NCBI RefSeq assembly: GCF_000284415.1 | Contig: NC_017059.1 | Coordinates: 642,021 to 706,020 of the forward strand | Direction: 5' to 3' | Length of the DNA stretch: 64,000 bases | Source: Pararhodospirillum photometricum DSM 122 | GTDB taxonomy: Bacteria; Pseudomonadota; Alphaproteobacteria; Rhodospirillales; Rhodospirillaceae | Part shown: in pieces, positions 1 through 64,000 of the stretch | Layout of the letters: each line of letters starts with the position of its first letter | Numbering within the stretch: the first letter of the stretch is position 1 | Notes under the pieces: generated by a model | Told to the model about the DNA's origin: nothing | Database searches by the model: none | What the model saw: the letters and a program-made list of their open reading frames with translations, nothing else | Position numbers and translations under genes: made by a program

Positions 1-1798
1 CGCGGCCCAAACGCCCGAGGCCATTGATCACGTGACCTTGTTCAAGGGGGGCCGCTGGGTCACAACCCCGATTTATGACCGACCATCGCTGACCGTGGGC
101 GTGGTGATCCCGGGGCCGGCGCTGTTGGTGGATCCGGGCTCGACCACGGTGGTGGATTTGGACTGGCAAGCCACGGTGACTCCGGTTGGGCATCTGGAAC
201 TCACGCGCCGGAGTGCACGACCGCTGCGGGCCTCGTTGGGCACGGCGCCCGACCCCCTGCGCCTGGAACTGTTCAACGCCCGCTTCATGGCCATTGCCGA
301 GCAGATGGGCGCGGTCCTGCGCAACACCGCCCACTCGGTCAACATCAAGGAACGGCTCGATTTTTCCTGTGCCCTGTTCGACGCCACGGGCGCCCTCATT
401 GCCAATGCGCCGCATGTTCCAGTCCACCTGGGCTCGATGGGCGAAAGCGTGCGGGCGGTGCGTGCCGCCCATCTCCACACCCTGGCGCCGGGCGACGTTT
501 TCGTGACCAATGCCCCCTACAATGGCGGCACCCACCTGCCCGACCTGACGGTGGTCACGCCGGTGTTCCACGGTCGCCAAGTGGTGTTCTGGGTGGCAAG
601 CCGGGGGCATCACGCCGACGTGGGCGGCACCACCCCGGGCTCCATGCCGCCAGACAGCCGGGTGCTGACCGACGAAGGCGTGCTCCTTGATGCCGTCCCC
701 CTGATGAAAGACGGTGTGTTTCTCGAGCAGGATCTGCGCCGGCGCTTGGCGGCGGGACCGTGGCCGGCCCGCAATCCCGACCAGAACATCGCCGACCTGC
801 GGGCCCAGGTGGCGGCCAACCGGGCCGGCATTCTCGAGATCGAGCGCATGATCACCGACATGGGGATGGAGGTGGTCGAGGCGGCCATGAGGCATGTCCA
901 GGACAACGCCGAGGAACTGGTCCGCCGGGTGCTGGTCGGCCTGGGCGGTGGCACCTTTGAGACCCGCCTCGACGACGGCGGCCTGATTCGGGTGACACTG
1001 TCCGTTGATCCGGGCGAGCGCAGCGCGGTGATCGACTTCACCGGCACCTCACCGCAAAGCAGCGGCAACACCAACGCCCCGCTGGCCGTTACCCGGGCTG
1101 CTGTCTTGTATGTGATCCGCACCTTGGTGGAGGCGCCGATTCCCCTCAACGAGGGCTGTCTCAAGCCGATCACCCTCGTGGTCCCCCGGGGCTGTCTGCT
1201 CAATCCGGTGCCTCCGGCGGCGGTGGTGGCCGGCAATGTGGAGACCAGCCAGTTGGTGGTCGATGCCTTGTATGGGGCTTTAGGCCTCCTGGCCGGCAGC
1301 CAGGGCACCATGAACAACCTGACCTTCGGCGACGACACCGTGCAGTATTATGAAACGCTGTGCGGCGGGGCGGGGGCCGGGCCGGGGTTCGAGGGCGCGT
1401 CGGGGGTGCATACCCACATGACCAACAGCCGCCTGACCGATCCCGAGATTTTGGAACTGCGCTTCCCGGTGCTTGTCGATGCCTTTGCCCTGCGCCGGGG
1501 CTCTGGCGGCGAGGGCCACTGGCGCGGAGGCGACGGCGTCGTGCGTCGGTTGTGCTTCCGCAAGCCGATGATGGCGGCGGTCGTCTCCAACCGGCGGGAC
1601 TACCCGCCCCATGGATTGGCCGGGGGCGAACCGGGCCTGTGTGGCGTCAACCGGGTGGAGCGGGTGACCGGCCAGTTGGAGTTCCTGCCGGCGACCACTC
1701 GGCTCCTCCTGAACGCCGGCGACACTTTGGTGATTGAAACCCCGGGCGGCGGCGGCTTTGGCCGGGTGGGCGAACAAGACGACCCCCAAACGCTTTGA
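1..1798 (+). CDS. 5-oxoprolinase/hydantoinase (HyuA C-terminus fused to HyuB), 5'-truncated
   Basis: The frame is open from the first bases of the window, so the gene starts upstream. The first ~70 visible residues resemble the C-terminal end of the ATP-binding HyuA half (V-V-I-P-G-P-A-L-L motif). From about position 260 the chain is a typical HyuB half, with [18 protein letters not shown], the [14 protein letters not shown] stretch, H-V-P-V-H-L-G-S-M and a glycine-rich end (ETPGGGGFG). The single-chain arrangement matches eukaryotic-type 5-oxoprolinase, which opens 5-oxoproline to glutamate with ATP. Family members also include N-methylhydantoinase and acetone carboxylase subunits, so the substrate is not certain. 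The next sequence drops abruptly in GC content. Confidence 0.85.
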
Positions 1799-1858
1799 TT
1801 CCTTTTTAAGGAAAGGAGAGCCTGACGACAGGACAGAGTTTAAAAAGAATGGAGTGAA

Positions 1859-2137
1859 TTGAAAGAATACGAAAATAAATTGCTTCAATTATTTGGGGCA
1901 AGCCTATCAAGGTTTAGGTCAGCTATACTTCATACAGAGGAAGAAGTAAGTTTAGACGAATATTCAACGATTCGTTTGTTTTGTATAAAGAAGATGCTTA
2001 TTCTTGTTGTAATAGGCTATTTATTTTCGGAAGAAAGTATGGCTAATGACTTAATCCATAAGTACCAAGATTTTCATCTCTCATATTTACAATTGCTACA
2101 GAATGAAAAAAAGATTGAGCCATTGAAGCAGATTTAA
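1859..2137 (+). CDS. small AT-rich ORF of unknown function
   Basis: A 92-codon ORF starts at TTG after a GGAGTG ribosome-binding site (1850-1855). Its codons are AT-rich (AAA, GAA, TTA, ATA), unlike every neighbour. The product would be mostly helical and charged, with a hydrophobic stretch near residues 45-56 (KKMLILVVIGYLF) and a lysine/glutamate-rich tail. I do not recognise the family. It sits alone in an AT-rich segment, right after the hydantoinase stop. It may be a transferred gene, a fragment of a larger foreign gene, or non-coding. The clean ribosome-binding site and open frame argue mildly for coding. Confidence 0.45.
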   Translation: MKEYENKLLQLFGASLSRFRSAILHTEEEVSLDEYSTIRLFCIKKMLILVVIGYLFSEESMANDLIHKYQDFHLSYLQLLQNEKKIEPLKQI

Positions 2138-2324
2138 TAACGACTTTTTGGCATATAATAAAGCCATGAGCGCCTTTATGGAGAGCCAGGTGTCGGAGAA
2201 GGACCATTCGTGAAATGCAGTCGGTAGACTTATTACTTAGAGTTTAGATAGCTCATCCCTCCCGTGGTCATCCCCTCAGAGGGTATCGCCCGTTAATTAA
2301 GGGCGCTTACCTTAGCTCCTTCCC

Positions 2325-2354
2325 TATTTAAGCCAAGTCATCATGGCTTAAATA
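2325..2354. repeat. perfect 11-bp hairpin
   Basis: TATTTAAGCCA at 2325-2335 is the exact reverse complement of TGGCTTAAATA at 2344-2354, with an 8-base loop. No T-run follows on either strand, so a classical terminator is not obvious. It lies at the downstream edge of the AT-rich structured segment. Confidence 0.7.
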
Positions 2355-2579
2355 ACGATCCAGCCGCATAAGGGGGGATGGCAGACTCCCCCCAAACCCT
2401 CGGCGAGGCCGCTTCGTCGAGCCCCCTGGTGTGGGTGAAAATCGTGCGCGCCTTTTTGCCGCCGCCCCTGCCACCGAAATCGTCGATTAATGTACTGGTA
2501 TTTTTATAACTTCTAAGTTTGACGAAACACACCTTGGGGCGTCTGAACCACAATGCAGCCGACAAAATGAACAGGGGGC

Positions 2580-2601
2580 GTGGGGGACGACCGTCCCCCA
2601 C
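2580..2601. repeat. GC hairpin downstream of the COG2907 gene
   Basis: GTGGGGGAC (2580-2588) and GTCCCCCAC (2593-2601) form a perfect 9-bp stem with a 4-base loop. A pure pyrimidine tract of about 40 bases follows on the + strand (2602-2640). The hairpin lies just past the 3' end of the minus-strand oxidoreductase and may end its transcript, but there is no U-run. Confidence 0.45.
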
Positions 2602-2643
2602 CCTTTCCTTTTCCCCCTTCCCTTTCCTCCCCCTCCCTTACCT

Positions 2644-3981
2644 CTACGGCAAACTCTCAGGCCACCCCGTGAGGCGATCGCTGGGCTCTGGGAGGGACCA
2701 GGGGCGGCGGTGGTGGCCGAGGCGTTCGGCGACCCAAAGGGCGGCTTGGAGGCCGTCTTCGTGGAAGCCGTCGCCGCACCAAGCGCCGCAGTACCAGATG
2801 TTGCCTTGGCCCTGGAGCTTCCACAGTTCCTTGCGGGCGGCGAGGGTGTCGAGGGTAATCAGGGGGTGGTGGTAGACCATCCGGCCGAGAACGCCCTCGG
2901 CGTCGGGGCGCAAGGGGGGATTGAGGCTGAGGAACAGGGGGTGGGAGCGGTCGAAGCCGTGCAGGTGGTTGAGCCAGGTGGTGACGGAGGCGGTCCACTC
3001 CACCGAGCGCTGGCGTTGAACCAGGGCATTCCACGCGGCCCAGGCCTCGGCCCGGTGGGGCATGAGAGCGAGGTCTTGGTGCAGCCACACTTCGTTGGCG
3101 CGGGTGTGGAAGGGGCTGAGGAGGCGGCGTTCGTCGGGGGTGGGCTCGTCGAGCAGGGCGAGGGCCTGGGGGGCGTGGGTGGCGACCACGACGTGGTCGT
3201 AGAGGTGGGAGCCGCCGCGCTCGTCCTCGACCAATACGCCGCCGGCGCAGCGGATCAGGCGCTTGGCCCCGGTGTGGAGCTTGATCTCGGTGACGTAGGG
3301 GGCGGTGAGGCGCTGGAGGTATTCGCGAGCGCCGCCGGTGACGGTGCGCCAGCCTGGGTTGGGGCGCAGCGAGAGCAGGCCGTGGCTTTGGAAGAAGCGG
3401 ATGAAGGCGGCGGCGGGGTGGGCTTCCATGTCCTGGGGCGGGCACGACCAGACGGCGGCGCCGAGCGGCAGCAGGTGGTCTTCGACGAGGGCGGGGGGAT
3501 AGTTTTGCAAGAGGAGGTACTGGGCCAGGGTGAGGGTATCGGCCTGGGGATCCTTGAGGAAGGCGGGGGCTTCGCGGTAAAAGCGGAGCCAGCCGCGCAG
3601 CATGGACCAGAAGCGGGGCTTGACCAGATTGGTTGGCTGGGCCAGGAGGCCGACGAGACCGTTGTTGCGGGCGTATTCGACTCGGCCGTCGTCGATGGAC
3701 ACTGAGAACGACAGGTCGGCGGCTTGGGTGGGGACGCCGAGGTGGGCGAACAGGGCCGAGAGATTTCGATAATTACTTTCATTATAAAGAATAAATCCGG
3801 CATCAACCGGCACGCGCGCCCCTTTGCCCAAGGGCGCTTCCACGGTGTTGGTATGCCCTCCGGGGCGGAAGTCCTTTTCTAAAACGGTAACGGTATGGCG
3901 TTTGGCCAGCAGCCAAGCGGCGGCCATTCCGGCGATACCCGAACCGATGACGGCGATGTTGAGTGGGGCGGAAGAGGTCAT
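2644..3981 (-). CDS. FAD-dependent oxidoreductase, COG2907 family
   Basis: The 445-residue product starts with a Rossmann FAD-binding motif, VIGSGIAG at residues 11-18, then VLEKDFRPGGHTNT, typical of the amine-oxidase-like COG2907 proteins. I chose the ATG at 3981, preceded by AGAGGAG. An ATG 13 codons upstream (4020) is possible but has a poor ribosome-binding site. The gene is divergent from rpoE-chrR. In Rhodobacter sphaeroides a COG2907 gene belongs to the RpoE singlet-oxygen regulon, so a role in that response is likely by context. A TGATCC match (the ECF11 -35 hexamer) lies on the minus strand at 4023-4028, but I see no convincing -10. The exact reaction is unknown. Confidence 0.85.
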   Translation of the reverse strand: MTSSAPLNIAVIGSGIAGMAAAWLLAKRHTVTVLEKDFRPGGHTNTVEAPLGKGARVPVDAGFILYNESNYRNLSALFAHLGVPTQAADLSFSVSIDDGRVEYARNNGLVGLLAQPTNLVKPRFWSMLRGWLRFYREAPAFLKDPQADTLTLAQYLLLQNYPPALVEDHLLPLGAAVWSCPPQDMEAHPAAAFIRFFQSHGLLSLRPNPGWRTVTGGAREYLQRLTAPYVTEIKLHTGAKRLIRCAGGVLVEDERGGSHLYDHVVVATHAPQALALLDEPTPDERRLLSPFHTRANEVWLHQDLALMPHRAEAWAAWNALVQRQRSVEWTASVTTWLNHLHGFDRSHPLFLSLNPPLRPDAEGVLGRMVYHHPLITLDTLAARKELWKLQGQGNIWYCGAWCGDGFHEDGLQAALWVAERLGHHRRPWSLPEPSDRLTGWPESLP

Positions 3982-4125
3982 GACGCGGTCGCGCTCCTCT
4001 GTTGCACGGTCGATCCCCATGGCGGATCATGAGAGTATCGCAAGGGCGCCCTGGGGGCCACCAGGGGAGCCATGGTTTACAGAGAGGTAAGGCGTGTTGG
4101 TTTCCTTGAACGGGGGAGGGGGCGC

Positions 4126-4692
4126 ATGACCAGTTTGGTCCTTCCCGCCCAGGATCACGCGGCCTTGATCGAGGCCATCGCCCGTGATCGCGACCGCACG
4201 GCGTTTGCCGAGTTGTTTCGCTATTTCGCCCCCCGGGTGAAAGCCTATCTGCGCCGGCTGGGGGCTCCCGATGCGGTGGCGGAAGAGCTGGCTCAGGAGA
4301 CCTTGCTGTCGGTGTGGCGCAAGGCGGATCGCTATGACGCGACGAAGGCCGGGGCCAGCACGTGGATTTTCACCATCGCGAGAAATCTGCGCATTGATCT
4401 GTTGCGTAGGGAACAGCGACCCGACCTGGATCCTGAGGACCCAGTGTTGGTGCCCGAGGCGCCGGTGGCGGCCGACCACGCCTTGGAGACGCAGCGGCGC
4501 GAGAACCGCGTGCGCGTGGCCCTGGGCCATTTGCCCGCCGAGCAGGCCGAAGTGGTGCGCCTTGCCTTTTTTGAGGACCTGACTCACGCCGATGTGGCGG
4601 AAAAGTTGGGAATTCCGCTGGGAACCGTGAAATCCCGGTTGCGGCTGGCCTTTGCCAAGGTCCGCGGCCACGTAGGAGACGATCCGTCATGA
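4126..4692 (+). CDS. rpoE: ECF sigma factor RpoE (ECF11/ChrR-partner type)
   Basis: A 188-residue extracytoplasmic-function sigma factor. Region 2 is clear (AELFRYFAPRVKAYLRRLG, then TWIFTIARNLRIDLLRRE), and so is region 4 with its helix-turn-helix (HADVAEKLGIPLGTVKSRLRL). The start at 4126 follows a strong GGGGGAGGGG site. An upstream ATG at 4072 would add 18 unlike residues. The stop overlaps the chrR start (ATGA), so the two are translationally coupled. In phototrophic alphaproteobacteria this pair controls the singlet-oxygen response: ChrR holds the sigma factor until singlet oxygen triggers release. The divergent COG2907 gene fits this regulon. Confidence 0.93.
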   Translation: MTSLVLPAQDHAALIEAIARDRDRTAFAELFRYFAPRVKAYLRRLGAPDAVAEELAQETLLSVWRKADRYDATKAGASTWIFTIARNLRIDLLRREQRPDLDPEDPVLVPEAPVAADHALETQRRENRVRVALGHLPAEQAEVVRLAFFEDLTHADVAEKLGIPLGTVKSRLRLAFAKVRGHVGDDPS

Positions 4693-5388
4693 CCGAGTCT
4701 CTCTTTGGGGCCGACGCGCCGCGGCTGATCATGAAGCATCACCCGAGCAGTGTCTTGCTGACCGCCTACGCCGCTGGGACCTTGACACAGGCCCCCTCCC
4801 TGCTGGTCGCGACCCACATCACCTTTTGCACCAACTGCCGCTCGGCGGTGACGGACATGGAGGCTTTGGGCGGCGCGCTGGTGGAGAGCCTGGAGCCTGT
4901 GGCCTTGGCGGAGGACGCCTTGGACGCGGTGCTGGCGCGGCTTGACCAACCGGTCGCGCCGACGGTGATCCAGGCCGCCGTGGCCCCCGTGGGCGAGGCC
5001 GCCTTGCTGCCGGCGCCCGTGCGGGCCTTTTTTGCCGGCCTTGGTCAAGGGGCGTCTGCCCTGGCGGCGGATGGGGCCCGGCATCCGCCACCTCCCCCTG
5101 ATCGGCCGCCAAGCCGACGGCACCAGCGCCCGCCTGCTCGCCGTCGATCCCCGCACCCCTCTGCCCGAGCATGGGCACGGCGGCAACGAATACACCATTG
5201 TTCTGCAAGGCGGCTTCGCCGACGAAACCGGGACCTACACCCAAGGTGACGTCGCCGAGCTTGACGAAAACGTCACCCACCGCCCCGTGGTCGGCAACGA
5301 GCCCTGCCTCTGCCTCGTCGTCACCGGCGCCCCCCTGCGCTTCACCCAAGCCCTGCCGCGCCTGCTTCAGCCGCTGTTCGGGCTTTGA
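4689..5388 (+). pseudogene. chrR: anti-sigma factor ChrR, broken by one frameshift
   Basis: The first frame (from 4689) encodes the zinc-binding anti-sigma domain, including THITFCTNC (H-x3-C-x2-C). It then runs out of frame after PVRAFF. The cupin-like domain continues one base off, from WRRMGPGIR to the end at 5388, with the conserved PEHGHGGNEYTIVLQGGF and CLCLVVTGAPLRF. Dropping one T from the T6 run at 5028-5033 joins both halves as VRAFLPALVKGRLPWRRMGPG, with no other change. If the break were real, the sigma-binding domain would remain but the cupin domain needed for the singlet-oxygen response would be lost. Error in a homopolymer is the simpler reading. Confidence 0.88.
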
Positions 5389-5390
5389 AG

Positions 5391-5627
5391 GGGGTGTTTC
5401 GCTTCGGGAACACGGGGCTGTCGCCCCGGACCCCACCTGGAGGCTGACGCCTCCAGACCTCCGCTTTCTTTTATTAATTGGCCCTCCCCTCCCCCTCCTT
5501 TTGAAAAGCACGCTTTTCAAAAGGAGGGGGAGGGGAGGGCCATGAACAGAAGAAAAAGGGGTCTGGGGCATCGCCCCAGGCGGGGCCCGGGTCGGCAGCC
5601 CCGCGTCGCCGAAGCGAAGCACCCCCG
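5391..5627. repeat. large inverted-repeat element with a central 30-bp palindrome
   Basis: Two diverged arms of about 70 bases (5391-5462 and 5558-5627) face each other. Both carry GGGGTG-TTCGCTTCGG, then CGGGGCTG, CCCGG, CCCC and CCTGG blocks in the same order when one is reverse-complemented. Between them lies the perfect palindrome 5480-5541. This fills most of the gap between chrR and the groES promoter. I see no gene in it: an ORF reading through it (5542-5742) has no family resemblance. Confidence 0.75.
5480..5541. repeat. perfect 30-bp inverted repeat, 2-base loop
   Basis: Bases 5480-5509 are the exact reverse complement of 5512-5541, with only AC between. One arm is nearly all pyrimidine (GGCCCTCCCCTCCCCCTCC...) and the other nearly all purine. 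The structure could extrude as a cruciform, or form a strong RNA hairpin in either direction. It may end chrR transcription, but no U-run follows. Confidence 0.95.
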
Positions 5628-5688
5628 TCCAATGCGCGAGGGCTGTGGAAAAAAAACAGCCAACGGGGGCGGAACGGGTGGGGTGCGC

Positions 5689-5717
5689 TTGACAAAAAGG
5701 GGGAGGGCGCGCTATGT
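5689..5717 (+). promoter_or_regulatory. sigma-70-type promoter of groESL
   Basis: TTGACA at 5689-5694 is followed after 17 bases by CTATGT (5712-5717). The -10 runs into the CIRCE element, so repressor binding would block RNA polymerase. The distance to the groES start is about 85 bases. Confidence 0.75.
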
Positions 5718-5742
5718 AGCACTCACCGAGGGGGAGTGCTAA
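5716..5742 (+). promoter_or_regulatory. CIRCE operator (HrcA site)
   Basis: TAGCACTC (5717-5724), nine bases, then GAGTGCTAA (5734-5742) matches the CIRCE consensus TTAGCACTC-N9-GAGTGCTAA with one mismatch at 5716. It overlaps the groES -10 region. HrcA repression of groESL, relieved by heat, follows from the known system. hrcA itself is not in the window. Confidence 0.93.
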
Positions 5743-5802
5743 CAACAGGCTCTCGCCTCGGGTCCCAAAGCCCCGCAAGGGGGAATTCACGGAGGCCTAT
5801 AC

Positions 5803-6090
5803 ATGAACTTCCGCCCGCTGCATGACCGCGTTCTCATCAAGCGTCTGGAGAGCGAGGAAAAGACCGCTGGTGGCATCATCATCCCCGACACCGCCAAGGA
5901 AAAGCCCCAGGAGGGCGAGGTGATCGCGGTTGGCTCCGGAGTGCGTGGCGACGACGGCAAGCTGGTTGCGCTGGATGTCAAGCCGGGTGACCGCATTCTG
6001 TTCGGCAAGTGGTCCGGCACTGAAGTGAAGCTGAATGGGGTCGAGTACCTCATCATGAAGGAATCGGACATTATGGGCATCGTCGGCTAA
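5803..6090 (+). CDS. groES: co-chaperonin GroES
   Basis: A 95-residue Hsp10 of normal length: [16 protein letters not shown], the mobile-loop region with [18 protein letters not shown], and the C-terminal SDIMGIVG. It forms the heptameric lid of the GroEL chamber in the cytoplasm. The ribosome-binding site is GGAGG, about 9 bases before the ATG. It is the first gene of a CIRCE-controlled operon with groEL 67 bases downstream. Confidence 0.98.
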
Positions 6091-6139
6091 GGCCGCGCGA
6101 GAACCGACGTTTCCGAAGACCTGTCCGACTGACTGATGA

Positions 6140-7798
<1,659 letters not shown>

Positions 7799-7809
7799 GA
7801 CCAAGCCCG

Positions 7810-7880
7810 CCCCGTCTTCGGGGTGTCGCGTGACGCCGATCTGCAAGGATCAGGGGCCGCTCCCGGTAACGGGGGCGGCC
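7810..7880 (+). terminator. hairpins downstream of groEL
   Basis: Two GC hairpins follow the groEL stop: CCCCG-tctt-CGGGG at 7810-7823, and an 11-bp stem with a GTAA loop at 7855-7880 (GGCCGCTCCCG facing CGGGGGCGGCC). Neither has a proper U-run, so a role as terminator or 3' RNA protector is an inference. The remaining gap to 8017 holds nothing I recognise. Confidence 0.4.
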
Positions 7881-8019
7881 TCGCGTTATTGGGGGCGACC
7901 GAAACAAGACAGCATGGTCCAGGCTTGCGTTGCGTTCTCGCCCCCATTATGTGTAATTTCCTTTCGTCTCGGCGGCCCTTGGGGCTCGCCGTCCGTCGGA
8001 ACGTCCATCGGGAGGGGTG

Positions 8020-8536
8020 ATGGCGACGCAGCGGGTTAAGCTGGACCGCATCGACCGCAGGATCCTAGCCGATCTTCAAAACGACGGGCGCATGACCAAC
8101 GTCGAACTGGCGCGCCGGGCTGGCATTTCGGCCCCGCCCTGCCTGCCGCCGGGTACGCGCCTTGGAAGAAGCCGGGTTTATCAAGGGCTACCACGCCGAT
8201 CTGGATGTGAACGCCCTGGGCTTTCACGTCACGGTGTTTGCACAGGTGGGGCTTAACAGCCAAGCCGAGTCGGACCTCAAGGCCTTTGAGACCTTGGTCG
8301 GCGGCTGGCCTGAGGTGCGCGAGTGCCATATGCTGGCCGGCGAGACCGACTTTTTGCTGAAGATCGTGGCCCAGGACTGGGACGACTATCAGCGCTTCCT
8401 CACCTCCCGCCTGACCCCGGCCCCCAACGTGGCGCATGTCAAATCGGCTTTAGCGATCCGCACCGCCAAACTCCTGCCCGGCGTCCCGGTGCACGATGCC
8501 GAGGACCCACCGGGCGACGAGCCCGCCCCCGAGTAA
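8020..8536 (+). pseudogene. Lrp/AsnC-family regulator, broken by one frameshift
   Basis: The N-terminal helix-turn-helix reads LDRIDRRILADLQNDGRMTNVELARRAGISAPPCL, then goes out of frame. The effector (RAM) domain continues in the next frame from EEAGFIKGYHADLD to 8536. Removing one C at 8146-8147 gives PPCLRRVRALEEAGFIKGYH, the usual family sequence. The intact protein would be about 170 residues, typical of Lrp-like regulators that sense amino acids. No clear target is adjacent. The break lies in a short CC rather than a long homopolymer, but it looks like a single-base error. Confidence 0.85.
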
Positions 8537-8539
8537 GCC

Positions 8540-9445
8540 TCAGGGACCGAGGGGTCTGGGGAGGCCCGCCTCCCCAGCCTTCCTTTTCTCCTGCTCGCCC
8601 GGTCCCACGCCCACCCGCCGCCAAATATCCTCCGCCCTCTCCCCCGCCGCCCGCAACGCTGCCAAAGTCAAAGACTGGTCACGCTTGGCGTAGCGCTTGC
8701 CATCCGGGCCGACCAGCAGGGCATGGTGATGATAGCGCGGCGTTGGCAGGCCGAGCAGGGCCTGGAGCAGCCGATGCACGTGGGTCGCCTCGAACAGATC
8801 GCGGCCGCGCACCACGTCGGTGACGCCCTGGGCGGCATCGTCCACGGTCACGGCCAGATGGTAGCTAGTGGGGGTATCCTTGCGGGCGAGCACCACGTCG
8901 CCAAACAGCAGGGGCGTCGCCTCGACCTCGCCGGCCGTGGCGTCGTGCCACGTCAGGGGGCCGGTGCGCGCCAACGCCGCCGCGACATCCAGACGCAGGC
9001 AAGCCGGCTGCCCCGCTTGGTGGCGGGCCGCGCGCTCCTCGGCCGAGAGGGCGCGACAGGTGCCGGGATAGGGCGGCCCCTCGGGGCCATGGGGCGCTGA
9101 CAGCCGCCGCGCCGCCTCGGCCTCAATCTCCTTGCGGGTGCAAAAACACGGGTACAGCAAGCCCATCGCGTCCAGCCGATCAAGCGCGGCCCGGTAGACA
9201 GCAAAGCGCCGGGACTGGATCCAAGGCGGCTCCTCCCAGCGCAGGCCAAGCCACGCCAAATCCTCGAAAATCGCCTGGACAAAAGCGGGACGGCAGCGGC
9301 TGGAGTCGATGTCTTCCAGGCGCAGCAGAAACCGCCCCTGCGCGCGTTGGGCAAGCTCGTGCGCGAGAAGGGCGGAATAGGCGTGCCCAAGGTGCAAGAG
9401 ACCGGTCGGGCTGGGGGCAAAGCGGCTGATCACACCCACACTCAT
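8540..9445 (-). CDS. gluQ: glutamyl-Q tRNA(Asp) synthetase
   Basis: A GluRS-like protein of 301 residues without an anticodon-binding domain. It has RFAPSPTGLLHLGHA (HIGH motif), the zinc ligands C-F-C-T-R-K ... Y-P-G-T-C-R, and KRYAKRD replacing KMSKS. These mark GluQ, which attaches glutamate to queuosine at the wobble base of tRNA-Asp. I chose the ATG at 9445. A GTG at 9517 would add 24 residues not expected in the family. The last ~13 residues come from repeat copy (a), so the natural C-terminus probably ended near VGPGEQE. It converges on lrp. Confidence 0.9.
   Translation of the reverse strand: MSVGVISRFAPSPTGLLHLGHAYSALLAHELAQRAQGRFLLRLEDIDSSRCRPAFVQAIFEDLAWLGLRWEEPPWIQSRRFAVYRAALDRLDAMGLLYPCFCTRKEIEAEAARRLSAPHGPEGPPYPGTCRALSAEERAARHQAGQPACLRLDVAAALARTGPLTWHDATAGEVEATPLLFGDVVLARKDTPTSYHLAVTVDDAAQGVTDVVRGRDLFEATHVHRLLQALLGLPTPRYHHHALLVGPDGKRYAKRDQSLTLAALRAAGERAEDIWRRVGVGPGEQEKRKAGEAGLPRPLGP
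8548..8583 (+). repeat. palindromic element copy (a), inside the gluQ 3' end
   Basis: GAGGGGTCTGGGGAGGC, CC, GCCTCCCCAGCC. It lies between convergent lrp and gluQ, entirely within the gluQ reading frame, where it encodes the last residues KAGEAGLPRPLGP. Confidence 0.9.
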
Positions 9446-9587
9446 CTCGGAAGCGAACGAAAACGGATCCAAAAATCGCACCACGTTCTTGACAAAACTG
9501 TCATCCCCGCTTTTCACCAGAGTCAGTACAAGGTACCATGCCCGAGCGACGGAAAACCATGCCTGGGAAAGGATGGTGGCCTTGCGG

Positions 9588-10145
9588 ATGTCAAAGATGG
9601 ATGCCTGCCCGGCGTTGGTGCTGAACGCGGACTTTCAGCCGCTCAGTTATCTGCCGCTGTCCCTGTGGTCCTGGCAAGAGGCCGTTAAGGCCGTGTTCAT
9701 GGACCGGGTCAACGTGGTCAGTGAATACGACTTTATCATCCGCTCTCCCACCCTGGAGATGCGCCTTCCCAGCGTCATTTCCCTCAAGGAATACGTTCCC
9801 ACCGCGCCTCGGGCGGCTTTTACGCGCTTTAACGTCTTTTTGCGCGATGGTTTTACCTGCCAGTACTGCGGCACGCGCCTGCCCGCCCACGATCTGACCT
9901 TTGACCATGTGGTGCCGCGCTCCAAGGGGGGGCGCACCACCTGGGATAACGTTGTGGCGGCGTGCGGGCCTTGCAACATGCGCAAGGCCAACCGAACCCC
10001 GCGCGAGGCCAGTATGCCGTTGCGAAAACCGGCCATTGAGCCCACCGCCCATTGGCTGCGCAACGTTGGACGTTCCTTCCCGCCAGGCTATCTTCACGAA
10101 AGCTGGCGGGATTTTCTTTATTGGGACGTGGAACTCGAAACCTGA
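9588..10145 (+). CDS. HNH endonuclease family protein
   Basis: About 185 residues with a classical HNH core: FTCQYCGTRL, LTFDHVVPRSKGG, NVVAACGPCNMRKANR. Two CxxC pairs would bind a structural zinc, and the DHVVPRSKGG histidine is the expected catalytic residue. The N-terminal MDACPALVLNADFQPLSYLPLSLW is strongly conserved among alphaproteobacterial single-copy HNH proteins. Candidate starts are ATG at 9573, 9588 and 9597, and only the 9573 one has an adjacent AAAGG. Function is uncertain: this chromosomal family is not clearly linked to restriction or homing. It converges on the MFS gene. Confidence 0.8.
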   Translation: MSKMDACPALVLNADFQPLSYLPLSLWSWQEAVKAVFMDRVNVVSEYDFIIRSPTLEMRLPSVISLKEYVPTAPRAAFTRFNVFLRDGFTCQYCGTRLPAHDLTFDHVVPRSKGGRTTWDNVVAACGPCNMRKANRTPREASMPLRKPAIEPTAHWLRNVGRSFPPGYLHESWRDFLYWDVELET

Positions 10146-10159
10146 CCCCTACGGAACCG

Positions 10160-10190
10160 AGGGGTCTGGGGAGGCTAGCCTCCCCAGACG
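10160..10190 (+). repeat. palindromic element copy (b)
   Basis: GAGGGGTCTGGGGAGGC, TA, GCCTCCCCAGAC, between convergent HNH and MFS genes. The MFS stop codon (10175-10177) falls inside it, so the last MFS residues HVWGG are repeat-encoded. Confidence 0.88.
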
Positions 10191-11422
10191 TGCTTTTTTT
10201 CCAACGCGAGCGCTCGCAGCAAGGCCAGCAGCCCGCCGCCCAAAAACACCAAAACCACCGCCATCCCAGCGCGCTGCGAGCCGCTGAGGTCGGTGACCAC
10301 CGCCACCCCGAGCGGCCCGAGAAACGCGGTGACCCGACCGGTCATGGCATAAAGACCAAAGATCTGGCTGCGGTGCTCTGGCGCAGCGGTGCGGGCCAGC
10401 CAAGTCCGCCCGGCCGCTTGGACCGGCCCGAAGAAAGTCCCCATCCCCACCGCCAAGCCGACAAACCACGCCGCCTCGCGCACCAGCAAAACCGCCGTGC
10501 CAAAGCCCAGAAGGCCAGCCAGCCCCAGCACGATGGTGCGCCCCGAGCCCAGGCGGTCGTCGATCCACCCGAAGGCGGCGGCGCCAAGGCCGGCACTGAC
10601 GTTGAGCGCGATGCCAAACAAGATGATCTGATCAAAGCCAAGACCAAAGGTTCCCGCCGCGTAAATGCCACCAAAGGCGAACAAGGTGGTGATGCCATCG
10701 GTATAGAGCAACGAGGCCAGCAAGAACCACGCCAGCGCCGGCGATTGCCGCAAAACGGCCCGCACCGAGCGGCGTTCCGGGGGCGGCGCGAGGCGAGGCG
10801 GCCCCTCGGGCACAAAAACGAACAAGGGCCAGCCGAACACCACAATCCAGACCGCGACCAGCAGGCAGGTGGCCCGAACTGGCTCGGCCACCGCGGGATC
10901 CAGCCCCCACGGCGGCGGTTGGCTTTGGATCAGGGCCAACGCGCCCAGCAAGCAGGCCAAGCCGCCGGCATAGCCCAGGCCCCAGGCCCAGCCCGACAGG
11001 CGGCCCAGCCGGTGCGCCGGGCCGAGATCGGGCAGCATGGCATTATAGAAGACACAGCCGACCTCAAAAGCCACGGTTGTGACCCCGGCCAGGATCAAGG
11101 CCGGCAGCAATAACGCCGGATCGGGCCGCACCAAGGCCATGAGCGCCGTGCCACTCACCACCACGCTCATGGTCACCGCCAACCACGGCTTGCGCTGCCC
11201 CCGGCGATCGGCGCGGGCCCCGGCCCACGGGGCCAGGACGGCAATAGCCAGCCCGGCCGCCGCCATGGCATAGCCCCAAGCAGCGGTCCCCGTTGCCGGA
11301 TCGGGCGCGAGGGCCCGGGTGACATAGGCCGAAAAAACAAAGGTGGTGATGACGGTGGGATAGGCCGAGTTGGCGAAATCGAACAAAGCCCAGGCGACCG
11401 CGGCGGCAGGGCGGGGGGCCAT
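10175..11422 (-). CDS. MFS transporter, UMF1/Atg22-like
   Basis: A 415-residue inner-membrane carrier with about 12 hydrophobic segments. WALFDFANSAYPTVITTFVFSAYVT at the N-terminus is the signature of the UMF1 (Atg22-like) MFS family. Other family sections are GARADRRGQRK in loop 2-3 and FFGPVQAAGRTWLARTAAPEHRSQIFGLY in the second half. Atg22 exports amino acids from the yeast vacuole, but bacterial substrates are unknown. Start ATG at 11422. The thiolase stop is 3 bases upstream, on the same strand, so it is probably in one operon with thiolase and bioY. Confidence 0.85.
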   Translation of the reverse strand: MAPRPAAAVAWALFDFANSAYPTVITTFVFSAYVTRALAPDPATGTAAWGYAMAAAGLAIAVLAPWAGARADRRGQRKPWLAVTMSVVVSGTALMALVRPDPALLLPALILAGVTTVAFEVGCVFYNAMLPDLGPAHRLGRLSGWAWGLGYAGGLACLLGALALIQSQPPPWGLDPAVAEPVRATCLLVAVWIVVFGWPLFVFVPEGPPRLAPPPERRSVRAVLRQSPALAWFLLASLLYTDGITTLFAFGGIYAAGTFGLGFDQIILFGIALNVSAGLGAAAFGWIDDRLGSGRTIVLGLAGLLGFGTAVLLVREAAWFVGLAVGMGTFFGPVQAAGRTWLARTAAPEHRSQIFGLYAMTGRVTAFLGPLGVAVVTDLSGSQRAGMAVVLVFLGGGLLALLRALALEKKHVWGG

Positions 11423-11424
11423 GG

Positions 11425-12570
11425 CTACAAGGCTCCGGTTTCAAACAAGGCCGCGAGACCCAGGCCGGCCGCGCTGGAGACCAGGACGGCCCCACGTCGT
11501 CCCGGAGCGCTCATCAGGTCGTGAAACAACCGAACGGTCAGCAAGGCGCCGACGGCCCCCACCGGGTGGCCCAACGCCAAGGTGCCGCCTCCCGGATTCA
11601 CCGTGTCGGTGCCAAGGCCCAACTGGTTGAGGCAAGACAGCACCTGCCCAGCATACACTTCATTGATTTCAATCTGGTCCAGGCTGTCGAGCCCCAGGTC
11701 GCCGGCCCGGCGACACAGCCGGCGCGCGGCCGGGACGGCGCCTAGGCCCGAGAGCCCGGGATCCACCCCGCCGGCCACGCCATCAATCAGGCGCATCGCC
11801 CCCGGTGCACCCAAGGCGCGGGCCAAGGTGGCCTCCATGACCACAACGGCGGCGGCGCCATCGGCGGGGACGGCGCTGTTGCCGGTGGTTACGGTGCCTT
11901 CGGCGGCCAGGGGAGGTAGACGGGCCAGTCGGTCCACGCCCAGGCCGGCCCGCGGCGCCTCGTCGCCCTCGGGGTCGCCGCCCAGGACCGAGACGATCTC
12001 GAAGTCGAAGCGGCCGGCCTCGCGGGCGGCAAGGGTGCGGGTGTGGCTGGCGGCGGTGTAGGCATCTTGCTGGGCCCGATCGATGCCGCAAGCCCGGATC
12101 ATGGCTTCGGCGGCCTGAACCACCGAGCTGTCGGCGCCGGCATCGCCGCAAAACGGCGTTTGGACCATGAAACGTGGCGTGGCCGTGGCCGAGAGCGGGC
12201 GCTCGACCATCCATGGCGCGGTGCTGGTGCTTTCAACGCCACCAGCCAGGATCAACCGGGCCGCCCCGGCCTGGATCATCCACAGCGCTTGCAAGATGGC
12301 TTCCAGACCCGAGGCGCATTGCATGTCCACGCTCACGGCGGGCACCTCGGGCGGCAGGCCGGCCTCCAGGGCACAGGCGCGGGCGATGTTGCCGCCGGAG
12401 CGGGCATTGCCCACGATGACCCGGTCCACTTCGGCTTCCTGCAAGCCGCAGTCGTCGAGCAAGGCGCGCAGGACCGGCGCCATCAGCCGAGGCGCCGAGA
12501 GGGTGCGAAACTGACCGCCGGCACGACCAATGGCCGTGCGCCGGGCCGCAAGGATGACCGCTTCGGGCAT
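11425..12570 (-). CDS. thiolase family protein (acetyl-CoA acyltransferase)
   Basis: A 381-residue thiolase. The nucleophile cysteine sits in SVDMQCASGLEAI, the second motif is NPGGGTLALGHPVGAVGA (catalytic histidine), and NEVYAGQ replaces the usual NEAFA. It catalyses either thiolytic cleavage of 3-ketoacyl-CoA or condensation of acyl-CoA. The usual final CGGGxG with the second cysteine is changed to SSAAGLGLA, so one standard catalytic cysteine is missing. A biosynthetic or altered activity is therefore possible. The start follows GGGGAGA. It sits between bioY (17 bases upstream) and an MFS gene, all on the same strand. Confidence 0.85.
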   Translation of the reverse strand: MPEAVILAARRTAIGRAGGQFRTLSAPRLMAPVLRALLDDCGLQEAEVDRVIVGNARSGGNIARACALEAGLPPEVPAVSVDMQCASGLEAILQALWMIQAGAARLILAGGVESTSTAPWMVERPLSATATPRFMVQTPFCGDAGADSSVVQAAEAMIRACGIDRAQQDAYTAASHTRTLAAREAGRFDFEIVSVLGGDPEGDEAPRAGLGVDRLARLPPLAAEGTVTTGNSAVPADGAAAVVVMEATLARALGAPGAMRLIDGVAGGVDPGLSGLGAVPAARRLCRRAGDLGLDSLDQIEINEVYAGQVLSCLNQLGLGTDTVNPGGGTLALGHPVGAVGALLTVRLFHDLMSAPGRRGAVLVSSAAGLGLAALFETGAL

Positions 12571-12587
12571 GGGGTGTTCTCCCCGGG

Positions 12588-13193
12588 TTAACGAGTTCTG
12601 AGAGCCGGCAGGCCCCGATGAACGGTGGCGGCGACCACGCCGGACAGGACGGCCTTGATCACATCGCCGGGCAGGAAAAGGACGGCAACCTGCAAGACCG
12701 CCTCCAGCGACAGGCCGCTGACCGCCATCCAGTAGGGAATGCCGCACAGGTATAGCACACCGATGCCGCCGCCCAGGCAGGCCAAGGTGCCGCGAACTAC
12801 CGAGCCCGGGCGGCCCATCAGGTGGCTCAAGGCGCCAACGGCAAAGGCAGCCACGGGAAAGCCCAGAAAAAAGCCGCCCGTCGGCCCGGCCACCACGCCC
12901 AGGCCGCCGCGCCCGCCCGCCAGCAGGGGCAGGCCGATCAAAACGAGCAGCACAAACAAGAGCATGGCCCCCGCACCCCGGCGCGCGCCCAGGATCAGGC
13001 CGGCCAGCATGACGCCCATGGTCTGAGCCGAGATGAACAAGCCGAGCGGCAGGGTGATTTTGGGGAGCAGGCCGAGTGCCGCGATGATGGCGGCGAACAG
13101 GCCCATAAGAACGAGGTCACGGGGGGTGAGGCTGAGGCGCGGCATGGCGCGGGGGATCTCCACGGCAGAAGGAAAGGCCGGTTCGGGTATCAT
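12588..13193 (-). CDS. bioY: biotin transporter substrate-binding subunit BioY
   Basis: A 201-residue membrane protein with about six hydrophobic segments. It has the BioY core GLLPKITLPLGLFISAQT, the GGRGGLGVVAGPTGGFFLGFP signature, and FLPGDVIKAVL near the C-terminus. BioY captures biotin, alone or with an EcfAT energising module, which is not in the window. Two starts are possible, ATG 13193 or ATG 13145. The second has a GGAG but at long spacing. It leads a same-strand group with thiolase and an MFS carrier. No clear BioR or BirA operator was found upstream. Confidence 0.92.
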   Translation of the reverse strand: MIPEPAFPSAVEIPRAMPRLSLTPRDLVLMGLFAAIIAALGLLPKITLPLGLFISAQTMGVMLAGLILGARRGAGAMLLFVLLVLIGLPLLAGGRGGLGVVAGPTGGFFLGFPVAAFAVGALSHLMGRPGSVVRGTLACLGGGIGVLYLCGIPYWMAVSGLSLEAVLQVAVLFLPGDVIKAVLSGVVAATVHRGLPALRTR

Positions 13194-13237
13194 GCCGCCG
13201 TTGGTTCGTCATCGTCCAGTCATCAGTGGGAAAGAGT

Positions 13238-13268
13238 AAGGCTGGGGAGGCGAGCCTCCCCAGACCCC
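13238..13268 (-). repeat. palindromic element copy (c)
   Basis: AAGGCTGGGGAGGC, GA, GCCTCCCCAGACCCC, upstream of bioY in the opposite orientation to copy (d), 44 bases away. The two copies together form a larger inverted arrangement filling the bioY-MFS gap. Confidence 0.88.
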
Positions 13269-13311
13269 ACCTTCCCTTTGGCCCTGCGATCGAAGCGAAG
13301 CTCTATGAATG

Positions 13312-13345
13312 GAGGGGTCTGGGGAGGCAAGCCTCCCCAGCCTTC
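13312..13345 (+). repeat. palindromic element copy (d)
   Basis: GAGGGGTCTGGGGAGGC, AA, GCCTCCCCAGCCTTC. Its right edge overlaps the stop codon of the DHA2 transporter at 13344. Confidence 0.88.
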
Positions 13346-14816
13346 ATTTCCTCAAAGTCCAGTGGGTGAGTACCAGCACGGTCCCGCCCAAAAGAGCCGT
13401 CGCCGACAGCATAACAATGGAAAAAGCCCGATCAAACGCCAGCCGGGCGGCCTCGACCAACGCATCGCCATCGGGAAGCCCCGCCGCCACGCGCAGCGCG
13501 TCGTCAAGGCTCTCGCGGGCCACGACCGGGACCTCCGGCGGCAAGATCAGCGCCGCCGCATAAAGGACCGATAGCAAGCAGCCCAGCAAGGCCACCCCCA
13601 AGGCGCCGCCCAACTCGTACGACACCTCCTCGATCGACGCGGCCATGCCGGCCCGGCTCGGCGGCGCGTTGGCCAAAATGGCGCTCGACGCGCCGGTGGC
13701 CGCCGCGCCGAACCCCAGGCCCAAGAGGGTGAGCGAAACCAGCGTCCCCGCCTCGGCCCGGCCATGCAACAGCCCCAATCCGGCGCTGCCCAGGGCACAC
13801 AGCGCCAAGGCCACAATCAACACCCGCTCACTGCCCCAGCGCGTCACCCCCAGCCCCGCCACCGGCCCGGCGACCAGCGAGGCCAACGGCAGCGGCAGAA
13901 GCAACAAAGCGGCCTCCAGCGGCGACAGCCCCCCCACCAACTGCACATGCTGAACAAACAGGTACTCCGCTCCGATCAGCGCGATCGAGGCAACAACCGC
14001 CCCCAGCACCCCGCCGGCAAACGCGGTGTGGCGAAACAGGCCAAAGTCGATGAGAGGCGAGGCCTGCCGGGCCTGACGGCGCACGAAAACCACCCCGGCC
14101 AGCCCGCCGATGGCCAGGGCCACCAGGGCGGCGGTCCCCGAGGGCACGGGACGGCTCGCCTCCTTCAACGCATAGGTCAGGGCAACCAAGGTGATGAGGA
14201 TCAGCCCCGACCCCATGCCATCCCAGGGCCGGTCACTACACGGCGCGACCCGGGGCACCAGGGTAAGCGCTGGCAGCAACACCAGCAGCACGATCGGCAC
14301 GTTGATCAGGAACACCGAGCCCCACCAGAACTCTTCCAGCAGCAGCCCCCCCAGCACCGGCCCCAGCATGGCGCCGCCCGAAGCGACCGCCGACCACACG
14401 CCAATGGCCAAGGCGCGTTCGCGCTCGTCGGTGAAGGTGTGGCGGATGATCGACAACGTGGCCGGCATCATCAAAGCGGCGCCGACCGCAAGGCAGGCCC
14501 GCGCGCCGATAAGGAGGGCTGGACTCGGGGCAAACGCGGCCAGGAGGGAGGCGAGGCCAAACACGACAAGGCCCAGGAGAAACAAAGGTTTGGGTCCTAA
14601 CCGGTCGCCCAGGGTGCCGGTGCCCGGGAGCAAGCCGGCCACCACCAGCCCATAGGTGTTGACAATCCACAGGCTCTCGACCGCCGACGCTTCCAGGGCT
14701 GCGGTGAGGCGAGGCAGCGCGGTGTAGAGGACGGTCATGTCCACAACGATCAGGAAAAGCGCGGAGGACACCAGGACCAGGACGAGCCAGCGGCGGGTCG
14801 GGGAGAGGGGAGGCAT
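13344..14816 (-). CDS. MFS multidrug efflux transporter, DHA2 (QacA/SmvA-like)
   Basis: A 490-residue, probably 14-helix carrier. It has D-M-T-V-L-Y-T-A-L-P in helix 1, GDRLGPKPLF between helices 2 and 3, and the motif-C-like GPVLGGLLLEEFWWGSVFLINVP. This matches DHA2 drug:proton antiporters such as QacA and SmvA, which expel cationic biocides or methyl viologen from the inner membrane. Start ATG 14816 follows AAAGG. The TTG two codons earlier is less likely. Alone between two palindromic repeat copies; no adjacent regulator. Confidence 0.88.
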   Translation of the reverse strand: MPPLSPTRRWLVLVLVSSALFLIVVDMTVLYTALPRLTAALEASAVESLWIVNTYGLVVAGLLPGTGTLGDRLGPKPLFLLGLVVFGLASLLAAFAPSPALLIGARACLAVGAALMMPATLSIIRHTFTDERERALAIGVWSAVASGGAMLGPVLGGLLLEEFWWGSVFLINVPIVLLVLLPALTLVPRVAPCSDRPWDGMGSGLILITLVALTYALKEASRPVPSGTAALVALAIGGLAGVVFVRRQARQASPLIDFGLFRHTAFAGGVLGAVVASIALIGAEYLFVQHVQLVGGLSPLEAALLLLPLPLASLVAGPVAGLGVTRWGSERVLIVALALCALGSAGLGLLHGRAEAGTLVSLTLLGLGFGAAATGASSAILANAPPSRAGMAASIEEVSYELGGALGVALLGCLLSVLYAAALILPPEVPVVARESLDDALRVAAGLPDGDALVEAARLAFDRAFSIVMLSATALLGGTVLVLTHWTLRK

Positions 14817-14840
14817 GAACAACGGCCTTTCGGGGGAGGG

Positions 14841-14874
14841 AAGGCTGGGGAGGCTCGCCTCCCCAGACCCCTCG
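14841..14874 (-). repeat. palindromic element copy (e)
   Basis: AAGGCTGGGGAGGC, TC, GCCTCCCCAGACCCCTC, between the MFS start and the comM stop (both genes on the minus strand). Confidence 0.88.
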
Positions 14875-14897
14875 TTCCAAAAAAAGGGGACGAGAGG

Positions 14898-16406
14898 TTA
14901 AAGCTTTGCCGAGCGGCGTCGGTAGGCGAGGGCCTCGGCGATATGGGGGCGTTGCACGCTGTCGGCCCCTTCCAGGTCGGCCAGGGTTCGGGCGACCCGC
15001 AGCACCCGGTGATAGGCCCGGGCCGAAAGGTGCAGGTGTTCGGTTGCCTCGGCCAGCAAGGCCAACCCTGCTGCGTCGGGGGTGGCGACCTGGGTGAGGA
15101 GGTCGCCGTCGGCCAGGGCGTTGACCAGGATACCAAGGCCGGCGTAGCGCTCGGCTTGGCGCGCCCGCGCCTGGGCCACCCGGGCCGCCACGCTGGCCGA
15201 GGCCTCGCCCGGGGTTAGGCGGACCAAGTCCAGGGGGTGCACCGCCGGCACCTCGACGGTCAGGTCGAGGCGGTCGAGCAAGGGGCCGGACAGGCGGTTT
15301 TGATACTCCTCGGCACAGCGCGGCGCCCGCGAGCAGGCCCGGGCCGGGTCGTCGAGCCAGCCGCAGCGGCAGGGGTTCATGGCGGCCACCAACTGAAACC
15401 GCGCGGGATAGGTCACGCTTTGCGCGGCGCGGGCCACGCTGACTCGCCCGCTCTCCAGGGGTTGGCGCAGGGCCTCCAGGGCCGGGCGCTGGAACTCGGG
15501 CAGCTCATCGAGAAACAAGACGCCATTGTGCGCGAGGCTGATCTCGCCCGGTCGCGCGCGCGGGCCGCCCCCGGTCAGGGCAGCCGGAGTCGCGGTGTGG
15601 TGAGGGTCGCGAAACGGTCGGCGCCGCAGCAAACGTCCCCCCTCCAGCCGCCCGGCCACCGAGTGGATCATCGAGACCTCCAGCGCCTCGGCCGGGGTCA
15701 GGGGGGGCAGCAGGCTGGGCAGGCGCTGGGCCAGCATCGACTTGCCGGCTCCGGGGGGGCCGATCATCAGCAGGTTATGGCCGCCCGCCGCCGCGACCTC
15801 CAGGGCCCGGCGCGCCGATTCTTGGCCGCGCACATCGGCAAGGTCGGGCAGGGGGGGATTGCTGGTGTTGATCTCGGGCTGCGGCCGGGCCAGCGTGGTG
15901 ACGCCCTTGAGGTGGTTGAGTAGGTCGAGGAGGCCGGGGGGCGCAAGAATCTCGTTGGCCCCGGCCCACGCCGCCTCGCCGCCCTGGGCTGCCGGACAGA
16001 TCAGGCCCTTGTCGGCCCCTTGGGCGGCCAGCGCCGCTGGCAAGACACCGGCCACGGCGGCGATGGAGCCGTCCAGGCCCAACTCGCCCAGCACGACATA
16101 GCGGCTGACCAAGCCGGCCTCGAGGATCTGCATGCCGACCAGCAAGCCCAGAGCGATCGGCAGGTCGAAATGGCTGCCTTCCTTCAAGACATCGGCGGGG
16201 GCGAGATTGACGGTGATGCGCTTGGGCGGCAGGGCGAGGCCGATGGCGCTCAAGGCGCTGCGCACCCGTTCGCGGCTTTCCGCCACCGCCTTGTCGGGGA
16301 GGCCGACGATGGTGAACGCCGGCAAGCCCCCGGTGATCGAGACTTGAACATCAATGGCCAGGGTCTCGATCCCCTGGAAGGCGGTGGTGGCGATGTGCGC
16401 GATCAT
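14898..16406 (-). CDS. comM: ComM/YifB family Mg-chelatase-like AAA+ ATPase
   Basis: A 502-residue protein of standard ComM length. It has an N-terminal Lon-protease-like fold (PAFTIVGLPDKAVAESRERV), Walker A GPPGAGKSMLAQRLP, Walker B LFLDELPEF, and a C-terminal Mg-chelatase domain (ARAYHRVLRVARTLADLEG). The CRCG...C cysteine motif in the insert is present. ComM is a hexameric helicase that drives branch migration during natural transformation. Many bacteria without known competence also carry it. It is downstream of the GNAT gene with a 40-base gap. A competence-related comF gene also occurs in this window at 49058. Confidence 0.93.
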   Translation of the reverse strand: MIAHIATTAFQGIETLAIDVQVSITGGLPAFTIVGLPDKAVAESRERVRSALSAIGLALPPKRITVNLAPADVLKEGSHFDLPIALGLLVGMQILEAGLVSRYVVLGELGLDGSIAAVAGVLPAALAAQGADKGLICPAAQGGEAAWAGANEILAPPGLLDLLNHLKGVTTLARPQPEINTSNPPLPDLADVRGQESARRALEVAAAGGHNLLMIGPPGAGKSMLAQRLPSLLPPLTPAEALEVSMIHSVAGRLEGGRLLRRRPFRDPHHTATPAALTGGGPRARPGEISLAHNGVLFLDELPEFQRPALEALRQPLESGRVSVARAAQSVTYPARFQLVAAMNPCRCGWLDDPARACSRAPRCAEEYQNRLSGPLLDRLDLTVEVPAVHPLDLVRLTPGEASASVAARVAQARARQAERYAGLGILVNALADGDLLTQVATPDAAGLALLAEATEHLHLSARAYHRVLRVARTLADLEGADSVQRPHIAEALAYRRRSAKL

Positions 16407-16446
16407 GGGCCCCTCTCTGGCGAGAGTATACCCGTTGGGCGCGCAG

Positions 16447-16911
16447 CTACCAGCGTTGAGTCGGGTCCAGCCAGATCACATGGTTGACCCAGGGCGCTTG
16501 TTCGCTGAAACGTTGATAGGTCCGCCGCGCCACCGTGTTGTCGGCCGGCACGATCCAGCGGACTTGCATCCAGTCGCGCTCGGCTCCCAGGCGGGCGATT
16601 TCCTCGACCACGGCCTGGGCCAGCCCGCGTCCGCGCGCGGCCGGATCGACGAACAGGTCATCAATCTGGCAGGCGCGCCGGCCGGAAATGGCCTCGGGAA
16701 TGTCCATGAACAGGGCGAAGGCCAGAAGCTGGTCAGCCTCGAACGCCCCCAGGATCTCGACCGCCGGGTCGTCCAGCAAGGCCCGGGCCCGCTCGGGATC
16801 CACCGCCGGCGCGGTCTCGGCATGGCTCAAGGCGTGGGAATAGCCGGCCAGCAACACGGCAAACGCCGGCGTATCGGCCGCCTGCAACAAACGAAACGTG
16901 AGGGAACTCAT
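16447..16911 (-). CDS. GNAT-family N-acetyltransferase
   Basis: A 154-residue single-domain acetyltransferase. The acetyl-CoA loop reads DLFVDPAARGRGLAQAVVEEI (R/Q-x-x-G-x-G/A), with WIVPADNTVARRTYQRFSEQ as the typical last helix. Substrate unknown. It starts at ATG 16911 with AGGGA upstream on its strand. Same strand as comM, possibly co-transcribed. Confidence 0.85.
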   Translation of the reverse strand: MSSLTFRLLQAADTPAFAVLLAGYSHALSHAETAPAVDPERARALLDDPAVEILGAFEADQLLAFALFMDIPEAISGRRACQIDDLFVDPAARGRGLAQAVVEEIARLGAERDWMQVRWIVPADNTVARRTYQRFSEQAPWVNHVIWLDPTQRW

Positions 16912-16983
16912 GAGGAAACGCTCCTCCCCGGGGGGGACAGGGGGTGACGCCCAACGACCAAGCGGGGTCGAGACCCCAAACGA

Positions 16984-17015
16984 CGAAGGGGTCCCGATGC
17001 TCTCGGAACCCCTTC
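16984..17015 (-). terminator. terminator-like hairpin after tRNA-Val
   Basis: GAAGGGGT and ACCCCTTC arms with CCGA/TCGG inner pairing form a hairpin just downstream of the minus-strand tRNA. A near-identical hairpin follows the inverted tRNA copy at 18326-18358. Confidence 0.6.
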
Positions 17016-17021
17016 TCGAAC

Positions 17022-17096
17022 TGGTGGGCGCGACTGGGATTGAACCAGTGACCCCTACGATGTCAACGTAGTGCTCTCCCGCTGAGCTACGCGCCC
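17022..17096 (-). tRNA. tRNA-Val (GAC anticodon)
   Basis: 75 bases with encoded CCA. The anticodon stem CTACG/CGTAG encloses loop TTGACAT, so the anticodon is GAC, valine. Acceptor GGGCGCG pairs with CGCGCCC. The T-arm is GGTTCAATCCC. An identical gene lies inverted at 18246-18320, and the flanks also match, giving a long inverted repeat. Confidence 0.97.
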
Positions 17097-17251
17097 GCCG
17101 CAGCGGAGGTCGGCTTTTTACCCATCTGACGCGGGGCTGGCAAGAGATTTTTGGACGCTTGATGAAAATTTCCCGGACCGGCTCCGCAACCTTGGGGCCT
17201 TGCTGTTTCTGGGCAGTGGCGGGGGGCGGGAGGCCTCCCTATAGTCAGGGG

Positions 17252-18139
17252 ATGGACACGAGCCCGCGCGATCCCGCTTTGGAGATTCCCCCCTATCTGG
17301 TGCGTTCGCCGCAACGCCAGACCCTTCCCCTTGTGCTGTCCTCGCCCCACTCCGGCACCCATTACCCCGAGTCCTTTCTCGCCCAGGCCGCCTTGGATCC
17401 CGAGACCTTGCGTCGCTCCGAGGACACCTTCGTCGATCGCCTGTTTGGTGAGGCGCCGGCCCTGGGCGCTCCGCTGCTGCACGCCTTGTATCCCCGGGCC
17501 TACATCGATGTGAACCGCGAGCCCTATGAACTCGACCCGCAGATGTTCACCGATCCGCTGCCCGGCTATGTCAACCCGGCCAGCCCCCGGGTCGCGGCGG
17601 GGCTGGGGACGATTCCCCGGGTGGTCGGGGTGGGGGCCGAGATCTATCGTGACCGCCTACCCTTTACCGAGGCCTGCCGACGCATTGATGGCGTTTATCG
17701 CCCGTATCACGCGGCCCTGAGCGAACTGATTGCCCGCACCCGGACCCGCTTTGGGTTCTGTGTGCTGCTGGATTGCCACTCTATGCCCTCGACCGGGCCC
17801 GATGCCGGGGCCTGTGTGGCCGATGTGGTGCTGGGCGACCGGCATGGGCTGTCGTGCGTGGGGGACATTACCCAGGTGGCCGCCCGCTTCCTGAGCGCGG
17901 CCGGCCTGCGCGTGGTGCGCAACACCCCCTATGCCGGCGGGTTCACCACGGGCTTCTATGGCCGGCCGGCCGATGGCGTGCATGTGCTGCAAATCGAATT
18001 GGCCCGGCGCTTGTACATGGACGAGCTTACCCACGCGCCCAACGGCGGCTTTGCCCCCTTGAGTGCCTTGCTAACGCGCTTGGTCGCGCTTCTGGGGGAG
18101 ATGCCGCCGTTATCCTTGCTGCCCCGCATGCCGCCTTGA
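17252..18139 (+). CDS. N-formylglutamate amidohydrolase family protein
   Basis: A 295-residue FGase-fold hydrolase. LSSPHSGTHYP supplies the metal-binding histidine, then YIDVNREPYELDP, and LLDCHSMPS with the second histidine region. The family cleaves N-formylglutamate to formate and glutamate (histidine-degradation branch) or acts on related N-acyl amino acids. No other hut gene is nearby. Start ATG 17252 follows AGGGG. It lies between two inverted tRNA-Val genes. A second member of the family is at 18969-19748. Confidence 0.85.
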   Translation: MDTSPRDPALEIPPYLVRSPQRQTLPLVLSSPHSGTHYPESFLAQAALDPETLRRSEDTFVDRLFGEAPALGAPLLHALYPRAYIDVNREPYELDPQMFTDPLPGYVNPASPRVAAGLGTIPRVVGVGAEIYRDRLPFTEACRRIDGVYRPYHAALSELIARTRTRFGFCVLLDCHSMPSTGPDAGACVADVVLGDRHGLSCVGDITQVAARFLSAAGLRVVRNTPYAGGFTTGFYGRPADGVHVLQIELARRLYMDELTHAPNGGFAPLSALLTRLVALLGEMPPLSLLPRMPP

Positions 18140-18245
18140 CGCCGCCTTAGCGTTCCGAAGGGGCTGGGGAGCTTGAAACTTTTTTTGCAAAAAACCTCTT
18201 GCCAGCCCCACGCTGGATGAGTAAAAAGCCGACCTCCGCTGCGGC

Positions 18246-18320
18246 GGGCGCGTAGCTCAGCGGGAGAGCACTACGTTGACATCGTAGGGGTCACTGGTTC
18301 AATCCCAGTCGCGCCCACCA
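18246..18320 (+). tRNA. tRNA-Val (GAC anticodon)
   Basis: Identical in sequence to the 17022-17096 gene, on the opposite strand. The ~55 bases upstream (GTAAAAAGCCGACCTCCGCTGCGGC) match too and probably hold the promoter. Reading its 3' part as protein gives the well-known false peptide GATGIEPVTPTMS. Confidence 0.97.
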
Positions 18321-18325
18321 ATTCC

Positions 18326-18358
18326 AAAAGGGGTTCCGAGACCGTCGGAGCCCCTTTT
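18326..18358 (+). terminator. rho-independent-like terminator after tRNA-Val
   Basis: AAAAGGGGTTCCGA and TCGGAGCCCCTTTT form a stable hairpin, followed by GCTTT. It is the inverted counterpart of 16984-17015. Confidence 0.65.
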
Positions 18359-18400
18359 GCTTTGCGCGAACGGCGGGCAGCGCAGGCAAGGGCCCAAACG

Positions 18401-18958
18401 TTAGAAGGCCCCCGCCCGGGGGTTTCCGGGGTCGGGGGCCTTGAGGGATCAACAGAACCACGGGTTGGGCTAGAACCCTTGGGGCCGGGATTTCTCCCGG
18501 GGACTCCACCACCGGGGCCATGCGAGCCAGGGGCGGTGTTGATCGTTGAGGGCGGAACCAGATCACCGGGAGGGAGCGGTGGGGGCTTCGACCTCATGGG
18601 TCTTTTATCTTCCTTTTTCGTCCCGAGGTCAAGATCTTAATCCGACCATAATGCTGGGAATTGTGGCGGCGATGAGACGGCCTTGGAAAAATTAGAAGGC
18701 CCCCGCCCGGGGGTTTCCGGGGTCGGGGGCCTTGAGGGACCAACAGAACCAGGGGTTGGGCTAGAACCCTTGGGGCCGGGGATACCCCGGGTACTCCGCC
18801 ACCGGGGCCATGCGAGCCAGGGACGGTGTTGATCGTTGAGGGCGGGGCCGGGTCACCGGGAGGGAGGCGGTGGGGTCACGTCCTCATGGGTCTTTTTTCT
18901 CTCTTTTCGGCCCCGAGGTCAAGATCTTAATCCGACCATAATGCTGGGGATTGTGGCG
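18401..18958. repeat. tandem duplication of a 268-bp unit
   Basis: Unit 1 (18401-18668) and unit 2 (18692-18958) are near-identical along their length, offset by 291 bases. Each begins with a strong GC hairpin (GGCCCCCG ... CGGGGGCC), includes TTGATCGTTGAGGGCGG, and ends with AAGATCTTAATCCGACCATA before a glycine-codon-like GTGGCG. Neither strand has a credible gene: frames contain stops in one or both units. This explains the 650-base gap after the tRNA. It may encode a structured RNA or be a duplicated 3' region of the neighbouring hydrolase transcript. Confidence 0.85.
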
Positions 18959-18968
18959 TTCGCAAGGC

Positions 18969-19748
18969 TCAGGCGAGGCGCTGGCGGAACAAGCTTTCGT
19001 CTTGCAGGGCAATGTCAAGGCTGTCGGCGAACAGTCGGCCCCAGGTGGCCACGCCGGCCGGGGTGGCGACGAGGTCTTGGCGGATTTCGACCCCCAGATG
19101 GGCGAGGCCGGCCGGTTCGGCATGGACGGTGGCGGTGTAGCCGACCTCCTTGCCGGAGTAGGGCTGGTTGTCGCCCACGATGATGTCGGGATTGTTTTCC
19201 TGAAGCGGTCGGCCCACGGCGTCGGTCAGGCGTCGGTCGTGGTTATAGAGCAAGCCGATGTGCCAGGGCCGCGTGAGCCCTTGGAACACAGGCGTGAAGG
19301 TGTGCACGCAGACCAGAACCGGCGCCTTGCCGCCGTGCCACAGATGGGCCAGGCGCTCGGCCACGGCAAAATGGTAGGGCCAGAACAAGGCGTCGCGGCG
19401 GGCTTCTTGCTGGGACTCTGTGAGGGCGGCGTTGCCGGGGATGAGGTGTCCGTCGGCCTCGACCGGGAAGGCGCTGGGATCGCCGGGCGCCCGGTTCAGG
19501 TCAATCACCAAGCGGGAATAGGCCGCGAGCACGGCGCTTGCCTGAAAGGCGTCGGCCAAAAAGCGGGTGACGGCGGCGGCGCCAATATCCCAGCCCACGT
19601 GTTGAGCGAGCACCTCGTCGCCCACCCCCAGGTCAAGCGCCCGGGGCACCTGCTGGCCCGCGTGATCGCAGACGAACAGCAGCGGGCGGGGGCTCTCGGG
19701 GGTCAGAAGTGTGAAGGGCGGTGGATCCTCGGGGGTCAGGAGGGACAT
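18969..19748 (-). CDS. N-formylglutamate amidohydrolase family protein (COG3931-like)
   Basis: A 259-residue hydrolase of the same broad family as the gene at 17252 but clearly diverged. It has LLFVCDHAGQQVPRAL, the SRLVIDLNRAPGDPS block, VCVHTFTPVF, and NQPYSGKEVGYT. These are typical of the COG3931 branch, whose members often act on N-acyl amino acids. Specificity cannot be told from sequence. Start ATG 19748 has no strong ribosome-binding site. Its 3' end abuts the tandem duplication. Confidence 0.82.
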   Translation of the reverse strand: MSLLTPEDPPPFTLLTPESPRPLLFVCDHAGQQVPRALDLGVGDEVLAQHVGWDIGAAAVTRFLADAFQASAVLAAYSRLVIDLNRAPGDPSAFPVEADGHLIPGNAALTESQQEARRDALFWPYHFAVAERLAHLWHGGKAPVLVCVHTFTPVFQGLTRPWHIGLLYNHDRRLTDAVGRPLQENNPDIIVGDNQPYSGKEVGYTATVHAEPAGLAHLGVEIRQDLVATPAGVATWGRLFADSLDIALQDESLFRQRLA

Positions 19749-19961
19749 GCTGGCGCCTGTGGTTAGGGGCGAAAACTCATATTTTAATTCGGATATCCTG
19801 CTTTTACAGGCCCTTTATTCCTTAGGGCAAAATCCGTCTCGATCCCTTACGGCGGTTGGGGGCACGCTGAGGAGAAGGTCGGGAAGGCGCGGCCTGCCCA
19901 GACCCCTGTCTCCTGAAGACGCATGATCCCGCGAGTACGGTCTTTTTGAAAGATCAATATC

Positions 19962-20051
19962 ATGTCGATTGACCTCGTTCTGGGCGCCCTAACGGGTGTC
20001 GGACTGTTCGTCTATCTGGGGTACGCCCTATTTTTCCCCGAGAGATTCTAG
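19962..20051 (+). CDS. kdpF: potassium-transporting ATPase subunit KdpF
   Basis: A 29-residue single-span membrane peptide, too short for most gene finders. It reads MSIDLVLGALTGVGLFVYL then GYALFFPERF, with one hydrophobic helix and the typical -PERF end. KdpF stabilises the KdpABC complex. It ends 9 bases before kdpA, the standard kdpFABC order. The region before it (19749-19961) is AT-richer than average and probably carries the KdpE-controlled promoter, but I could not fix its hexamers. It also has a degenerate copy of the palindromic element near 19870. Confidence 0.9.
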   Translation: MSIDLVLGALTGVGLFVYLGYALFFPERF

Positions 20052-20060
20052 GGAAGTGCC

Positions 20061-21767
20061 ATGGATGCCCATGAAATACTCACGCTTCTTCTGTTTTTGG
20101 CCGTCATTGCCGGGCTAACCCCGGTGTTGGGGCGCTTTTTATTTCGGGTGTTCTCTGGCGAGCGAACCGTGATGGCGGTCGTCGTGGGGCCGGTGGAGCG
20201 CCTGATCTATCGCCTGCTCGGCGTGCGACCGGAGCAGGAGCAATCTTGGTCCGCCTATGCGGTGTCGGTGCTTGCCCTCAATCTTGGTGGCTTCTTGCTG
20301 CTGTTTGGGCTGCTGCGGCTGCAAGGCGTGCTGCCGTTGAATCCGGTGGGTCTGGGGCCGATGGCGCCGGATCTGGCGTTCAACACGGCGGTCAGTTTTG
20401 TCACCAACACCAACTGGCAGGCCTATTCCGGCGAGACCACGCTGTCCTTGCTGTCGCAGATGGCCGGGTTGGGGGTGCAGAACTTCCTGTCGGCGGCGAC
20501 CGGGCTTGCGGTGGCCGTCGCTCTTATGCGCGGCATCGCCCGGCGCTCGGCGCGCACGCTGGGGAATTTCTATGTCGATATGACCCGAGGGGTTCTGTAC
20601 GTGCTGCTGCCCCTGTCGCTGGTCGGGGCCTTGATCCTCGTGCAGCAGGGCGTGCCCCAAACCCTGGAGGCCCGCACCGAGATCACCACGCTGGAGGGGT
20701 CCGCGCAGACCCTGGCCCTGGGCCCGGTGGCCTCGCAAATCGCCATCAAGACGCTCGGTACCAACGGCGGCGGCTTTTATGGCCAGAACGCCGCCCATCC
20801 CTTCGAGAACCCCACCCCGGTGAGCAATTTCCTCACGGTGGTCGCGATCTTTGCCCTGGGGGCGGCCCTGACCAATACCTACGGCCGCATGGTCGGTGAC
20901 CAGCGCCAGGGCTGGGTCCTGCTGGGGGTGATGGGGGTTTTGTTCGTGGCGGGGGTTGGGATCGCTGGCGTGGCCGAGCATCAGGCCAACCCGGCTCTGG
21001 CCTCCCTGGGCCTCAGTCCGCCCCTGGCCCTGGAGGGCAAGGAGGTGCGCTTTGGCCTGGGCGACTCGACCTTGTTTGCGGTGGTGACCACGGCGGCGTC
21101 GTGCGGGGCGGTCAATGCCATGCACGACAGCCTGATGCCGTTGGCCGGCATGGTCTCGCTGGTCAACATGCTGTTGGGCGAGATCATCGTGGGCGGCGTC
21201 GGAGCCGGCTATTACGGCATGATGCTGTTTGTACTGCTGACCTTGTTCCTGGCCGGTCTGATGGTCGGGCGTACCCCTGAGTATCGCGGCAAGAAGATTG
21301 AGGCGCGCGAGATCACCTTAGCGGTTCTGGCCATCCTCGCTATGCCGCTGGGGGTGCTGGTCCTGGGGGCGGTGTCGGCGTTGGTGCCCTCGGCGGCGGC
21401 TTCAATGACCGCCGAGGGGCCGCACGGGCTGTCCCAGTTGATCTATGCCTACGCCTCGGCCACCGCCAACAACGGCTCGGCCTTTGCCGGCTTTGGCGCC
21501 AACACGCCTTGGCAAAACATCCTGCTGGGTCTTGCGATGCTGCTGGGGCGGTTTTTGGTGATTGTCCCGGTGCTGGCGATTGCCGGCAGCTTGGCCGCCA
21601 AGCGGGCAGCCCCCGAAACCAGCGGCACCTTTCCCACCCACGGCCCGGTGTTTGCCGCTTTGCTGCTCGGCGTAATCGTGGTGGTGGGGGGCCTGACCTT
21701 CACGCCGGTCCTGGTGCTGGGACCGATTGCTGATCATTTGACCTTGCTCCAGGGGGCGACGCCATGA
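20061..21767 (+). CDS. kdpA: potassium-transporting ATPase subunit KdpA
   Basis: A 568-residue membrane subunit of normal length with 10 or more helices. It has repeated K+ selectivity regions such as [37 protein letters not shown] and [18 protein letters not shown]. KdpA is the channel-like part of the high-affinity K+ uptake complex in the inner membrane. The ribosome-binding site GGGAAG precedes the ATG. Its stop overlaps the kdpB start (ATGA). Confidence 0.97.
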
Positions 21768-23829
21768 CGACAGGGCACTCGAGGAAACGAGGGGCCTGGG
21801 AGGGCCATCCCTCCCCAGCCTTCTCCCCGGCGGCCACGCATGCCCTGGGGGAAGCGGTGCGCAAGCTTGATCCCCGACGGTTGGCCCATAACCCGGTGCT
21901 GTTCACCACAGCGGTGATCGCCCTGCTGTGTACCGTTTTGCTGATCAAGGCCCTGGTGGTGGGCGACACCGCCCTGGCGCCCGGCGTGCTGCTGCAAATT
22001 GTGGTGTGGCTGTGGGGCACGGTGCTGTTTGCCACCTTTGCCGAGGCCCTGGCCGAGGGCCGGGGGCAGGCTCAGGCGTCGAGCCTGCGTCGGGCCCGCA
22101 CCGACACCCAGGCCAAGCGCCTGTTGGCCTCGGGCGAGCGCGAAATCGTGCCGGCCCCGTCCCTGCGGGCGGGAGACCGGGTGCTGGTCGAGGCGGGGGA
22201 TCTGATCCCCGGCGACGGCGACGTGGTCGAAGGCATTGCCCTGGTCGATGAAAGCGCCATCACCGGCGAATCGGCTCCGGTGATTCGCGAGTCGGGCGGC
22301 GATCGCTCGGCGGTCACCGGCGGCACCCGGATCGTTTCCGACAGCATTGTCGTGCGCATCACCACCAACCCGGGCGAAAGCGTCCTCGACCGGATGATTG
22401 CCCTGGTCGAAAACGCCAAGCGCCAGAAAACCCCCAACGAGATCGCCCTGGGCATTTTGCTGGTCGGCCTGACCTTGGTGTTCTTGCTGGTGGTGTTGAG
22501 CTTGCCGGCTTTTGCCGGGCTGGCCGGGGTCAGCGTGCCGGTGGCCTTCCTGGCGGCCTTGTTCGTCACCTTGATCCCCACGACCATCGGCGGCCTGCTC
22601 TCGGCGATTGGCATTGCCGGCATGGACCGGCTGGTCCGCTTCAATGTCATCGCCAAATCGGGGCGCGCGGTGGAGGCGGCTGGCGACGTGGACGTGCTGC
22701 TCTTGGACAAGACCGGCACCATCACCTTGGGCAACCGGCAGGCGGCGGCGTTTTGGCCGGTGTCGGGGGTGAGCGAGCGCGAGTTGGCGGAAGCGGCCCG
22801 GCTGGCCTCGCTGGCCGACGACACCGCCGAGGGGCGCTCGATCGTCGCCCTGGCGACCGAGCGCTTTGGCGGGGGGCCGAGTCCCTGGACCGCACCGGCA
22901 TGGTCTTTCAGCCCTTCACGGCGCAATCGCGCATGAGTGGCGTGGACCTGCCCGACGGCAGCGCGATTCGCAAGGGGGCCCCTGATCGTCTCCTCGCCCT
23001 GCTCGCCGAGCCGGCGCCGCGTGACCTGATCCGCGCGGTGGAAAAGGTGGCCAAGGAGGGCGGCACCCCCTTGGTGGTGGCGCGCGATCGCCGGCCGCTG
23101 GGGGTGGTGGATCTGAAGGACATCGTCAAGCCGGGGCTGCGCGAGCGCTTCCAGACCCTGCGGCGCATGGGGATCAAGACGGTGATGGTGACGGGCGACA
23201 ACCCGCTCACCGCCGCCGCCATCGCCGCCGAGGCTGGGGTGGACGATTTCCTGGCCGAGGCGACGCCGGAGCGCAAGCTGGAGCTGATCAGAGAGTATCA
23301 AGGCGACGGCCGTCTGGTCGCCATGTGCGGCGACGGCGCCAACGATGCCCCGGCCCTGGCCCAGGCCGACGTGGGGGTGGCCATGAACACGGGCACCCAG
23401 GCGGCGCGCGAGGCCGGCAACATGATTGATCTCGACAGCGACCCGACCAAGCTGATCGAAATTGTCATGATCGGCAAACAGCTTCTCATGAGCCGGGGCG
23501 CCCTGACCACGTTTTCCATCGCCAATGACGTGGCCAAGTACTTCGCGATCCTTCCGGCCCTGTTTCTGCCGGCTCTGCCACAGCTTCAGGGGCTCAACAT
23601 CATGGGACTGCACAGCCCGGAAAGCGCCATCCTGTCGGCCCTGATTTTTAACGCCTTGATTATTATTGCGCTGGTTCCGCTGGCGTTGAAGGGGGTGCGT
23701 TACCGCCCGGCCCCGGCTTCGGTGCTGCTGGCCCGCCATGGCCTGCTCTATGGCGGGGGCGGGCTGATTGCCCCCTTCCTGGGCATCAAACTGATTGATG
23801 TCGTGGTGGTTGCCGTGGGGCTGGTGTGA
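21764..23829 (+). pseudogene. kdpB: potassium-transporting P-type ATPase subunit KdpB, broken by one frameshift; repeat inserted at its 5' end
   Basis: Frame 1 covers the transmembrane start, actuator domain ([12 protein letters not shown]) and the phosphorylation motif [12 protein letters not shown] (Asp about residue 315). It then breaks after ERFGGG. Frame 2 continues as [63 protein letters not shown] to 23829. One missing G in the G6 run at 22871-22876 explains the break exactly. KdpB is the ATP-hydrolysing pump subunit. Residues 9-21 ([13 protein letters not shown]) are encoded by a palindromic repeat copy inserted between the ATGA start and the usual [16 protein letters not shown] helix. 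Confidence 0.9.
21790..21824 (+). repeat. palindromic element copy (g), inside kdpB coding sequence
   Basis: AGGGGCCTGGGAGGGCCATCCCTCCCCAGCC in two stretches: a variant copy of the dispersed element. It lies in frame within the first 21 codons of kdpB, without a stop. Confidence 0.8.
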
Positions 23830-23856
23830 GCCCGGCCGAAGAGAGGGAGAAAAAGA

Positions 23857-24429
23857 ATGGGACGCGAACTCCGGGCCGTGGGGGTCTTTCTTGCGGTCAT
23901 GACCGTGCTGTTGGGCCTGGGCTACCCGCTGGCCGTGCAGGGGCTGGGGCAGCTTTTGTTTCCCGACCAAGCGCACGGCAGCCTGATCCGGGATGGCGAG
24001 GGCCGACCGGTGGGCTCGGCCCTGATCGGGCAGGCCTTCGGCGAGGCCCGCTATTTCCACAGCCGCCCCTCGGTGGTTCGGTACGATGGCGCCGGCTCGG
24101 GCGCGAGTAACCTGGCTCCCGGATCCAAGGACTTGGTGACGATCTTGGAGCAAAGGCTCCAGGCTCTGCGCTCTGCCAATCCGCACGCGCCCGAGCCGGT
24201 CCCGGCCGATCTGGTGACGGCGTCGGCCAGCGGCCTCGACCCCCACATTTCGCCCGCCGCCGCCTTGTGGCAGGTGCCGCGTGTGGCCCGGGCCCGGGCC
24301 CTGCCGGAAAAGCAGGTGCGCGAGGTCATCGCCGAGGTTCAGGAGGGCCCAACCCTTGGGGTGTTTGGGCAGCCTCGGGTCAATGTGCTGAAACTCAACC
24401 TGGCTCTCGACGCGCTCGCCCGATCGTAG
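23857..24429 (+). CDS. kdpC: potassium-transporting ATPase subunit KdpC
   Basis: A 190-residue subunit with one N-terminal membrane helix (VFLAVMTVLLGLGYPLAV) and a periplasmic domain. It has the conserved FHSRPSV, GAGSGASNLAPGSKDL and DPHISPAAA stretches. KdpC stabilises the pump and helps ATP binding by KdpB. The GAGGGAG ribosome-binding site is good. It lies 27 bases after kdpB and completes kdpFABC. Confidence 0.96.
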   Translation: MGRELRAVGVFLAVMTVLLGLGYPLAVQGLGQLLFPDQAHGSLIRDGEGRPVGSALIGQAFGEARYFHSRPSVVRYDGAGSGASNLAPGSKDLVTILEQRLQALRSANPHAPEPVPADLVTASASGLDPHISPAAALWQVPRVARARALPEKQVREVIAEVQEGPTLGVFGQPRVNVLKLNLALDALARS

Positions 24430-24447
24430 GACCCTGTTTCGTCGCTA

Positions 24448-24497
24448 GAGTTTGTCAGGGAAAAGTGGGCAGCACTTTTCCCGAAAAGACAAACTCA
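24448..24497 (+). repeat. double-stem hairpin between kdpC and kdpD
   Basis: Outer arms GAGTTTGTC (24448-24456) and GACAAACTC (24489-24497), inner arms GGGAAAAGTG (24458-24467) and CACTTTTCCC (24473-24482). It could act as an attenuator or an RNA-processing site that separates structural genes from the sensor genes. Confidence 0.75.
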
Positions 24498-24510
24498 AAC
24501 AAAGGAATCC

Positions 24511-24547
24511 AGAGTCCATTTGCTTCAGGATGAAGCGGATGGACTCT
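24511..24547 (+). repeat. 16-bp stem hairpin before kdpD
   Basis: AGAGTCCATTTGCTTC (24511-24526) pairs fully with GAAGCGGATGGACTCT (24532-24547), allowing two G-U pairs, with loop AGGAT. It ends about 10 bases before the kdpD ribosome-binding site, so it may influence kdpD expression. Confidence 0.75.
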
Positions 24548-24570
24548 CGGCGCTACAAGAGGAGATCCCC

Positions 24571-27282
24571 ATGCCCCCCCTGGGAGCGGCCCGCCGGCCC
24601 TCGCCCGAAGCCCTGCTGGAAGAAGCCAACCGCGAGCATCGCGGTCGGCTGAAAATCTTCCTGGGCGCCGCGCCCGGGGTCGGCAAAACCTACGCCATGC
24701 TGCAAGACGCCCACGCCCGCAAGCGCGATGGCGTGGACGTGGTGGTGGGCGTGGTGGAAACCCACGGTCGCAGCGAAACCGCCGCCTTGCTCGACGGTCT
24801 GGAGGTCCAGCCTCTGCGGGCCCAGGCCTATCGCGAGCGCAGCTTTTTGGAAATGGACCTGGACGCCCTGCTCCAGCGGCGGCCGGGGCTGGTGCTGGTC
24901 GATGAGCTGGCCCACACCAATGTGCCGGGCTCGCGCCATCTCAAGCGCTGGCAGGACGTGGACGAGCTGCTGGAGGCCGGGCTGGATGTGTACTCCACCC
25001 TCAACATCCAGCATCTGGAGAGCCTGAACGATGTCGTCGAGCGCATTGCCGGCATCACGGTGCGCGAGACCCTGCCCGACAGCGTTTTGCACAAGGCCGA
25101 CGACATCGAACTGATCGACCTGCCGCCCCAGGCGCTCATCCAGCGCTTGAACGAGGGCAAGGTTTATGTCCCCGAGCAGGCCCAGCGGGCGCTGCATCAC
25201 TTCTTTTCCCAGGGCACCTTGACGGCTCTGCGCGAAATGGCCTTGCGTCAGGCCGCCGAGCGGGTCGATGCCCAGATGATGCGCTACATGCGCACCCACG
25301 CCATCGCCGGGCCCTGGCCGACCCGCGAGCGCTTGTTGGTGGGGGTGGGGCGGGGCGCTTCGGCTCTGCGCTTGGTGCGCGCGGCCAAACGGGCGGCGGA
25401 ACGGCGCGGCGCGCCCTGGATCGCCCTCCACGTCGAAACCCCCGCCGAGGCGGGGTTGAGCGAGGAGGACAAGGACGGCCTGTCGGCGGCCCTGCGTCTG
25501 GCGGAGCAATTGGGCGGCGAGAGCGCCGTCGTGCAGGGCGAGCGGGTGGCCGAGGAGATCCTGGCCGTTGCCCGCGAGCGCAATGTGAGCCAGATCATCG
25601 TCGGGCAGAGCCGGCGCCGCCCGCATCGCCGGGTGCCGCGTTTGCCGGCCGAGCTGCTGCGCCGGGGCGAGGGCATCGACATCTTGGTGGTGGCGGGCGA
25701 GCCGCGTGTGGAAGGGCGGGACCGCGCGTGGCGGCTGCCGCGACGGCGCGAGGGCTGGCGTGGCTATGCGTTTGCCTTTCTGGTGGTGGCCCTGATCACG
25801 GCGCTTGGCTTGGTGATCGACTTGTGGGTGCCGGTTCCCGGTCTCTCCATGGCCTATCTGGCCGGGGTCTTGCTGGTGGCCATGCGCTATCGCCTGGGGC
25901 CCTCGATTTTCGCCTCGCTGCTGGGGGTGGTGGCCCTCGATTTCTGCTTCACGGCGCCGCATTTCACGTTGCGCATTCACGATGCCCATAACATCGCGAC
26001 CGTGGTCTTTTTCCTGGTCCTCTCGATTCTGACCTCGAACATTGCCGCGCGGGTGCGCGACCAGATGGACATGACCCGCACCGGCAATCGGCGCATGACC
26101 AACCTTTATGATTTCAATCGCCGCATTGCCGGGGCCGCCGGCCTTGACGACGTGCTCTGGGCGGTGGTCCATCACGTGGCGGCCACCATCGGCGGGCAGT
26201 CGCTGGTCTTGATGCCGCAAGGCGAGACCCTGGGGGTGATGGCCGGCTACCCCCCCGAGGACAGCCTGGACGAAAAATCCCAGGCGGCGGCGCGCTGGGC
26301 CTGGGAGCACGGCAGCCCGGCCGGGCGCGGCTCGGCCACCTTGCCGGCCGCCGATTGGCTGTTCTTGCCCATGCGCACGGGGCGGGGACTGGTGGGGGTG
26401 TTGGGGGTCCGGCTGGGCGAGGACGAGGCCCTGATCTCGCCCGAGCAAAGCCGGCTGGTCGGGACCCTGGCCGACCAAGGGGCAGTGGCCATCGAGCGAA
26501 CCACCCTGGCCGCCGACATCGAAAAAGCCCGGGTCGATGCCGAGACCGAGCGCCTGCGCACGGCCTTGCTGTCCTCGTTGTCGCATGACCTGCGCACCCC
26601 GTTGGTGTCCATCCTGGGGGCGGCGTCGAGTCTGCACGCCTACGAGGAAACCCTCAAGCCGGCCCAGCGCCTGGATCTGGTGCAAACCATCCAGGAGGAG
26701 GCGGAGCGGCTTAACCGCTTTGTTCAAAACCTTCTCGACATGACCCGCATCGGGGCCGGCGCCTTGACCCCCAAGACCGACTGGGTGGATCTGGCCGACG
26801 TGGTGGGGGCCGCCACCGGCCGCGCCAAGCGCATGTTGCGCCATCGCCCCTTGCGCCTTGATCTCGATCCCGATCTGCCCTTGTTGGCCCTGGATCCGAT
26901 CTTGCTGGAGCAGGTCTTTTTTAATCTGATCGACAATGCCTGCAAGTATTCTCCCGATGGCTCGGCGGTTACGATTTGGGCCCGGCGGCGTGACCGCCAT
27001 GTGGTCATCGAGGTATGCGATCTGGGTCCCGGCATTCCCGAGCGTGACCGCGAGCGGGTTTTTGATATGTTTTACCGGGTGCAGGCGGGCGACGGCCAAA
27101 CCGCGGGGACCGGCCTTGGCCTCGCCATCTGCCGAGGAATTATCGAGGCCCACGGCGGCACGATCTCGGCTCAGTCGGGCATCAACGATGCCGGGACCTG
27201 TATTGTGATCACCGTGCCGGTGGGGGACGCCCCGGACCTGCCCGACCAGGGGGAAGCGGATGCCCAAGATTCTGGTGATTGA
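24571..27282 (+). CDS. kdpD: sensor histidine kinase KdpD
   Basis: About 903 residues in canonical KdpD order. N-terminal KdpD domain with Walker A GAAPGVGKT (Lys39) and the DELAHTNVPGSRH block; universal-stress-like domain (DILVVAGEP end); four membrane spans around residues 410-500; a GAF-like domain; HisKA with SHDLRTPLVSILGA (His672); HATPase with FFNLIDNACKYSP, DLGPGIPE and GTGLGLAI. It senses low K+ or turgor and phosphorylates KdpE. The start at 24571 follows AGAGGAG. The stop overlaps kdpE by 23 bases. All key residues are present. Confidence 0.96.
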   Translation: MPPLGAARRPSPEALLEEANREHRGRLKIFLGAAPGVGKTYAMLQDAHARKRDGVDVVVGVVETHGRSETAALLDGLEVQPLRAQAYRERSFLEMDLDALLQRRPGLVLVDELAHTNVPGSRHLKRWQDVDELLEAGLDVYSTLNIQHLESLNDVVERIAGITVRETLPDSVLHKADDIELIDLPPQALIQRLNEGKVYVPEQAQRALHHFFSQGTLTALREMALRQAAERVDAQMMRYMRTHAIAGPWPTRERLLVGVGRGASALRLVRAAKRAAERRGAPWIALHVETPAEAGLSEEDKDGLSAALRLAEQLGGESAVVQGERVAEEILAVARERNVSQIIVGQSRRRPHRRVPRLPAELLRRGEGIDILVVAGEPRVEGRDRAWRLPRRREGWRGYAFAFLVVALITALGLVIDLWVPVPGLSMAYLAGVLLVAMRYRLGPSIFASLLGVVALDFCFTAPHFTLRIHDAHNIATVVFFLVLSILTSNIAARVRDQMDMTRTGNRRMTNLYDFNRRIAGAAGLDDVLWAVVHHVAATIGGQSLVLMPQGETLGVMAGYPPEDSLDEKSQAAARWAWEHGSPAGRGSATLPAADWLFLPMRTGRGLVGVLGVRLGEDEALISPEQSRLVGTLADQGAVAIERTTLAADIEKARVDAETERLRTALLSSLSHDLRTPLVSILGAASSLHAYEETLKPAQRLDLVQTIQEEAERLNRFVQNLLDMTRIGAGALTPKTDWVDLADVVGAATGRAKRMLRHRPLRLDLDPDLPLLALDPILLEQVFFNLIDNACKYSPDGSAVTIWARRRDRHVVIEVCDLGPGIPERDRERVFDMFYRVQAGDGQTAGTGLGLAICRGIIEAHGGTISAQSGINDAGTCIVITVPVGDAPDLPDQGEADAQDSGD

Positions 27283-27952
27283 CGACGAACCCCAGATCCG
27301 GCGTTTTCTGGGCATCAGCCTGAGTGCCAACGGGTACACCGTGGTTGAAAGCGACGGCGGTCAGGCCGGGATCGCGTGCTGTGCTGCCGAGCGGCCCGAT
27401 CTCGTGATCTTGGATCTCGGCTTGCCCGATCTCGACGGCCAGGAGGTCATCACGGCCCTGCGCTCCCAGGGGCCGGTGCCGATCTTGGTGCTCTCGGTGC
27501 GCGCCAGCGAGCGCGACAAGGTCGAGGCCCTCGACCGGGGGGCCGACGACTACGTGACCAAGCCCTTTGGCATTGCCGAACTGATGGCCCGCATCCGCGC
27601 CGCGCTTCGCCAGCGCCCCAGCGATACCGGCGCTAGCGCGGTGATCACGGCGGGCCGCGTGCGCCTCGATCTCACCCGGCGGTTAGTGACGCGCGACGGC
27701 CAGCCGGTGCATTTATCACGCAAAGAATACGACTTGCTCTCGCTGTTGGCCCGCCACGCCGATCATGTGCTCACCCACAACGAAATCCTGCGCTCGGTGT
27801 GGGGCGAGGCCCATGTGCACGATACGGCCTACCTGCGGGTGTATATCAAGCAGTTGCGCCAGAAGATCGAAACCGACCCGGCCTTGCCGCAAATCCTGAT
27901 TACCGAACTGGGGGTCGGCTACCGCTTCCGGGCGGCGCCGTCCGACGAGTGA
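27260..27952 (+). CDS. kdpE: response regulator KdpE (OmpR family)
   Basis: A 230-residue OmpR-type regulator. The receiver has DDE at 8-10, phospho-acceptor Asp52 (VILDLGLPD) and Lys in VTKPFG. The winged-helix DNA-binding domain includes HLSRKEYDLLSLLARHADHVLTHNEILRSVWG and ITELGVGYRF. It activates kdpFABC. Overlapping kdpD means coupled translation. It converges on the DUF2155 gene, with a repeat copy between them. Confidence 0.96.
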   Translation: MPKILVIDDEPQIRRFLGISLSANGYTVVESDGGQAGIACCAAERPDLVILDLGLPDLDGQEVITALRSQGPVPILVLSVRASERDKVEALDRGADDYVTKPFGIAELMARIRAALRQRPSDTGASAVITAGRVRLDLTRRLVTRDGQPVHLSRKEYDLLSLLARHADHVLTHNEILRSVWGEAHVHDTAYLRVYIKQLRQKIETDPALPQILITELGVGYRFRAAPSDE

Positions 27953-27970
27953 GGCAAGGCCCCAGGAACA

Positions 27971-28007
27971 GAGGGGTCTGGGGAGGCCCCCGCCTCCCCA
28001 GCCTCCC
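27971..28007 (+). repeat. palindromic element copy (h)
   Basis: GAGGGGTCTGGGGAGGC, CCCC, GCCTCCCCAGCCTCC, between convergent kdpE and the DUF2155 gene. It ends 3 bases before the latter's stop codon. Confidence 0.9.
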
Positions 28008-28009
28008 TT

Positions 28010-28474
28010 TTAATCAAGCGGCGGCGCCCCATCGCCCGGCGCGGGCAGGGCCGGGGTGTCGTCGGTCGCCGGCGTCTCCGAGGTGTCCCGATCGGCCGGC
28101 ACCACGCATTGCAAGACCCAAACGTCGTAAACGCCATGGTCCATCGACGACAGCGACGGGCTGGAGGCGAACATCCAGCCATGGAAGACCGGCGTCGGCC
28201 CCGCAGTGTCGCCCTGTTCCTCGACTTCCAGGAAACCGGCGCTTTCCGGTTCATCGGGCGGCAGGCGACGCACGCAGGATTTGACGGTGATCGCCAACAC
28301 CCCCAAGTGGGTCTGGGTGCCGACGGGCACGGCGATTTCACCGACACGGGCCGTGATTTTGTCGAGCCAGCCCAGGCGGGCCGTGTCCGCCTGGATTTCC
28401 TCGGCCCCGGCCTGTAAAGCCAAGCTGACCAGCCCGGCCATCGCGCCCGCGCCGCTCCAAACAAAGCGCCTCAT
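28010..28474 (-). CDS. DUF2155 domain-containing protein
   Basis: A 154-residue protein with an N-terminal signal-peptide-like segment (VWSGAGAMAGLVSLALQAGA). The DUF2155 core has LDKITARVGEI, VKSCVRRLPPDEPESAGFLEV and FHGWMFASSPSLSSMDHGVYDVWVLQC. The two cysteines may form a disulfide in the periplasm. Function is unknown. In alphaproteobacteria the family typically sits beside mlaD-like and NDUFA12 genes, as here. The start overlaps the upstream mlaD stop by 4 bases, so it is in an operon with it. The tail is proline/alanine-rich. Confidence 0.87.
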   Translation of the reverse strand: MRRFVWSGAGAMAGLVSLALQAGAEEIQADTARLGWLDKITARVGEIAVPVGTQTHLGVLAITVKSCVRRLPPDEPESAGFLEVEEQGDTAGPTPVFHGWMFASSPSLSSMDHGVYDVWVLQCVVPADRDTSETPATDDTPALPAPGDGAPPLD

Positions 28475-28959
28475 GGTGTTCGTGTCCTGTGCCGATCCTC
28501 AGAGCCGGAGGCGGGCGCCTGGGTCGCCAGGAAAATGATTTCGCCAACCAGTTCTTCCATCGATTGGAAATCCTGGGTGTTGGACAGTCGCCCGCCGGCT
28601 GCGATCATGGTGGGGGACTGGCCGGGTTCGAGGCGGATGTACTTCCCCCCCAGCATGCCGTCGTTGACGATGGCCGCCCGGGTATCCTGGGGCACGCGTA
28701 CCGCTGACGAAAGGGAGAGATCGACAATCGCCTGATAGGTGGTGGGATCCAGGCGGCGCCCGGTGACGGTGCCGACCTTGACGCCGTTGATGCGCACATC
28801 CGAGCCCGCTTCCAGGCCGCCGATTTTGAGAAAGATCGCCTGAACGGGATAACCGGCCACGGGGCGAAGATCGGCGGTGGTGTAGGCGAAAGCGAGAAAC
28901 ACTGCCGCGACGCCCAAGACCACGGCCCCCATGATGGTCTCGATCGGGTTGCGTTCCAT
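28471..28959 (-). CDS. MlaD-family lipid-transport protein
   Basis: A 162-residue MCE-domain protein: one N-terminal membrane helix (IMGAVVLGVAAVFLAFAYT), then the MCE fold with FLKIGGLEAGSDVRINGVKVG and MLGGKYIRLEPGQ. MlaD is the periplasmic-side component of the MlaFEDB complex that moves phospholipids between membranes to keep outer-membrane asymmetry. The ABC parts (mlaE, mlaF) are not adjacent. The next gene upstream, with only 2 bases between, is another MCE protein, so the two may form one hexamer or be paralogs. Confidence 0.9.
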   Translation of the reverse strand: MERNPIETIMGAVVLGVAAVFLAFAYTTADLRPVAGYPVQAIFLKIGGLEAGSDVRINGVKVGTVTGRRLDPTTYQAIVDLSLSSAVRVPQDTRAAIVNDGMLGGKYIRLEPGQSPTMIAAGGRLSNTQDFQSMEELVGEIIFLATQAPASGSEDRHRTRTP

Positions 28960-28961
28960 GC

Positions 28962-29660
28962 TTAGTTTCCTTCTGTGGCGGCGGGCGCCGGGAGGCTCTC
29001 GGAAGAAGCCGGAAGGCTTGCGGGCGCTTCCGGGCTCGGTGACGCGACCTCGCGCTCCCGGGCGAGGCGCGCCTCTTCTTGCTGACGCTCTTCTTCCAGC
29101 TTGCGGGCCCGTTCTTCCTGCCGGGCCTTATCCTGGGCGGCGCGGCGGGCCTGTTCCTGCTCTTGCACCTGGGGGGCGGCGGGCCGGTTGGGGTCGAGGC
29201 CGCGGCGGGTTTTGGCCATGGCCACCACCTTGGCCAGCAGGTCCTCCATCACCACCGAGTCCTGGGTGTAATCCAGGCGCTCGCCCGAGGGGATGGTGCC
29301 CATGCCGCCGCCGCCGGTGCGCAGCTCGATGTACTTGCCGCCCAGAAAGCCCTCGGTATGGATCACGGCGGCGGTGTCGTCGGGCAGGTCCTCGGTGACA
29401 TCGAGGCGCATGGTGACCAGGGCCCGGTAGCCGTCGGCCAGGGTGTGGCCCACCACCTTGCCCACGGGAATGCCGGCCAGTCGAACCTCGCTGCCCACGC
29501 CAATGCCATCGGCCCGGTTGAACAAGGCCGTGACCTCGTAAAGCCCCGAGGGAACGGCGCCTTCATGACGGTTGATGGTGGTCGCCACCACAAGGAGGGC
29601 GCCCGCGGCAACAACCACGGCTCCGATCAGGGTTTCCCTGGAACGACTTCGCGACGGCAT
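28962..29660 (-). CDS. second MlaD-like (MCE) protein with a charged C-terminal tail
   Basis: A 232-residue MCE protein with an N-terminal helix (LIGAVVVAAGALLVVATTI), the MCE domain (FNRADGIGVGSEVRLAGIPVG ... FLGGKYIEL) and a Glu/Arg/Ala-rich C-terminal coiled coil (RAAQDKARQEERARKLEEER). The tail is unusual for MlaD and ends in a proline/serine stretch. Start ATG 29660 chosen, since 38 upstream residues are not MCE-like. The organisation of two MCE genes, DUF2155 and NDUFA12 is common in this order of alphaproteobacteria. Confidence 0.85.
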   Translation of the reverse strand: MPSRSRSRETLIGAVVVAAGALLVVATTINRHEGAVPSGLYEVTALFNRADGIGVGSEVRLAGIPVGKVVGHTLADGYRALVTMRLDVTEDLPDDTAAVIHTEGFLGGKYIELRTGGGGMGTIPSGERLDYTQDSVVMEDLLAKVVAMAKTRRGLDPNRPAAPQVQEQEQARRAAQDKARQEERARKLEEERQQEEARLAREREVASPSPEAPASLPASSESLPAPAATEGN

Positions 29661-29691
29661 GACAAGGACCGGGTGCGTGAAAGGAAAGGGA

Positions 29692-30042
29692 TCAGGGACG
29701 CCACGCCTGATAGTCGCCGGTGGCGGCTGGACGTTGGCCGCCGGCGCGTTCGTCTCCTTGGGGCACCCGGGCATGGGCGGTGCCGGTCAGGTTGGGCAGA
29801 TGCGGTTGGCCCCAGGGTCGGTCGCTCACAGGCAGGGGGGCCTCGGCGGTGTGATGCAGCCACGCATGCCACTCGGGCGGAACCTTGGAGGCCTCGACCT
29901 TCCCCTTGTAATCCACCCAACGCTTGCGTCGATACAGGGAGGCCGTCCGGCTCTCGCGGCTTTGATAATAGCGGTTGCCGTGGACATCCTCGCCCACGAA
30001 TTCGCCGTTGAGACGGGTGTACAGCCGGGTGCCAAAGTTCAT
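29692..30042 (-). CDS. NADH:ubiquinone oxidoreductase subunit NDUFA12 (B17.2-like)
   Basis: A 116-residue homolog of the complex I accessory subunit NDUFA12. It has LYTRLNGEFVGEDVHGNRYYQ, RRKRWVDYKG, and VPPEWHAWLHHTAEAP. Alphaproteobacterial and mitochondrial complex I share this supernumerary subunit, which lies outside the nuo operon. Start ATG 30042, ribosome-binding site AGGAGA. A much longer frame that runs upstream to 31395 is spurious, since it crosses hisG antisense. First gene of the NDUFA12-MCE-MCE-DUF2155 group. Confidence 0.92.
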   Translation of the reverse strand: MNFGTRLYTRLNGEFVGEDVHGNRYYQSRESRTASLYRRKRWVDYKGKVEASKVPPEWHAWLHHTAEAPLPVSDRPWGQPHLPNLTGTAHARVPQGDERAGGQRPAATGDYQAWRP

Positions 30043-30174
30043 TGTGACACGTCTCCTGGGTGGTCGGCCTGGATCCAGCGCAGGCCAGCCCAGGGCCGCG
30101 AGGAACGCGGGGGAGGGGGGCACTATGGCGCAAGCGTCGGCCGGCGTCCAGACGGGTTCATGGGGAAGAGAAGG

Positions 30175-30299
30175 GAAGGCTGGGGAGGCGGGCCTCCCCC
30201 AGACCCCTCCGTTCCTGGGACTTCTGTGACGGTGGGGTCTGGGGAGGCCCGCCTCCCCCAGACCCGAGGGGGTCTGGGGGAGGCCGCGCCTCCCCGGCC
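30175..30299. repeat. cluster of three palindromic element copies (i1-i3)
   Basis: Copies at 30175-30209 (minus orientation), 30232-30265 (plus) and 30266-30299 (plus, GGGGTCTGGGGGAGGC) lie head-to-tail and head-to-head between NDUFA12 and hisG. The whole gap 30043-30444 holds nothing else I recognise apart from a possible hisG promoter. Confidence 0.88.
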
Positions 30300-30444
30300 G
30301 TGATCTCCCCCTTACGATCCTTGCCCCGCCGCCAGAACACTGGGCGCGACCAAAAGAGTGGTATGCGAGCGCGAGAAAGGCTAAAACCGGCCGGGGAGGG
30401 CGGTCTGCGTCCTCCGTCCGAGAGACATGGAGGACACCGGTTCC

Positions 30445-31128
30445 ATGGCGTTTGATGCGCGCGACAGCGCAGACAAGCTGGTCCTTGCCCTGCCCAAGGG
30501 TCGCATTCTCGATGAGGCCATGCCTCTCGTGCGGGCCACGGGCCTTATCCCCGAACCCGCTTTCGATGATCCGCGAAGCCGCCAGCTTCGCTTCGCCACC
30601 AACCACCCGGACGTGGATATCATCCGGGTGCGCAGTTTTGATGTGGCAACCTTCGTGGCGTTCGGGGCGGCGCATCTGGGCATCGCGGGTAACGACGTCA
30701 TCATGGAGTTCAATTATCCCGAGCTGCATGCGCCGCTGGATCTGGGCATTGGCGCGTGCAAGCTGGCCGTGGCCGAGTCCGCGTCCTTGCTGGCCCAGGA
30801 CGATCCCCAGCGTTGGTCCCACATCCGTGTCGCGACCAAGTATCCCGAGATCACGCGGCGTCACTTTGCCGCGCGCGGCGTCCAGGCCGAGTGCATCAAG
30901 CTGAACGGGGCCATGGAACTGGCGCCGGTTCTGGGCTTGTGCCGGCGTATTGTCGATTTGGTTTCGACCGGCTCTACCTTGCGGGCCAACGGTCTTGTCG
31001 AGGTCGAGACCATTACCCAGGTCACGTCCCGTCTGGTCGTCAACCGCACGGCGATGAAGGTGCGGGCCCGCGAAATGGCGTTTTGGCTCGATCGCTTCCG
31101 GGAGGTGTGCCATGCCCGTGCGGCTTGA
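30445..31128 (+). CDS. hisG: ATP phosphoribosyltransferase, short form
   Basis: About 227 residues, the short HisG form that needs HisZ as regulatory subunit. It has [33 protein letters not shown] and [15 protein letters not shown], the PRPP-binding loop. It catalyses the first step of histidine synthesis. Start ATG 30445 has GGAGG upstream. ATG 30427 is an alternative. hisZ is not in the window. The 3' end overlaps hisD by 17 bases. Confidence 0.93.
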
Positions 31129-32416
31129 CGCGAGAGATCCCGGGTTTGAGGCGGCGTTCACGACCTTGCTGGGCGGCAAGCGTGAGTCGGCGCAAGACGT
31201 CAACGACACCGTGGCCGCGATCCTCGACGACGTGCGCCGTCGAGGCGATGCGGCCGTTTTGGAGTATACCGCGCGCTTTGACCGCCTGACCCTGGAGCCC
31301 CAGGGATTGCGGGTCAGCCTTGGCGAGATCGACACGGCCGTGGCCACCGTTGATCCCGACGTGCGCGACGCCCTGGCCCTGGCCGCCGATCGCATTGCCT
31401 CGTTTCATGGCCGTCAGGTGCCGCAGGGCTTTAGCTACACCGATCAGGCTGGGGTGCGCCTGGGCCAGCGCTGGACGCCGGTCTCGGCGGTCGGCCTGTA
31501 TGTGCCGGGCGGCACGGCGGCCTATCCCTCGTCGGTGCTCATGAACGCCGTGCCCGCCAAGGTGGCCGGCGTCGAGCGCGTGGTCATGGTGGTGCCCACC
31601 CCCGGCGGCGTGCTCAACCCGCTGGTGCTGGTGGCGGCGCGCATGGCCGGGGTCGATGAGATCTACCGGATTGGGGGGGCCCAGGCCGTGGGCGCCCTGG
31701 CCTACGGCACCGCGACCATCGCTCCCGTCGATAAGATCGTGGGGCCGGGCAATGCCTATGTGGCGGCCGCCAAGCGCCAAGTGTTTGGCACGGTGGGCAT
31801 CGACATGATCGCCGGTCCCTCGGAAATTTTGGTGGTGGCCGATGCCAGCAACGATCCCGACTGGATTGCCATGGATCTGTTGTCCCAGGCCGAGCACGAC
31901 GCCGCCGCCCAGTCGATCCTGATCACCGACGACGAGGCTTTCGCCGATGCGGTGGAGCGGGCCGTCGCGATCCAGTTGGCCTCGTTGTCGCGCGTGGACA
32001 TTGCCTCGGCGTCGTGGCGCGATCACGGGGCGGTCATCGTGGTGGGGGACCTGCTGGCTGACGCGCCGGCCCTGGTCGATCGCGTGGCGCCCGAGCACCT
32101 GGAACTCGCCGTCACCGATCCCGATGCCCTGGCCGAGCGTGTGAAGCATGCCGGGGCCATCTTCCTGGGGCGCCATACCCCGGAGGCCATCGGCGATTAT
32201 GTGGCCGGACCCAACCACGTGCTGCCGACCTCGCGTACCGCGCGCTTCTCCTCGGGATTGGGGGTGCTTGACTTCATGAAGCGGACCACGTTGGTCGGGT
32301 GTTCCCCCGGCGCTCTGGGGGCCCTGGGCAGGGCCGCCGTGCGTCTGGCCCAGGCGGAGGGATTGGAAGCCCACGGCTTGTCGGTGGCGACCCGCCTGAA
32401 CATCCCTCGGTTCTAG
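31112..32416 (+). CDS. hisD: histidinol dehydrogenase
   Basis: A 434-residue zinc enzyme with the family blocks [79 protein letters not shown] and [12 protein letters not shown]. It oxidises histidinol to histidine with two NAD+. It overlaps hisG. After it come UPF0262, LMW phosphatase, infA, maf and RNase E/G in the conserved alphaproteobacterial order. Confidence 0.96.
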
Positions 32417-32430
32417 CGGGATTGGCCGTC

Positions 32431-32937
32431 ATGATGCCCCCCGATCCCCCGCCCGAGGAACCGCTCCTCAAAGAGACGGACCGGCTGGTGGGCATCACCT
32501 TGGACGAACGGGTGTTCGTGCGCCGCCGCCCCGAGGTGGAGCACGAACGCGCCGTGGCCATTTTCGATCTTCTGGAAGACAACCGCTTTGCCGTGCCCGG
32601 CCTGGAGGGGCCCTTTCGGCTGGTTCTCAGCTTGGAAGACAATCGCCTTATTTTTGATATCCGCGACGAGGCCAATCGGGAGTTGGTCCGTTTTGGCCTG
32701 GGGATGACGGCGTTTCGCACCCTTGTGAAAGATTATTTTATGGTGTGTGAGAGTTATTTTAGTGCCATCCGCACGATGTCGCCCTCCCAGATCGAGGCGA
32801 TCGACATGGGACGCCGCGCCTTGCACAACGAAGGCGGCTCCTTCTTGCGCCAGCGGTTGCGTGAGCGGGCGGTGATTGATCATGACACCGGGCGGCGGCT
32901 GTTTACGTTGCTGTGCGTGCTCCACGTGCGGGCTTAA
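32431..32937 (+). CDS. UPF0262 family protein
   Basis: A 168-residue uncharacterised protein conserved in alphaproteobacteria. It has ITLDERVFVRRRPEVEHERAVAIFDLLEDN, FRLVLSLEDNRLIFDIRDE, and GMTAFRTLVKDYFMVCESYFSAI. It has no signal peptide or membrane helix. Always next to hisD in this clade, so it may share expression with histidine synthesis, but its role is unknown. It starts at one of two consecutive ATGs (32431 or 32434). Confidence 0.88.
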   Translation: MMPPDPPPEEPLLKETDRLVGITLDERVFVRRRPEVEHERAVAIFDLLEDNRFAVPGLEGPFRLVLSLEDNRLIFDIRDEANRELVRFGLGMTAFRTLVKDYFMVCESYFSAIRTMSPSQIEAIDMGRRALHNEGGSFLRQRLRERAVIDHDTGRRLFTLLCVLHVRA

Positions 32938-32965
32938 GAAAGAAAGGCTGGGGGGGCTCGGCCTG

Positions 32966-33451
32966 ATGACATGTCTTCCGGGGTCGTTTGCCGATCGTTC
33001 CTTGGGGGCTCCCCTGCCGTCCGCCGTGTTGTTTTGCTGCACCATGAATGCGGTGCGGTCCCCCATGGCCGAGGGGATTTTGAAGCGCCTGCATGGCACG
33101 CGCATTTATGTTCAGTCGGTGGGGGTGCGGGCCGGGGTCGAGATTGATGGCTTCGCGATTGCCGTGATGGAGGAGATCGGCGTGGACCTGCGCCGCCATA
33201 TCACGCGCACTTTCGAGGACCTCGAGGATGGGAGCTTTGATGAGGTGATTTCCCTCTCGCCCGAGGCCCAGCACAAGGCGGTGGAGATGACCCGCTGGAT
33301 GGCCTGCGAGGTGACGTTTTGGAACACCTTTGATCCCAGCTTGGTCGAGGGATCGCGCGAAACGCGCCTGGAGGCCTATCGCACGGTGCGCGACTCCCTG
33401 ATGACCCGCCTGTTGCAACGCTTCCCGGTCTCGCTCGGACCTGCGGGATAG
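32966..33451 (+). CDS. low-molecular-weight protein-tyrosine phosphatase/ArsC-like protein
   Basis: About 161 residues. The active-site loop FCCTMNAVRSP holds C-x5-R (cysteine then arginine), and FNTFDPSLV fits the general-acid region. The family includes LMW phosphotyrosine phosphatases and arsenate reductases; which one cannot be told. Start is uncertain, and ATG 32966 gives the best fit. A partial, degenerate palindromic repeat lies just upstream (about 32943-32962). Next to infA, as usual in this clade. Confidence 0.83.
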   Translation: MTCLPGSFADRSLGAPLPSAVLFCCTMNAVRSPMAEGILKRLHGTRIYVQSVGVRAGVEIDGFAIAVMEEIGVDLRRHITRTFEDLEDGSFDEVISLSPEAQHKAVEMTRWMACEVTFWNTFDPSLVEGSRETRLEAYRTVRDSLMTRLLQRFPVSLGPAG

Positions 33452-33534
33452 TCCCGCAAACACGGGGGCTCGGGCAATCCGGCCCGTCCCCCCTGGCTTG
33501 CGCTGCGCCCCCTTCATAAAAATACGAAAATTCC

Positions 33535-33564
33535 TTGACGATGCTTCCCGAGGGCACTCATAAC
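33535..33564 (+). promoter_or_regulatory. putative infA promoter
   Basis: TTGACG (33535-33540) and CATAAC (33559-33564) with an 18-base spacer, about 35 bases before the infA ATG. Nothing else in the 147-base gap suggests another signal. Confidence 0.5.
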
Positions 33565-33598
33565 GGGGGTCCCTCGAAACCGGGAACCAGTTGGGGTC

Positions 33599-33817
33599 AT
33601 GGCCAAAGAAGACGTACTCGAATTTTCCGGCGTGGTGGTTGAGCTTTTGCCCAACGCCATGTTCCGGGTCAAACTGGACAACGATCATCAGGTCCTTGCC
33701 CACACCTCGGGCAAGATGCGCAAGAATCGCATTCGCGTTCTTGTGGGTGATCGTGTGACCGTCGAAATGACACCCTACGACCTGACCAAAGGTCGCATCA
33801 CCTTCCGCTTCAAGTAA
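33599..33817 (+). CDS. infA: translation initiation factor IF-1
   Basis: A 72-residue OB-fold protein: [67 protein letters not shown]. It is a full-length IF-1 that binds the ribosomal A site during initiation. Ribosome-binding site is weak (TTGGGG). maf follows 9 bases later. Confidence 0.98.
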
Positions 33818-33825
33818 CGGCGTCC

Positions 33826-34464
33826 GTGTCCCTTTCCTCCTTCACGGCGGCCGGCGCGGATCAGGACCCCCCGGCAGACGCCTCCCAGCCTCTTTTCGTG
33901 CTGGCCTCAGCGTCTCCCCGGCGTCTGGATCTCCTGGCCCAAGTGGGCGTGCGCCCTGACCGGGTCGATCCCGCCGATCTCGATGAAACGCCCCTGCGCG
34001 ACGAATTGCCGCGACCCTATGCTCTGCGCATTGCCGAAGCCAAGGCGCAGGCGGTGGCCGGGCGTCACCCGGGGGCCTTTGTGTTGGCCGGCGACACCGT
34101 GGTCGCCCGAGGCCGGCGTATTCTCCCCAAGGCGCTGGACGAAAAGACGGCCCGGCGCTGTCTCGATCTGCTTTCTGGCGCGCGCCACCGGGTGTATGGC
34201 GGTCTAGCCTTGGTCACCCCCTCGGGGCGGCTGATCAGCCGGGTGGTTGTGACCCAGGTTGCCTTCAAACGCCTGTCCGAGCCGGAGATGGCCGCCTATC
34301 TGGCCAGTGGCGAGTGGCATGGCAAGGCGGGAGGCTATGCCATCCAGGGCAAGGCGGCGGCTTTTGTGCCTTTTCTCTCCGGCTCCTATGCCAATGTGGT
34401 GGGACTGGCGGTCCATGAGGCCGTGTCCTTGCTGACCGGCAATGGCTATCGCTCTCCCCTCTGA
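33826..34464 (+). CDS. maf: Maf family nucleotide pyrophosphatase
   Basis: A 212-residue Maf/YhdE-like enzyme that hydrolyses non-canonical or surplus nucleoside triphosphates. The signature FVLASASPRRLDLL and GDTVVARGRRILPKA are clear, as is SGEWHGKAGGYAIQG. Start GTG 33826, 9 bases after infA. The N-terminus is ~22 residues longer than usual before FVLASAS, so a later start is possible. Overlaps rng by 23 bases. Confidence 0.92.
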   Translation: MSLSSFTAAGADQDPPADASQPLFVLASASPRRLDLLAQVGVRPDRVDPADLDETPLRDELPRPYALRIAEAKAQAVAGRHPGAFVLAGDTVVARGRRILPKALDEKTARRCLDLLSGARHRVYGGLALVTPSGRLISRVVVTQVAFKRLSEPEMAAYLASGEWHGKAGGYAIQGKAAAFVPFLSGSYANVVGLAVHEAVSLLTGNGYRSPL

Positions 34465-35679
34465 CCCGTTGGGGTCCCTGATTCTGGTCGATGACGGCCC
34501 CGGCGAAACGCGCTGGGCCTTGTGCGATGCCCAGGGTGCCTTGCGCGAGGTGGTCTTGAGCCGGGCCCATCGCCCGGAAGCGGGCGCCTGCCTGGCCGGC
34601 CGGGTGCGCGAGCGGGTGCCCGGGCACGCAGCGGTGTTTGTTGATCTGGGGGCGCCGCCCTGGGGCTTTTTGGCGGCCGAGGACGCGGCCGGAGGGCTGC
34701 CGCCTCTAGGGACGCGGGTTTTGGTCCAGGTGTTGCGCCCGGCCGTGGAGACCAAGGGGCCCAAGCTGACTTTGGCCCTCTCGTGGCCCGGGCGCTTTTG
34801 GGTGTTGACGCCCGGGCGGCCCGGCCTGGGGATGTCCACCAAGATTCCCGGCAATCGCAAGGCGCTGCGCGCCCATTTCGAGTCTTTTTTGGCCCCGGGT
34901 GAAGGCGTTATTGCCCGCTCGGAGATTGCCGAGGCCGGCGACGACGCCTTGCAGGCCGATCTGGAGGCCTTGCGGACCCTGGCCGCCGAGGTGGCCCGAC
35001 GGTTCTCGGCCACGTCGAACCTCGGGCTGCTGCAAGAAGCGCCGTCCCCGCTGGCGGCGTGGCTGGAGGAGCCGGGCGGGGCCCAGGCCCGGATTGTTGT
35101 AGACTCGGGGGGCCGTTTTCCTTTCGTTCAGGCCCTGGTGCACGCGCGCTTCCCCGGAGGCGGGCCACAGGTCACGGTGCATCACGATCCCGCCACCGCT
35201 TTGTTCGAGGCTTACGGGGTGGAAGCCGCCCTGGAGGAAGCGCTGGAGCCTGGGGTGGCCGTGCCGGGGGGCGGGTTTGTCCACTTTGCCGAGACCCAGG
35301 CGGTCAGTGCCGTGGACATCGACGCTCAGGGGCAAGCCCCGGACCTCGTGGCCCAGGCGGCGGTGCCTCTTATCGCCCGTCATATCCGTCTGCGCGGTCT
35401 GGCCGGGCAGATCGTCATTGATTTTCCTCGACGGCGCGGCCCGCCCGATCCTGCCTTGGTCACGGCCCTGGCCGAGGCGTTGGCCCAGGATCCGGCCGGA
35501 GCCCGGGTTTTGGGGGGCGACCCGGGGCGGCCTCGTCGAAGTGGTGCGGCCCCGTCGCCAGCCGCCCCTCTCAGCCCTGCTGCTTGATCCCCGGGCGGCG
35601 CCCCGCCCCAGCGCCGAGGCCGAGGTGCTGGCCGCCTTGCGCCGGCTGCGCTATCGGTTCGACCTGAGGGGCCAATCAA
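34442..35679 (+). pseudogene. rng: RNase E/G family protein (short alphaproteobacterial form), frame-broken near the 3' end
   Basis: The main frame has an S1-like start (VFVDLGAPPWGFL), VLVQVLRPAVETKGPKLT, FESFLAPGEGVIARSE, VDIDAQGQAPDLVAQAA and IRLRGLAGQIVIDFPRRRG, which mark a short RNase E/G. The frame then breaks. Removing one G from the G6 run at 35512-35517 continues it as RVLGATRGGLVEVVRPRRQPPLSALLLDP to RRLRYRF. The C-terminus is unclear, because a palindromic repeat copy lies in the continuing frame (residues NEGVWGGPPPQPS). The zinc-link region of full RNase E is not visible. The usual downstream yacG was not seen. Confidence 0.82.
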
Positions 35680-35681
35680 AT

Positions 35682-35718
35682 GAGGGGGTCTGGGGAGGCC
35701 CGCCTCCCCAGCCTTCCC
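35682..35718 (+). repeat. palindromic element copy (j)
   Basis: GAGGGGGTCTGGGGAGGC, CC, GCCTCCCCAGCCTTCCC, between convergent rng and the methyltransferase. It ends right at the methyltransferase stop codon (35719-35721). Confidence 0.9.
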
Positions 35719-36520
35719 TTACGAGCGCATCACCGGCCCCTGCGCGATCAAAAAGCCGCCGAAACGGAAAGATCGTCCCCCCCAACGTGGGCGATCCTCG
35801 GGGTACGGCACGGGCCGACGCGGGCGGCGATACTCCTCATAAAAGGCCGCGCGCGTCTCCTCGTCGCTCAAGCGCCGCAGAAAAGGGGCAAGCGCGCTGG
35901 CCCGCATCCAGGCCGCCACGGGGTCGGGCCCGCGCAGCAGCAAATGATACACCGTCTCCCAAATATCGAGGTGACGCACCCGAACCGCGAGCAGGCGGGA
36001 GTACTTGAGCGCCGATGTCACCGGCATGGGCCGCAACAAAGGCTCCAGGAGATCCCGCCACGGCCCCGCCCGCACCGCTTCGGTGATGCAGCGATAGGCG
36101 GGCTCATCAAAGGCGTGGGGCATCTGCACGGCCAGCACCCCCCCACGGGGCCAACATCTGGACCAGCCGGGGAAACAAGGTTTCGTGGTCGGGCACCAGA
36201 TGCAGGGCAAAGCTGGAGTATAACAGGTCCACCGTGCGCTCGGGGACCCACTGCCCGGGGTCGGCGGCGACAAAGGTGATCCGGCCCTCGGCATCGCCCC
36301 GGGCCTGGGCCTCGTCGAGATCGGCGGAGCTGGCATCCACGGCGGTGACGCGGGCCTCGGCGTAGCGCTGGGCGAGCAGGCGGGCGCCGTCGCCTTCCGC
36401 GCACCCCAGATCGACGATGCGCAAGGGGGCCTTCAAGGGGACACGCTCCAGAAGGTCGCGTGCCGCCCGCTGTTTAGGGCCGTGATAGGCTTGGAACTGT
36501 TCCGGGTCCCGGGGATCCAT
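35719..36520 (-). pseudogene. SAM-dependent methyltransferase (trans-aconitate methyltransferase-like), broken by one frameshift
   Basis: The N-terminal part has a class I SAM motif, LRIVDLGCAEGDGARLLAQRY, preceded by FQAYHGPKQRAARDLLERV, and DLLYSSFALHLVPD as motif IV. It breaks after LAPWGG. The second part continues as GGVLAVQMPHAFDEPAYRC to the end. Removing one C from the C7 run at 36138-36144 (G7 on the coding strand) joins both. The intact protein would be about 265 residues, as in Tam-like methyltransferases, which methylate trans-aconitate. BioC-like functions cannot be excluded. Gap to 36761 holds nothing I recognise. Confidence 0.82.
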
Positions 36521-36760
36521 GCTTCGCTCCCAATGGACCGTTTCGCCGTGTCTCGCTTTATGGAAGCCTTGGGCGAGCGGCTCAAGGTCTTTTTTCCAGT
36601 CAAACCAAAAAACTGCATAACAGGCTGAATAAAATCGGAAAGCCCGTCGATTCCCCGGGGCTCACCCCTGGCCTTGCTGGGGCTTTTGGGGGTAGGGTGA
36701 GGGCGCGCTCCTCCCCGACCGACCGCCCGGAGCGCCTCACCGCACAGGCAGGACGATGTC

Positions 36761-39700
36761 ATGACCCACCCCTTCCCCTCGCTGGAGACCCCTCTTGCCC
36801 TGGGCTTTACCGTCGCCGACCTCTACACCGACGATGGGCTCGCGCGAGCGGACGCGGCCTTCCTGGACACCCTGAGCGACACAGCACCCGATCTGGCCCA
36901 GGCCCTGCGCACCGCGCGCGCGGCCCCCGACAGCTTGGAGCCCAAGGCTCTCTCGGCCTTGATGCTGGCCCTGGCCCCGTATGTTGACGACTTTCTCGGG
37001 CGGTTGTTCAAGATCAGCGAGGCCCTGGCCGCGGCTGCCGAGCGCCACCACGCGCTGGCCCCCCTCTACGCCTGCAAGCGAAGCTTCGTGCAGCGTATTG
37101 CCATCAAGCGGATCCGGGAGGCCGAAGCCCGCTTGGAAAACCCAGCCAGCCTGGAAGCGGCGCTGGCCCCCCTGATCGGCGCGCCGCTTGACGACGAACG
37201 CGCCTTCGCCCGGGCCGTGCTGCGCTGGCTGGACAACGACAAGGCCCACAGCGAAGCCCTGGACCTTGCCACCCACTTCGCCGCCTGGGCCGCCGAGACG
37301 CCCGAAGGGCAGGCCCGCTTCGCCGGCGGCGTCTTGTTCCGCCTGCCGCGCCAGCATGACATGGAACGGCTGGTGCCGACCCATGAGGTCGTGGAGGATG
37401 GGGTCTGCCGCCAAAGGCTGCCCGAGGCCCAGTTGCGCAACCGCGATGGCTTTGCCCTCACTGATACGGGCTGCGATCTGGCCCATGGCCTCTACGAGAC
37501 CAGCTATTGCCTGTCTTGCCATCACACCGGCCACGACAGTTGCTCCCACGGCATGCCCGACCGCAAGACCGGCGGGATCGCCGTCAATGCGCTGGGCCGG
37601 GAGATGCTGGGCTGCCCCTTGTCCATGCGCATCTCGGAAATGAACGAGGCCAAGGGCCAGGGGCATGTCATCGGTGCCTTGGCTCTGATCGTGGTAGACA
37701 ATCCCCTGTGTGCCGGCACCGGGCACCGCATTTGCAATGACTGCATGGTGTCGTGCGTTTATCAGAACCAAGCTCGGGATCCGGTCAACATTCCCGAGGT
37801 GGAAACCCGCGTGCTCAAGGACGTGCTCGACCTGCCCTGGGGCTTCGAGATGTACAGCCTGCTCACGCGCTGGAATCCGCTCAACCTGGAGCGCCCCCTG
37901 CCCCGGCCGGCCTCGGGCCGCACCGTTCTGGTCGCCGGCTTGGGGCCAGCCGGATACACCCTCGCCCATCACTTGCTCAACGACGGCCACACCGTGGTGG
38001 CGATCGACGGCCTCAAGATCGAACCCCTCGACCCTCATTTGAGCGGGGTGGATTCCCTGGGGCGGCGGGTGCCGTTTCGGGCCATCGAGCGCTGGGCCGA
38101 GTTTTATGAGCCGCTTGATCGCCGGGTGATGGGCGGCTTTGGCGGGGTGGCCGAGTATGGCATCACCGTGCGCTGGGACAAAAATTTCCTCACCATCATC
38201 CGGCTGCTGCTGGAACGCCGGGCGCGCTTCACCATGGTGGGCGGCGTGCGCCTGGGCGGCACCCTCACCCCCGAGGACGCTTTCGCGCTTGGCTTCGACC
38301 ACGTGGCCCTGTGCCTGGGCGCCGGGCGGCCGACCATCGTGCCCATGAAAAACGGCCTGGCACGGGGGGTCCGCCAAGCCAGCGACTTCTTGATGGCCTT
38401 GCAGTTGACCGGGGCCGGCCGGCGCGATTCGGTGGCCAATCTTCAAGTGCGCCTGCCCGTGGCGGTGATCGGCGGCGGCCTGACCGCCATTGATGCCTGC
38501 ACGGAAGCCCTAGCCTATTACCCCATCCAGGTGGAAAAGTTCCTGGCGCGCTACGAGATCTTGGTGGCAGAACGCGGCGAGGCCTCGGTGCGCGCCAGTT
38601 GGAGCGAGGAAGAGCGCGAAATCGCCGAGGAGTTCCTGGTCCACGCCCGGGCGCTGCGCGCCGAACGGGTCAACGCCCGGCGCCAGGGCCGCCCGCCCCG
38701 CCTGCGGTCCATGGTGCAAAGCTGGGGCGGCGCCACCCTTTACTACCGCCGCCGCCTGCTCGATGCCCCGGCCTATCGCAACAATCACGAGGAGATCCAA
38801 AAGGCCTTCGAGGAGGGCATCGCCGTCGCCGAGCGCCTGACCCCCGAAGAAGTCGAACTCGATCGCTTCGGCCATGCCGCCTTCTTGCGCCTGCGCCACG
38901 TCAACACCCGCAAAGAGCACATCGTGCCAGCCCGCACCGTGATTGTCGCGGCCGGTACCGTCCCCAACACCGTGCTGGCCCGCGAACCCGGGGGCAGCAC
39001 CCTGACCCTGGATGGCAAGTATTTCCAGGCGGTGGACGAGACCGGCACCAAGGTCCAGCCCGAGCCCCGGCCCAAGCCGGCCGAGGCCCAAGTGCTGACC
39101 CGGATCAACCCCGACGGCACGGCCATCAGCTTTTTCGGCGACCAACACCCGTCCTATGCCGGCAACGTGGTGGCGGCCATGGCCTCGGCCCGCCAGGGCT
39201 ATGGGGTGATCTCCCGCCTGCTCGCCCAACGCCCGGCCGGCGAGGACAAGGGGCCGGCCCTGCAAGCCCTGGTCATTGATCAGTTCCGGCCCACGGTGCA
39301 TGCCCTGGTCCGCCACACCCCGACCATCATCGAACTGGTGGTGCGTGCCCCAGCGGCGGCCCGACGCTTCGAGCCCGGCCAGTTCTACCGCCTGCAAAAC
39401 TTCGAGCGCTTCGCCCACCGCATCGACGACACGACCTTAGCCATGGAAGGCGTCGCCCTGACCGGAGCCTGGGTGGATAAGGAAGCCGGTCTGCTCTCGA
39501 TGATCGTGCTGGAAATGGGCGGCTCCTCCGATCTGGTCGCCCACCTCGCCCCCGGCGAGCCGGTCGTCGTCATGGGGCCGACCGGCGCCCCCACCACCTT
39601 ACCCAAGCACGAAACCGTGCTGCTGGCCGGCGGCGGCTTGGGCAACGCCGTCTTGTTCTCGATCGGCCGCGCCTTGCGGGCCCGCGACAACAAGGTCCTG

Positions 39701-40261
39701 TACTTCGCCGGCTACAAGGGCCTGCACGACCGCTACCGCCTGGACGATCTCCACGCCGCCGCCGATGTGGTCGTGTGGTGCTGCGACCAAGCCCCGGGCT
39801 TCGTGCCCGAGCGGCCCCAGGACCTGAGCTTCGTCGGCACCATCGTCGATGCCATGGTGGCCTATGGCGACGGACGCCTGGGCGCCCAGCCCCTGCCCCT
39901 CGGCGACGTCAGTCGGATCCTGGCCATCGGCTCGGATCGCATGATGCAAGCCGTCACCAAAGCCCGCCACACGGTTCTCGCCCCCTTCCTGCGTGAAGGC
40001 CATATCGCCATCGGCTCCATCAACTCGCCGATGCAGTGCATGATGAAGGAGATTTGCGGGCAGTGCCTCCAGCCCCAAGTGGATCCGGTAACGGGAGAGA
40101 CGGTGATTGTCTTTACCTGCTTTAACCAGGACCAACCCCTGGACAAGGTCGATTTCGCCGCCCTCGCCCAACGGCTGGGGCAAAACAGCGTGCCCGAAAA
40201 GCTGACCCGTCAGTGGATCGACCGTTGTTTGAAGCGGTTGGGCAAGCGGGTTGAGGCGTAG
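36761..40261 (+). CDS. large NfnAB-like FAD/iron-sulfur pyridine nucleotide oxidoreductase fusion
   Basis: A single 1166-residue chain. Residues 1-245 are helical and unlike known domains. Next come cysteines like those of GltD/NfnB N-termini (C250, C253, C261, C285, then C317, C325, C328, C332), which could bind two [4Fe-4S] clusters. Residues 390-860 are a GltD-type FAD/NAD(P) module (VLVAGLGPAGYTLA, then VAVIGGGLTAIDACTEAL). From ~865 there is a PyrK/NfnA-like ferredoxin reductase (RFEPGQFYRLQ, LLAGGGLGNAVLFSIG), ending in a [2Fe-2S] motif C1093-x5-C1099-x2-C1102-x17-C1120. Together they resemble a one-chain NfnAB transhydrogenase. Bifurcation is inferred. Alone in its transcription unit; cytoplasmic. 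Confidence 0.8.
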   Translation: MTHPFPSLETPLALGFTVADLYTDDGLARADAAFLDTLSDTAPDLAQALRTARAAPDSLEPKALSALMLALAPYVDDFLGRLFKISEALAAAAERHHALAPLYACKRSFVQRIAIKRIREAEARLENPASLEAALAPLIGAPLDDERAFARAVLRWLDNDKAHSEALDLATHFAAWAAETPEGQARFAGGVLFRLPRQHDMERLVPTHEVVEDGVCRQRLPEAQLRNRDGFALTDTGCDLAHGLYETSYCLSCHHTGHDSCSHGMPDRKTGGIAVNALGREMLGCPLSMRISEMNEAKGQGHVIGALALIVVDNPLCAGTGHRICNDCMVSCVYQNQARDPVNIPEVETRVLKDVLDLPWGFEMYSLLTRWNPLNLERPLPRPASGRTVLVAGLGPAGYTLAHHLLNDGHTVVAIDGLKIEPLDPHLSGVDSLGRRVPFRAIERWAEFYEPLDRRVMGGFGGVAEYGITVRWDKNFLTIIRLLLERRARFTMVGGVRLGGTLTPEDAFALGFDHVALCLGAGRPTIVPMKNGLARGVRQASDFLMALQLTGAGRRDSVANLQVRLPVAVIGGGLTAIDACTEALAYYPIQVEKFLARYEILVAERGEASVRASWSEEEREIAEEFLVHARALRAERVNARRQGRPPRLRSMVQSWGGATLYYRRRLLDAPAYRNNHEEIQKAFEEGIAVAERLTPEEVELDRFGHAAFLRLRHVNTRKEHIVPARTVIVAAGTVPNTVLAREPGGSTLTLDGKYFQAVDETGTKVQPEPRPKPAEAQVLTRINPDGTAISFFGDQHPSYAGNVVAAMASARQGYGVISRLLAQRPAGEDKGPALQALVIDQFRPTVHALVRHTPTIIELVVRAPAAARRFEPGQFYRLQNFERFAHRIDDTTLAMEGVALTGAWVDKEAGLLSMIVLEMGGSSDLVAHLAPGEPVVVMGPTGAPTTLPKHETVLLAGGGLGNAVLFSIGRALRARDNKVLYFAGYKGLHDRYRLDDLHAAADVVVWCCDQAPGFVPERPQDLSFVGTIVDAMVAYGDGRLGAQPLPLGDVSRILAIGSDRMMQAVTKARHTVLAPFLREGHIAIGSINSPMQCMMKEICGQCLQPQVDPVTGETVIVFTCFNQDQPLDKVDFAALAQRLGQNSVPEKLTRQWIDRCLKRLGKRVEA

Positions 40262-40272
40262 AGGTCGAAGGG

Positions 40273-40306
40273 AAGGCTGGGGAGGCGTGGCCTCCCCAGA
40301 CCCCTC
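40273..40306 (-). repeat. palindromic element copy (k)
   Basis: AAGGCTGGGGAGGC, GT, GGCCTCCCCAGACCCCTC, between the oxidoreductase and the convergent outer-membrane protein gene. Confidence 0.88.
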
Positions 40307-40324
40307 AGCTCTGAAAGGAAGGAG

Positions 40325-41236
40325 TTAGAAGAGGGGGGCGACGAAGCGGAGGTTCAGGAAGTCGCCGCCGACGTCGTTCTGGGTATAGACGTTGTGGTTC
40401 CAAGTCGCCATCACTGACAGGCCGCCGAACTGATAGCCAATAATCGGGCCAATGCCATAGGACGCCACGATGCTGTCCTTGACCTCCCGGCCGTTCAGGG
40501 TGTCGGAATTCAACTGGTTTTGCTGGTGGGCGCCCAGGCCAAAGGTCCACTTGTCGAGGGTCTTGGTTGCCGTATAGTCGCCCGAGAACTGAACCCCGGA
40601 TTTGTACTCATAGCCCGGCGCATGGGTGGCATCGACCGGAATGGTCAGGTGTAGATCCGCGCTCAGGTTCCAGCCGTCATGCAGCCAGCTCAGGCCCAAG
40701 TCAGGCTGAACAGCGGTGTAGCCGTTGCCCGAGGGCAGCCCGCCATTCAACCGCTTGCCCTTGACCAGATCAGCCGGCGTCGTACTGGCGTCATCAAGAT
40801 AAATCGACAGGCCGGGCTTGATGAAAAAGTCGTCGATCTTCCAGGAAAGCTGGCCCGGAATCAAAATCGTGTTGTAAAAGCCCCAGTTGCCCGAGCCCTT
40901 GCCCTGGGCCTCAAAGTCCGTATAGGCAATGGGCTGGGCAATGCCTACAGCATAGTCAGCCCCGAACACCTTTAGCCCGGTGGACCACAACAACACCGGC
41001 ACTTCCACCAACGCCGTCAAGTTGGTGCCATGCACCCGATTGCCGTCCGCATCCCGCTTCTGGTAGTTCGCCCAGTAGTTATTCAGAATGAAATAGACCC
41101 CTTTCGGCGGCAAAGCCCCCGCCGCCAATCCTTCGTTCACCCCCTTGAGTTGGGGGTCCCACAATTCCGTGGCGGACGCCGTGGAAGACGCCATCACAGC
41201 CCCCATCAAGGCCGCCGCAGCCAGGATCTTTTTCAT
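40325..41236 (-). CDS. outer-membrane beta-barrel protein, MetA-pathway phenol degradation family
   Basis: A 303-residue protein with a clear signal peptide (MKKILAAAALMGAVMAS ... ASA). It then has many short amphipathic strands ending in an aromatic-terminal LRFVAPLF, typical of outer-membrane barrels. The pattern FILNNYWANYQKRDADGNRV and TALVEVPVLLWST matches the Phenol_MetA_deg (SphA-like) family, often linked to export or uptake of aromatic or hydrophobic compounds. The substrate is unknown. Start ATG 41236 follows GGAGGGAAG. Alone, with repeat copy (l) behind. Confidence 0.8.
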   Translation of the reverse strand: MKKILAAAALMGAVMASSTASATELWDPQLKGVNEGLAAGALPPKGVYFILNNYWANYQKRDADGNRVHGTNLTALVEVPVLLWSTGLKVFGADYAVGIAQPIAYTDFEAQGKGSGNWGFYNTILIPGQLSWKIDDFFIKPGLSIYLDDASTTPADLVKGKRLNGGLPSGNGYTAVQPDLGLSWLHDGWNLSADLHLTIPVDATHAPGYEYKSGVQFSGDYTATKTLDKWTFGLGAHQQNQLNSDTLNGREVKDSIVASYGIGPIIGYQFGGLSVMATWNHNVYTQNDVGGDFLNLRFVAPLF

Positions 41237-41434
41237 TCCGCTTCCCTCCATAAGTCTTTCTCTGTGATGAAGACAAGCCCCCCTCGGCACGCCCCTGTAA
41301 TACCGAGCGAACCGTCCCTCCAGACTTGGGCGGGTCTTGCGTCTGCGATGCTTTGTGTACTCAAGGATGGGAGCATAAACGTAAAGAGAATCCCCCGCAA
41401 ACCCTTGGGGGCGAAAATGTGTCGAAAAAAAGAA

Positions 41435-41468
41435 CGGCCGGGGAGGCACGGCCTCCCCAGACCCCTCG
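41435..41468 (-). repeat. palindromic element copy (l)
   Basis: CGGCCGGGGAGGC, AC, GGCCTCCCCAGACCCCTC, at the tetR 3' end. The rest of the gap 41237-41434 holds no clear signal. Confidence 0.85.
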
Positions 41469-41484
41469 GGCATAGGGAGGGCGA

Positions 41485-42132
41485 TCAACGCCGCCGCGCA
41501 ATCCCCTGGATCAGGATATCGCTGGCGATTTCGAAGACTGCTTCGGGATCGAGAGACTGATAAGAGGGGGCGAGCGTCCGCAGGCGCGGGTATTGTCCCT
41601 CCGGCGTTTCCAAGATCTCCCGCGCCTCGCCTGCGGTCGCGGGTCGGATCAGCCCGCCGATTTCGCCCATGCACAGGCCGATCACACTCGCATACCACGC
41701 GAGACAGACGGCCGGAGCGTCCGCGTCCGCTACTCCGGCCTCCGCCAGTGCGCGATGCACCATCTCGATCGGAGCGAAATCTGAGACACCGGTGTTGAGG
41801 AACCGCTGGATCAGGCCGAAGGTGTTGGGATGGCCCAGCGCCAGCGCGCGATAATGACGGGCGTGATCGCGCAGTCGCTCATGCCACACTTTTGACTCGT
41901 CCACGCTTTCCAGCCGCGCTGTCAGCGCATCGGCCATCGCTCGGAACAGGCCGTCTTTATTTTTAAAGTGATAGAGGATCGCCATCGGATCACAACCGAC
42001 GCGCTCGCCAAGTTTGCGAACACTGAAAACGCTTTCGCCGGCTTCTTCCAGGAAGTCTATGGCGGTCTGGAGAATGGCGTCTTTCGATAAGCTACGCGGG
42101 CCAGCTCCGACGCGGCTGGTCTTTCTCGGCAT
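41485..42132 (-). CDS. TetR/AcrR-family transcriptional regulator
   Basis: A 215-residue regulator. The N-terminal helix-turn-helix reads FSVRKLGERVGCDPMAILYHFKNKDGLFRAM, followed by a long helical ligand domain. The start ATG 42132 follows AAGGAAGG. It lies 35 bases behind the CDF transporter stop, on the same strand, so it is probably the second gene of a cdf-tetR operon. A palindromic operator before the operon (43186-43204) fits autoregulation. The ligand is probably a metal or another exported compound. Codon usage is less GC-extreme than the neighbours, suggesting transfer of the pair. Confidence 0.87.
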   Translation of the reverse strand: MPRKTSRVGAGPRSLSKDAILQTAIDFLEEAGESVFSVRKLGERVGCDPMAILYHFKNKDGLFRAMADALTARLESVDESKVWHERLRDHARHYRALALGHPNTFGLIQRFLNTGVSDFAPIEMVHRALAEAGVADADAPAVCLAWYASVIGLCMGEIGGLIRPATAGEAREILETPEGQYPRLRTLAPSYQSLDPEAVFEIASDILIQGIARRR

Positions 42133-42167
42133 TGCAATGCCTTCCTTTGTTCGTCGTGCCGGGCGGC

Positions 42168-43121
42168 TCATTCCGCCCACTCGGGGTCTCCGGTAAAGAC
42201 GATCGTAAGCCAGCGATCCGGCCCTTCGCCACCGACCGCGTCGCCGATCTCGACACGCAGCGCGTCCCATTCGCCGATGGTCCGCGCCGGTGCATCGGCT
42301 GGAACGATGAAGTAAAGCTCGATCTCCTTCGAGCGGCCGACCCGGGCAACATAGGCGCGGTACGAGTCAAGGCCGTGCTTTTCGACGAAGGCCCGCGCCA
42401 CCGTGTCGATATGCGCCTTGAGGTCGGCCGGCGTCACGAGGAACATATCAGCCAGCGCTTGGCGGACGGTCGAGATCGGCAGCGGGATGATAAGCAGGCA
42501 GACAAACGCCAGAACCGCCGGGTCGATATAGGGCGAAATCCACTGCCATTTCGTATCCTGGACCGCATAGCCAAGGCAAAAGGCCATCAAAAGCGCCGCC
42601 GTAATTCCGGCAGACATGACCCAGGCCTTGACGTCGAGCCGGACGAACTCGGAGCCGATTTTACGGTTGGCGCGCACCTCGACAATGGCAACGGCGGCGC
42701 AGGCGATCAGCGTGATGACGGCATAGACAACAGCCCAACCGAATTCGAGGTCACGCCCGCCTTCAAGCAGACTGCTCAGCGCATTGACCAGCGCATAGAC
42801 CGCCACGCCGATCAGCAGCGTCCCATTCAGCCCCAGCACCATCGGCTCCAGATGCCAAAACCCCATCGAAAACCGCTCCCGCACCTTCCGCGATAGGTTC
42901 TTGGAAACGGTATGAGCGGTGATGAGATTAACCACGATCAGGGACAGCAAGCTCATGCTGGCATCGACGAGCGAATAAACCCCATCGAAGACAATGGAGA
43001 ACGAACCAGAGATAAGGCCGAAGCCAATGCCGAGTGACGAGATCACCAGCGTCACGGCGATGGACGTTCTCAGCACACCACGTTCGTCACTCAGGTCGAA
43101 AAAGCGGGGCTTCGCGGTCAT
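42168..43121 (-). CDS. cation diffusion facilitator (CDF) family transporter
   Basis: A 317-residue inner-membrane protein with about six helices. The CDF signature is SLGIGFGLISGSFSIVFDGVYSLVDASMSLLSL, with aspartates in helix 2 that could bind metal. The cytoplasmic C-terminal domain follows FVRLDVKAWVMS. CDF proteins export Zn, Co, Fe, Mn or Ni by proton exchange. The metal cannot be told. The canonical HxxxD pair is only partly kept. Controlled by promoter and palindromic operator at 43186-43215. tetR follows. Confidence 0.83.
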   Translation of the reverse strand: MTAKPRFFDLSDERGVLRTSIAVTLVISSLGIGFGLISGSFSIVFDGVYSLVDASMSLLSLIVVNLITAHTVSKNLSRKVRERFSMGFWHLEPMVLGLNGTLLIGVAVYALVNALSSLLEGGRDLEFGWAVVYAVITLIACAAVAIVEVRANRKIGSEFVRLDVKAWVMSAGITAALLMAFCLGYAVQDTKWQWISPYIDPAVLAFVCLLIIPLPISTVRQALADMFLVTPADLKAHIDTVARAFVEKHGLDSYRAYVARVGRSKEIELYFIVPADAPARTIGEWDALRVEIGDAVGGEGPDRWLTIVFTGDPEWAE

Positions 43122-43185
43122 GTCTCTGCCAATCGTCTGCCCATCCAGGCACCGGTCAGCGCTACAGCCGTATCCGGACGGAATG

Positions 43186-43215
43186 ATTTCTACAACGTAG
43201 AAATAATCCGGTCAA
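43186..43215 (-). promoter_or_regulatory. promoter and palindromic operator of the cdf-tetR operon
   Basis: On the minus strand TTGACC (43210-43215), 17 bases, then TAGAAA (43187-43192) forms a sigma-70-type promoter. A perfect palindrome, ATTTCTAC at 43186-43193 and GTAGAAAT at 43197-43204 with a 3-base centre, covers the -10. TetR-family operators often look like this, so the downstream TetR probably binds here. Confidence 0.65.
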
Positions 43216-43240
43216 GCTCCCCAACGGCTCAGAAAGGAAT

Positions 43241-43275
43241 GAGGGGTCTGGGGAGGCGCGCCTCCCCAGCCTTCC
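43241..43275 (+). repeat. palindromic element copy (m)
   Basis: GAGGGGTCTGGGGAGGC, GC, GCCTCCCCAGCCTTCC, between the cdf promoter and the tRNA-Val pair. The remainder of 43276-43444 has no recognised feature. Confidence 0.9.
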
Positions 43276-43444
43276 TTTTTTCGGGCCCCCACATCGCGAC
43301 CACCCCGCCTTTTCAAAGGCAGGACGCACGACAAAACCACGCCAACCCACTAAATATGAAGGAGAAAATGCCTCCAGACGCATGCTCTGTTTTCGGCCTC
43401 AGCACGGCCCGAAAATGGATGCGATTCCTGGAAGGAGGAGTAGA

Positions 43445-43519
43445 TGGTGGGCGATGTAGGGATTGAACCTACGACCCCACCCGTGTGAAGGGTGTGCTCT
43501 CCCGCTGAGCTAATCGCCC
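43445..43519 (-). tRNA. tRNA-Val (CAC anticodon), copy 1
   Basis: 75 bases with CCA. Anticodon stem CACCC/GGGTG with loop TTCACAC gives anticodon CAC (valine). Acceptor GGGCGAT, T-arm GGTTCAATCCC. Identical to the next gene. Confidence 0.97.
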
Positions 43520-43544
43520 ATCTACTCTTTGCACCGAGGGGGAA

Positions 43545-43619
43545 TGGTGGGCGATGTAGGGATTGAACCTACGACCCCACCCGTGTGAAGGGTGTGCTCT
43601 CCCGCTGAGCTAATCGCCC
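43545..43619 (-). tRNA. tRNA-Val (CAC anticodon), copy 2
   Basis: Identical to the gene exactly 100 bases away, the pair forming a tandem duplication with a 25-base spacer. Confidence 0.97.
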
Positions 43620-43814
43620 ATTCCACGTCGGTCTCTCGCCGCCGCCTCGGTTGTTCACCGAACCATCCGGCCAGGGCGCGGTTTTTATGACAGGATCGGC
43701 GGGGTGTCAACGGGTTTTTTCCGGGGGGTGTTTTTCGGGCGAAAGACCTTGGTCGAAGGGCGGCAGCGGCGCACAGTGGGGGCGTGGTTGGTGAGGAGGA
43801 AACAGAGGGCTTTC

Positions 43815-44231
43815 ATGGGGACGAGGTCTGTTTACGCGCCGCCCGGGGTGGGGGTGCTGGCGGTAGTGTGGCACGCTGGTCGGGTCGTGCTGGTGCGGCG
43901 GCGCAATGCCCCGCAGGCCGGACGCTGGGGCTTTCCGGGGGGGCGGGTCGAGCCGGGGGAGTCCGTGCGGGCCGCCGCCCAGCGCGAGCTTTGGGAGGAA
44001 ACCGGGATCCGCGCCCGGCCGGTTGCCCTGCTTGAGGTGGTCGAGGCGATGGGCGAGGGAATGCACTGGGTTTTGGTGCCGGTGCTGTGCGCTTGGGAAA
44101 GCGGGGTGCCGGTCGCGGCCTCCGATGTCGATCAGGCCGGGTGGTTTCCCCCCGATGCCTTGCCCACGCCGCTCTGCGACGGCCTTGCGGCAATCTTGCA
44201 CGCGGGCCCACCGAGGGAGACCGGGGCATGA
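43815..44231 (+). CDS. NUDIX hydrolase
   Basis: A 138-residue Nudix protein. The Nudix box reads GGRVEPGESVRAAAQREL then WEETGI, matching G-x5-E-x7-R-E-U-x-E-E-x-G-U with all metal-binding glutamates. It probably cleaves a nucleoside diphosphate derivative such as ADP-ribose. Start ATG 43815 follows AGAGGG. Overlaps the next gene by 4 bases (ATGA). Confidence 0.87.
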   Translation: MGTRSVYAPPGVGVLAVVWHAGRVVLVRRRNAPQAGRWGFPGGRVEPGESVRAAAQRELWEETGIRARPVALLEVVEAMGEGMHWVLVPVLCAWESGVPVAASDVDQAGWFPPDALPTPLCDGLAAILHAGPPRETGA

Positions 44232-45412
44232 GACGGGGGCAGAGTCGCTGCTGCGGTGTTCTAAAGGGGCTGTTACTTGTCCTGGTCGTTGGGGGCCTGC
44301 TGGGCGGCGGGGTTTTTTGGGCGGGCGACGCGCTGTTTCGCGGCAATGCCGACTTCCGCCGCTGGTACAACGTGCTGCGCGCCGAGCCCTATCGCTACGA
44401 GGGGATCCGGCCCGTGTATCGGGAGACCGACCCGGCCTCGTTGATTCGCTTTGCTGGCCCCGAGGACATGGTCCCGCGCCGCGCCGCCCTGGCCGAAGTC
44501 ATCTTTGGTCCGGGCGTCACCACGCCGCCGGCCGACCTGCGGCCCGATCGGGTGGAGCGGGGCGTGGATCCCCAAGGGGTCGCCGCCCTGGCCCCCTATC
44601 GAGACGATCGCGTGGCCTCGATTGACCGCCTGAGCCTGACGGTCGATGAGGGCTTCACCGCCCGCTTTTACGTGCTGCATCCCCGCCATCCCCGGGGTCC
44701 CGTGCTGCTCTATCAGCAGGGCAATGCCGCCACCATCGCCAATGCCGCCTCTCTCCTGGGGCCGCTGCTGGAGCGGGGCGTCACCATCGTGGCCTTCAAT
44801 TATCCCGGCTATGGTGAGAATGTGCTGACCCGACGGTCTTACCCCGGCTATGGGGTGTTCGAGCCCTCCTTGCGCGAGCACATGGCCCTGGACCCCCTGC
44901 CCTTGCGGCGCTTTTTTCTGCCGTTGTTGGCCGGGCTCAACCACGGGCTGGCCGAGACCGGCGCCTTGGTTGCCGACATGGCCGGGATTTCGGCGGGGGG
45001 CTGGGCGACGGTGGTTTTTGCCGCCGTGGAGTCACGGGTGCGCCGCTCTTATCCCATGGCCGGGGCCTATCCCCTCTACCTTCAGCAGCAAGACGACCAC
45101 CCGCCCTCGGAAGAACAGTATTATCGCCCGTTGCTTCAGGCCGCCAATTACCTTGAGCTGTTTGTTATGGGGGCGGTGGGCGAGGGCCGGGCTCAGATTC
45201 AGTTTTTTGGCCAGTACGACCGCTGTTGCCAAAACAACCGCCTGTCCGAGCTCTATGCCCCGGCCGTGCGCGACGCCGCCCAGCGCTTGGGCGGCCGCTT
45301 TGACGTTCACCTCAACACCACCAGCCCCGACCATCGGATCAACGACGACTACGTGGCCCGGATCCTGGCCGACCTAGAGGACCAAGGCCCACCGCCGGCC
45401 CCGGGGGAATAA
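44228..45412 (+). CDS. membrane-anchored alpha/beta-hydrolase-like protein
   Basis: A 394-residue protein with an N-terminal membrane segment (GLLLVLVVGGLLGGGVFWAG). A hydrolase-like domain has VLLYQQGNAATIANAASL, FNYPGYGEN and the nucleophile elbow GISAGG (G-x-S-x-G), with an HRIND histidine near the C-terminus as possible catalytic base. I do not recognise a specific family, and the substrate is unknown. It starts inside the nudix stop, so it is translationally coupled to it. Confidence 0.65.
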   Translation: MRRGQSRCCGVLKGLLLVLVVGGLLGGGVFWAGDALFRGNADFRRWYNVLRAEPYRYEGIRPVYRETDPASLIRFAGPEDMVPRRAALAEVIFGPGVTTPPADLRPDRVERGVDPQGVAALAPYRDDRVASIDRLSLTVDEGFTARFYVLHPRHPRGPVLLYQQGNAATIANAASLLGPLLERGVTIVAFNYPGYGENVLTRRSYPGYGVFEPSLREHMALDPLPLRRFFLPLLAGLNHGLAETGALVADMAGISAGGWATVVFAAVESRVRRSYPMAGAYPLYLQQQDDHPPSEEQYYRPLLQAANYLELFVMGAVGEGRAQIQFFGQYDRCCQNNRLSELYAPAVRDAAQRLGGRFDVHLNTTSPDHRINDDYVARILADLEDQGPPPAPGE

Positions 45413-45417
45413 AGGCC

Positions 45418-47085
45418 TCAGCCCCGTACCCGCGTCACCAACGCCTCCACCGCCTCGCGCAGGGTCTCGGTCTCGCGAACAGCCTGGAGCGCGCTGTCTT
45501 GCAGACTGTGGGCCGCGGCTCCACTGGCGGCAATGTTCTCGCTCAGGGTGGCCAGGGCATCGCGCACGACCGTGGTGCCTTGGGCCGCCACCTGAAGCGA
45601 GCGCGCAAGATCGGCAGCCGCTGTGTTCTGGGTATCGATCGCCCGGGCGATGGCTTCGTCTGTCTCGTGCAGGGCGCCGATGGTGGCGCGGATGGTGCCC
45701 ATGGCCGTCGCGACCCCCTGGGCTTCGCCGCGAATGCCGGCGATCTGCTGGGCGATCTCGTCGGTGGCCCGGGCGGTCTGGCTGGCCAGGACCTTGACCT
45801 CGCCGGCCACCACCGAAAACCCTTTGCCAGCCTCGCCGGCCCGCGCCGCTTCGATGGTGGCATTGAGGGCCAGCAGATTGGTTTGGGCGGCAATGGTTGC
45901 GATCAAATCCATGATCTGGCCAATACGCTCTGTCGCGGTGGTCAGGCTGGCGATCTGGTGCTCGCCGGCCGCGGCTTGGTCAACGGCCTGGGCGGCGATC
46001 TGGGTGGAGCGGTGCACCTGATCGTGGATGTCACCGATCGACGCCGCCAGTGCCCTTGTCGCCTCGGCCCCCCGCTGCACCGCTTGGGCGGTCTCGGCCG
46101 AGGCCTGGGCGGCGGTGGTGGCGCGCCGGGTTTCGGCGAGCGCGGTCCGCGCCACGCCGGCTGTTCCGGTTTCAACCTCGCCGCTGTGGCGCGCCAGGGA
46201 GGCGATCAGCGGCGTCGCGGTCTCCTCGAACGCTGCGGCCACTGCCAGCACCGCCGCGCGTTGTTTGTCGTGGGCCTCCTGGTCGGCTTGAGCGGCCTGG
46301 GCCCGCAACTGGGCATGGGCGTGGGCGGCATCGCGAAACCCGGCCAGGGCGCGGGACAACGCGCCGATCTCGCTGCGCTGGTGGCCGCAGGGCAGAAGGC
46401 AGCTCTGGTCGCCCTCGGCCAGACGCGGCATCACGGTGATCATCTGCCCCAAAGGACGCACGATGGAGCGGGAGATAACGAGGGCAATACCAACGATCAC
46501 CAAGCTCAGGGCGCCAACACCGGCCAGCAACACGAGGCCGCGCCGGGTAAACGCGGCGTCCACATCGTCGATATAGATCCCGGTGCCAATCACCCAGCCC
46601 CAAGGAGCGAACACCTGGAGATAGGAAATTTTGGGGGCGTTGATCTCCGTTCCCGGACGCCGGCCCATATAGCCGACAAAGCCCTGGCCCTGGGCGCGCG
46701 CCACCGCAACAAACTTGCGATACATAAAATCGCCGGCCGCGTCCTTGAGACCCAGAACCGACGTCCCCACCGCGTTGGCGCGATGGGGGTGCATGAGCAA
46801 GATGCCGTCGAGATCATTGATCCAGAAATAGTTGGTCTTGTCGTAGCGCAACTCCTGGAGGCGGGCCAACGCGTCCGCCTTTGCCGTGGCCTCGGGCACG
46901 CCGGCGCGAACCCGCTCATGCGCCGCCTGGACCAGACTCACCGCCAGTTCCACGAACTCGCGGGTTTTGATTTTGCGCTCCTCCAGCAAACCGTCGCGCG
47001 CATCATAAAGGCTCAAGAGGCCAGAGACGGTCATGCCGAGCAAGGCGGCCATCACAATCAAAAGAAGACGCAGAGATATTTTCAT
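45418..47085 (-). CDS. methyl-accepting chemotaxis protein (sCache domain)
   Basis: A 555-residue chemoreceptor. Two membrane helices ([20 protein letters not shown] and a second one after the sensor) frame a periplasmic single Cache-type domain with [15 protein letters not shown] and [18 protein letters not shown]-like segment near [12 protein letters not shown], then a signalling domain with the hairpin [41 protein letters not shown]. It lacks the usual pentapeptide tether. Ligand unknown, possibly small organic acids. Start ATG 47085. Divergent from the diguanylate cyclase. Confidence 0.92.
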
Positions 47086-47306
47086 ACCAACCTTGGTCGC
47101 CCTGGCAGGCTCGTTGTGGAAAGAAATCATAAAATTGATTTCTTTGCCTGCGTAAAAAGTAAATGACAGTACCGTGACCAACCAGAAGAGACAAGTCTGT
47201 CTGAAAGGAGGGGGCCCCGACGTGGCCCGAGCCAGGCCGCACGAGCCCGTCGGAACAGCAAGCCCCCCTGGCCCTCGATGAGACAGAGTGTTATCATCGG
47301 GAAAAG

Positions 47307-48974
47307 ATGATCACCGAAAAGACGGGGAAAGGCATGGGCTTTCGCACCAAGAGTTTGCGGCTACAGTTTTCTCTCGTGTTTGCCGCCTTGATTGCCTCTT
47401 TCGCGGTTGTCATGAGCGTGGTCGTCGGCCAACTGGCAGCGAGCCGCGTCGAGGATGCCCTGGGCTTTGAGCTTTCCGAGTTAGCCTTTCACATGGGCGA
47501 TAAATTCGACCGGGGGATGAGCGCCCGCATGGCGGAGTTAAGCGTGCTCACCGAGCTTGAGACGCTGCGCACCCCCCAAGACATTCCCGCTCTCCAGCGC
47601 CTCCTCGATCACCTCCATACCGTTCTCCCCGTGTTCACGTGGGTCGGGTTTTTAGATCCCGAAGGCAAGGTTCTCGCCGCCAGCGACGGGCTCCTGGTTG
47701 GCACCAACATCGCCCACCGCCCTGTGTATACCGAGGGCCGCCGGGGCGCTTTCATGGGCGATGTGCACGAGGCCGTACTCCTGGCCCCCTATTTTCCCAC
47801 AGCCAGCGGCGAGCCCCCCCGGTTTGTCGATCTCGGTTTCCCCGTCTATCGGACGGATGGCATCTTGGCAGGCGTGCTGGCCAGCCATTTAAGCTTCGAC
47901 TGGGCCCGCGAGATCGAGCGCTCCTTGATCACCAACCTTCAGGATCGGCGCCGGGTGGACTTGTTCATTCTGGGGGCAGATGGCTCCCCCCGCCTGGGCC
48001 CGGTCGGCTCTCCCGAAACCGTCCCGGCCCCCTTGATCGCGACGGCCCGGCAGAACCTCAACGGTTGGGCCGTGACCTCCTGGCCCAAGGGCGAGCCGGC
48101 TCTGGTCGGCTATGGGGTCGAACGCGGACACGCCGCCTACCCGGGGATGGGCTGGCTGTTTTTCGCCCGCGTCCCGCTGACCGAAGCCTATGCCCCGGTG
48201 CGAGCCTTGCAAGGGGCGATTTTGCTGGTGGGGTTTGGTCTTGCCCTGGCCTTTGCCTTGCTCGGCGGCGTGATCTCGCGACGGATTGCCCAGCCCCTGG
48301 AGGCCATCGCCGACGCCGCCGATCGGTTACGGGCCGGTCTTGCCGATCAACTCCCTCGGGTGACCGGTTCCTCCGAGATTCTGCGCCTGTCGGCGTCCTT
48401 GCGCCGGCTGGTCGAAGCCCTGACCCATAGTGAATCCCGGGCCGGAGTGCTGGCCGAGCAGGCCACCCACGACCCCCTCACCGGTTTGCCCAACCGGGCC
48501 GGTGTCTCGGCTTATCTCACCCGCATCCAGCCCACCGTCCTGGCCCAGGGCTCGGCGTTGGCGTGTCTGTGCCTGGACCTCGACGGCTTCAAAGCCGTCA
48601 ACGACACCTTGGGGCATGCCGCCGGCGACCTGCTGCTGCAAAAGGTGGCGCAGCGCCTTGACCTCGGCGTGCGGGCCGAAGACCTCGCCGCGCGCCTTGG
48701 AGGCGACGAGTTCCTGGTCTTGATCCAAAGCCCTCGGCAGGGCTGGCGCGACGAGGCCCAGGGTGTCGCCCACCGCCTGCTCGTTGCGTTACAGGAGCCC
48801 TTCGACATCGATGGTCATACGGTCCAGATTGGGTGTTCCATCGGAATCGCCGCGTGGCCCGTGCAGTCGCAGGAGTATCTCGTGGTCCAGGAACTGGCCG
48901 ACGATGCCTTGTATGAAGCCAAGCATCGGGGCAAACACCGCGCCGTCGTGCATGGGGATCCTGTGCCCGCGTGA
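47307..48974 (+). CDS. diguanylate cyclase with periplasmic sensor (GGDEF)
   Basis: A 555-residue membrane protein. Two helices ([40 protein letters not shown]) bracket a Cache-like sensor with [24 protein letters not shown]-like stretch follows, then a GGDEF domain with [24 protein letters not shown] and LGGDEF intact, so it probably makes cyclic-di-GMP. No EAL domain. Ribosome-binding site is GGGAAAAG, at fair spacing. The chemoreceptor lies divergently upstream. Confidence 0.9.
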
Positions 48975-49057
48975 GCCGTAAGGCCGCGCCGTTCTCCCTC
49001 GCCTTGCGTTGAGGCGCCATCCCATCAAAACAGCCTCATGGCGACTCGAACAGACTG

Positions 49058-49753
49058 CTAGGACGACACCCGAGCCAGGGTCAGCAGGTCAACGCGCGGG
49101 GCTCCGGCCGCCTTCAGGGCTCGGGCGCAGGCCGCCGCCGTCGCCCCCGTGGTGAGCACATCGTCCACCAGCACCACCGGCCGGTCGCCGATCACGGCCG
49201 GTCTGGCCACGGCAAAAGCCCCGCGCACGTTGTCGTGGCGCTCTTCTCGCGTCAGGCTTTGCTGAGGGGGGGTGCGCCGAAGGCGGCGTAGGGCATCTGG
49301 CGCCACCCCAAGCCCGGTGCCCCGGGCCAAGGCCTGGGCCAGCAAGACGGACTGGTTGTAGCGCCGACCAAAAAGCCGTGTCCAGTGCAATGGCACGGGC
49401 ACCAGAACCGCCCCCGGCGCCAAAAGCTCCTGGCCCGCTCGCGCCATCCAGCGCGCAAGGACCGGCGCAGCGTCGGTGCGATCCGCATACTTGAACCCCA
49501 AGATCACCGACGCCGCTCCCTCATTATAGAGGAGGACCGCGCGGGCCGTATCGAAGACGGGAGGTTGAGCCAAGCAGGCGCCGCAGCGCTCTCCTGGCAC
49601 GGCCGGCCGCCCGGGCAGAGGGCATCCGCACAGGGCGCACAAAGGCTCCGTCAAAAATGACAACCTGGGAAAACAGGTCGGACAAACTCCCTGCCCCGTC
49701 CCCAAGAGAGCGCCGCAGACCACGCACCGAGGCGGCAGGAGCGCATTCAGCAA
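49058..49753 (-). CDS. comF: ComF family protein
   Basis: About 231 residues with a zinc-finger-like N-terminal half (CVVCG, CPTCF, CALCGCPLPG, GACLAQ) and a phosphoribosyltransferase half (PVPLHWTRLFGRRYNQSVLLAQ, then VVLVDDVLTTGATAAACARAL, the PRPP loop). ComF proteins take part in DNA uptake or double-strand-break responses. The N-terminus starts with TTG at 49753, preceded by GGGAGGAGG. The 23S rRNA fragment begins about 12 bases upstream, so the 5' region may have been rearranged. Confidence 0.85.
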   Translation of the reverse strand: MLNALLPPRCVVCGALLGTGQGVCPTCFPRLSFLTEPLCALCGCPLPGRPAVPGERCGACLAQPPVFDTARAVLLYNEGAASVILGFKYADRTDAAPVLARWMARAGQELLAPGAVLVPVPLHWTRLFGRRYNQSVLLAQALARGTGLGVAPDALRRLRRTPPQQSLTREERHDNVRGAFAVARPAVIGDRPVVLVDDVLTTGATAAACARALKAAGAPRVDLLTLARVSS

Positions 49754-49764
49754 GCCTCCTCCCT

Positions 49765-49882
49765 CGAAACCAGGTTTCCCTATCAGGACCGTGGTAGACC
49801 ACCACGGTTGATAGGCCGGGTGTGGAAGCGCAGTAATGCGTGAAGCTAACCGGTACTAATCGTCCGATCGGCTTGATAAACG
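49765..49882 (+). rRNA. 3' end fragment of 23S rRNA
   Basis: Only the last ~115 bases of 23S rRNA are present: CGTGGTAGACCACCACG, GTTGATAGGCCGGGTGTGG, AAGCGCAGTAATGCGTGAAG, CTAACCGGTACTAATCG and GGCTTGATA match the usual 3' end. Homology starts near 49765, just after the comF start region. The rest of the 23S and the 16S are absent upstream. The 23S-5S spacer (49883-49947) follows normally. Confidence 0.9.
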
Positions 49883-49947
49883 CGCAGAGGCCAGGCCGGC
49901 CCTAGCGCTTGTAAATTCCCATAACGACATCATCAGACGGCTTCGAT

Positions 49948-50065
49948 GGCTTGGTGGTCATGGCGAACAGGAAACACCCGATCCCATCCCGAACTCGGCC
50001 GTGAAACTGTTCAGCGCCAATGGTACTGCGTCTTAAGGCGTGGGAGAGTCGGTCGCCGCCAGGCC
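49948..50065 (+). rRNA. rrf: 5S rRNA
   Basis: 118 bases with a paired end stem (GGCTTGGTGG with CCGCCAGGCC) and core GAAACACCCGATCCCATCCC then GAACTCGGCCGTGAAAC. It appears complete, even though the 23S upstream is truncated. A terminator follows. Confidence 0.96.
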
Positions 50066-50101
50066 TTCAAAGCCGTCTGTCAAAAAACCCTCTTAAGAAA
50101 G

Positions 50102-50131
50102 CCCGCTCCGGTGATTCCGGGGCGGGTTTTT
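50102..50131 (+). terminator. rho-independent terminator after 5S rRNA
   Basis: CCCGCTCCGG (50102-50111) pairs fully with CCGGGGCGGG (50117-50126), followed by TTTTT. It fits the end of an rRNA operon. Confidence 0.85.
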
Positions 50132-50147
50132 CGCTTGCGCGAAAATT

Positions 50148-50180
50148 AAGGCTGGGGAGGCTCGCCACCCCAGACCCCTC
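50148..50180 (-). repeat. palindromic element copy (n)
   Basis: AAGGCTGGGGAGGC, TC, GCCACCCCAGACCCCTC. One mismatch breaks the palindrome. It overlaps the last bases of cbbO. Confidence 0.8.
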
Positions 50181-52485
50181 ATGGGGTTTGGGTGAGGCGG
50201 GCGAAGAGGAGGGGGAGGCGTTCCGGGAGGCGGCGAAGGTGATCGACAATGGTGTAGTGTCCCGGGCCAAAAATCCTTTCGACATACTGATCGGCCAGAG
50301 GGTCGAGCGTGAGGCAGTAGGTGTGGACACCAGACTCTCGGAGTTCGTCCACGGCCTTACGGGCATCTTGGCGTAGTGTTTGGGGGTCGCGTTCATCGAC
50401 ATCGGCCGGTTCACCATCGGTCACCAACAGCAGCAGCTTGCGTCGTTCGCGCCGATGCCGAAGGTGGGCCCCGGCGTGGCGCAGGGCCGCCCCCATGCGT
50501 GTGGAGAGGTCGCCGCTCATGCCCGCCAGACGGCTTTTCGCTTGATCGTCAAAGCGTTGTTCAAACCCCTTGAAGAGGGAGTAGCGCACGTCGTGCCGGC
50601 CATTCGAGGCGAACCCATGTAAGGCGTAAGGATCGCCGATCCCTTCTAGGGCTGTCGCTAACAGGGTAGCTGCCTCGCGGGAGAGATCAAGCACGGTTTT
50701 GTCATCGTCCCCCCGCACCCGCTCGTTGGTGGACGCCGATAGATCAAGCAGGACCAGGACGCAAAGGTCTCGCCGGTGGAGGATGATCCGTTGGGTGATC
50801 CGGGGGTCGGGGGGGAAGCCTAGGCGCAGATCCACCATGGCTTCCACGGCCGCATTAAGGTCGAGGACATCGCCGTCTTCGAGTTTGCGCTGACGTGTGG
50901 CACCGTGCGGGCGCAGGCGGTCAATGAGGCGCTTGATCTGGTGACCAACGCCCCGATGCTCGCTTAACACAGTATCAATGCGTGTTGGATCCCCGGCCGG
51001 TGGACGGCGTTCGCTCACACTGACCCACTGCGGCCGATAGCGTTGCGTTCGGTAGTCCCATTCGGGGTAGAGGACGGGGTCGGAAACCGCGGGCTTGCCG
51101 TCCCGTTGATTGTACGAAATTCCCTCGTCCTCATAAGGGAAAAGCTCGGTTCGCAGAACCCAGATTTCTTGGGCGTCATCGCCCGCTGTTTCAACATCGC
51201 ATTCGTTGATGAATTCCATCAGCCCCACACGCCGACGCACTTGCGGCGCAGAGGCCGCTGGCCCTGGTACGAGAGGGATCCAAAGGCAGCGGTTGTCATC
51301 GCGATACGGGATCCTCAGGGTCTCCAGGAGGCGCACACTGGGGACCGCCTGGCGCTTCGCGAGCGCTTCATGCAGAGCCAGACCAAGGGGCAGGGAGAGG
51401 TCCCCCTGGCCTTGGGCAAAGGCCGCGTGAAACCGGGTGGCAATGGCCTCCAACTCTGGATCGCCGGGCAGGCAAGCGGGATCGAGCAATGCCAGGGCGC
51501 AGCGTTCGATCAGGTCGAGGCCTGGGTGCTCGGGGGGAGGCAAGCCTTCGGGCATCAGGGAGCGCCAGAGCTGGCGCAACCCCGGAAACAAGGTCCAGGC
51601 CCGTGCTTCGACGCGGGCATCTTCCATCACGCCAATCAAAAATCGTTGGCTGGGTGAAAAGAGGGCGGCATCTGGCAGGGGGACGGCATAAAGCTGATGC
51701 GCGGCAAGGTGGGCGGCCATCGCTCGGTAGAGGTCAAAGCCGCTTCGGCCCCGGATATCGTCCACCGCATCGGGGAGGGACAGAATCTCGTCCTCAAGGA
51801 AGGGCCGCGTGTGGGCCGTTTGGGCGGCGAGGGGGCGCAGAGGGAAATCCCGCCCCCACAGTGCGCGCAGATAAGAAGACAGCCGGCGTTGGCTGTTGAT
51901 GAGCAGCGTTCCCCGGCGCTCACGCTGGAGCACGGCAAGGCTGTCTTGGGACTGGAGGGCGAAATAGGCGCTCTGGCGCGCCGGGTCGCGTCGATGCGTC
52001 TCCGCCCCAAAGTCGGCCCAGCGCCCCAAGCCCGATACCGTGAGTTGGCGCAAAAGCTCGTCTAGATGCTCCAGCATGGGGCGCAGGCCTCGGGGGGCCT
52101 TCGCCGCAGTGCGGTGTAAAAGCTGCAAGTAGGCGCGTACCAGATTAAGGTCGCCCAGGCGTGCCGCCGCGATGGGCAAAGTCGCGAAGACCAGCGCCAG
52201 CACCTCCCCCGAGGTCATGGAGGCAAGCCGCATCACGGCTCCCACGCTGTCTTCCACGACCTCTTCGCCGCACTCGCGCGCGACCTGAGGTAGTGCCTGA
52301 AGGTATATTTCGACGAGAGATGGCTCTTTGCCCAGGGCGGCCAAGGCGCGAGCCCCGGCGAGGTATTGTCGCAAGCCGCCGGGAGAGAACAGGCGGCTCG
52401 CCTCGTCGAGGGTCGTGTCAAGGGTTGGGTCAAGGCCCGGCGCCTGCGCGGCCAGGAAGCCCCGATCTTCTTCAGAGATCTTCAT
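50179..52485 (-). CDS. cbbO: RuBisCO activase component CbbO (vWA-domain protein)
   Basis: A 768-residue protein. The C-terminal von Willebrand A domain has the MIDAS motif DLSAST (D-x-S-x-S) and FKGFEQRFDDQ. The helical N-terminal region is typical of NorD/CbbO. CbbO works with the AAA+ hexamer CbbQ to remove inhibitory sugar phosphates from form I RuBisCO. It follows cbbQ on the same strand (44-base gap), the last gene of cbbLSQO. Its 3' end overlaps a repeat copy. Confidence 0.92.
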   Translation of the reverse strand: MKISEEDRGFLAAQAPGLDPTLDTTLDEASRLFSPGGLRQYLAGARALAALGKEPSLVEIYLQALPQVARECGEEVVEDSVGAVMRLASMTSGEVLALVFATLPIAAARLGDLNLVRAYLQLLHRTAAKAPRGLRPMLEHLDELLRQLTVSGLGRWADFGAETHRRDPARQSAYFALQSQDSLAVLQRERRGTLLINSQRRLSSYLRALWGRDFPLRPLAAQTAHTRPFLEDEILSLPDAVDDIRGRSGFDLYRAMAAHLAAHQLYAVPLPDAALFSPSQRFLIGVMEDARVEARAWTLFPGLRQLWRSLMPEGLPPPEHPGLDLIERCALALLDPACLPGDPELEAIATRFHAAFAQGQGDLSLPLGLALHEALAKRQAVPSVRLLETLRIPYRDDNRCLWIPLVPGPAASAPQVRRRVGLMEFINECDVETAGDDAQEIWVLRTELFPYEDEGISYNQRDGKPAVSDPVLYPEWDYRTQRYRPQWVSVSERRPPAGDPTRIDTVLSEHRGVGHQIKRLIDRLRPHGATRQRKLEDGDVLDLNAAVEAMVDLRLGFPPDPRITQRIILHRRDLCVLVLLDLSASTNERVRGDDDKTVLDLSREAATLLATALEGIGDPYALHGFASNGRHDVRYSLFKGFEQRFDDQAKSRLAGMSGDLSTRMGAALRHAGAHLRHRRERRKLLLLVTDGEPADVDERDPQTLRQDARKAVDELRESGVHTYCLTLDPLADQYVERIFGPGHYTIVDHLRRLPERLPLLFARLTQTP

Positions 52486-52529
52486 GAGAGGCTCTTTACA
52501 ATCAGGACGGGGAGGGGGCTGGGCGGCGG

Positions 52530-53348
52530 TCAGGGGGGGCTCCCAAACAGCGTGGTGAGGGCGGCGTCGAGCGTGTCGAGCATGTCGGGGTCGTCGGTCA
52601 GGGGACGCACCAAGGCCATCCGGCAGGCTTCGAGCGGCGAGACGCCTTGGGTGATGAGTTGCCCCGCGTAGACGAGCAACCGCGTCGAGATCCCCTCATC
52701 GAGACCGTGTCCTTTGAGGTTGCGGCTCCTTTCGGCCATCTGGACCAAGCGCTCGGCCAGCACCAGCGAGACGCCGCTTTCGTGACGCACAATCTCTGCC
52801 TCGATCGCTGCAGGCGGATAGCCGAAGACCATGCCCCCGAAACGCTGACGGGTAGACGTTTTGAGGTCCTTGGTCAGGCTCTGATATCCGGGGTTGTAGC
52901 TGATGACGAGTTGGAAATCGGGATGGGCCTCGACCACCTCCCCCTTTTTGTCCAAGGGGAGGACACGGCGGTGGTCCGTCAGCGGATGGATCACCACAGT
53001 GGTGTCTTGACGGGCTTCAACTACCTCATCCAGGTAGCAAAGCGCGCCGAGGCGGGCGGCAAGGGTGAGCGGTCCGTCTTGCCAGCGGGTGCCGTCTCGG
53101 TCGATCAGGAAACGTCCCACCAGATCCGAGGCGGTCATGTCTTCGTGGCAGGCCACCGTGATCAGGGGTTTGCCCAGCCGCCAAGCCATGTGGGCCACGA
53201 AGCGCGACTTGCCGCACCCGGTCGGTCCCTTCAGCATCACCGGCATGCGCACGGCGTGGGCGGCTTCAAACACGTCGATTTCATTGCCCACCGGGCAATA
53301 GTACGGCTCGCGCCGGAGGAGATAGGGCTCGCGTTGCGGCTCGCTCAT
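52530..53348 (-). CDS. cbbQ: RuBisCO activase ATPase CbbQ (MoxR-type AAA+)
   Basis: A 272-residue AAA+ protein. It has Walker [17 protein letters not shown], Walker [11 protein letters not shown], and [23 protein letters not shown], all typical of CbbQ/NirQ/NorQ. Together with CbbO it reactivates form I RuBisCO using ATP. Start ATG 53348 chosen; a longer upstream frame is spurious. Follows cbbS. Confidence 0.94.
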
Positions 53349-53419
53349 CGTCGGGTCCTCATCGTGGCGAAGGAAAGTGGAGCGCCGGGAAGTCGTGGCG
53401 GCGCTCCTGGCCTTGGGGA

Positions 53420-53776
53420 TCAGGAGGGACACGCGGCCCGATGGACGATCAAGGCGGTGCCCTGGCTTTGCTTGATCGTGTCGTATCCGATCAGCCGCAC
53501 GTGATGCCCGGGATGGGCGGTCTTGCAGGCGTCGATTTCGCTCAGAATGCGATCGACATTGGTTTCGCCAAAAAGGGGCAGCTTCCACATATACCAGTAG
53601 TGGCTCCGGGCATGGTGCGGCTCGGTGTGTTCAATGGCCGGGTTCCAGCCCTTGGCAACAATATAGTCGATTTGCTTGCGAAGCTGGGCGGCATCCATTG
53701 GTGGAAGATAGGAGAACGTCCCCAATTTCCGACTGTTGGGATCCGAGAGGCTGGACGCATAATCTTGCAGGGTCAT
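53420..53776 (-). CDS. cbbS: ribulose bisphosphate carboxylase small subunit
   Basis: A 118-residue small subunit of form I RuBis[39 protein letters not shown], then [11 protein letters not shown] and [17 protein letters not shown]. It assembles with CbbL as L8S8. It is 33 bases downstream of cbbL in the operon. Confidence 0.96.
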
Positions 53777-53809
53777 GATGTTTCTCTGAACTTGAGACGG
53801 TTGGGGGGC

Positions 53810-55228
53810 TTATTTGTGGGAAACGTCCAGGGTGTCTACGGTCTCAAACTCAAATTTTACTTCCTTCCAGGTCTCCATCGCCATTTTCAGTTCTGGGCTG
53901 TGGCGAGCCGCCGCCGTCAGGATGGCCTTGCCTTCGCTCTCCAGCGACCGTCCCTCGTTTCGCGCCTGGACGCAGGCCTCCAGGGCCACCCGATTGGCCG
54001 CTGCGCCCGCCGCATTCCCCCAGGGATGCCCCAAGGTGCCGCCGCCAAACTGGAACACCGCATCGTCGCCGAAGATCGCCAGAAGGGCCGGCATGTGCCA
54101 AACGTGGATCCCTCCCGAGGCGACCGGCATCACGGAAGGCATATGCCCCCAGTCCTGGTCGAAGAAAATGCCGCGCGACCGGTCTTCCTTGACGTGACGC
54201 TCGCGCATGAGGTCGATCCAGCCCAAGGTGGCGTCCCGGTCGCCCTCCAGCTTGCCAACCACGGTGCCCGAGTGCAGATGGTCACCCCCCAGCAGGCGCA
54301 GCAGCTTGGCCAGAACACGAAAGTTGATGCCGTGCATGGGGTTGCGATCGATCACGGCGTGCATCGCCCGGTGAACGTGCAAAAGCATGCCGTTGTTCCG
54401 GCACCATCGCGACAAACTGGCATGCGCGGCCCAGCCGATGGTCAGGTAGTCGCTCATAATGATCGGCGTGCCGATCTCCTTGGCGAACGCGGCCCGCTGA
54501 TAGATGTCCTCCATGGTCGGCGCGGTGACGTTGAGATAATGGCCCTTGCGCTCTCCTGTCTCCGCCTCGGCCTTTTCGATGGCCTCCTGGCAAAACAAAA
54601 AGCGGTCACGCCAACGCATGAACGGCTGAGAATTGACGTTCTCGTCATCCTTGGTGAAATCAAGCCCGCCGCGCAGGCACTCATAGACAGCGCGGCCGTA
54701 GTTTTTGGCGGAAAGACCAAGTTTTGGCTTGATGGTGCAGCCCAGCAAGGGGCGGCCATACTTATCCAGGAGATCGCGCTCGACCTGGATGCCATGCGGC
54801 GGTCCGTCGCACGTCGTGACAAACCACAGCGGAAACCGCACGTCTTCCAGGCGTAGCGAGCGCACCGCCTTGAAGCCAAAGACGTTGCCCACCAGGGAGG
54901 TGAACACGTTGACGATCGAGCCCTCCTCGAAGAGACCCATCGGATAGGCAATAAAAGCGTAGAACGCCTCGTCATGACCAGGGACGTCTTCAATGGCGTA
55001 GGCCCGACCCTTGTAATAATCGAGATCAGTCAGAAGGTCGGTCCACACCGTGGTCCAGGTGGCGGTGGAGGATTCAGCGCAAACAGCGGCTGCCGCTTCC
55101 TCACGGGGCACTCCAGGCTGGGGAACAACCTTGAAACAGGCCAGAATGTCACTGTCTTTTGGGGTGTAATTCGGATCCCAATAGGTCTCCCGGTATTCCT
55201 TGACGCCGGCCTGGTACGTCTTTCCCAT
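53810..55228 (-). CDS. cbbL: ribulose bisphosphate carboxylase large subunit, form I
   Basis: A 472-residue form I large subunit: [48 protein letters not shown] (the carbamylated lysine), [29 protein letters not shown] and the loop lysine region. Catalytic residues are intact. It fixes CO2 in the Calvin cycle. The presence of cbbQ and cbbO, and no carboxysome genes in this window, fits the form IA(q)-like group. Start ATG 55228 follows AGGAGAGAACC. cbbR lies divergently upstream. Confidence 0.97.
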
Positions 55229-55302
55229 GGTTCTCTCCTCGTTGCCAACGATGCGCCTAAGAGGGGTGGGGCGTCGTTGGGCTTGACTTTACGAAGAGCT
55301 AA

Positions 55303-55354
55303 CCATAAACAAAAATTAATTGATTTTATTTCCAGGATATACACTTGTTTATGG
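55303..55354. promoter_or_regulatory. inverted repeat in the cbbL-cbbR intergenic region (putative CbbR operator)
   Basis: CCATAAACAA (55303-55312) and TTGTTTATGG (55345-55354) are exact reverse complements, 32 bases apart, in the AT-rich gap between divergent cbbL and cbbR. LysR-type regulators bind such spaced sites. The distance is longer than a single LTTR box, so two half-sites or dimers may be involved. Confidence 0.55.
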
Positions 55355-55361
55355 ATCTCGC

Positions 55362-56244
55362 ATGCACCTGACCTTGCAGCAAATGCGTTTGTTCGAGGCC
55401 GTGGCGCGGCACCGGAGTTTTACCCGTGCCGCGCAAGAACTCCATCTGACCCAGCCGGCGGTCTCAATTCAGGTGAAGCGGCTGGAAGAAAATGCCGGCA
55501 GCATTCTCGTCGAGCACATGGGCAAGCGTCTGTTTCTCACGCCGGCGGGGCATGCCGTTTACGAGGCGTGTGTCGATATTCTTGGGCGGCTGCGCCTGCT
55601 TGATCAGGCTCTTGATGATCTTCGCGCCGATGTACGCGGGCCCTTGGAGTTGTCGGTGGTCACGTCGGCGAAGTACATTATCCCCCCCCTCCTTGGGGCC
55701 TTTATTGCCGATCACCCCGCCGTGACCCCGCGCTTGATCGTCACCAACCGGGCCCGGGTTATCGAACGCCTTGCCGACAACCGAGACGATTTTGTCATCA
55801 TGGGCCAAATCCCGCCGGAGCTGGAGGTTGAGGCCCATCCGTTTTTGGATAACCTGCTGATGATCGTCGCTCACCCCCCGCCATCCTCTCGTCGGGCAGC
55901 GCGGTCTTGCCGCCCCGGCCTTGGCCGGGGAGCGCTTCTTGGTGCGTGAACGGGGGTCCGGGACCCGCAAGGCGTTGGAACAGGCCCTCTCAGAGGCGGG
56001 GATTGCCTTAGCCCCTTATATGGAGTTGGGCAGCACCGAAGCGATCAAGCAGGCCGTGATGGCCAACCTGGGGATTTCTCTTTTACCGCTCAAAAGCATG
56101 GAACTGGAGCGGGAGACCGGGCGTTTGATCTGTCTCGACGTCGAAGGGTTCCCGTTGGTACGGCGATGGAATGTGGTCCATCTGAAGGGAAAAACCCTCT
56201 CGACGGTTGCGCGGACTTTTCTTGGCTTTTTGTTGGGGAACTAA
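55362..56244 (+). pseudogene. cbbR: LysR-type regulator CbbR, broken by one frameshift
   Basis: The first frame encodes the winged helix (LTLQQMRLFEAVARHRSFTRAAQELHLTQPAVSIQVKRLEE) and part of the effector domain. It breaks after VAHPP. The second frame continues as ALAGERFLVRERGSGTRKALEQALSEAG to the end. One extra C in the C6 run at 55874-55879 accounts for it: removing it gives AHPRHPLVGQRGLAAPALAG. CbbR activates cbb operons in response to metabolites such as NADPH or ATP. Position, divergent from cbbL, supports this role. Confidence 0.88.
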
Positions 56245-56252
56245 AAAGTAAA

Positions 56253-56287
56253 TCTGGGGAAGCGGGGCTTCCCCAGGCCCCTCCCTT
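56253..56287 (-). repeat. palindromic element copy (o)
   Basis: ATCTGGGGAAGC, GG, GGCTTCCCCAGGCCCCTC: a variant core with AAGC/GCTT. It ends at the lexA stop codon. It sits between convergent cbbR and lexA. Confidence 0.8.
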
Positions 56288-57012
56288 CAATACTGGCGGA
56301 TGATGCCAACAAGCCTTCCTTGGATCCGCACCCGGTCGGGCCCATGGATCATGGTTTTGAAGGCTTTGTTGGCCGGCTCCAGGGCGATGGAATCTCCCTT
56401 GCGCCGCAGTCGCTTTAACGTCGCCTCTTCTTCATCCACCAAAGCCACGACGATGGTACCGTTTTCGGCGGTGTCGCAGCGGCGCAAGATGGCGATGTCG
56501 CCGTTCAAGATCCCGGCTTCAATCATCGACTCTCCCTCGACGGTCAACGCGAAGTGTTCTCCTCCGCCCGTGAGCAAGGCGGTGGGGACGTCGATATGGG
56601 CGGTGGGATCATTGAGCGCTGCGACGGGAGTGCCGGCTGCGATCTTTCCCAAAAGGGGGAGGGTGACCGATGAGGCCGGTGTGGCTTCTGTGACCACTGC
56701 GGCGGGGAGCGACGGGGTAAAGTTTCCCTCGATCACTTTGGGCGAAAAGCGTGTTTCAGGATCCCGGGCGCGTGGCAGAGCCTCTTCCGGCACTTGATTG
56801 TCGGGCAGGCGCAAGACTTCCAGCGCGCGGGCCCGGTGGGGAAGGCGACGCAAAAAGCCCCGTTCCTCCAGTCCCTTGATCAGGCGATGGATCCCGGATT
56901 TCGATTTCAGTTCAAGGGCATCACGCATTTCGTCAAACGAGGGGGATACCCCGGTCGTGCGCAGCCGCTGATCGATAAAGGACAGCAGCAGGTATTGTTT
57001 GCGCGTCAGCAT
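56287..57012 (-). CDS. lexA: SOS repressor LexA
   Basis: A 241-residue repressor. N-terminal winged helix [54 protein letters not shown]-terminal peptidase has [21 protein letters not shown] (catalytic Ser) and [14 protein letters not shown] (Lys). The self-cleavage Ala-Gly lies in [10 protein letters not shown]. It represses DNA-damage genes until RecA triggers autocleavage. An SOS box lies 48 bases upstream of the start. It converges on cbbR. Confidence 0.96.
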
Positions 57013-57059
57013 GACCGTGACTCCCTGGCGCGAGGAACTAAACGTGAATATGCTAAAAA

Positions 57060-57074
57060 GTTCTACTTTGGTTC
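57060..57074. promoter_or_regulatory. alphaproteobacterial SOS box (GTTC-N7-GTTC)
   Basis: GTTCTACTTTGGTTC matches exactly the GTTC-N7-GTTC LexA operator. A weaker opposed half, GAACTAAACGTGAAT, lies closer to the gene at 57035-57049 and may be a second, imperfect site. Autorepression of lexA is expected. Confidence 0.85.
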
Positions 57075-57153
57075 CTGCTCAGGGTCAAGAAAAAAGGGGG
57101 GCAGGTGGCCCCCCTTCGCGTCGTCTTGGTTGAGCCTGCGCCCGCCTCCCCGG

Positions 57154-57951
57154 TTAGGGGGCGATCAGGGCCCGAGTTGCGGCTTCCACGTCGGGTTGCC
57201 GCATAAAATGCTCGCCAATAAGGAAGCGCCGAGCCCCCACGGCGCCCATGCGGGCCAGATCATCCCGGGTTCGCAGGCCGCTTTCCGCAACCAACACCCG
57301 GCCCTCTGGCAGCATCCGGGCCAGACGCTCGGTGGTGGTCAGGTCGGTGACCAGGGTTTTGAGGTTGCGGTTGTTGACCCCGATCAACGGGGTGGTCAGG
57401 CAGGCCAGAGCCCGCTCCATTTCTCCCTCGTCGTGGACCTCGGCCAAGACATCCATGTCGAGGTCATGGGCCAGGGCTTCCATTTCGGCGGCCTGGGCGT
57501 TGTCAAGGGCGGCGAGGATCAACAAGATGCAATCGGCGCCCATGGCCCGGGCTTCCAGCACCTGCCAGGGATCGATCATAAAATCCTTGCGCAAGACGGG
57601 CAGGGGGACCGCCGCCCGCGCCGCCACCAAATACTCCTCGGCTCCCAAAAAACGGGTCTCTTCGGTCAGAATCGACAAGCACGCCGCGCCAGCCCGGTGA
57701 TAGGCTTGGGCCAAGGTCACCGGGTCGAAATCTGGCCGGATCAAGCCCGCCGAGGGGGACGCCTTTTTGATCTCGGCAATCAGGGCCCAGTGCCCGCGAT
57801 CGGCCACCGCACTCAACGCCTGGGCAAAGCCGCGCGTTTGATCGTTGGCGTCGGCGATGTGCTGGCGCAAGACGGACTCGGGGCGCGCAAGGCGCCGACG
57901 CGCCACGCTGTCGCGGGTGTCGTTGCAAATGGCTCGCAGAACGTCGCTCAC
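57154..57951 (-). CDS. trpC: indole-3-glycerol phosphate synthase
   Basis: A 265-residue TIM barrel. It has [48 protein letters not shown] and [17 protein letters not shown], with catalytic Lys and Glu in place. It converts CdRP to indole-glycerol phosphate in tryptophan synthesis. It overlaps trpD by 4 bases in a trpG-trpD-trpC operon. lexA lies downstream on the same strand. Confidence 0.96.
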
Positions 57952-58985
57952 GATCCCGTCCCATTGGTTACCGCGACCATGCGCGTCAGGACATCAAGGG
58001 CCTTGCCGCTATCAATCGCCGCCTGGGCCTGAGCCGCCCCCTCGCTCAAGGAGCTTGCCCGTCCCGCCACCACCAGGGCCGCCGCCGCATTCAGCACCAC
58101 GATATCCCGGTAAGGACCGGGCTGCCCCGCCAGCAAGGCCCGCACCGCGTCGGCATTGGTGGCCGGATCGCCCCCCTTCAGGTCCTCGGGTTTGGCCACG
58201 GGGAGGCCCGCATCACCGGGCGTAATGGTGAAACGACGAACCACACCCGCCCGGTACTCGGCGACCAGGGTTGGTCCCGTGGTGGTGACTTCGTCCAGGC
58301 CATCCGAGCCGTGCACGACCCAGGCCCGTTCGGCGCCCAGACGGCCCAGCACCTGGGCCAAGGGTTCCACCCAGGTATCGGCAAAAACCCCCATCAGCTC
58401 AAAGCGAGCCCCGGCCGGGTTGGCCAGTGGCCCCAGGAGGTTGAACAAAGTCCGGGTTCCCAGTTCCCCGCGAACCGGCGCCACATGCTTCATGGCGCTG
58501 TGGTGGCGCTGGGCGAACATGAACCCGATGCCTACCTCCCGCAACGAGGCCTCGACCCGGGTTGGCTCGGCCTCCAGATTGATCCCCAGAGCCGCCAGAA
58601 CGTCGGCCGAGCCGCTCTTGGAGGAGGCCGCCCGGTTGCCGTGCTTGGCCACCGGCACGCCACAGGCCGCCGTCACCAGGGCGGCGGCGGTGGAGATGTT
58701 GTAAGTCCCGGCACAGTCGCCCCCGGTGCCCACCAGATCAATGGCGCCCTCGGGGGCGGTGATCGGCGTTGCCTTGGCCCGCATGATCCGAGCGGCGGCG
58801 GTAATTTCCTCCACCGTCTCGCCCCGTACCCGCAGAGCCATCAGGAAGGCTCCCATCTGGGCGGGCGTGGCATTGCCCGACATGATGGCCTCAAAGGCCC
58901 GGGCCGCATCGGCTTCGCTCAAGGGACGTCCTGTCGCCACCATGGCGATCAGGGGTTTCATGTCTATGTCGTCCGTGCTGCTCAT
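57948..58985 (-). CDS. trpD: anthranilate phosphoribosyltransferase
   Basis: A 345-residue enzyme of normal length. It has [82 protein letters not shown], and [19 protein letters not shown]. It joins anthranilate with PRPP. Start ATG 58985. It overlaps trpC and follows trpG by 48 bases. Confidence 0.96.
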
Positions 58986-59033
58986 CGCCCGAGTCTTCCC
59001 CCCCTTTTTCTGACCTTAATCGCTCCTTGCGCC

Positions 59034-59609
59034 CTAACGCGCCGCAGCCGTCAGGAAATTCTGCAAAAGCGCGTGACCGCCTTGTGTCTCAATGCTTTCG
59101 GGATGAAACTGCACCCCGTGGACCGGCAGGCTCTTGTGCGACAGGCCCATGATCAGGCCGTCGTCGCTCCAGGCTGTGATCTCCAGGCACTCGGGCAGGT
59201 CGTCGCGCCGCACCACCAAGGAATGATAGCGCGTGCCGCGAAACGGCTTGGGCAAGCCTGTGAAAACGCCACCATCGGCATGATGAATTTCGCTGACCTT
59301 GCCGTGCATCGGCTTGGGGGCGCGAACGACTTTGCCGCCGAACACTTGCCCGATGGTTTGATGTCCCAGGCAGACCCCCATCACCGGCACCTGGGCCGTC
59401 GCGGCTTTGCGCACGAGGTCCAAGCAGATGCCGGCCCGGTCGGGATCGCAGGGCCCCGGGGAGATGACCACGCCTTGCGGCCGCAGGGCCAGGGCCTCGT
59501 CGGCGGTCAAGGCATCGTTGCGCCGCACGACGACCTCGGCGCCCAGGTCTCCCAGGTAGTGCCAAAGGTTATACGTGAAGCTGTCGTAGTTATCGATCAG
59601 CAGGAACAT
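59034..59609 (-). CDS. trpG: anthranilate synthase glutamine amidotransferase component (TrpG/PabA)
   Basis: A 191-residue class I glutamine amidotransferase. It has [37 protein letters not shown], nucleophile [15 protein letters not shown], and the His-Glu pair in GVQFHPESI. It supplies ammonia to anthranilate (or aminodeoxychorismate) synthase. The larger partner trpE is not in the window. First gene of trpGDC. Start ATG 59609. Confidence 0.94.
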
Positions 59610-59797
59610 TTACGAAACCCGGTTCAGGACACTACAGTGAAGACGCGCCCGTCAAGGGTGCGCCGGGCCAGAGGCGGCAAAGAGTGCCGCTCCCGGACCG
59701 GGGCGTCAAGCACCCCATCAAGGTTTCCTAAGGCAATCGGGGGAAGGACGGCACAGGCAAGGCTGGGGCATCCCTCGGTCCGAGGGGCCTGAGACCG

Positions 59798-59836
59798 AGG
59801 GGCTGGGGAGGTTGTGTCTCCCCGGCTCTCCCTTCC
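59798..59836 (+). repeat. palindromic element copy (p), degenerate
   Basis: GAGGGGCTGGGGAGGTTGTGTCTCCCCGGCTC in two stretches, upstream of the copper ATPase gene. A further partial copy, GGCTGGGGCATCCCTCGGTCC, adjoins at 59763. Confidence 0.65.
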
Positions 59837-59891
59837 CCAAACGGGATGCGCTCCGGGGTGTTTCCCTCGGCCAACTCAGGAGAGGCAGAAC

Positions 59892-62089
59892 ATGTCCACC
59901 GAGCTTGTATCATCGCCGCCGCAGACGGTGGATCTCGTCATTTCCGGCATGAGCTGTGCTGCGTGCTCCACCCGGCTCGAACGGGTTCTCGGCAAGGTGC
60001 CCGGGGTCAGCGAGGCCAGCGTCAATCTGGCCACCGAACGCGCCCGGGTGGTGGTCGCGGGCGGGGCGGCCCGGCTCGACGACTTGGTGGCGGCTGTCAC
60101 CGGCGCCGGGTTCGGGGCTCGCTTGGCGGATGACCGACCCGAGCCGTCGCGCGATGCCTCGGCCGACGGTTTTTTCTTTTTTTCGCTCTGTCCGCCCTGT
60201 TGAGCGTCCCTTTGCTCTGGGACATGGTCGCGGCCATGACCGGGATGCCGGGGCGGGTCGGTCCGGTGGGCCAACTGGTGCTGGGCACCCTTGTGCAGGT
60301 CACGGCGGGCTTGCGCTTTTATCGGGGGGCCTGGAGCGCCCTTAAAGGGGGGGCCGGCACCATGGATACCCTGGTGGCCCTGGGCACGACGGCCGCTTGG
60401 GGGCTGTCGGCCTACCGGGTGGTGATGGGGCAAGAGGGGCAGGGCCTCTACTTTGAGAGTGCCGCCGTGGTCATCACCCTGGTCCTGCTCGGCAAGGGCC
60501 TGGAAACCCGGGCCCGCCACAAGGCCGCCTCCATGATCCGCGCCTTGATGGCTTTGCGTCCGACCCTGGCCCATCTCGAACGCGACGGCCAGTTGGAGGA
60601 CGTGGAGGCCGAGCGCCTGCGGCCTGGGGATCGGGTGGTGGTGCGGCCGGGGGAGGCCTTGCCCGCCGATGGGCGCATTGAGGAGGGCACCGCCGCCCTT
60701 GATGAGAGTCTGGTCACCGGCGAAAGCCTGCCCGTCGCCCGGGGGCCGGGAGATCGCGTCATTGGCGGCGCCGTGGTGACCGATGGCTTGCTGCGGGTCC
60801 GGGTCGAGGCCGCCGGCGACGCCGCCGTGCTGGCCCGCCTGATCCGCCTAGTCGAGGCCGCCCAAGCCGCCAAGGCTCCCGTCCAGCGTCTTGTCGATCG
60901 CGTGGCCGCAATTTTCGTGCCTGTGGTCATCGTGCTGGCTGGCCTCACCTTCTTGGGGTGGTGGGGGCTGGCGGGAGCCACCGAGCCGGCCCTTAGTGCT
61001 GCCATTTCCGTTTTGGTCGTGGCCTGTCCGTGTGCCCTGGGTTTGGCCACGCCCACCGCCGTGATGGTCGGGACTGGCTTGGCGGCCCGCCGGGGTATCC
61101 TGATTCGCGATGCCAGCGCCTTGGAGCAGATTTGCGCCGTGAAGACGGTGGTTTTCGATAAAACCGGGACTCTGACCGCCGGGCGGCCGGCGCTAACCCG
61201 TCTCGTGGTCGCCGATCCGGGCGACGCTGACGAGACCGTGCTGCGGTTGGCCGCCAGCGCCCAGCAAGGCAGCGCCCACCCGCTGGCCCGGGCCCTGCGT
61301 GACGCCGCTCAAGACCGGGGGGTGACCTTGGAGCCGTTTTCGGCCTTCACCTCGGTGCCGGGGCAGGGGGTCGGGGCTCAGGTGGGGGAGGTCCGGGTGT
61401 GGCTGGGCAGTCGCCGTTTTATTGAAAACTTGGGCCTTGATCCGTCGCCTCTGGACACCCTCGCCGTTTCGCTGGAAGAAGAGGGGGCCTCGGCCGTCTG
61501 GATGGCCGTGGGCAATCCTCCTCGGCGTCTCGTGGCTCTGTTTGGGTTGGCGGATTCTCTGCGGCCCACCGCTCGCGAAGCGGTTGCCCGCCTCAAGGCC
61601 CGGGGGTTGGACGTCATTTTGCTAACCGGCGATGCCGAGCGGGTCGCCAAGGTCGTGGCCGAGCGTCTGGGCATTGATGACTATCGCGCGGGTGTGCCCC
61701 CCGAGGACAAGGCCCGCGTGGTGGCCGAGCTGCGCCGCACCGGCCCCGGGGTGGCCATGGTGGGCGACGGAGTCAACGATGCCCCCGCGCTGGCCGAGGC
61801 CGATGTGGGCATCGCCATGGGCACCGGGGCCGATGCCGCCATGGAAACCGCCGGCATGACCTTGATGCGGGGAGATCCCGCCTTGCTCGTGGAGGCCCTT
61901 AGCCTGTCGCGGGCCACCGTGCGACGCATTCGCGTCAATCTTTTTTGGGCTTTTGCGTATAACGTGATTGCCTTGCCGCTCGCGGCGGCTGGGATTCTTT
62001 CGCCCATGATCGCCGGTGCGGCCATGGCTTTGTCCAGCGTGTCGGTGGTCGCCAGCTCGCTGTGGTTGCGTCGGTGGCGACCGGAGTAA
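59892..62089 (+). pseudogene. copA: copper-exporting P1B-type ATPase, broken by one frameshift
   Basis: The N-terminal heavy-metal domain has GMSCAACSTRLERVLGKVPGV (CxxC). The frame then breaks in a T-rich run (60171-60183) after DGFFFF. The rest continues as LSALLSVPLLWDMV, actuator DESLVTGESLPVA, the ion motif VACPCALGLATPTA (CPC), VFDKTGTLTAGRP and MVGDGVNDAPALAEADVGIAM to 62089. One missing T in the T7 run at 60177-60183 restores the frame. CPC with these flanks suggests Cu(I) export. No CueR-type regulator nearby. Ribosome-binding site CAGGAGAGG precedes the ATG. Confidence 0.9.
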
Positions 62090-62096
62090 ATGCCTG

Positions 62097-63657
62097 ATGT
62101 TGCTTCCCGGAGACAACGGTCATCAGGGACCGCTGGACCGCTTTGCCCTTTTCGTTGCGGGCCTGTCCCCCGTTACCTTGACCCTTACGGCCCTGGGGAC
62201 CCTGGGGGTGGGCATTGGGGCCGGGCTTGCGCTTGGCGTGTTTTGGGCCCGCCCGGCCGATCCTCCCCCTGCGGCCCAGCGGCCCCAGGCGCCCGCTGTC
62301 GTTGCCCAGGCTCCCGCCCCGGTAGCCGTCCCCTCCGAACGGACGGTGGCCCAGTACACGCCGCCGCCACTGCCCGGCCCGGCGCCCTCGTCTGCCGGGC
62401 TCGCCCCTGTTGTGGCCGTTGCCCCGCCCGCGCCGGGCTCCAGTGGGCCCGGGATCAACGATTCGGGGGCACCCGTGGCCCTGGATCCCTCTGCGCCCGC
62501 CCTGATGCCCAGCGTCCTCACCGCCTTGCCGCCTTTACCTCTCGAAGACAAGCAGGCGGCAGCACCCGACCTTCCATCCCCCGAGCTTTCCCCCGCCCCC
62601 GGGGCCGCGGTGGAGATCAGCCGGCCGGTGCCGCCGCCACCGCCGCCGCCGCCCGCGCGCTGGGCCACCCGAGGCGTCTCCCCGCCGATTTCCGGCGCTT
62701 CAGCGCTGGCGGCCCCCTCTGCGGAGGCGGCGCCCGCAGCGTCCGTCGAGGGTCTTGCCATGGCGGCGCCTGCGGGTGCTTTTCTTGCGGAAGACGGCGA
62801 GGGCGGACACGTTCTTGAAGAAAGGCTGGAAGGCGAGGTGCGCGACTCCCTGCCCGGTGTCGCGGTGCCGTTGACCTCAACACTGGCCGCCTTTCCGCCG
62901 GTGGTGGCCCCTGGGCCTGAAGGCACGCCATGGCGGCGTAACGCCGTGCCGGTGGCGGCGTGGCATCCGCCGGCCATCGCCGTGGTCATTGATGACCTCG
63001 GCGTGGATCGCACCCGCACGCGTGCTGTGGCCGCCCTGCCAGGGCCGATCACCATGGCCTTTCTGCCCTACGCCGAGATCTTGCCCGATCAAATGCGCGA
63101 TGGGCGCAAGCAAGGCCACGAGCTTCTGATCCACATGCCCATGGAGCCACAAAACAGCAGCATCAATCCAGGCCCGGATGCCCTCAAGGTCGGTCTGTCG
63201 GACGACGAAATTTTGGCCAGGGTCCGGCGCAATCTTGACCGTGGTGCGGGCTATGTTGGCATTAACAACCATATGGGCAGCCGTTTTTACCACCGATGCC
63301 CGGGGGATGTCCGTGGTGATGGCCGAACTCAAGCGCCGGGGGCTGGTGTGGCTGGACTCGGTTACCTCGCCCCAGACCGTGGGCCTCTCCCTGGCCCGGG
63401 CCGCCGGGGTCCCCCATGCGGGACGGGCGGTTTTTCTCGATAATGTGCCCGAGCGCGCTGCGGTGGATCGGCAATTGGCCAACCTCGAAGCCGCCGCCCG
63501 CCGCAATGGGGTCGCCATTGGCATTGGTCACCCCAAGGATGCCACCATCCAGGGGTTGCGCGCTTGGCTGCCTAGCCTTGCCCGTAAGGGGATTACCCTG
63601 GTACCCGTGAGCGCCTTGATGCGTGTCGAGACCACGACGGTGGCGCGACGGCCCTAA
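62097..63657 (+). pseudogene. divergent polysaccharide deacetylase (YibQ-like), broken by one frameshift
   Basis: It has an N-terminal membrane segment (LTLTALGTLGVGIGAGLALGVF), a long proline/alanine-rich linker (residues ~55-250), and a C-terminal divergent polysaccharide deacetylase domain: IAVVIDDLGVDRTRT, MAFLPYAEILPDQM, GHELLIHMPMEP, GINNHMGSRF. It then breaks. One extra T in the T5 run at 63284-63288 accounts for it, since removing it gives SRFTTDARGMSVVMAELKRRGLVWLDS, up to the stop at 63657. The family is uncharacterised, probably cell-wall related. Start ATG 62097 follows GGAG. Confidence 0.84.
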
Positions 63658-63676
63658 AGGCTGCCCTTCTCTTTTC

Positions 63677-63710
63677 GAGGGGTTTGGGGAGGCCGCGCCT
63701 CCCCAGCCTT
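63677..63710 (+). repeat. palindromic element copy (q)
   Basis: GAGGGGTTTGGGGAGGC, CGC, GCCTCCCCAGCC, between convergent deacetylase and the last gene, touching the latter's stop codon. Confidence 0.85.
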
Positions 63711-64000
63711 AAAACAGCTCAATCGCGGCCCCCTGTCCCGTGGCATTCGCATCGGTATTACGATGACTGTTGCGCAGTTCATCCACCACAAACTGAAGCG
63801 TTTCGGTCATACTGCGCTGGTAGGCGTTGCGCAGATCCGCCGCCGTGACGGCATCCATGGCCGGGAGGTGCCGGGCCAACTCCTCAATATCGGTCGCGGT
63901 CCGCTCAAAACAGGTCACCAGGGCCAGTAACCGACGCTTGACCACATCTTGAAACTGGATGGAGCCGATCATTTCCAGGATCGGGGTGGCCAGCCGTCGG
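63709..64000 (-). CDS. C-terminal fragment of a chemoreceptor-like protein (incomplete)
   Basis: The minus-strand frame is open to the window end, so only the last ~97 residues are visible. ILEMIGSIQFQDVVKRRLLALVTCFERTATDIEEL resembles the FQD-containing C-terminal stretch found in some methyl-accepting-type signalling proteins. The family assignment is weak. The stop codon lies at the edge of a repeat copy. Confidence 0.45.
   Translation of the reverse strand, partial: RRLATPILEMIGSIQFQDVVKRRLLALVTCFERTATDIEELARHLPAMDAVTAADLRNAYQRSMTETLQFVVDELRNSHRNTDANATGQGAAIELF

Follow-up and report, generated by a model that had tools for sequence, protein, structure and literature searches.

A GC-rich palindrome of Pararhodospirillum photometricum DSM 122, a probable new family of REP-like repeats

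Background

The closest described systems are three families of short repeats and one regulatory signal. As far as the report of Di Nocera 2013 (PMC3733652) is drawn on here, the CGTC-tagged REPs of the alphaproteobacteria are short, high-copy intergenic palindromes that lie near the 3′ ends of genes and between convergent genes, form dimers mostly 20-100 bp apart and have no associated transposase. The REPINs of Pseudomonas fluorescens SBW25, in the sections used here of Bertels and Rainey 2011 (PMC3116915), are inverted doublets with a spacer that are better conserved than singles and are predicted to fold into a single hairpin. The TMECO/PIT triplex motif of E. coli, in the corresponding parts of Holder 2015 (PMC4666352), combines a G/C-rich purine repeat with a hairpin and is intergenic, occurring in both orientations and in inverted pairs. 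Intrinsic (Rho-independent) terminators, finally, are GC-rich hairpins with a one-sided T-rich tract near stop codons.

The palindrome analyzed in this work has each of these features and nonetheless differs from each system. Against the CGTC-tagged REPs, as described in the same portion of PMC3733652, its tag is GAGGGGT(C) instead of CGTC, TGTC or CCTC, its 10-bp stem has C-G and T-A as outer pairs where those REPs have A-T in the first two positions, its loop is mostly 2-3 instead of 4-5 bases long, and its tail is CCTT followed by a T-rich stretch instead of CCA. Unlike the SBW25 REPINs (PMC3116915), it comes without a RAYT match, and its singles outnumber its doublets. In TMECO/PIT the additional purine strand is 3′ of the hairpin, but in this palindrome it is 5′; copies are far more numerous here, and they stand at stop codons, whereas the sections of PMC4666352 drawn on report no preferred gene distance. 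Unlike those of an intrinsic terminator, its orientations are independent of transcription. The palindrome appears to represent a new family within a known class of bacterial repeats. It offers, within a single organism, a way to test two questions about REPs: by what means they spread when no REP transposase can be found, and whether their placing behind stop codons reflects target choice, tolerance or function.

Methods

The window, to which all positions refer, is the whole stretch of 64,000 nt analyzed (contig NC_017059.1, positions 642,021 to 706,020 of the forward strand). The genome was further sampled in two sets of 20 stretches, the first partly picked for pairs already seen there and the second, a 400-kb sample, placed without looking. 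From 163 raw matches, 16 with more than two mismatches and weak flanks were removed before the first placement count, and stretch L161 was left out of the placement counts. The consensus was derived from 138 copies, a set that excludes unoriented copies, edge copies and those with more than two mismatches. For a later set of 256 copies in 864 kb, the flank score and the cut-off were slightly changed; this set contains 250 copies after removal of unoriented or edge copies.

Results and discussion

Structure of the unit and copies in the window

The unit has the consensus GAGGGGT-CTGGGGAGGC-N2-3-GCCTCCCCAG-CCTT-T-rich, with the tag GAGGGGT 5′ of the stem and CCTT 3′ of it. The loop was initially described as two variable bases, and it often is; across the 138 copies it is mostly 2 or 3 bases long, with other lengths also occurring. 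All 18 places listed in the preliminary description hold a copy, with 10-nt arms that are perfect in nine, carry one mismatch in three, two in three and three in three. The estimate of about 18 had missed a degenerate minus-strand copy at 19879..19901, with four mismatches and largely retained flanks.

Perfect-core copies are found on the plus strand at 8556..8577, within the final codons of gene 8540-9517 as called on the minus strand (tRNA-synt_1c), at 10166..10187 and 35690..35711, each in a convergent interval, and at 43248..43269; another lies on the minus strand at 14845..14866. Two further perfect cores form an inverted doublet, whose left arm (13242..13263, minus strand) faces a right arm (13319..13340, plus strand) separated by 3 nt from the stop codon of the MFS gene 13344-14816. 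The arms are also perfect in two convergent intervals, at 27978..28001 (plus strand, 4-nt loop) and 40277..40299 (minus strand, 3-nt loop). One mismatch is present at 41438..41460 (minus strand), at 50152..50173 (minus strand; the VWA-domain gene 50179-52485 stops 5 nt away) and at 63684..63706 (plus strand, convergent interval). A second doublet, in a divergent interval, pairs two copies with two mismatches each, at 30180..30201 (minus strand, left arm) and 30239..30260 (plus strand, right arm), and is adjoined by a degenerate third copy with three mismatches (30275..30297, plus strand). The copy at 56254..56276 (minus strand), where the stop codon of the LexA-like gene 56287-57012 is 10 nt away, has two mismatches, both arms having changed together; three mismatches are found at 21796..21818 and in a degenerate copy at 59803..59825, both on the plus strand. 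Four of the listed places thus make up two inverted pairs, 13242/13319 and 30180/30239, which had been overlooked. Eight minus-strand genes were said to stop inside or within 3 bases of a copy; they do end at copies, and the distance holds for all of them only if the flanks are counted: in six, 2-10 nt separate core and stop, in gene 10175-11422 the core contains the stop, and in gene 8540-9517 it lies wholly inside the called reading frame.

Copy number and placing relative to genes

With up to three mismatches and a 2-nt loop, the window holds 10 copies, against 0.00 in 100 shuffles. A relaxed pattern gave 750 perfect-arm matches genome-wide (1 for its control), the search used for the window gave 449 copies (0 for a reversed control), and scaling up from the sample placed without looking puts the total at ~1,050. 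The unit is, like a REP, a high-copy palindrome of 20-40 bp. In the same sample, 87 of 98 clusters lie between called genes and four fall in called genes, no more than 47 nt from the 3′ end; the other seven were unplaced. The core is at most 30 nt from a stop codon in 60 of the 87 intergenic clusters, where the null gave a mean of 6.9 (sd 2.5) and a maximum of 18 in 1000 simulations, bearing out the proposed clustering at stops. The preliminary description had named few copies elsewhere, or no enrichment at stops, as findings that would speak against it; when both were checked, copies proved to be genome-wide and stop-enriched. Copies occupy 26 of 40 convergent, 49 of 156 tandem and 10 of 42 divergent intervals of this sample. 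As in REPs, they are mostly intergenic and near 3′ ends, in convergent and tandem intervals. GC skew in the sampled stretches follows no pattern from which a replication-strand bias of the copies could be read.

This distribution invites the reading that the copies are the standard intrinsic terminator of the species, kept alike by selection or gene conversion and not by mobility. The hairpin is GC-rich and followed on one side by a T-rich tract (T 0.58-0.77 at +7 to +10), a copy is present in 26 of 40 convergent intervals, copy-holding convergent intervals are so short (median 59 nt, n=65) that a second terminator would hardly fit, and a core-like hairpin is seen in 2 of 28 convergent intervals of the sister species. 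However, single copies in tandem intervals run 47 with and 39 against transcription (p 0.45), and those against it are without a T tract, so the copies are not simply oriented terminators: a hairpin with a U tract in the direction of transcription is not their general arrangement. Copies also sit mid-interval between divergent genes and in all six rRNA spacers found, the doublet spacers are related to one another, and the strong hairpins present in 7 of 28 sister-species convergent intervals differ in sequence. We therefore consider the standard-terminator reading distinctly unlikely, and reject oriented termination as the main account because copy orientation is indifferent to transcription. 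A bidirectional transcript end or RNA-processing site, as originally suggested, may apply instead; judged from sequence, it is compatible with both placing and orientation indifference. An apparent hypervariability of loops among the rRNA spacers was dropped because the rRNA region of the assembly is fragmentary and loop types are linked with other differences.

The arms are perfect in 152 of 250 oriented copies, a uniformity that would also suit a binding site for a dimeric chromosome or nucleoid protein. Convergent placing fits such a site, as supercoils meet there, and E. coli BIMEs are sites for gyrase or IHF. The half-sites are, however, separated by 2, 3 or other numbers of bases, which is unusual for a dimer site, and the flanks are conserved yet asymmetric, making a protein site very unlikely. 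With copies of more than two mismatches and three rRNA-spacer copies left out, only 5 of the 100 changes in stems come with a compensating change, which gives no sign of lasting selection on pairing. RNA-level selection through wobble pairs (44 on the element strand, 19 on the other) was dropped: the excess is confined to stem positions 2 and 10 (28 versus 3), and by transcript strand the counts are 20 and 15.

Inverted doublets

Among 36 multi-copy clusters, 31 are of the -+ type, that is, tag-to-tag inverted doublets, and one -++ cluster contains such a doublet; three are +- and one is --. In the sampled stretches, 41-78 bp separate the two core starts of a doublet. The doublet spacers resemble one another (mean similarity 0.386; 0.087 after shuffling), and partner loops are equal in 19 of 32 doublets, where 5000 shuffles gave a mean of 4.3 and a maximum of 12; among neighboring copies outside doublets they are equal in 16 of 171. 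Partner tails, unlike the loops, agree at 93 of 160 positions, which is at chance level (shuffle mean 85.6, sd 4.7). Perfect arms are more frequent in members of doublet clusters (55 of 65) than in singles (95 of 183; p 1.8e-6), a comparison in which pair detection itself somewhat favors good copies. The one doublet that was folded, with its surroundings (13225..13360, plus strand), forms one long hairpin (-43.7 kcal/mol as single-stranded DNA; z -7.25 as DNA, -7.74 as RNA). Inverted doublets with a spacer, conservation above that of singles and a single-hairpin fold are all hallmarks of REPINs, and the doublets look like non-autonomous mobile units, for which the initial label "not transposon-like" was too strong.

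Mobilization by an unseen RAYT-type protein, also proposed initially, is not supported, because neither the Y1 transposase model PF01797 (no match) nor NF047646, the REP-transposase model of NCBIfam (best score 11.4 bits against a cut-off of 80), matches in the genome; by these two models, the RAYT gene typical of REPINs was not found. The Y1 model gave no match in the two other genomes with tagged copies either. The consensus of 138 copies lacks the GTAG and CGTC tags present in most, not all, REPs. An inverted-end unit with a related interior might also be a MITE, bearing terminal inverted repeats and mobilized by a DDE transposase. Yet each end is itself a palindrome, and none of the 10 proteins scanned from 20 tag-inward intervals matched a transposase, one of them having no Pfam match at all; a MITE is accordingly very improbable indeed, and an autonomous element flanked by tag-inward copies was rejected on the same scan.

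Related genomes and origin of the family

Of 317 genomes from the order, three contain GGGGTC-tagged copies (539, 12 and 33); an exact-pattern scan of named genomes, which possibly excluded the genome itself, gave no match. Because the family is common in one species but scarce in its sister, ancestral junctions are open to direct reading. Where the two share a gene pair and P. photometricum has a copy in it, the sister interval is copy-free in 16 of 17 cases. Two doublets split gene pairs, with junctions of 129 and 169 nt, that are 2 nt apart or overlap by 4 nt in the sister species; for hemA-prfA, genomes G016 and G020 likewise have the overlap. Doublets have thus entered gene junctions as units with related spacers and matched loops.

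Copy number, intergenic placing, inverted doublets with related spacers, conservation of doublets above singles and insertions relative to the sister species together support the REP-like nature first proposed for the element, and we consider it likely that this is a lineage-specific REP family of the REPIN type. The doublets would have moved as folded single strands, through an enzyme that may have been lost, supplied in trans or of a non-Y1 type, and many singles may be decayed or trimmed products. Only 23 of 178 singles keep a recognizable piece of doublet spacer in their flank (7 of 2000 for random flanks), so doublet descent is not shown for most of them, and multi-copy clusters are scarce in convergent intervals (2 of 35, versus 66 of 170 singles), which makes simple decay in place insufficient without further assumptions. 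Copies just behind stop codons may have been retained because they are harmless there and because the GC-rich hairpin could provide an RNA 3′ boundary, as an exonuclease block or weak terminator; acting in either orientation, this boundary would allow one copy to serve both genes of a convergent pair. An unlikely extension of the REPIN reading is that the repeat multiplied to about a thousand copies with no Y1 transposase involved, through a route such as fold-back copying or replication-fork template switching, which also kept partner loops alike, and that it now forms the customary, orientation-blind 3′ boundary for most convergent pairs in one species.

It is extremely unlikely that the unit is instead an intrastrand triplex motif whose point is DNA structure (genome instability). 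The tag followed a change of both arms to AA in three sampled rRNA-spacer copies, which represent one lineage, and did not follow it in two other AA copies or in five AA-stem copies among eight read in genome G020; triplex covariation was dropped, the tag having tracked the stem in rRNA-spacer copies only. In the parts of PMC4666352 drawn on, the E. coli motif formed no stable triplex in vivo, and R. photometricum DSM 122 is listed there among genomes whose potential triplexes exceed 500 and consist almost exclusively of G and C. In keeping with a triplex, the tag GAGGGGT exactly mirrors TGGGGAG, and in the 138-copy consensus conservation falls just outside it.

Abundance and anatomy of the repeat

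The core palindrome that the preliminary description had placed at 18 positions of the window (bases 642021-706020 of a single contig of 3,876,289 bases) was recovered at all 18, with perfect arms in nine copies and one, two or three mismatches in three copies each, and a further degenerate copy lies at window position 19879. The genome-wide search called for in that description established that copies are abundant outside the window: a pattern allowing three mismatches at most, with the loop set at 2 bases, returned 449 copies genome-wide versus 0 for the reversed control, and a relaxed pattern (perfect arms, loop of 0-4 bases) returned 750 matches versus 1. Direct reading covered the window and about one fifth of the rest of the genome; a 400-kb sample placed without looking held 98 clusters with 109 copies in all, or some 1,050 copies when extrapolated to the whole genome.

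The consensus derived from 138 oriented copies in the first 464 kb runs from a GAGGGGT tag through a 10-bp stem (CTGGGGAGGC / GCCTCCCCAG) to CCTT and a T-rich stretch. In these copies the loop between the stem arms is mostly of 2 or 3 bases, and on the tag side conservation drops sharply outside position -7. The tag is the exact mirror image of the stem segment TGGGGAG. Stem changes are compensated in 5 of 100 instances, a weak compensation that points to recent spread and not to long-term maintenance.

Placement relative to genes

Genes were called with our own codon-usage script, not with a published gene finder; at the eight stop sites originally named, six of the seven calls tested have a Pfam match. 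Of the 98 clusters in the blindly placed sample, 87 fall between called genes. The proposed clustering at stop codons is borne out: a stop lies no more than 30 nt from the core in 60 of these 87, versus 6.9 in the null (sd 2.5; the highest of 1000 simulations gave 18), and a start lies that close in 4 (null 7.6). The proposed preference for convergent genes likewise holds, with copies in 26/40 convergent, 49/156 tandem and 10/42 divergent intervals. In 40 of 50 tandem clusters the upstream stop is at most 40 nt away, and in 6 the downstream start is. Single copies in tandem intervals show little orientation bias: the counts of those running with and against transcription are 23 and 20 in the blindly placed sample, and 47 and 39 for all samples together (p 0.45); the T-rich tract after the stem is present in the copies running with transcription and absent in those running against it. 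The median length of convergent intervals is 59 nt for the 65 that contain a copy and 246.5 nt for the 32 that do not. Both the placing and these short convergent intervals fit a putative role of the copies as an orientation-blind RNA 3' boundary.

Inverted doublets

Multi-copy clusters are predominantly inverted pairs with the tags facing inward (type -+): of 36 such clusters in 864 kb, 31 are -+, one -++, three +- and one --, and in the sample placed without looking 9/11 are -+ and 2/11 +-. They avoid convergent intervals, where 2/35 are found versus 66/170 single copies (p 5e-5). Across the 32 doublets compared, core starts lie 41-78 bp apart; doublet spacers are related to one another (mean similarity 0.386 versus 0.087 when shuffled) and in the first sample came in three lengths, roughly 55, 43 and 35-40 nt. 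The one doublet that was folded, at window 13225-13360, makes one long hairpin, with z -7.25 when treated as DNA.

The loops of the two partners are identical in 19/32 doublets (shuffle mean 4.3, maximum 12 of 5000) and of the same length in 31/32 (shuffle mean 17.3, maximum 27 of 5000). Loop agreement among neighbours outside doublets is 16/171, and comparison with the nearest-spacer relative shows the left loops to be equal in 8/32 doublets, and a doublet's left loop to equal either loop of that relative in 11/32. The loops of both arms therefore have a recent history in common. Against a simple picture, partner tails match at chance level (93/160 positions versus 85.6, sd 4.7). Perfect arms occur in 55/65 members of doublet clusters versus 95/183 singles; part of this difference may reflect ascertainment, because a pair is seen only if both members are recognisable.

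Distribution and comparison with related genomes

Of 317 genomes of the order, three contain copies tagged with GGGGTC (none for the control): P. photometricum with 539 (284 on one strand, 255 on the other), its sister species Pararhodospirillum oryzae NBRC 107573 (G001; contig C14, of 56,330 bases, is NZ_BJZO01000014.1) with 12, two of which form an inverted pair (C10:45247 and C10:45333), and G020 with 33. Among the 34 listed G020 matches to the relaxed pattern, the stem GGGGAAGC is combined with loop CCT in 21, and a G-rich tail replaces CCTT in all eight copies read; a few P. oryzae copies, such as C24:947, carry a T-rich tail of the P. photometricum type. A further genome, G012, is matched 56 times by the relaxed pattern, without the tag. 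Within a collection of named species, which possibly leaves out P. photometricum itself, no match to an exact 34-35-base pattern was found. One P. photometricum copy (G000:C1:2602465, stretch L065) is followed by a second hairpin like the tail of G020 and some P. oryzae copies, and is perhaps an older two-hairpin form.

Sampled P. photometricum DNA and 1.19 Mb of P. oryzae have 100 neighbouring gene pairs in common, 17 of them with a copy in P. photometricum; for 16 of these, the same finder detected no copy in the matching P. oryzae interval. The exception lies between divergent genes (L065 10818): P. photometricum has a doublet there and P. oryzae (C32, about 13647-13833) two degenerate matches of the same orientation with four mismatches each. 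This interval may preserve an older copy common to both species, perhaps since before their split.

With a doublet between them, the genes for a glutamate-synthase-domain protein and an oxidoreductase lie 129 nt apart in P. photometricum, versus 2 nt in P. oryzae, and hemA and prfA (GlutR and RF-1 domains) lie 169 nt apart with a doublet versus a 4-nt overlap. The latter two genes adjoin in 2/5 outgroup genomes (G016 and G020), both with a 4-nt overlap; no hemA match beside prfA was found in the remaining three. At this junction the compact state is therefore ancestral, and the doublet came in by insertion. Over tandem pairs, the length difference (P. photometricum minus P. oryzae) has a median of +56 nt with a copy (n = 8) and -4.5 nt without (n = 26). 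The three convergent pairs compared, each with a copy, have shorter intervals in P. photometricum than in P. oryzae (43 versus 58, 81 versus 138 and 131 versus 222 nt); because they are shorter despite the copy, older sequence seems in these few cases to have been replaced, not merely joined, by it. Strong perfect hairpins occur in 7/28 P. oryzae convergent intervals below 400 nt; their sequences differ, and two resemble the core.

Nature of the element

The suggested REP-like character is well supported as membership of this kind of repeat family. The GTAG and CGTC REPs of PMC3733652 have the same placing as our repeat and are described as inverted dimers with conserved spacers, the CGTC repeats showing no association with transposase genes. 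REPINs are defined in PMC3116915 by inverted doublets that are conserved better than singles, and the organisation seen here is that of REPINs, except for the RAYT. The mobilising RAYT once proposed was not recovered: the Y1 transposase family PF01797, present in 20 of 61 genomes searched, has no match in P. photometricum, P. oryzae or G020, and the REP-transposase model NF047646 reaches at best 11.4 bits in P. photometricum (cut-off 80). Ten genes from tag-inward intervals gave no transposase match, one lacking any Pfam match.

According to PMC4666352, R. photometricum DSM 122 is among the genomes with more than 500 potential triplexes, composed almost only of G and C; for the E. coli motif, earlier work is reported to have detected neither promoter nor terminator activity, and a stable triplex was not found in vivo. 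The sections consulted give no description of the sequence, doublets or placing of this repeat. A literature search for such repeats in the species brought up this article and one on Paracoccus plasmids.

Assembly and other features

The contig is probably a draft-quality scaffold, because its rRNA genes are fragmentary and no usable GC-skew pattern emerges from the sampled stretches. At 26-56 kb the rRNA genes lie in many partial pieces in both orientations (stretches L161, G000:C1:26001-46000, and L051, G000:C1:50001-70000), which suggests misassembled rRNA operons. Six rRNA spacers containing tRNA-Ile were found in sampled DNA (L161, L051 and L058), each with one copy directly behind the tRNA; these copies have an AA stem, a matching AAGGGGT tag and a loop of AA, TC or TT according to spacer type.

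A perfect inverted repeat of 31 bp, with 2 bases in its loop and no relation to the element, occupies window 5479-5542. The stretch at about 45640-45898 is matched by some 30 or more similar stretches of P. oryzae DNA; these matches likely reflect a large chemoreceptor family, since Cache, HAMP and MCP signalling domains are present in the gene at 45418-47061. Two tRNA-Val(gac) genes lie on opposite strands at window 17022-17096 and 18246-18320, and two neighbouring tRNA-Val(cac) genes at 43445-43519 and 43545-43619.
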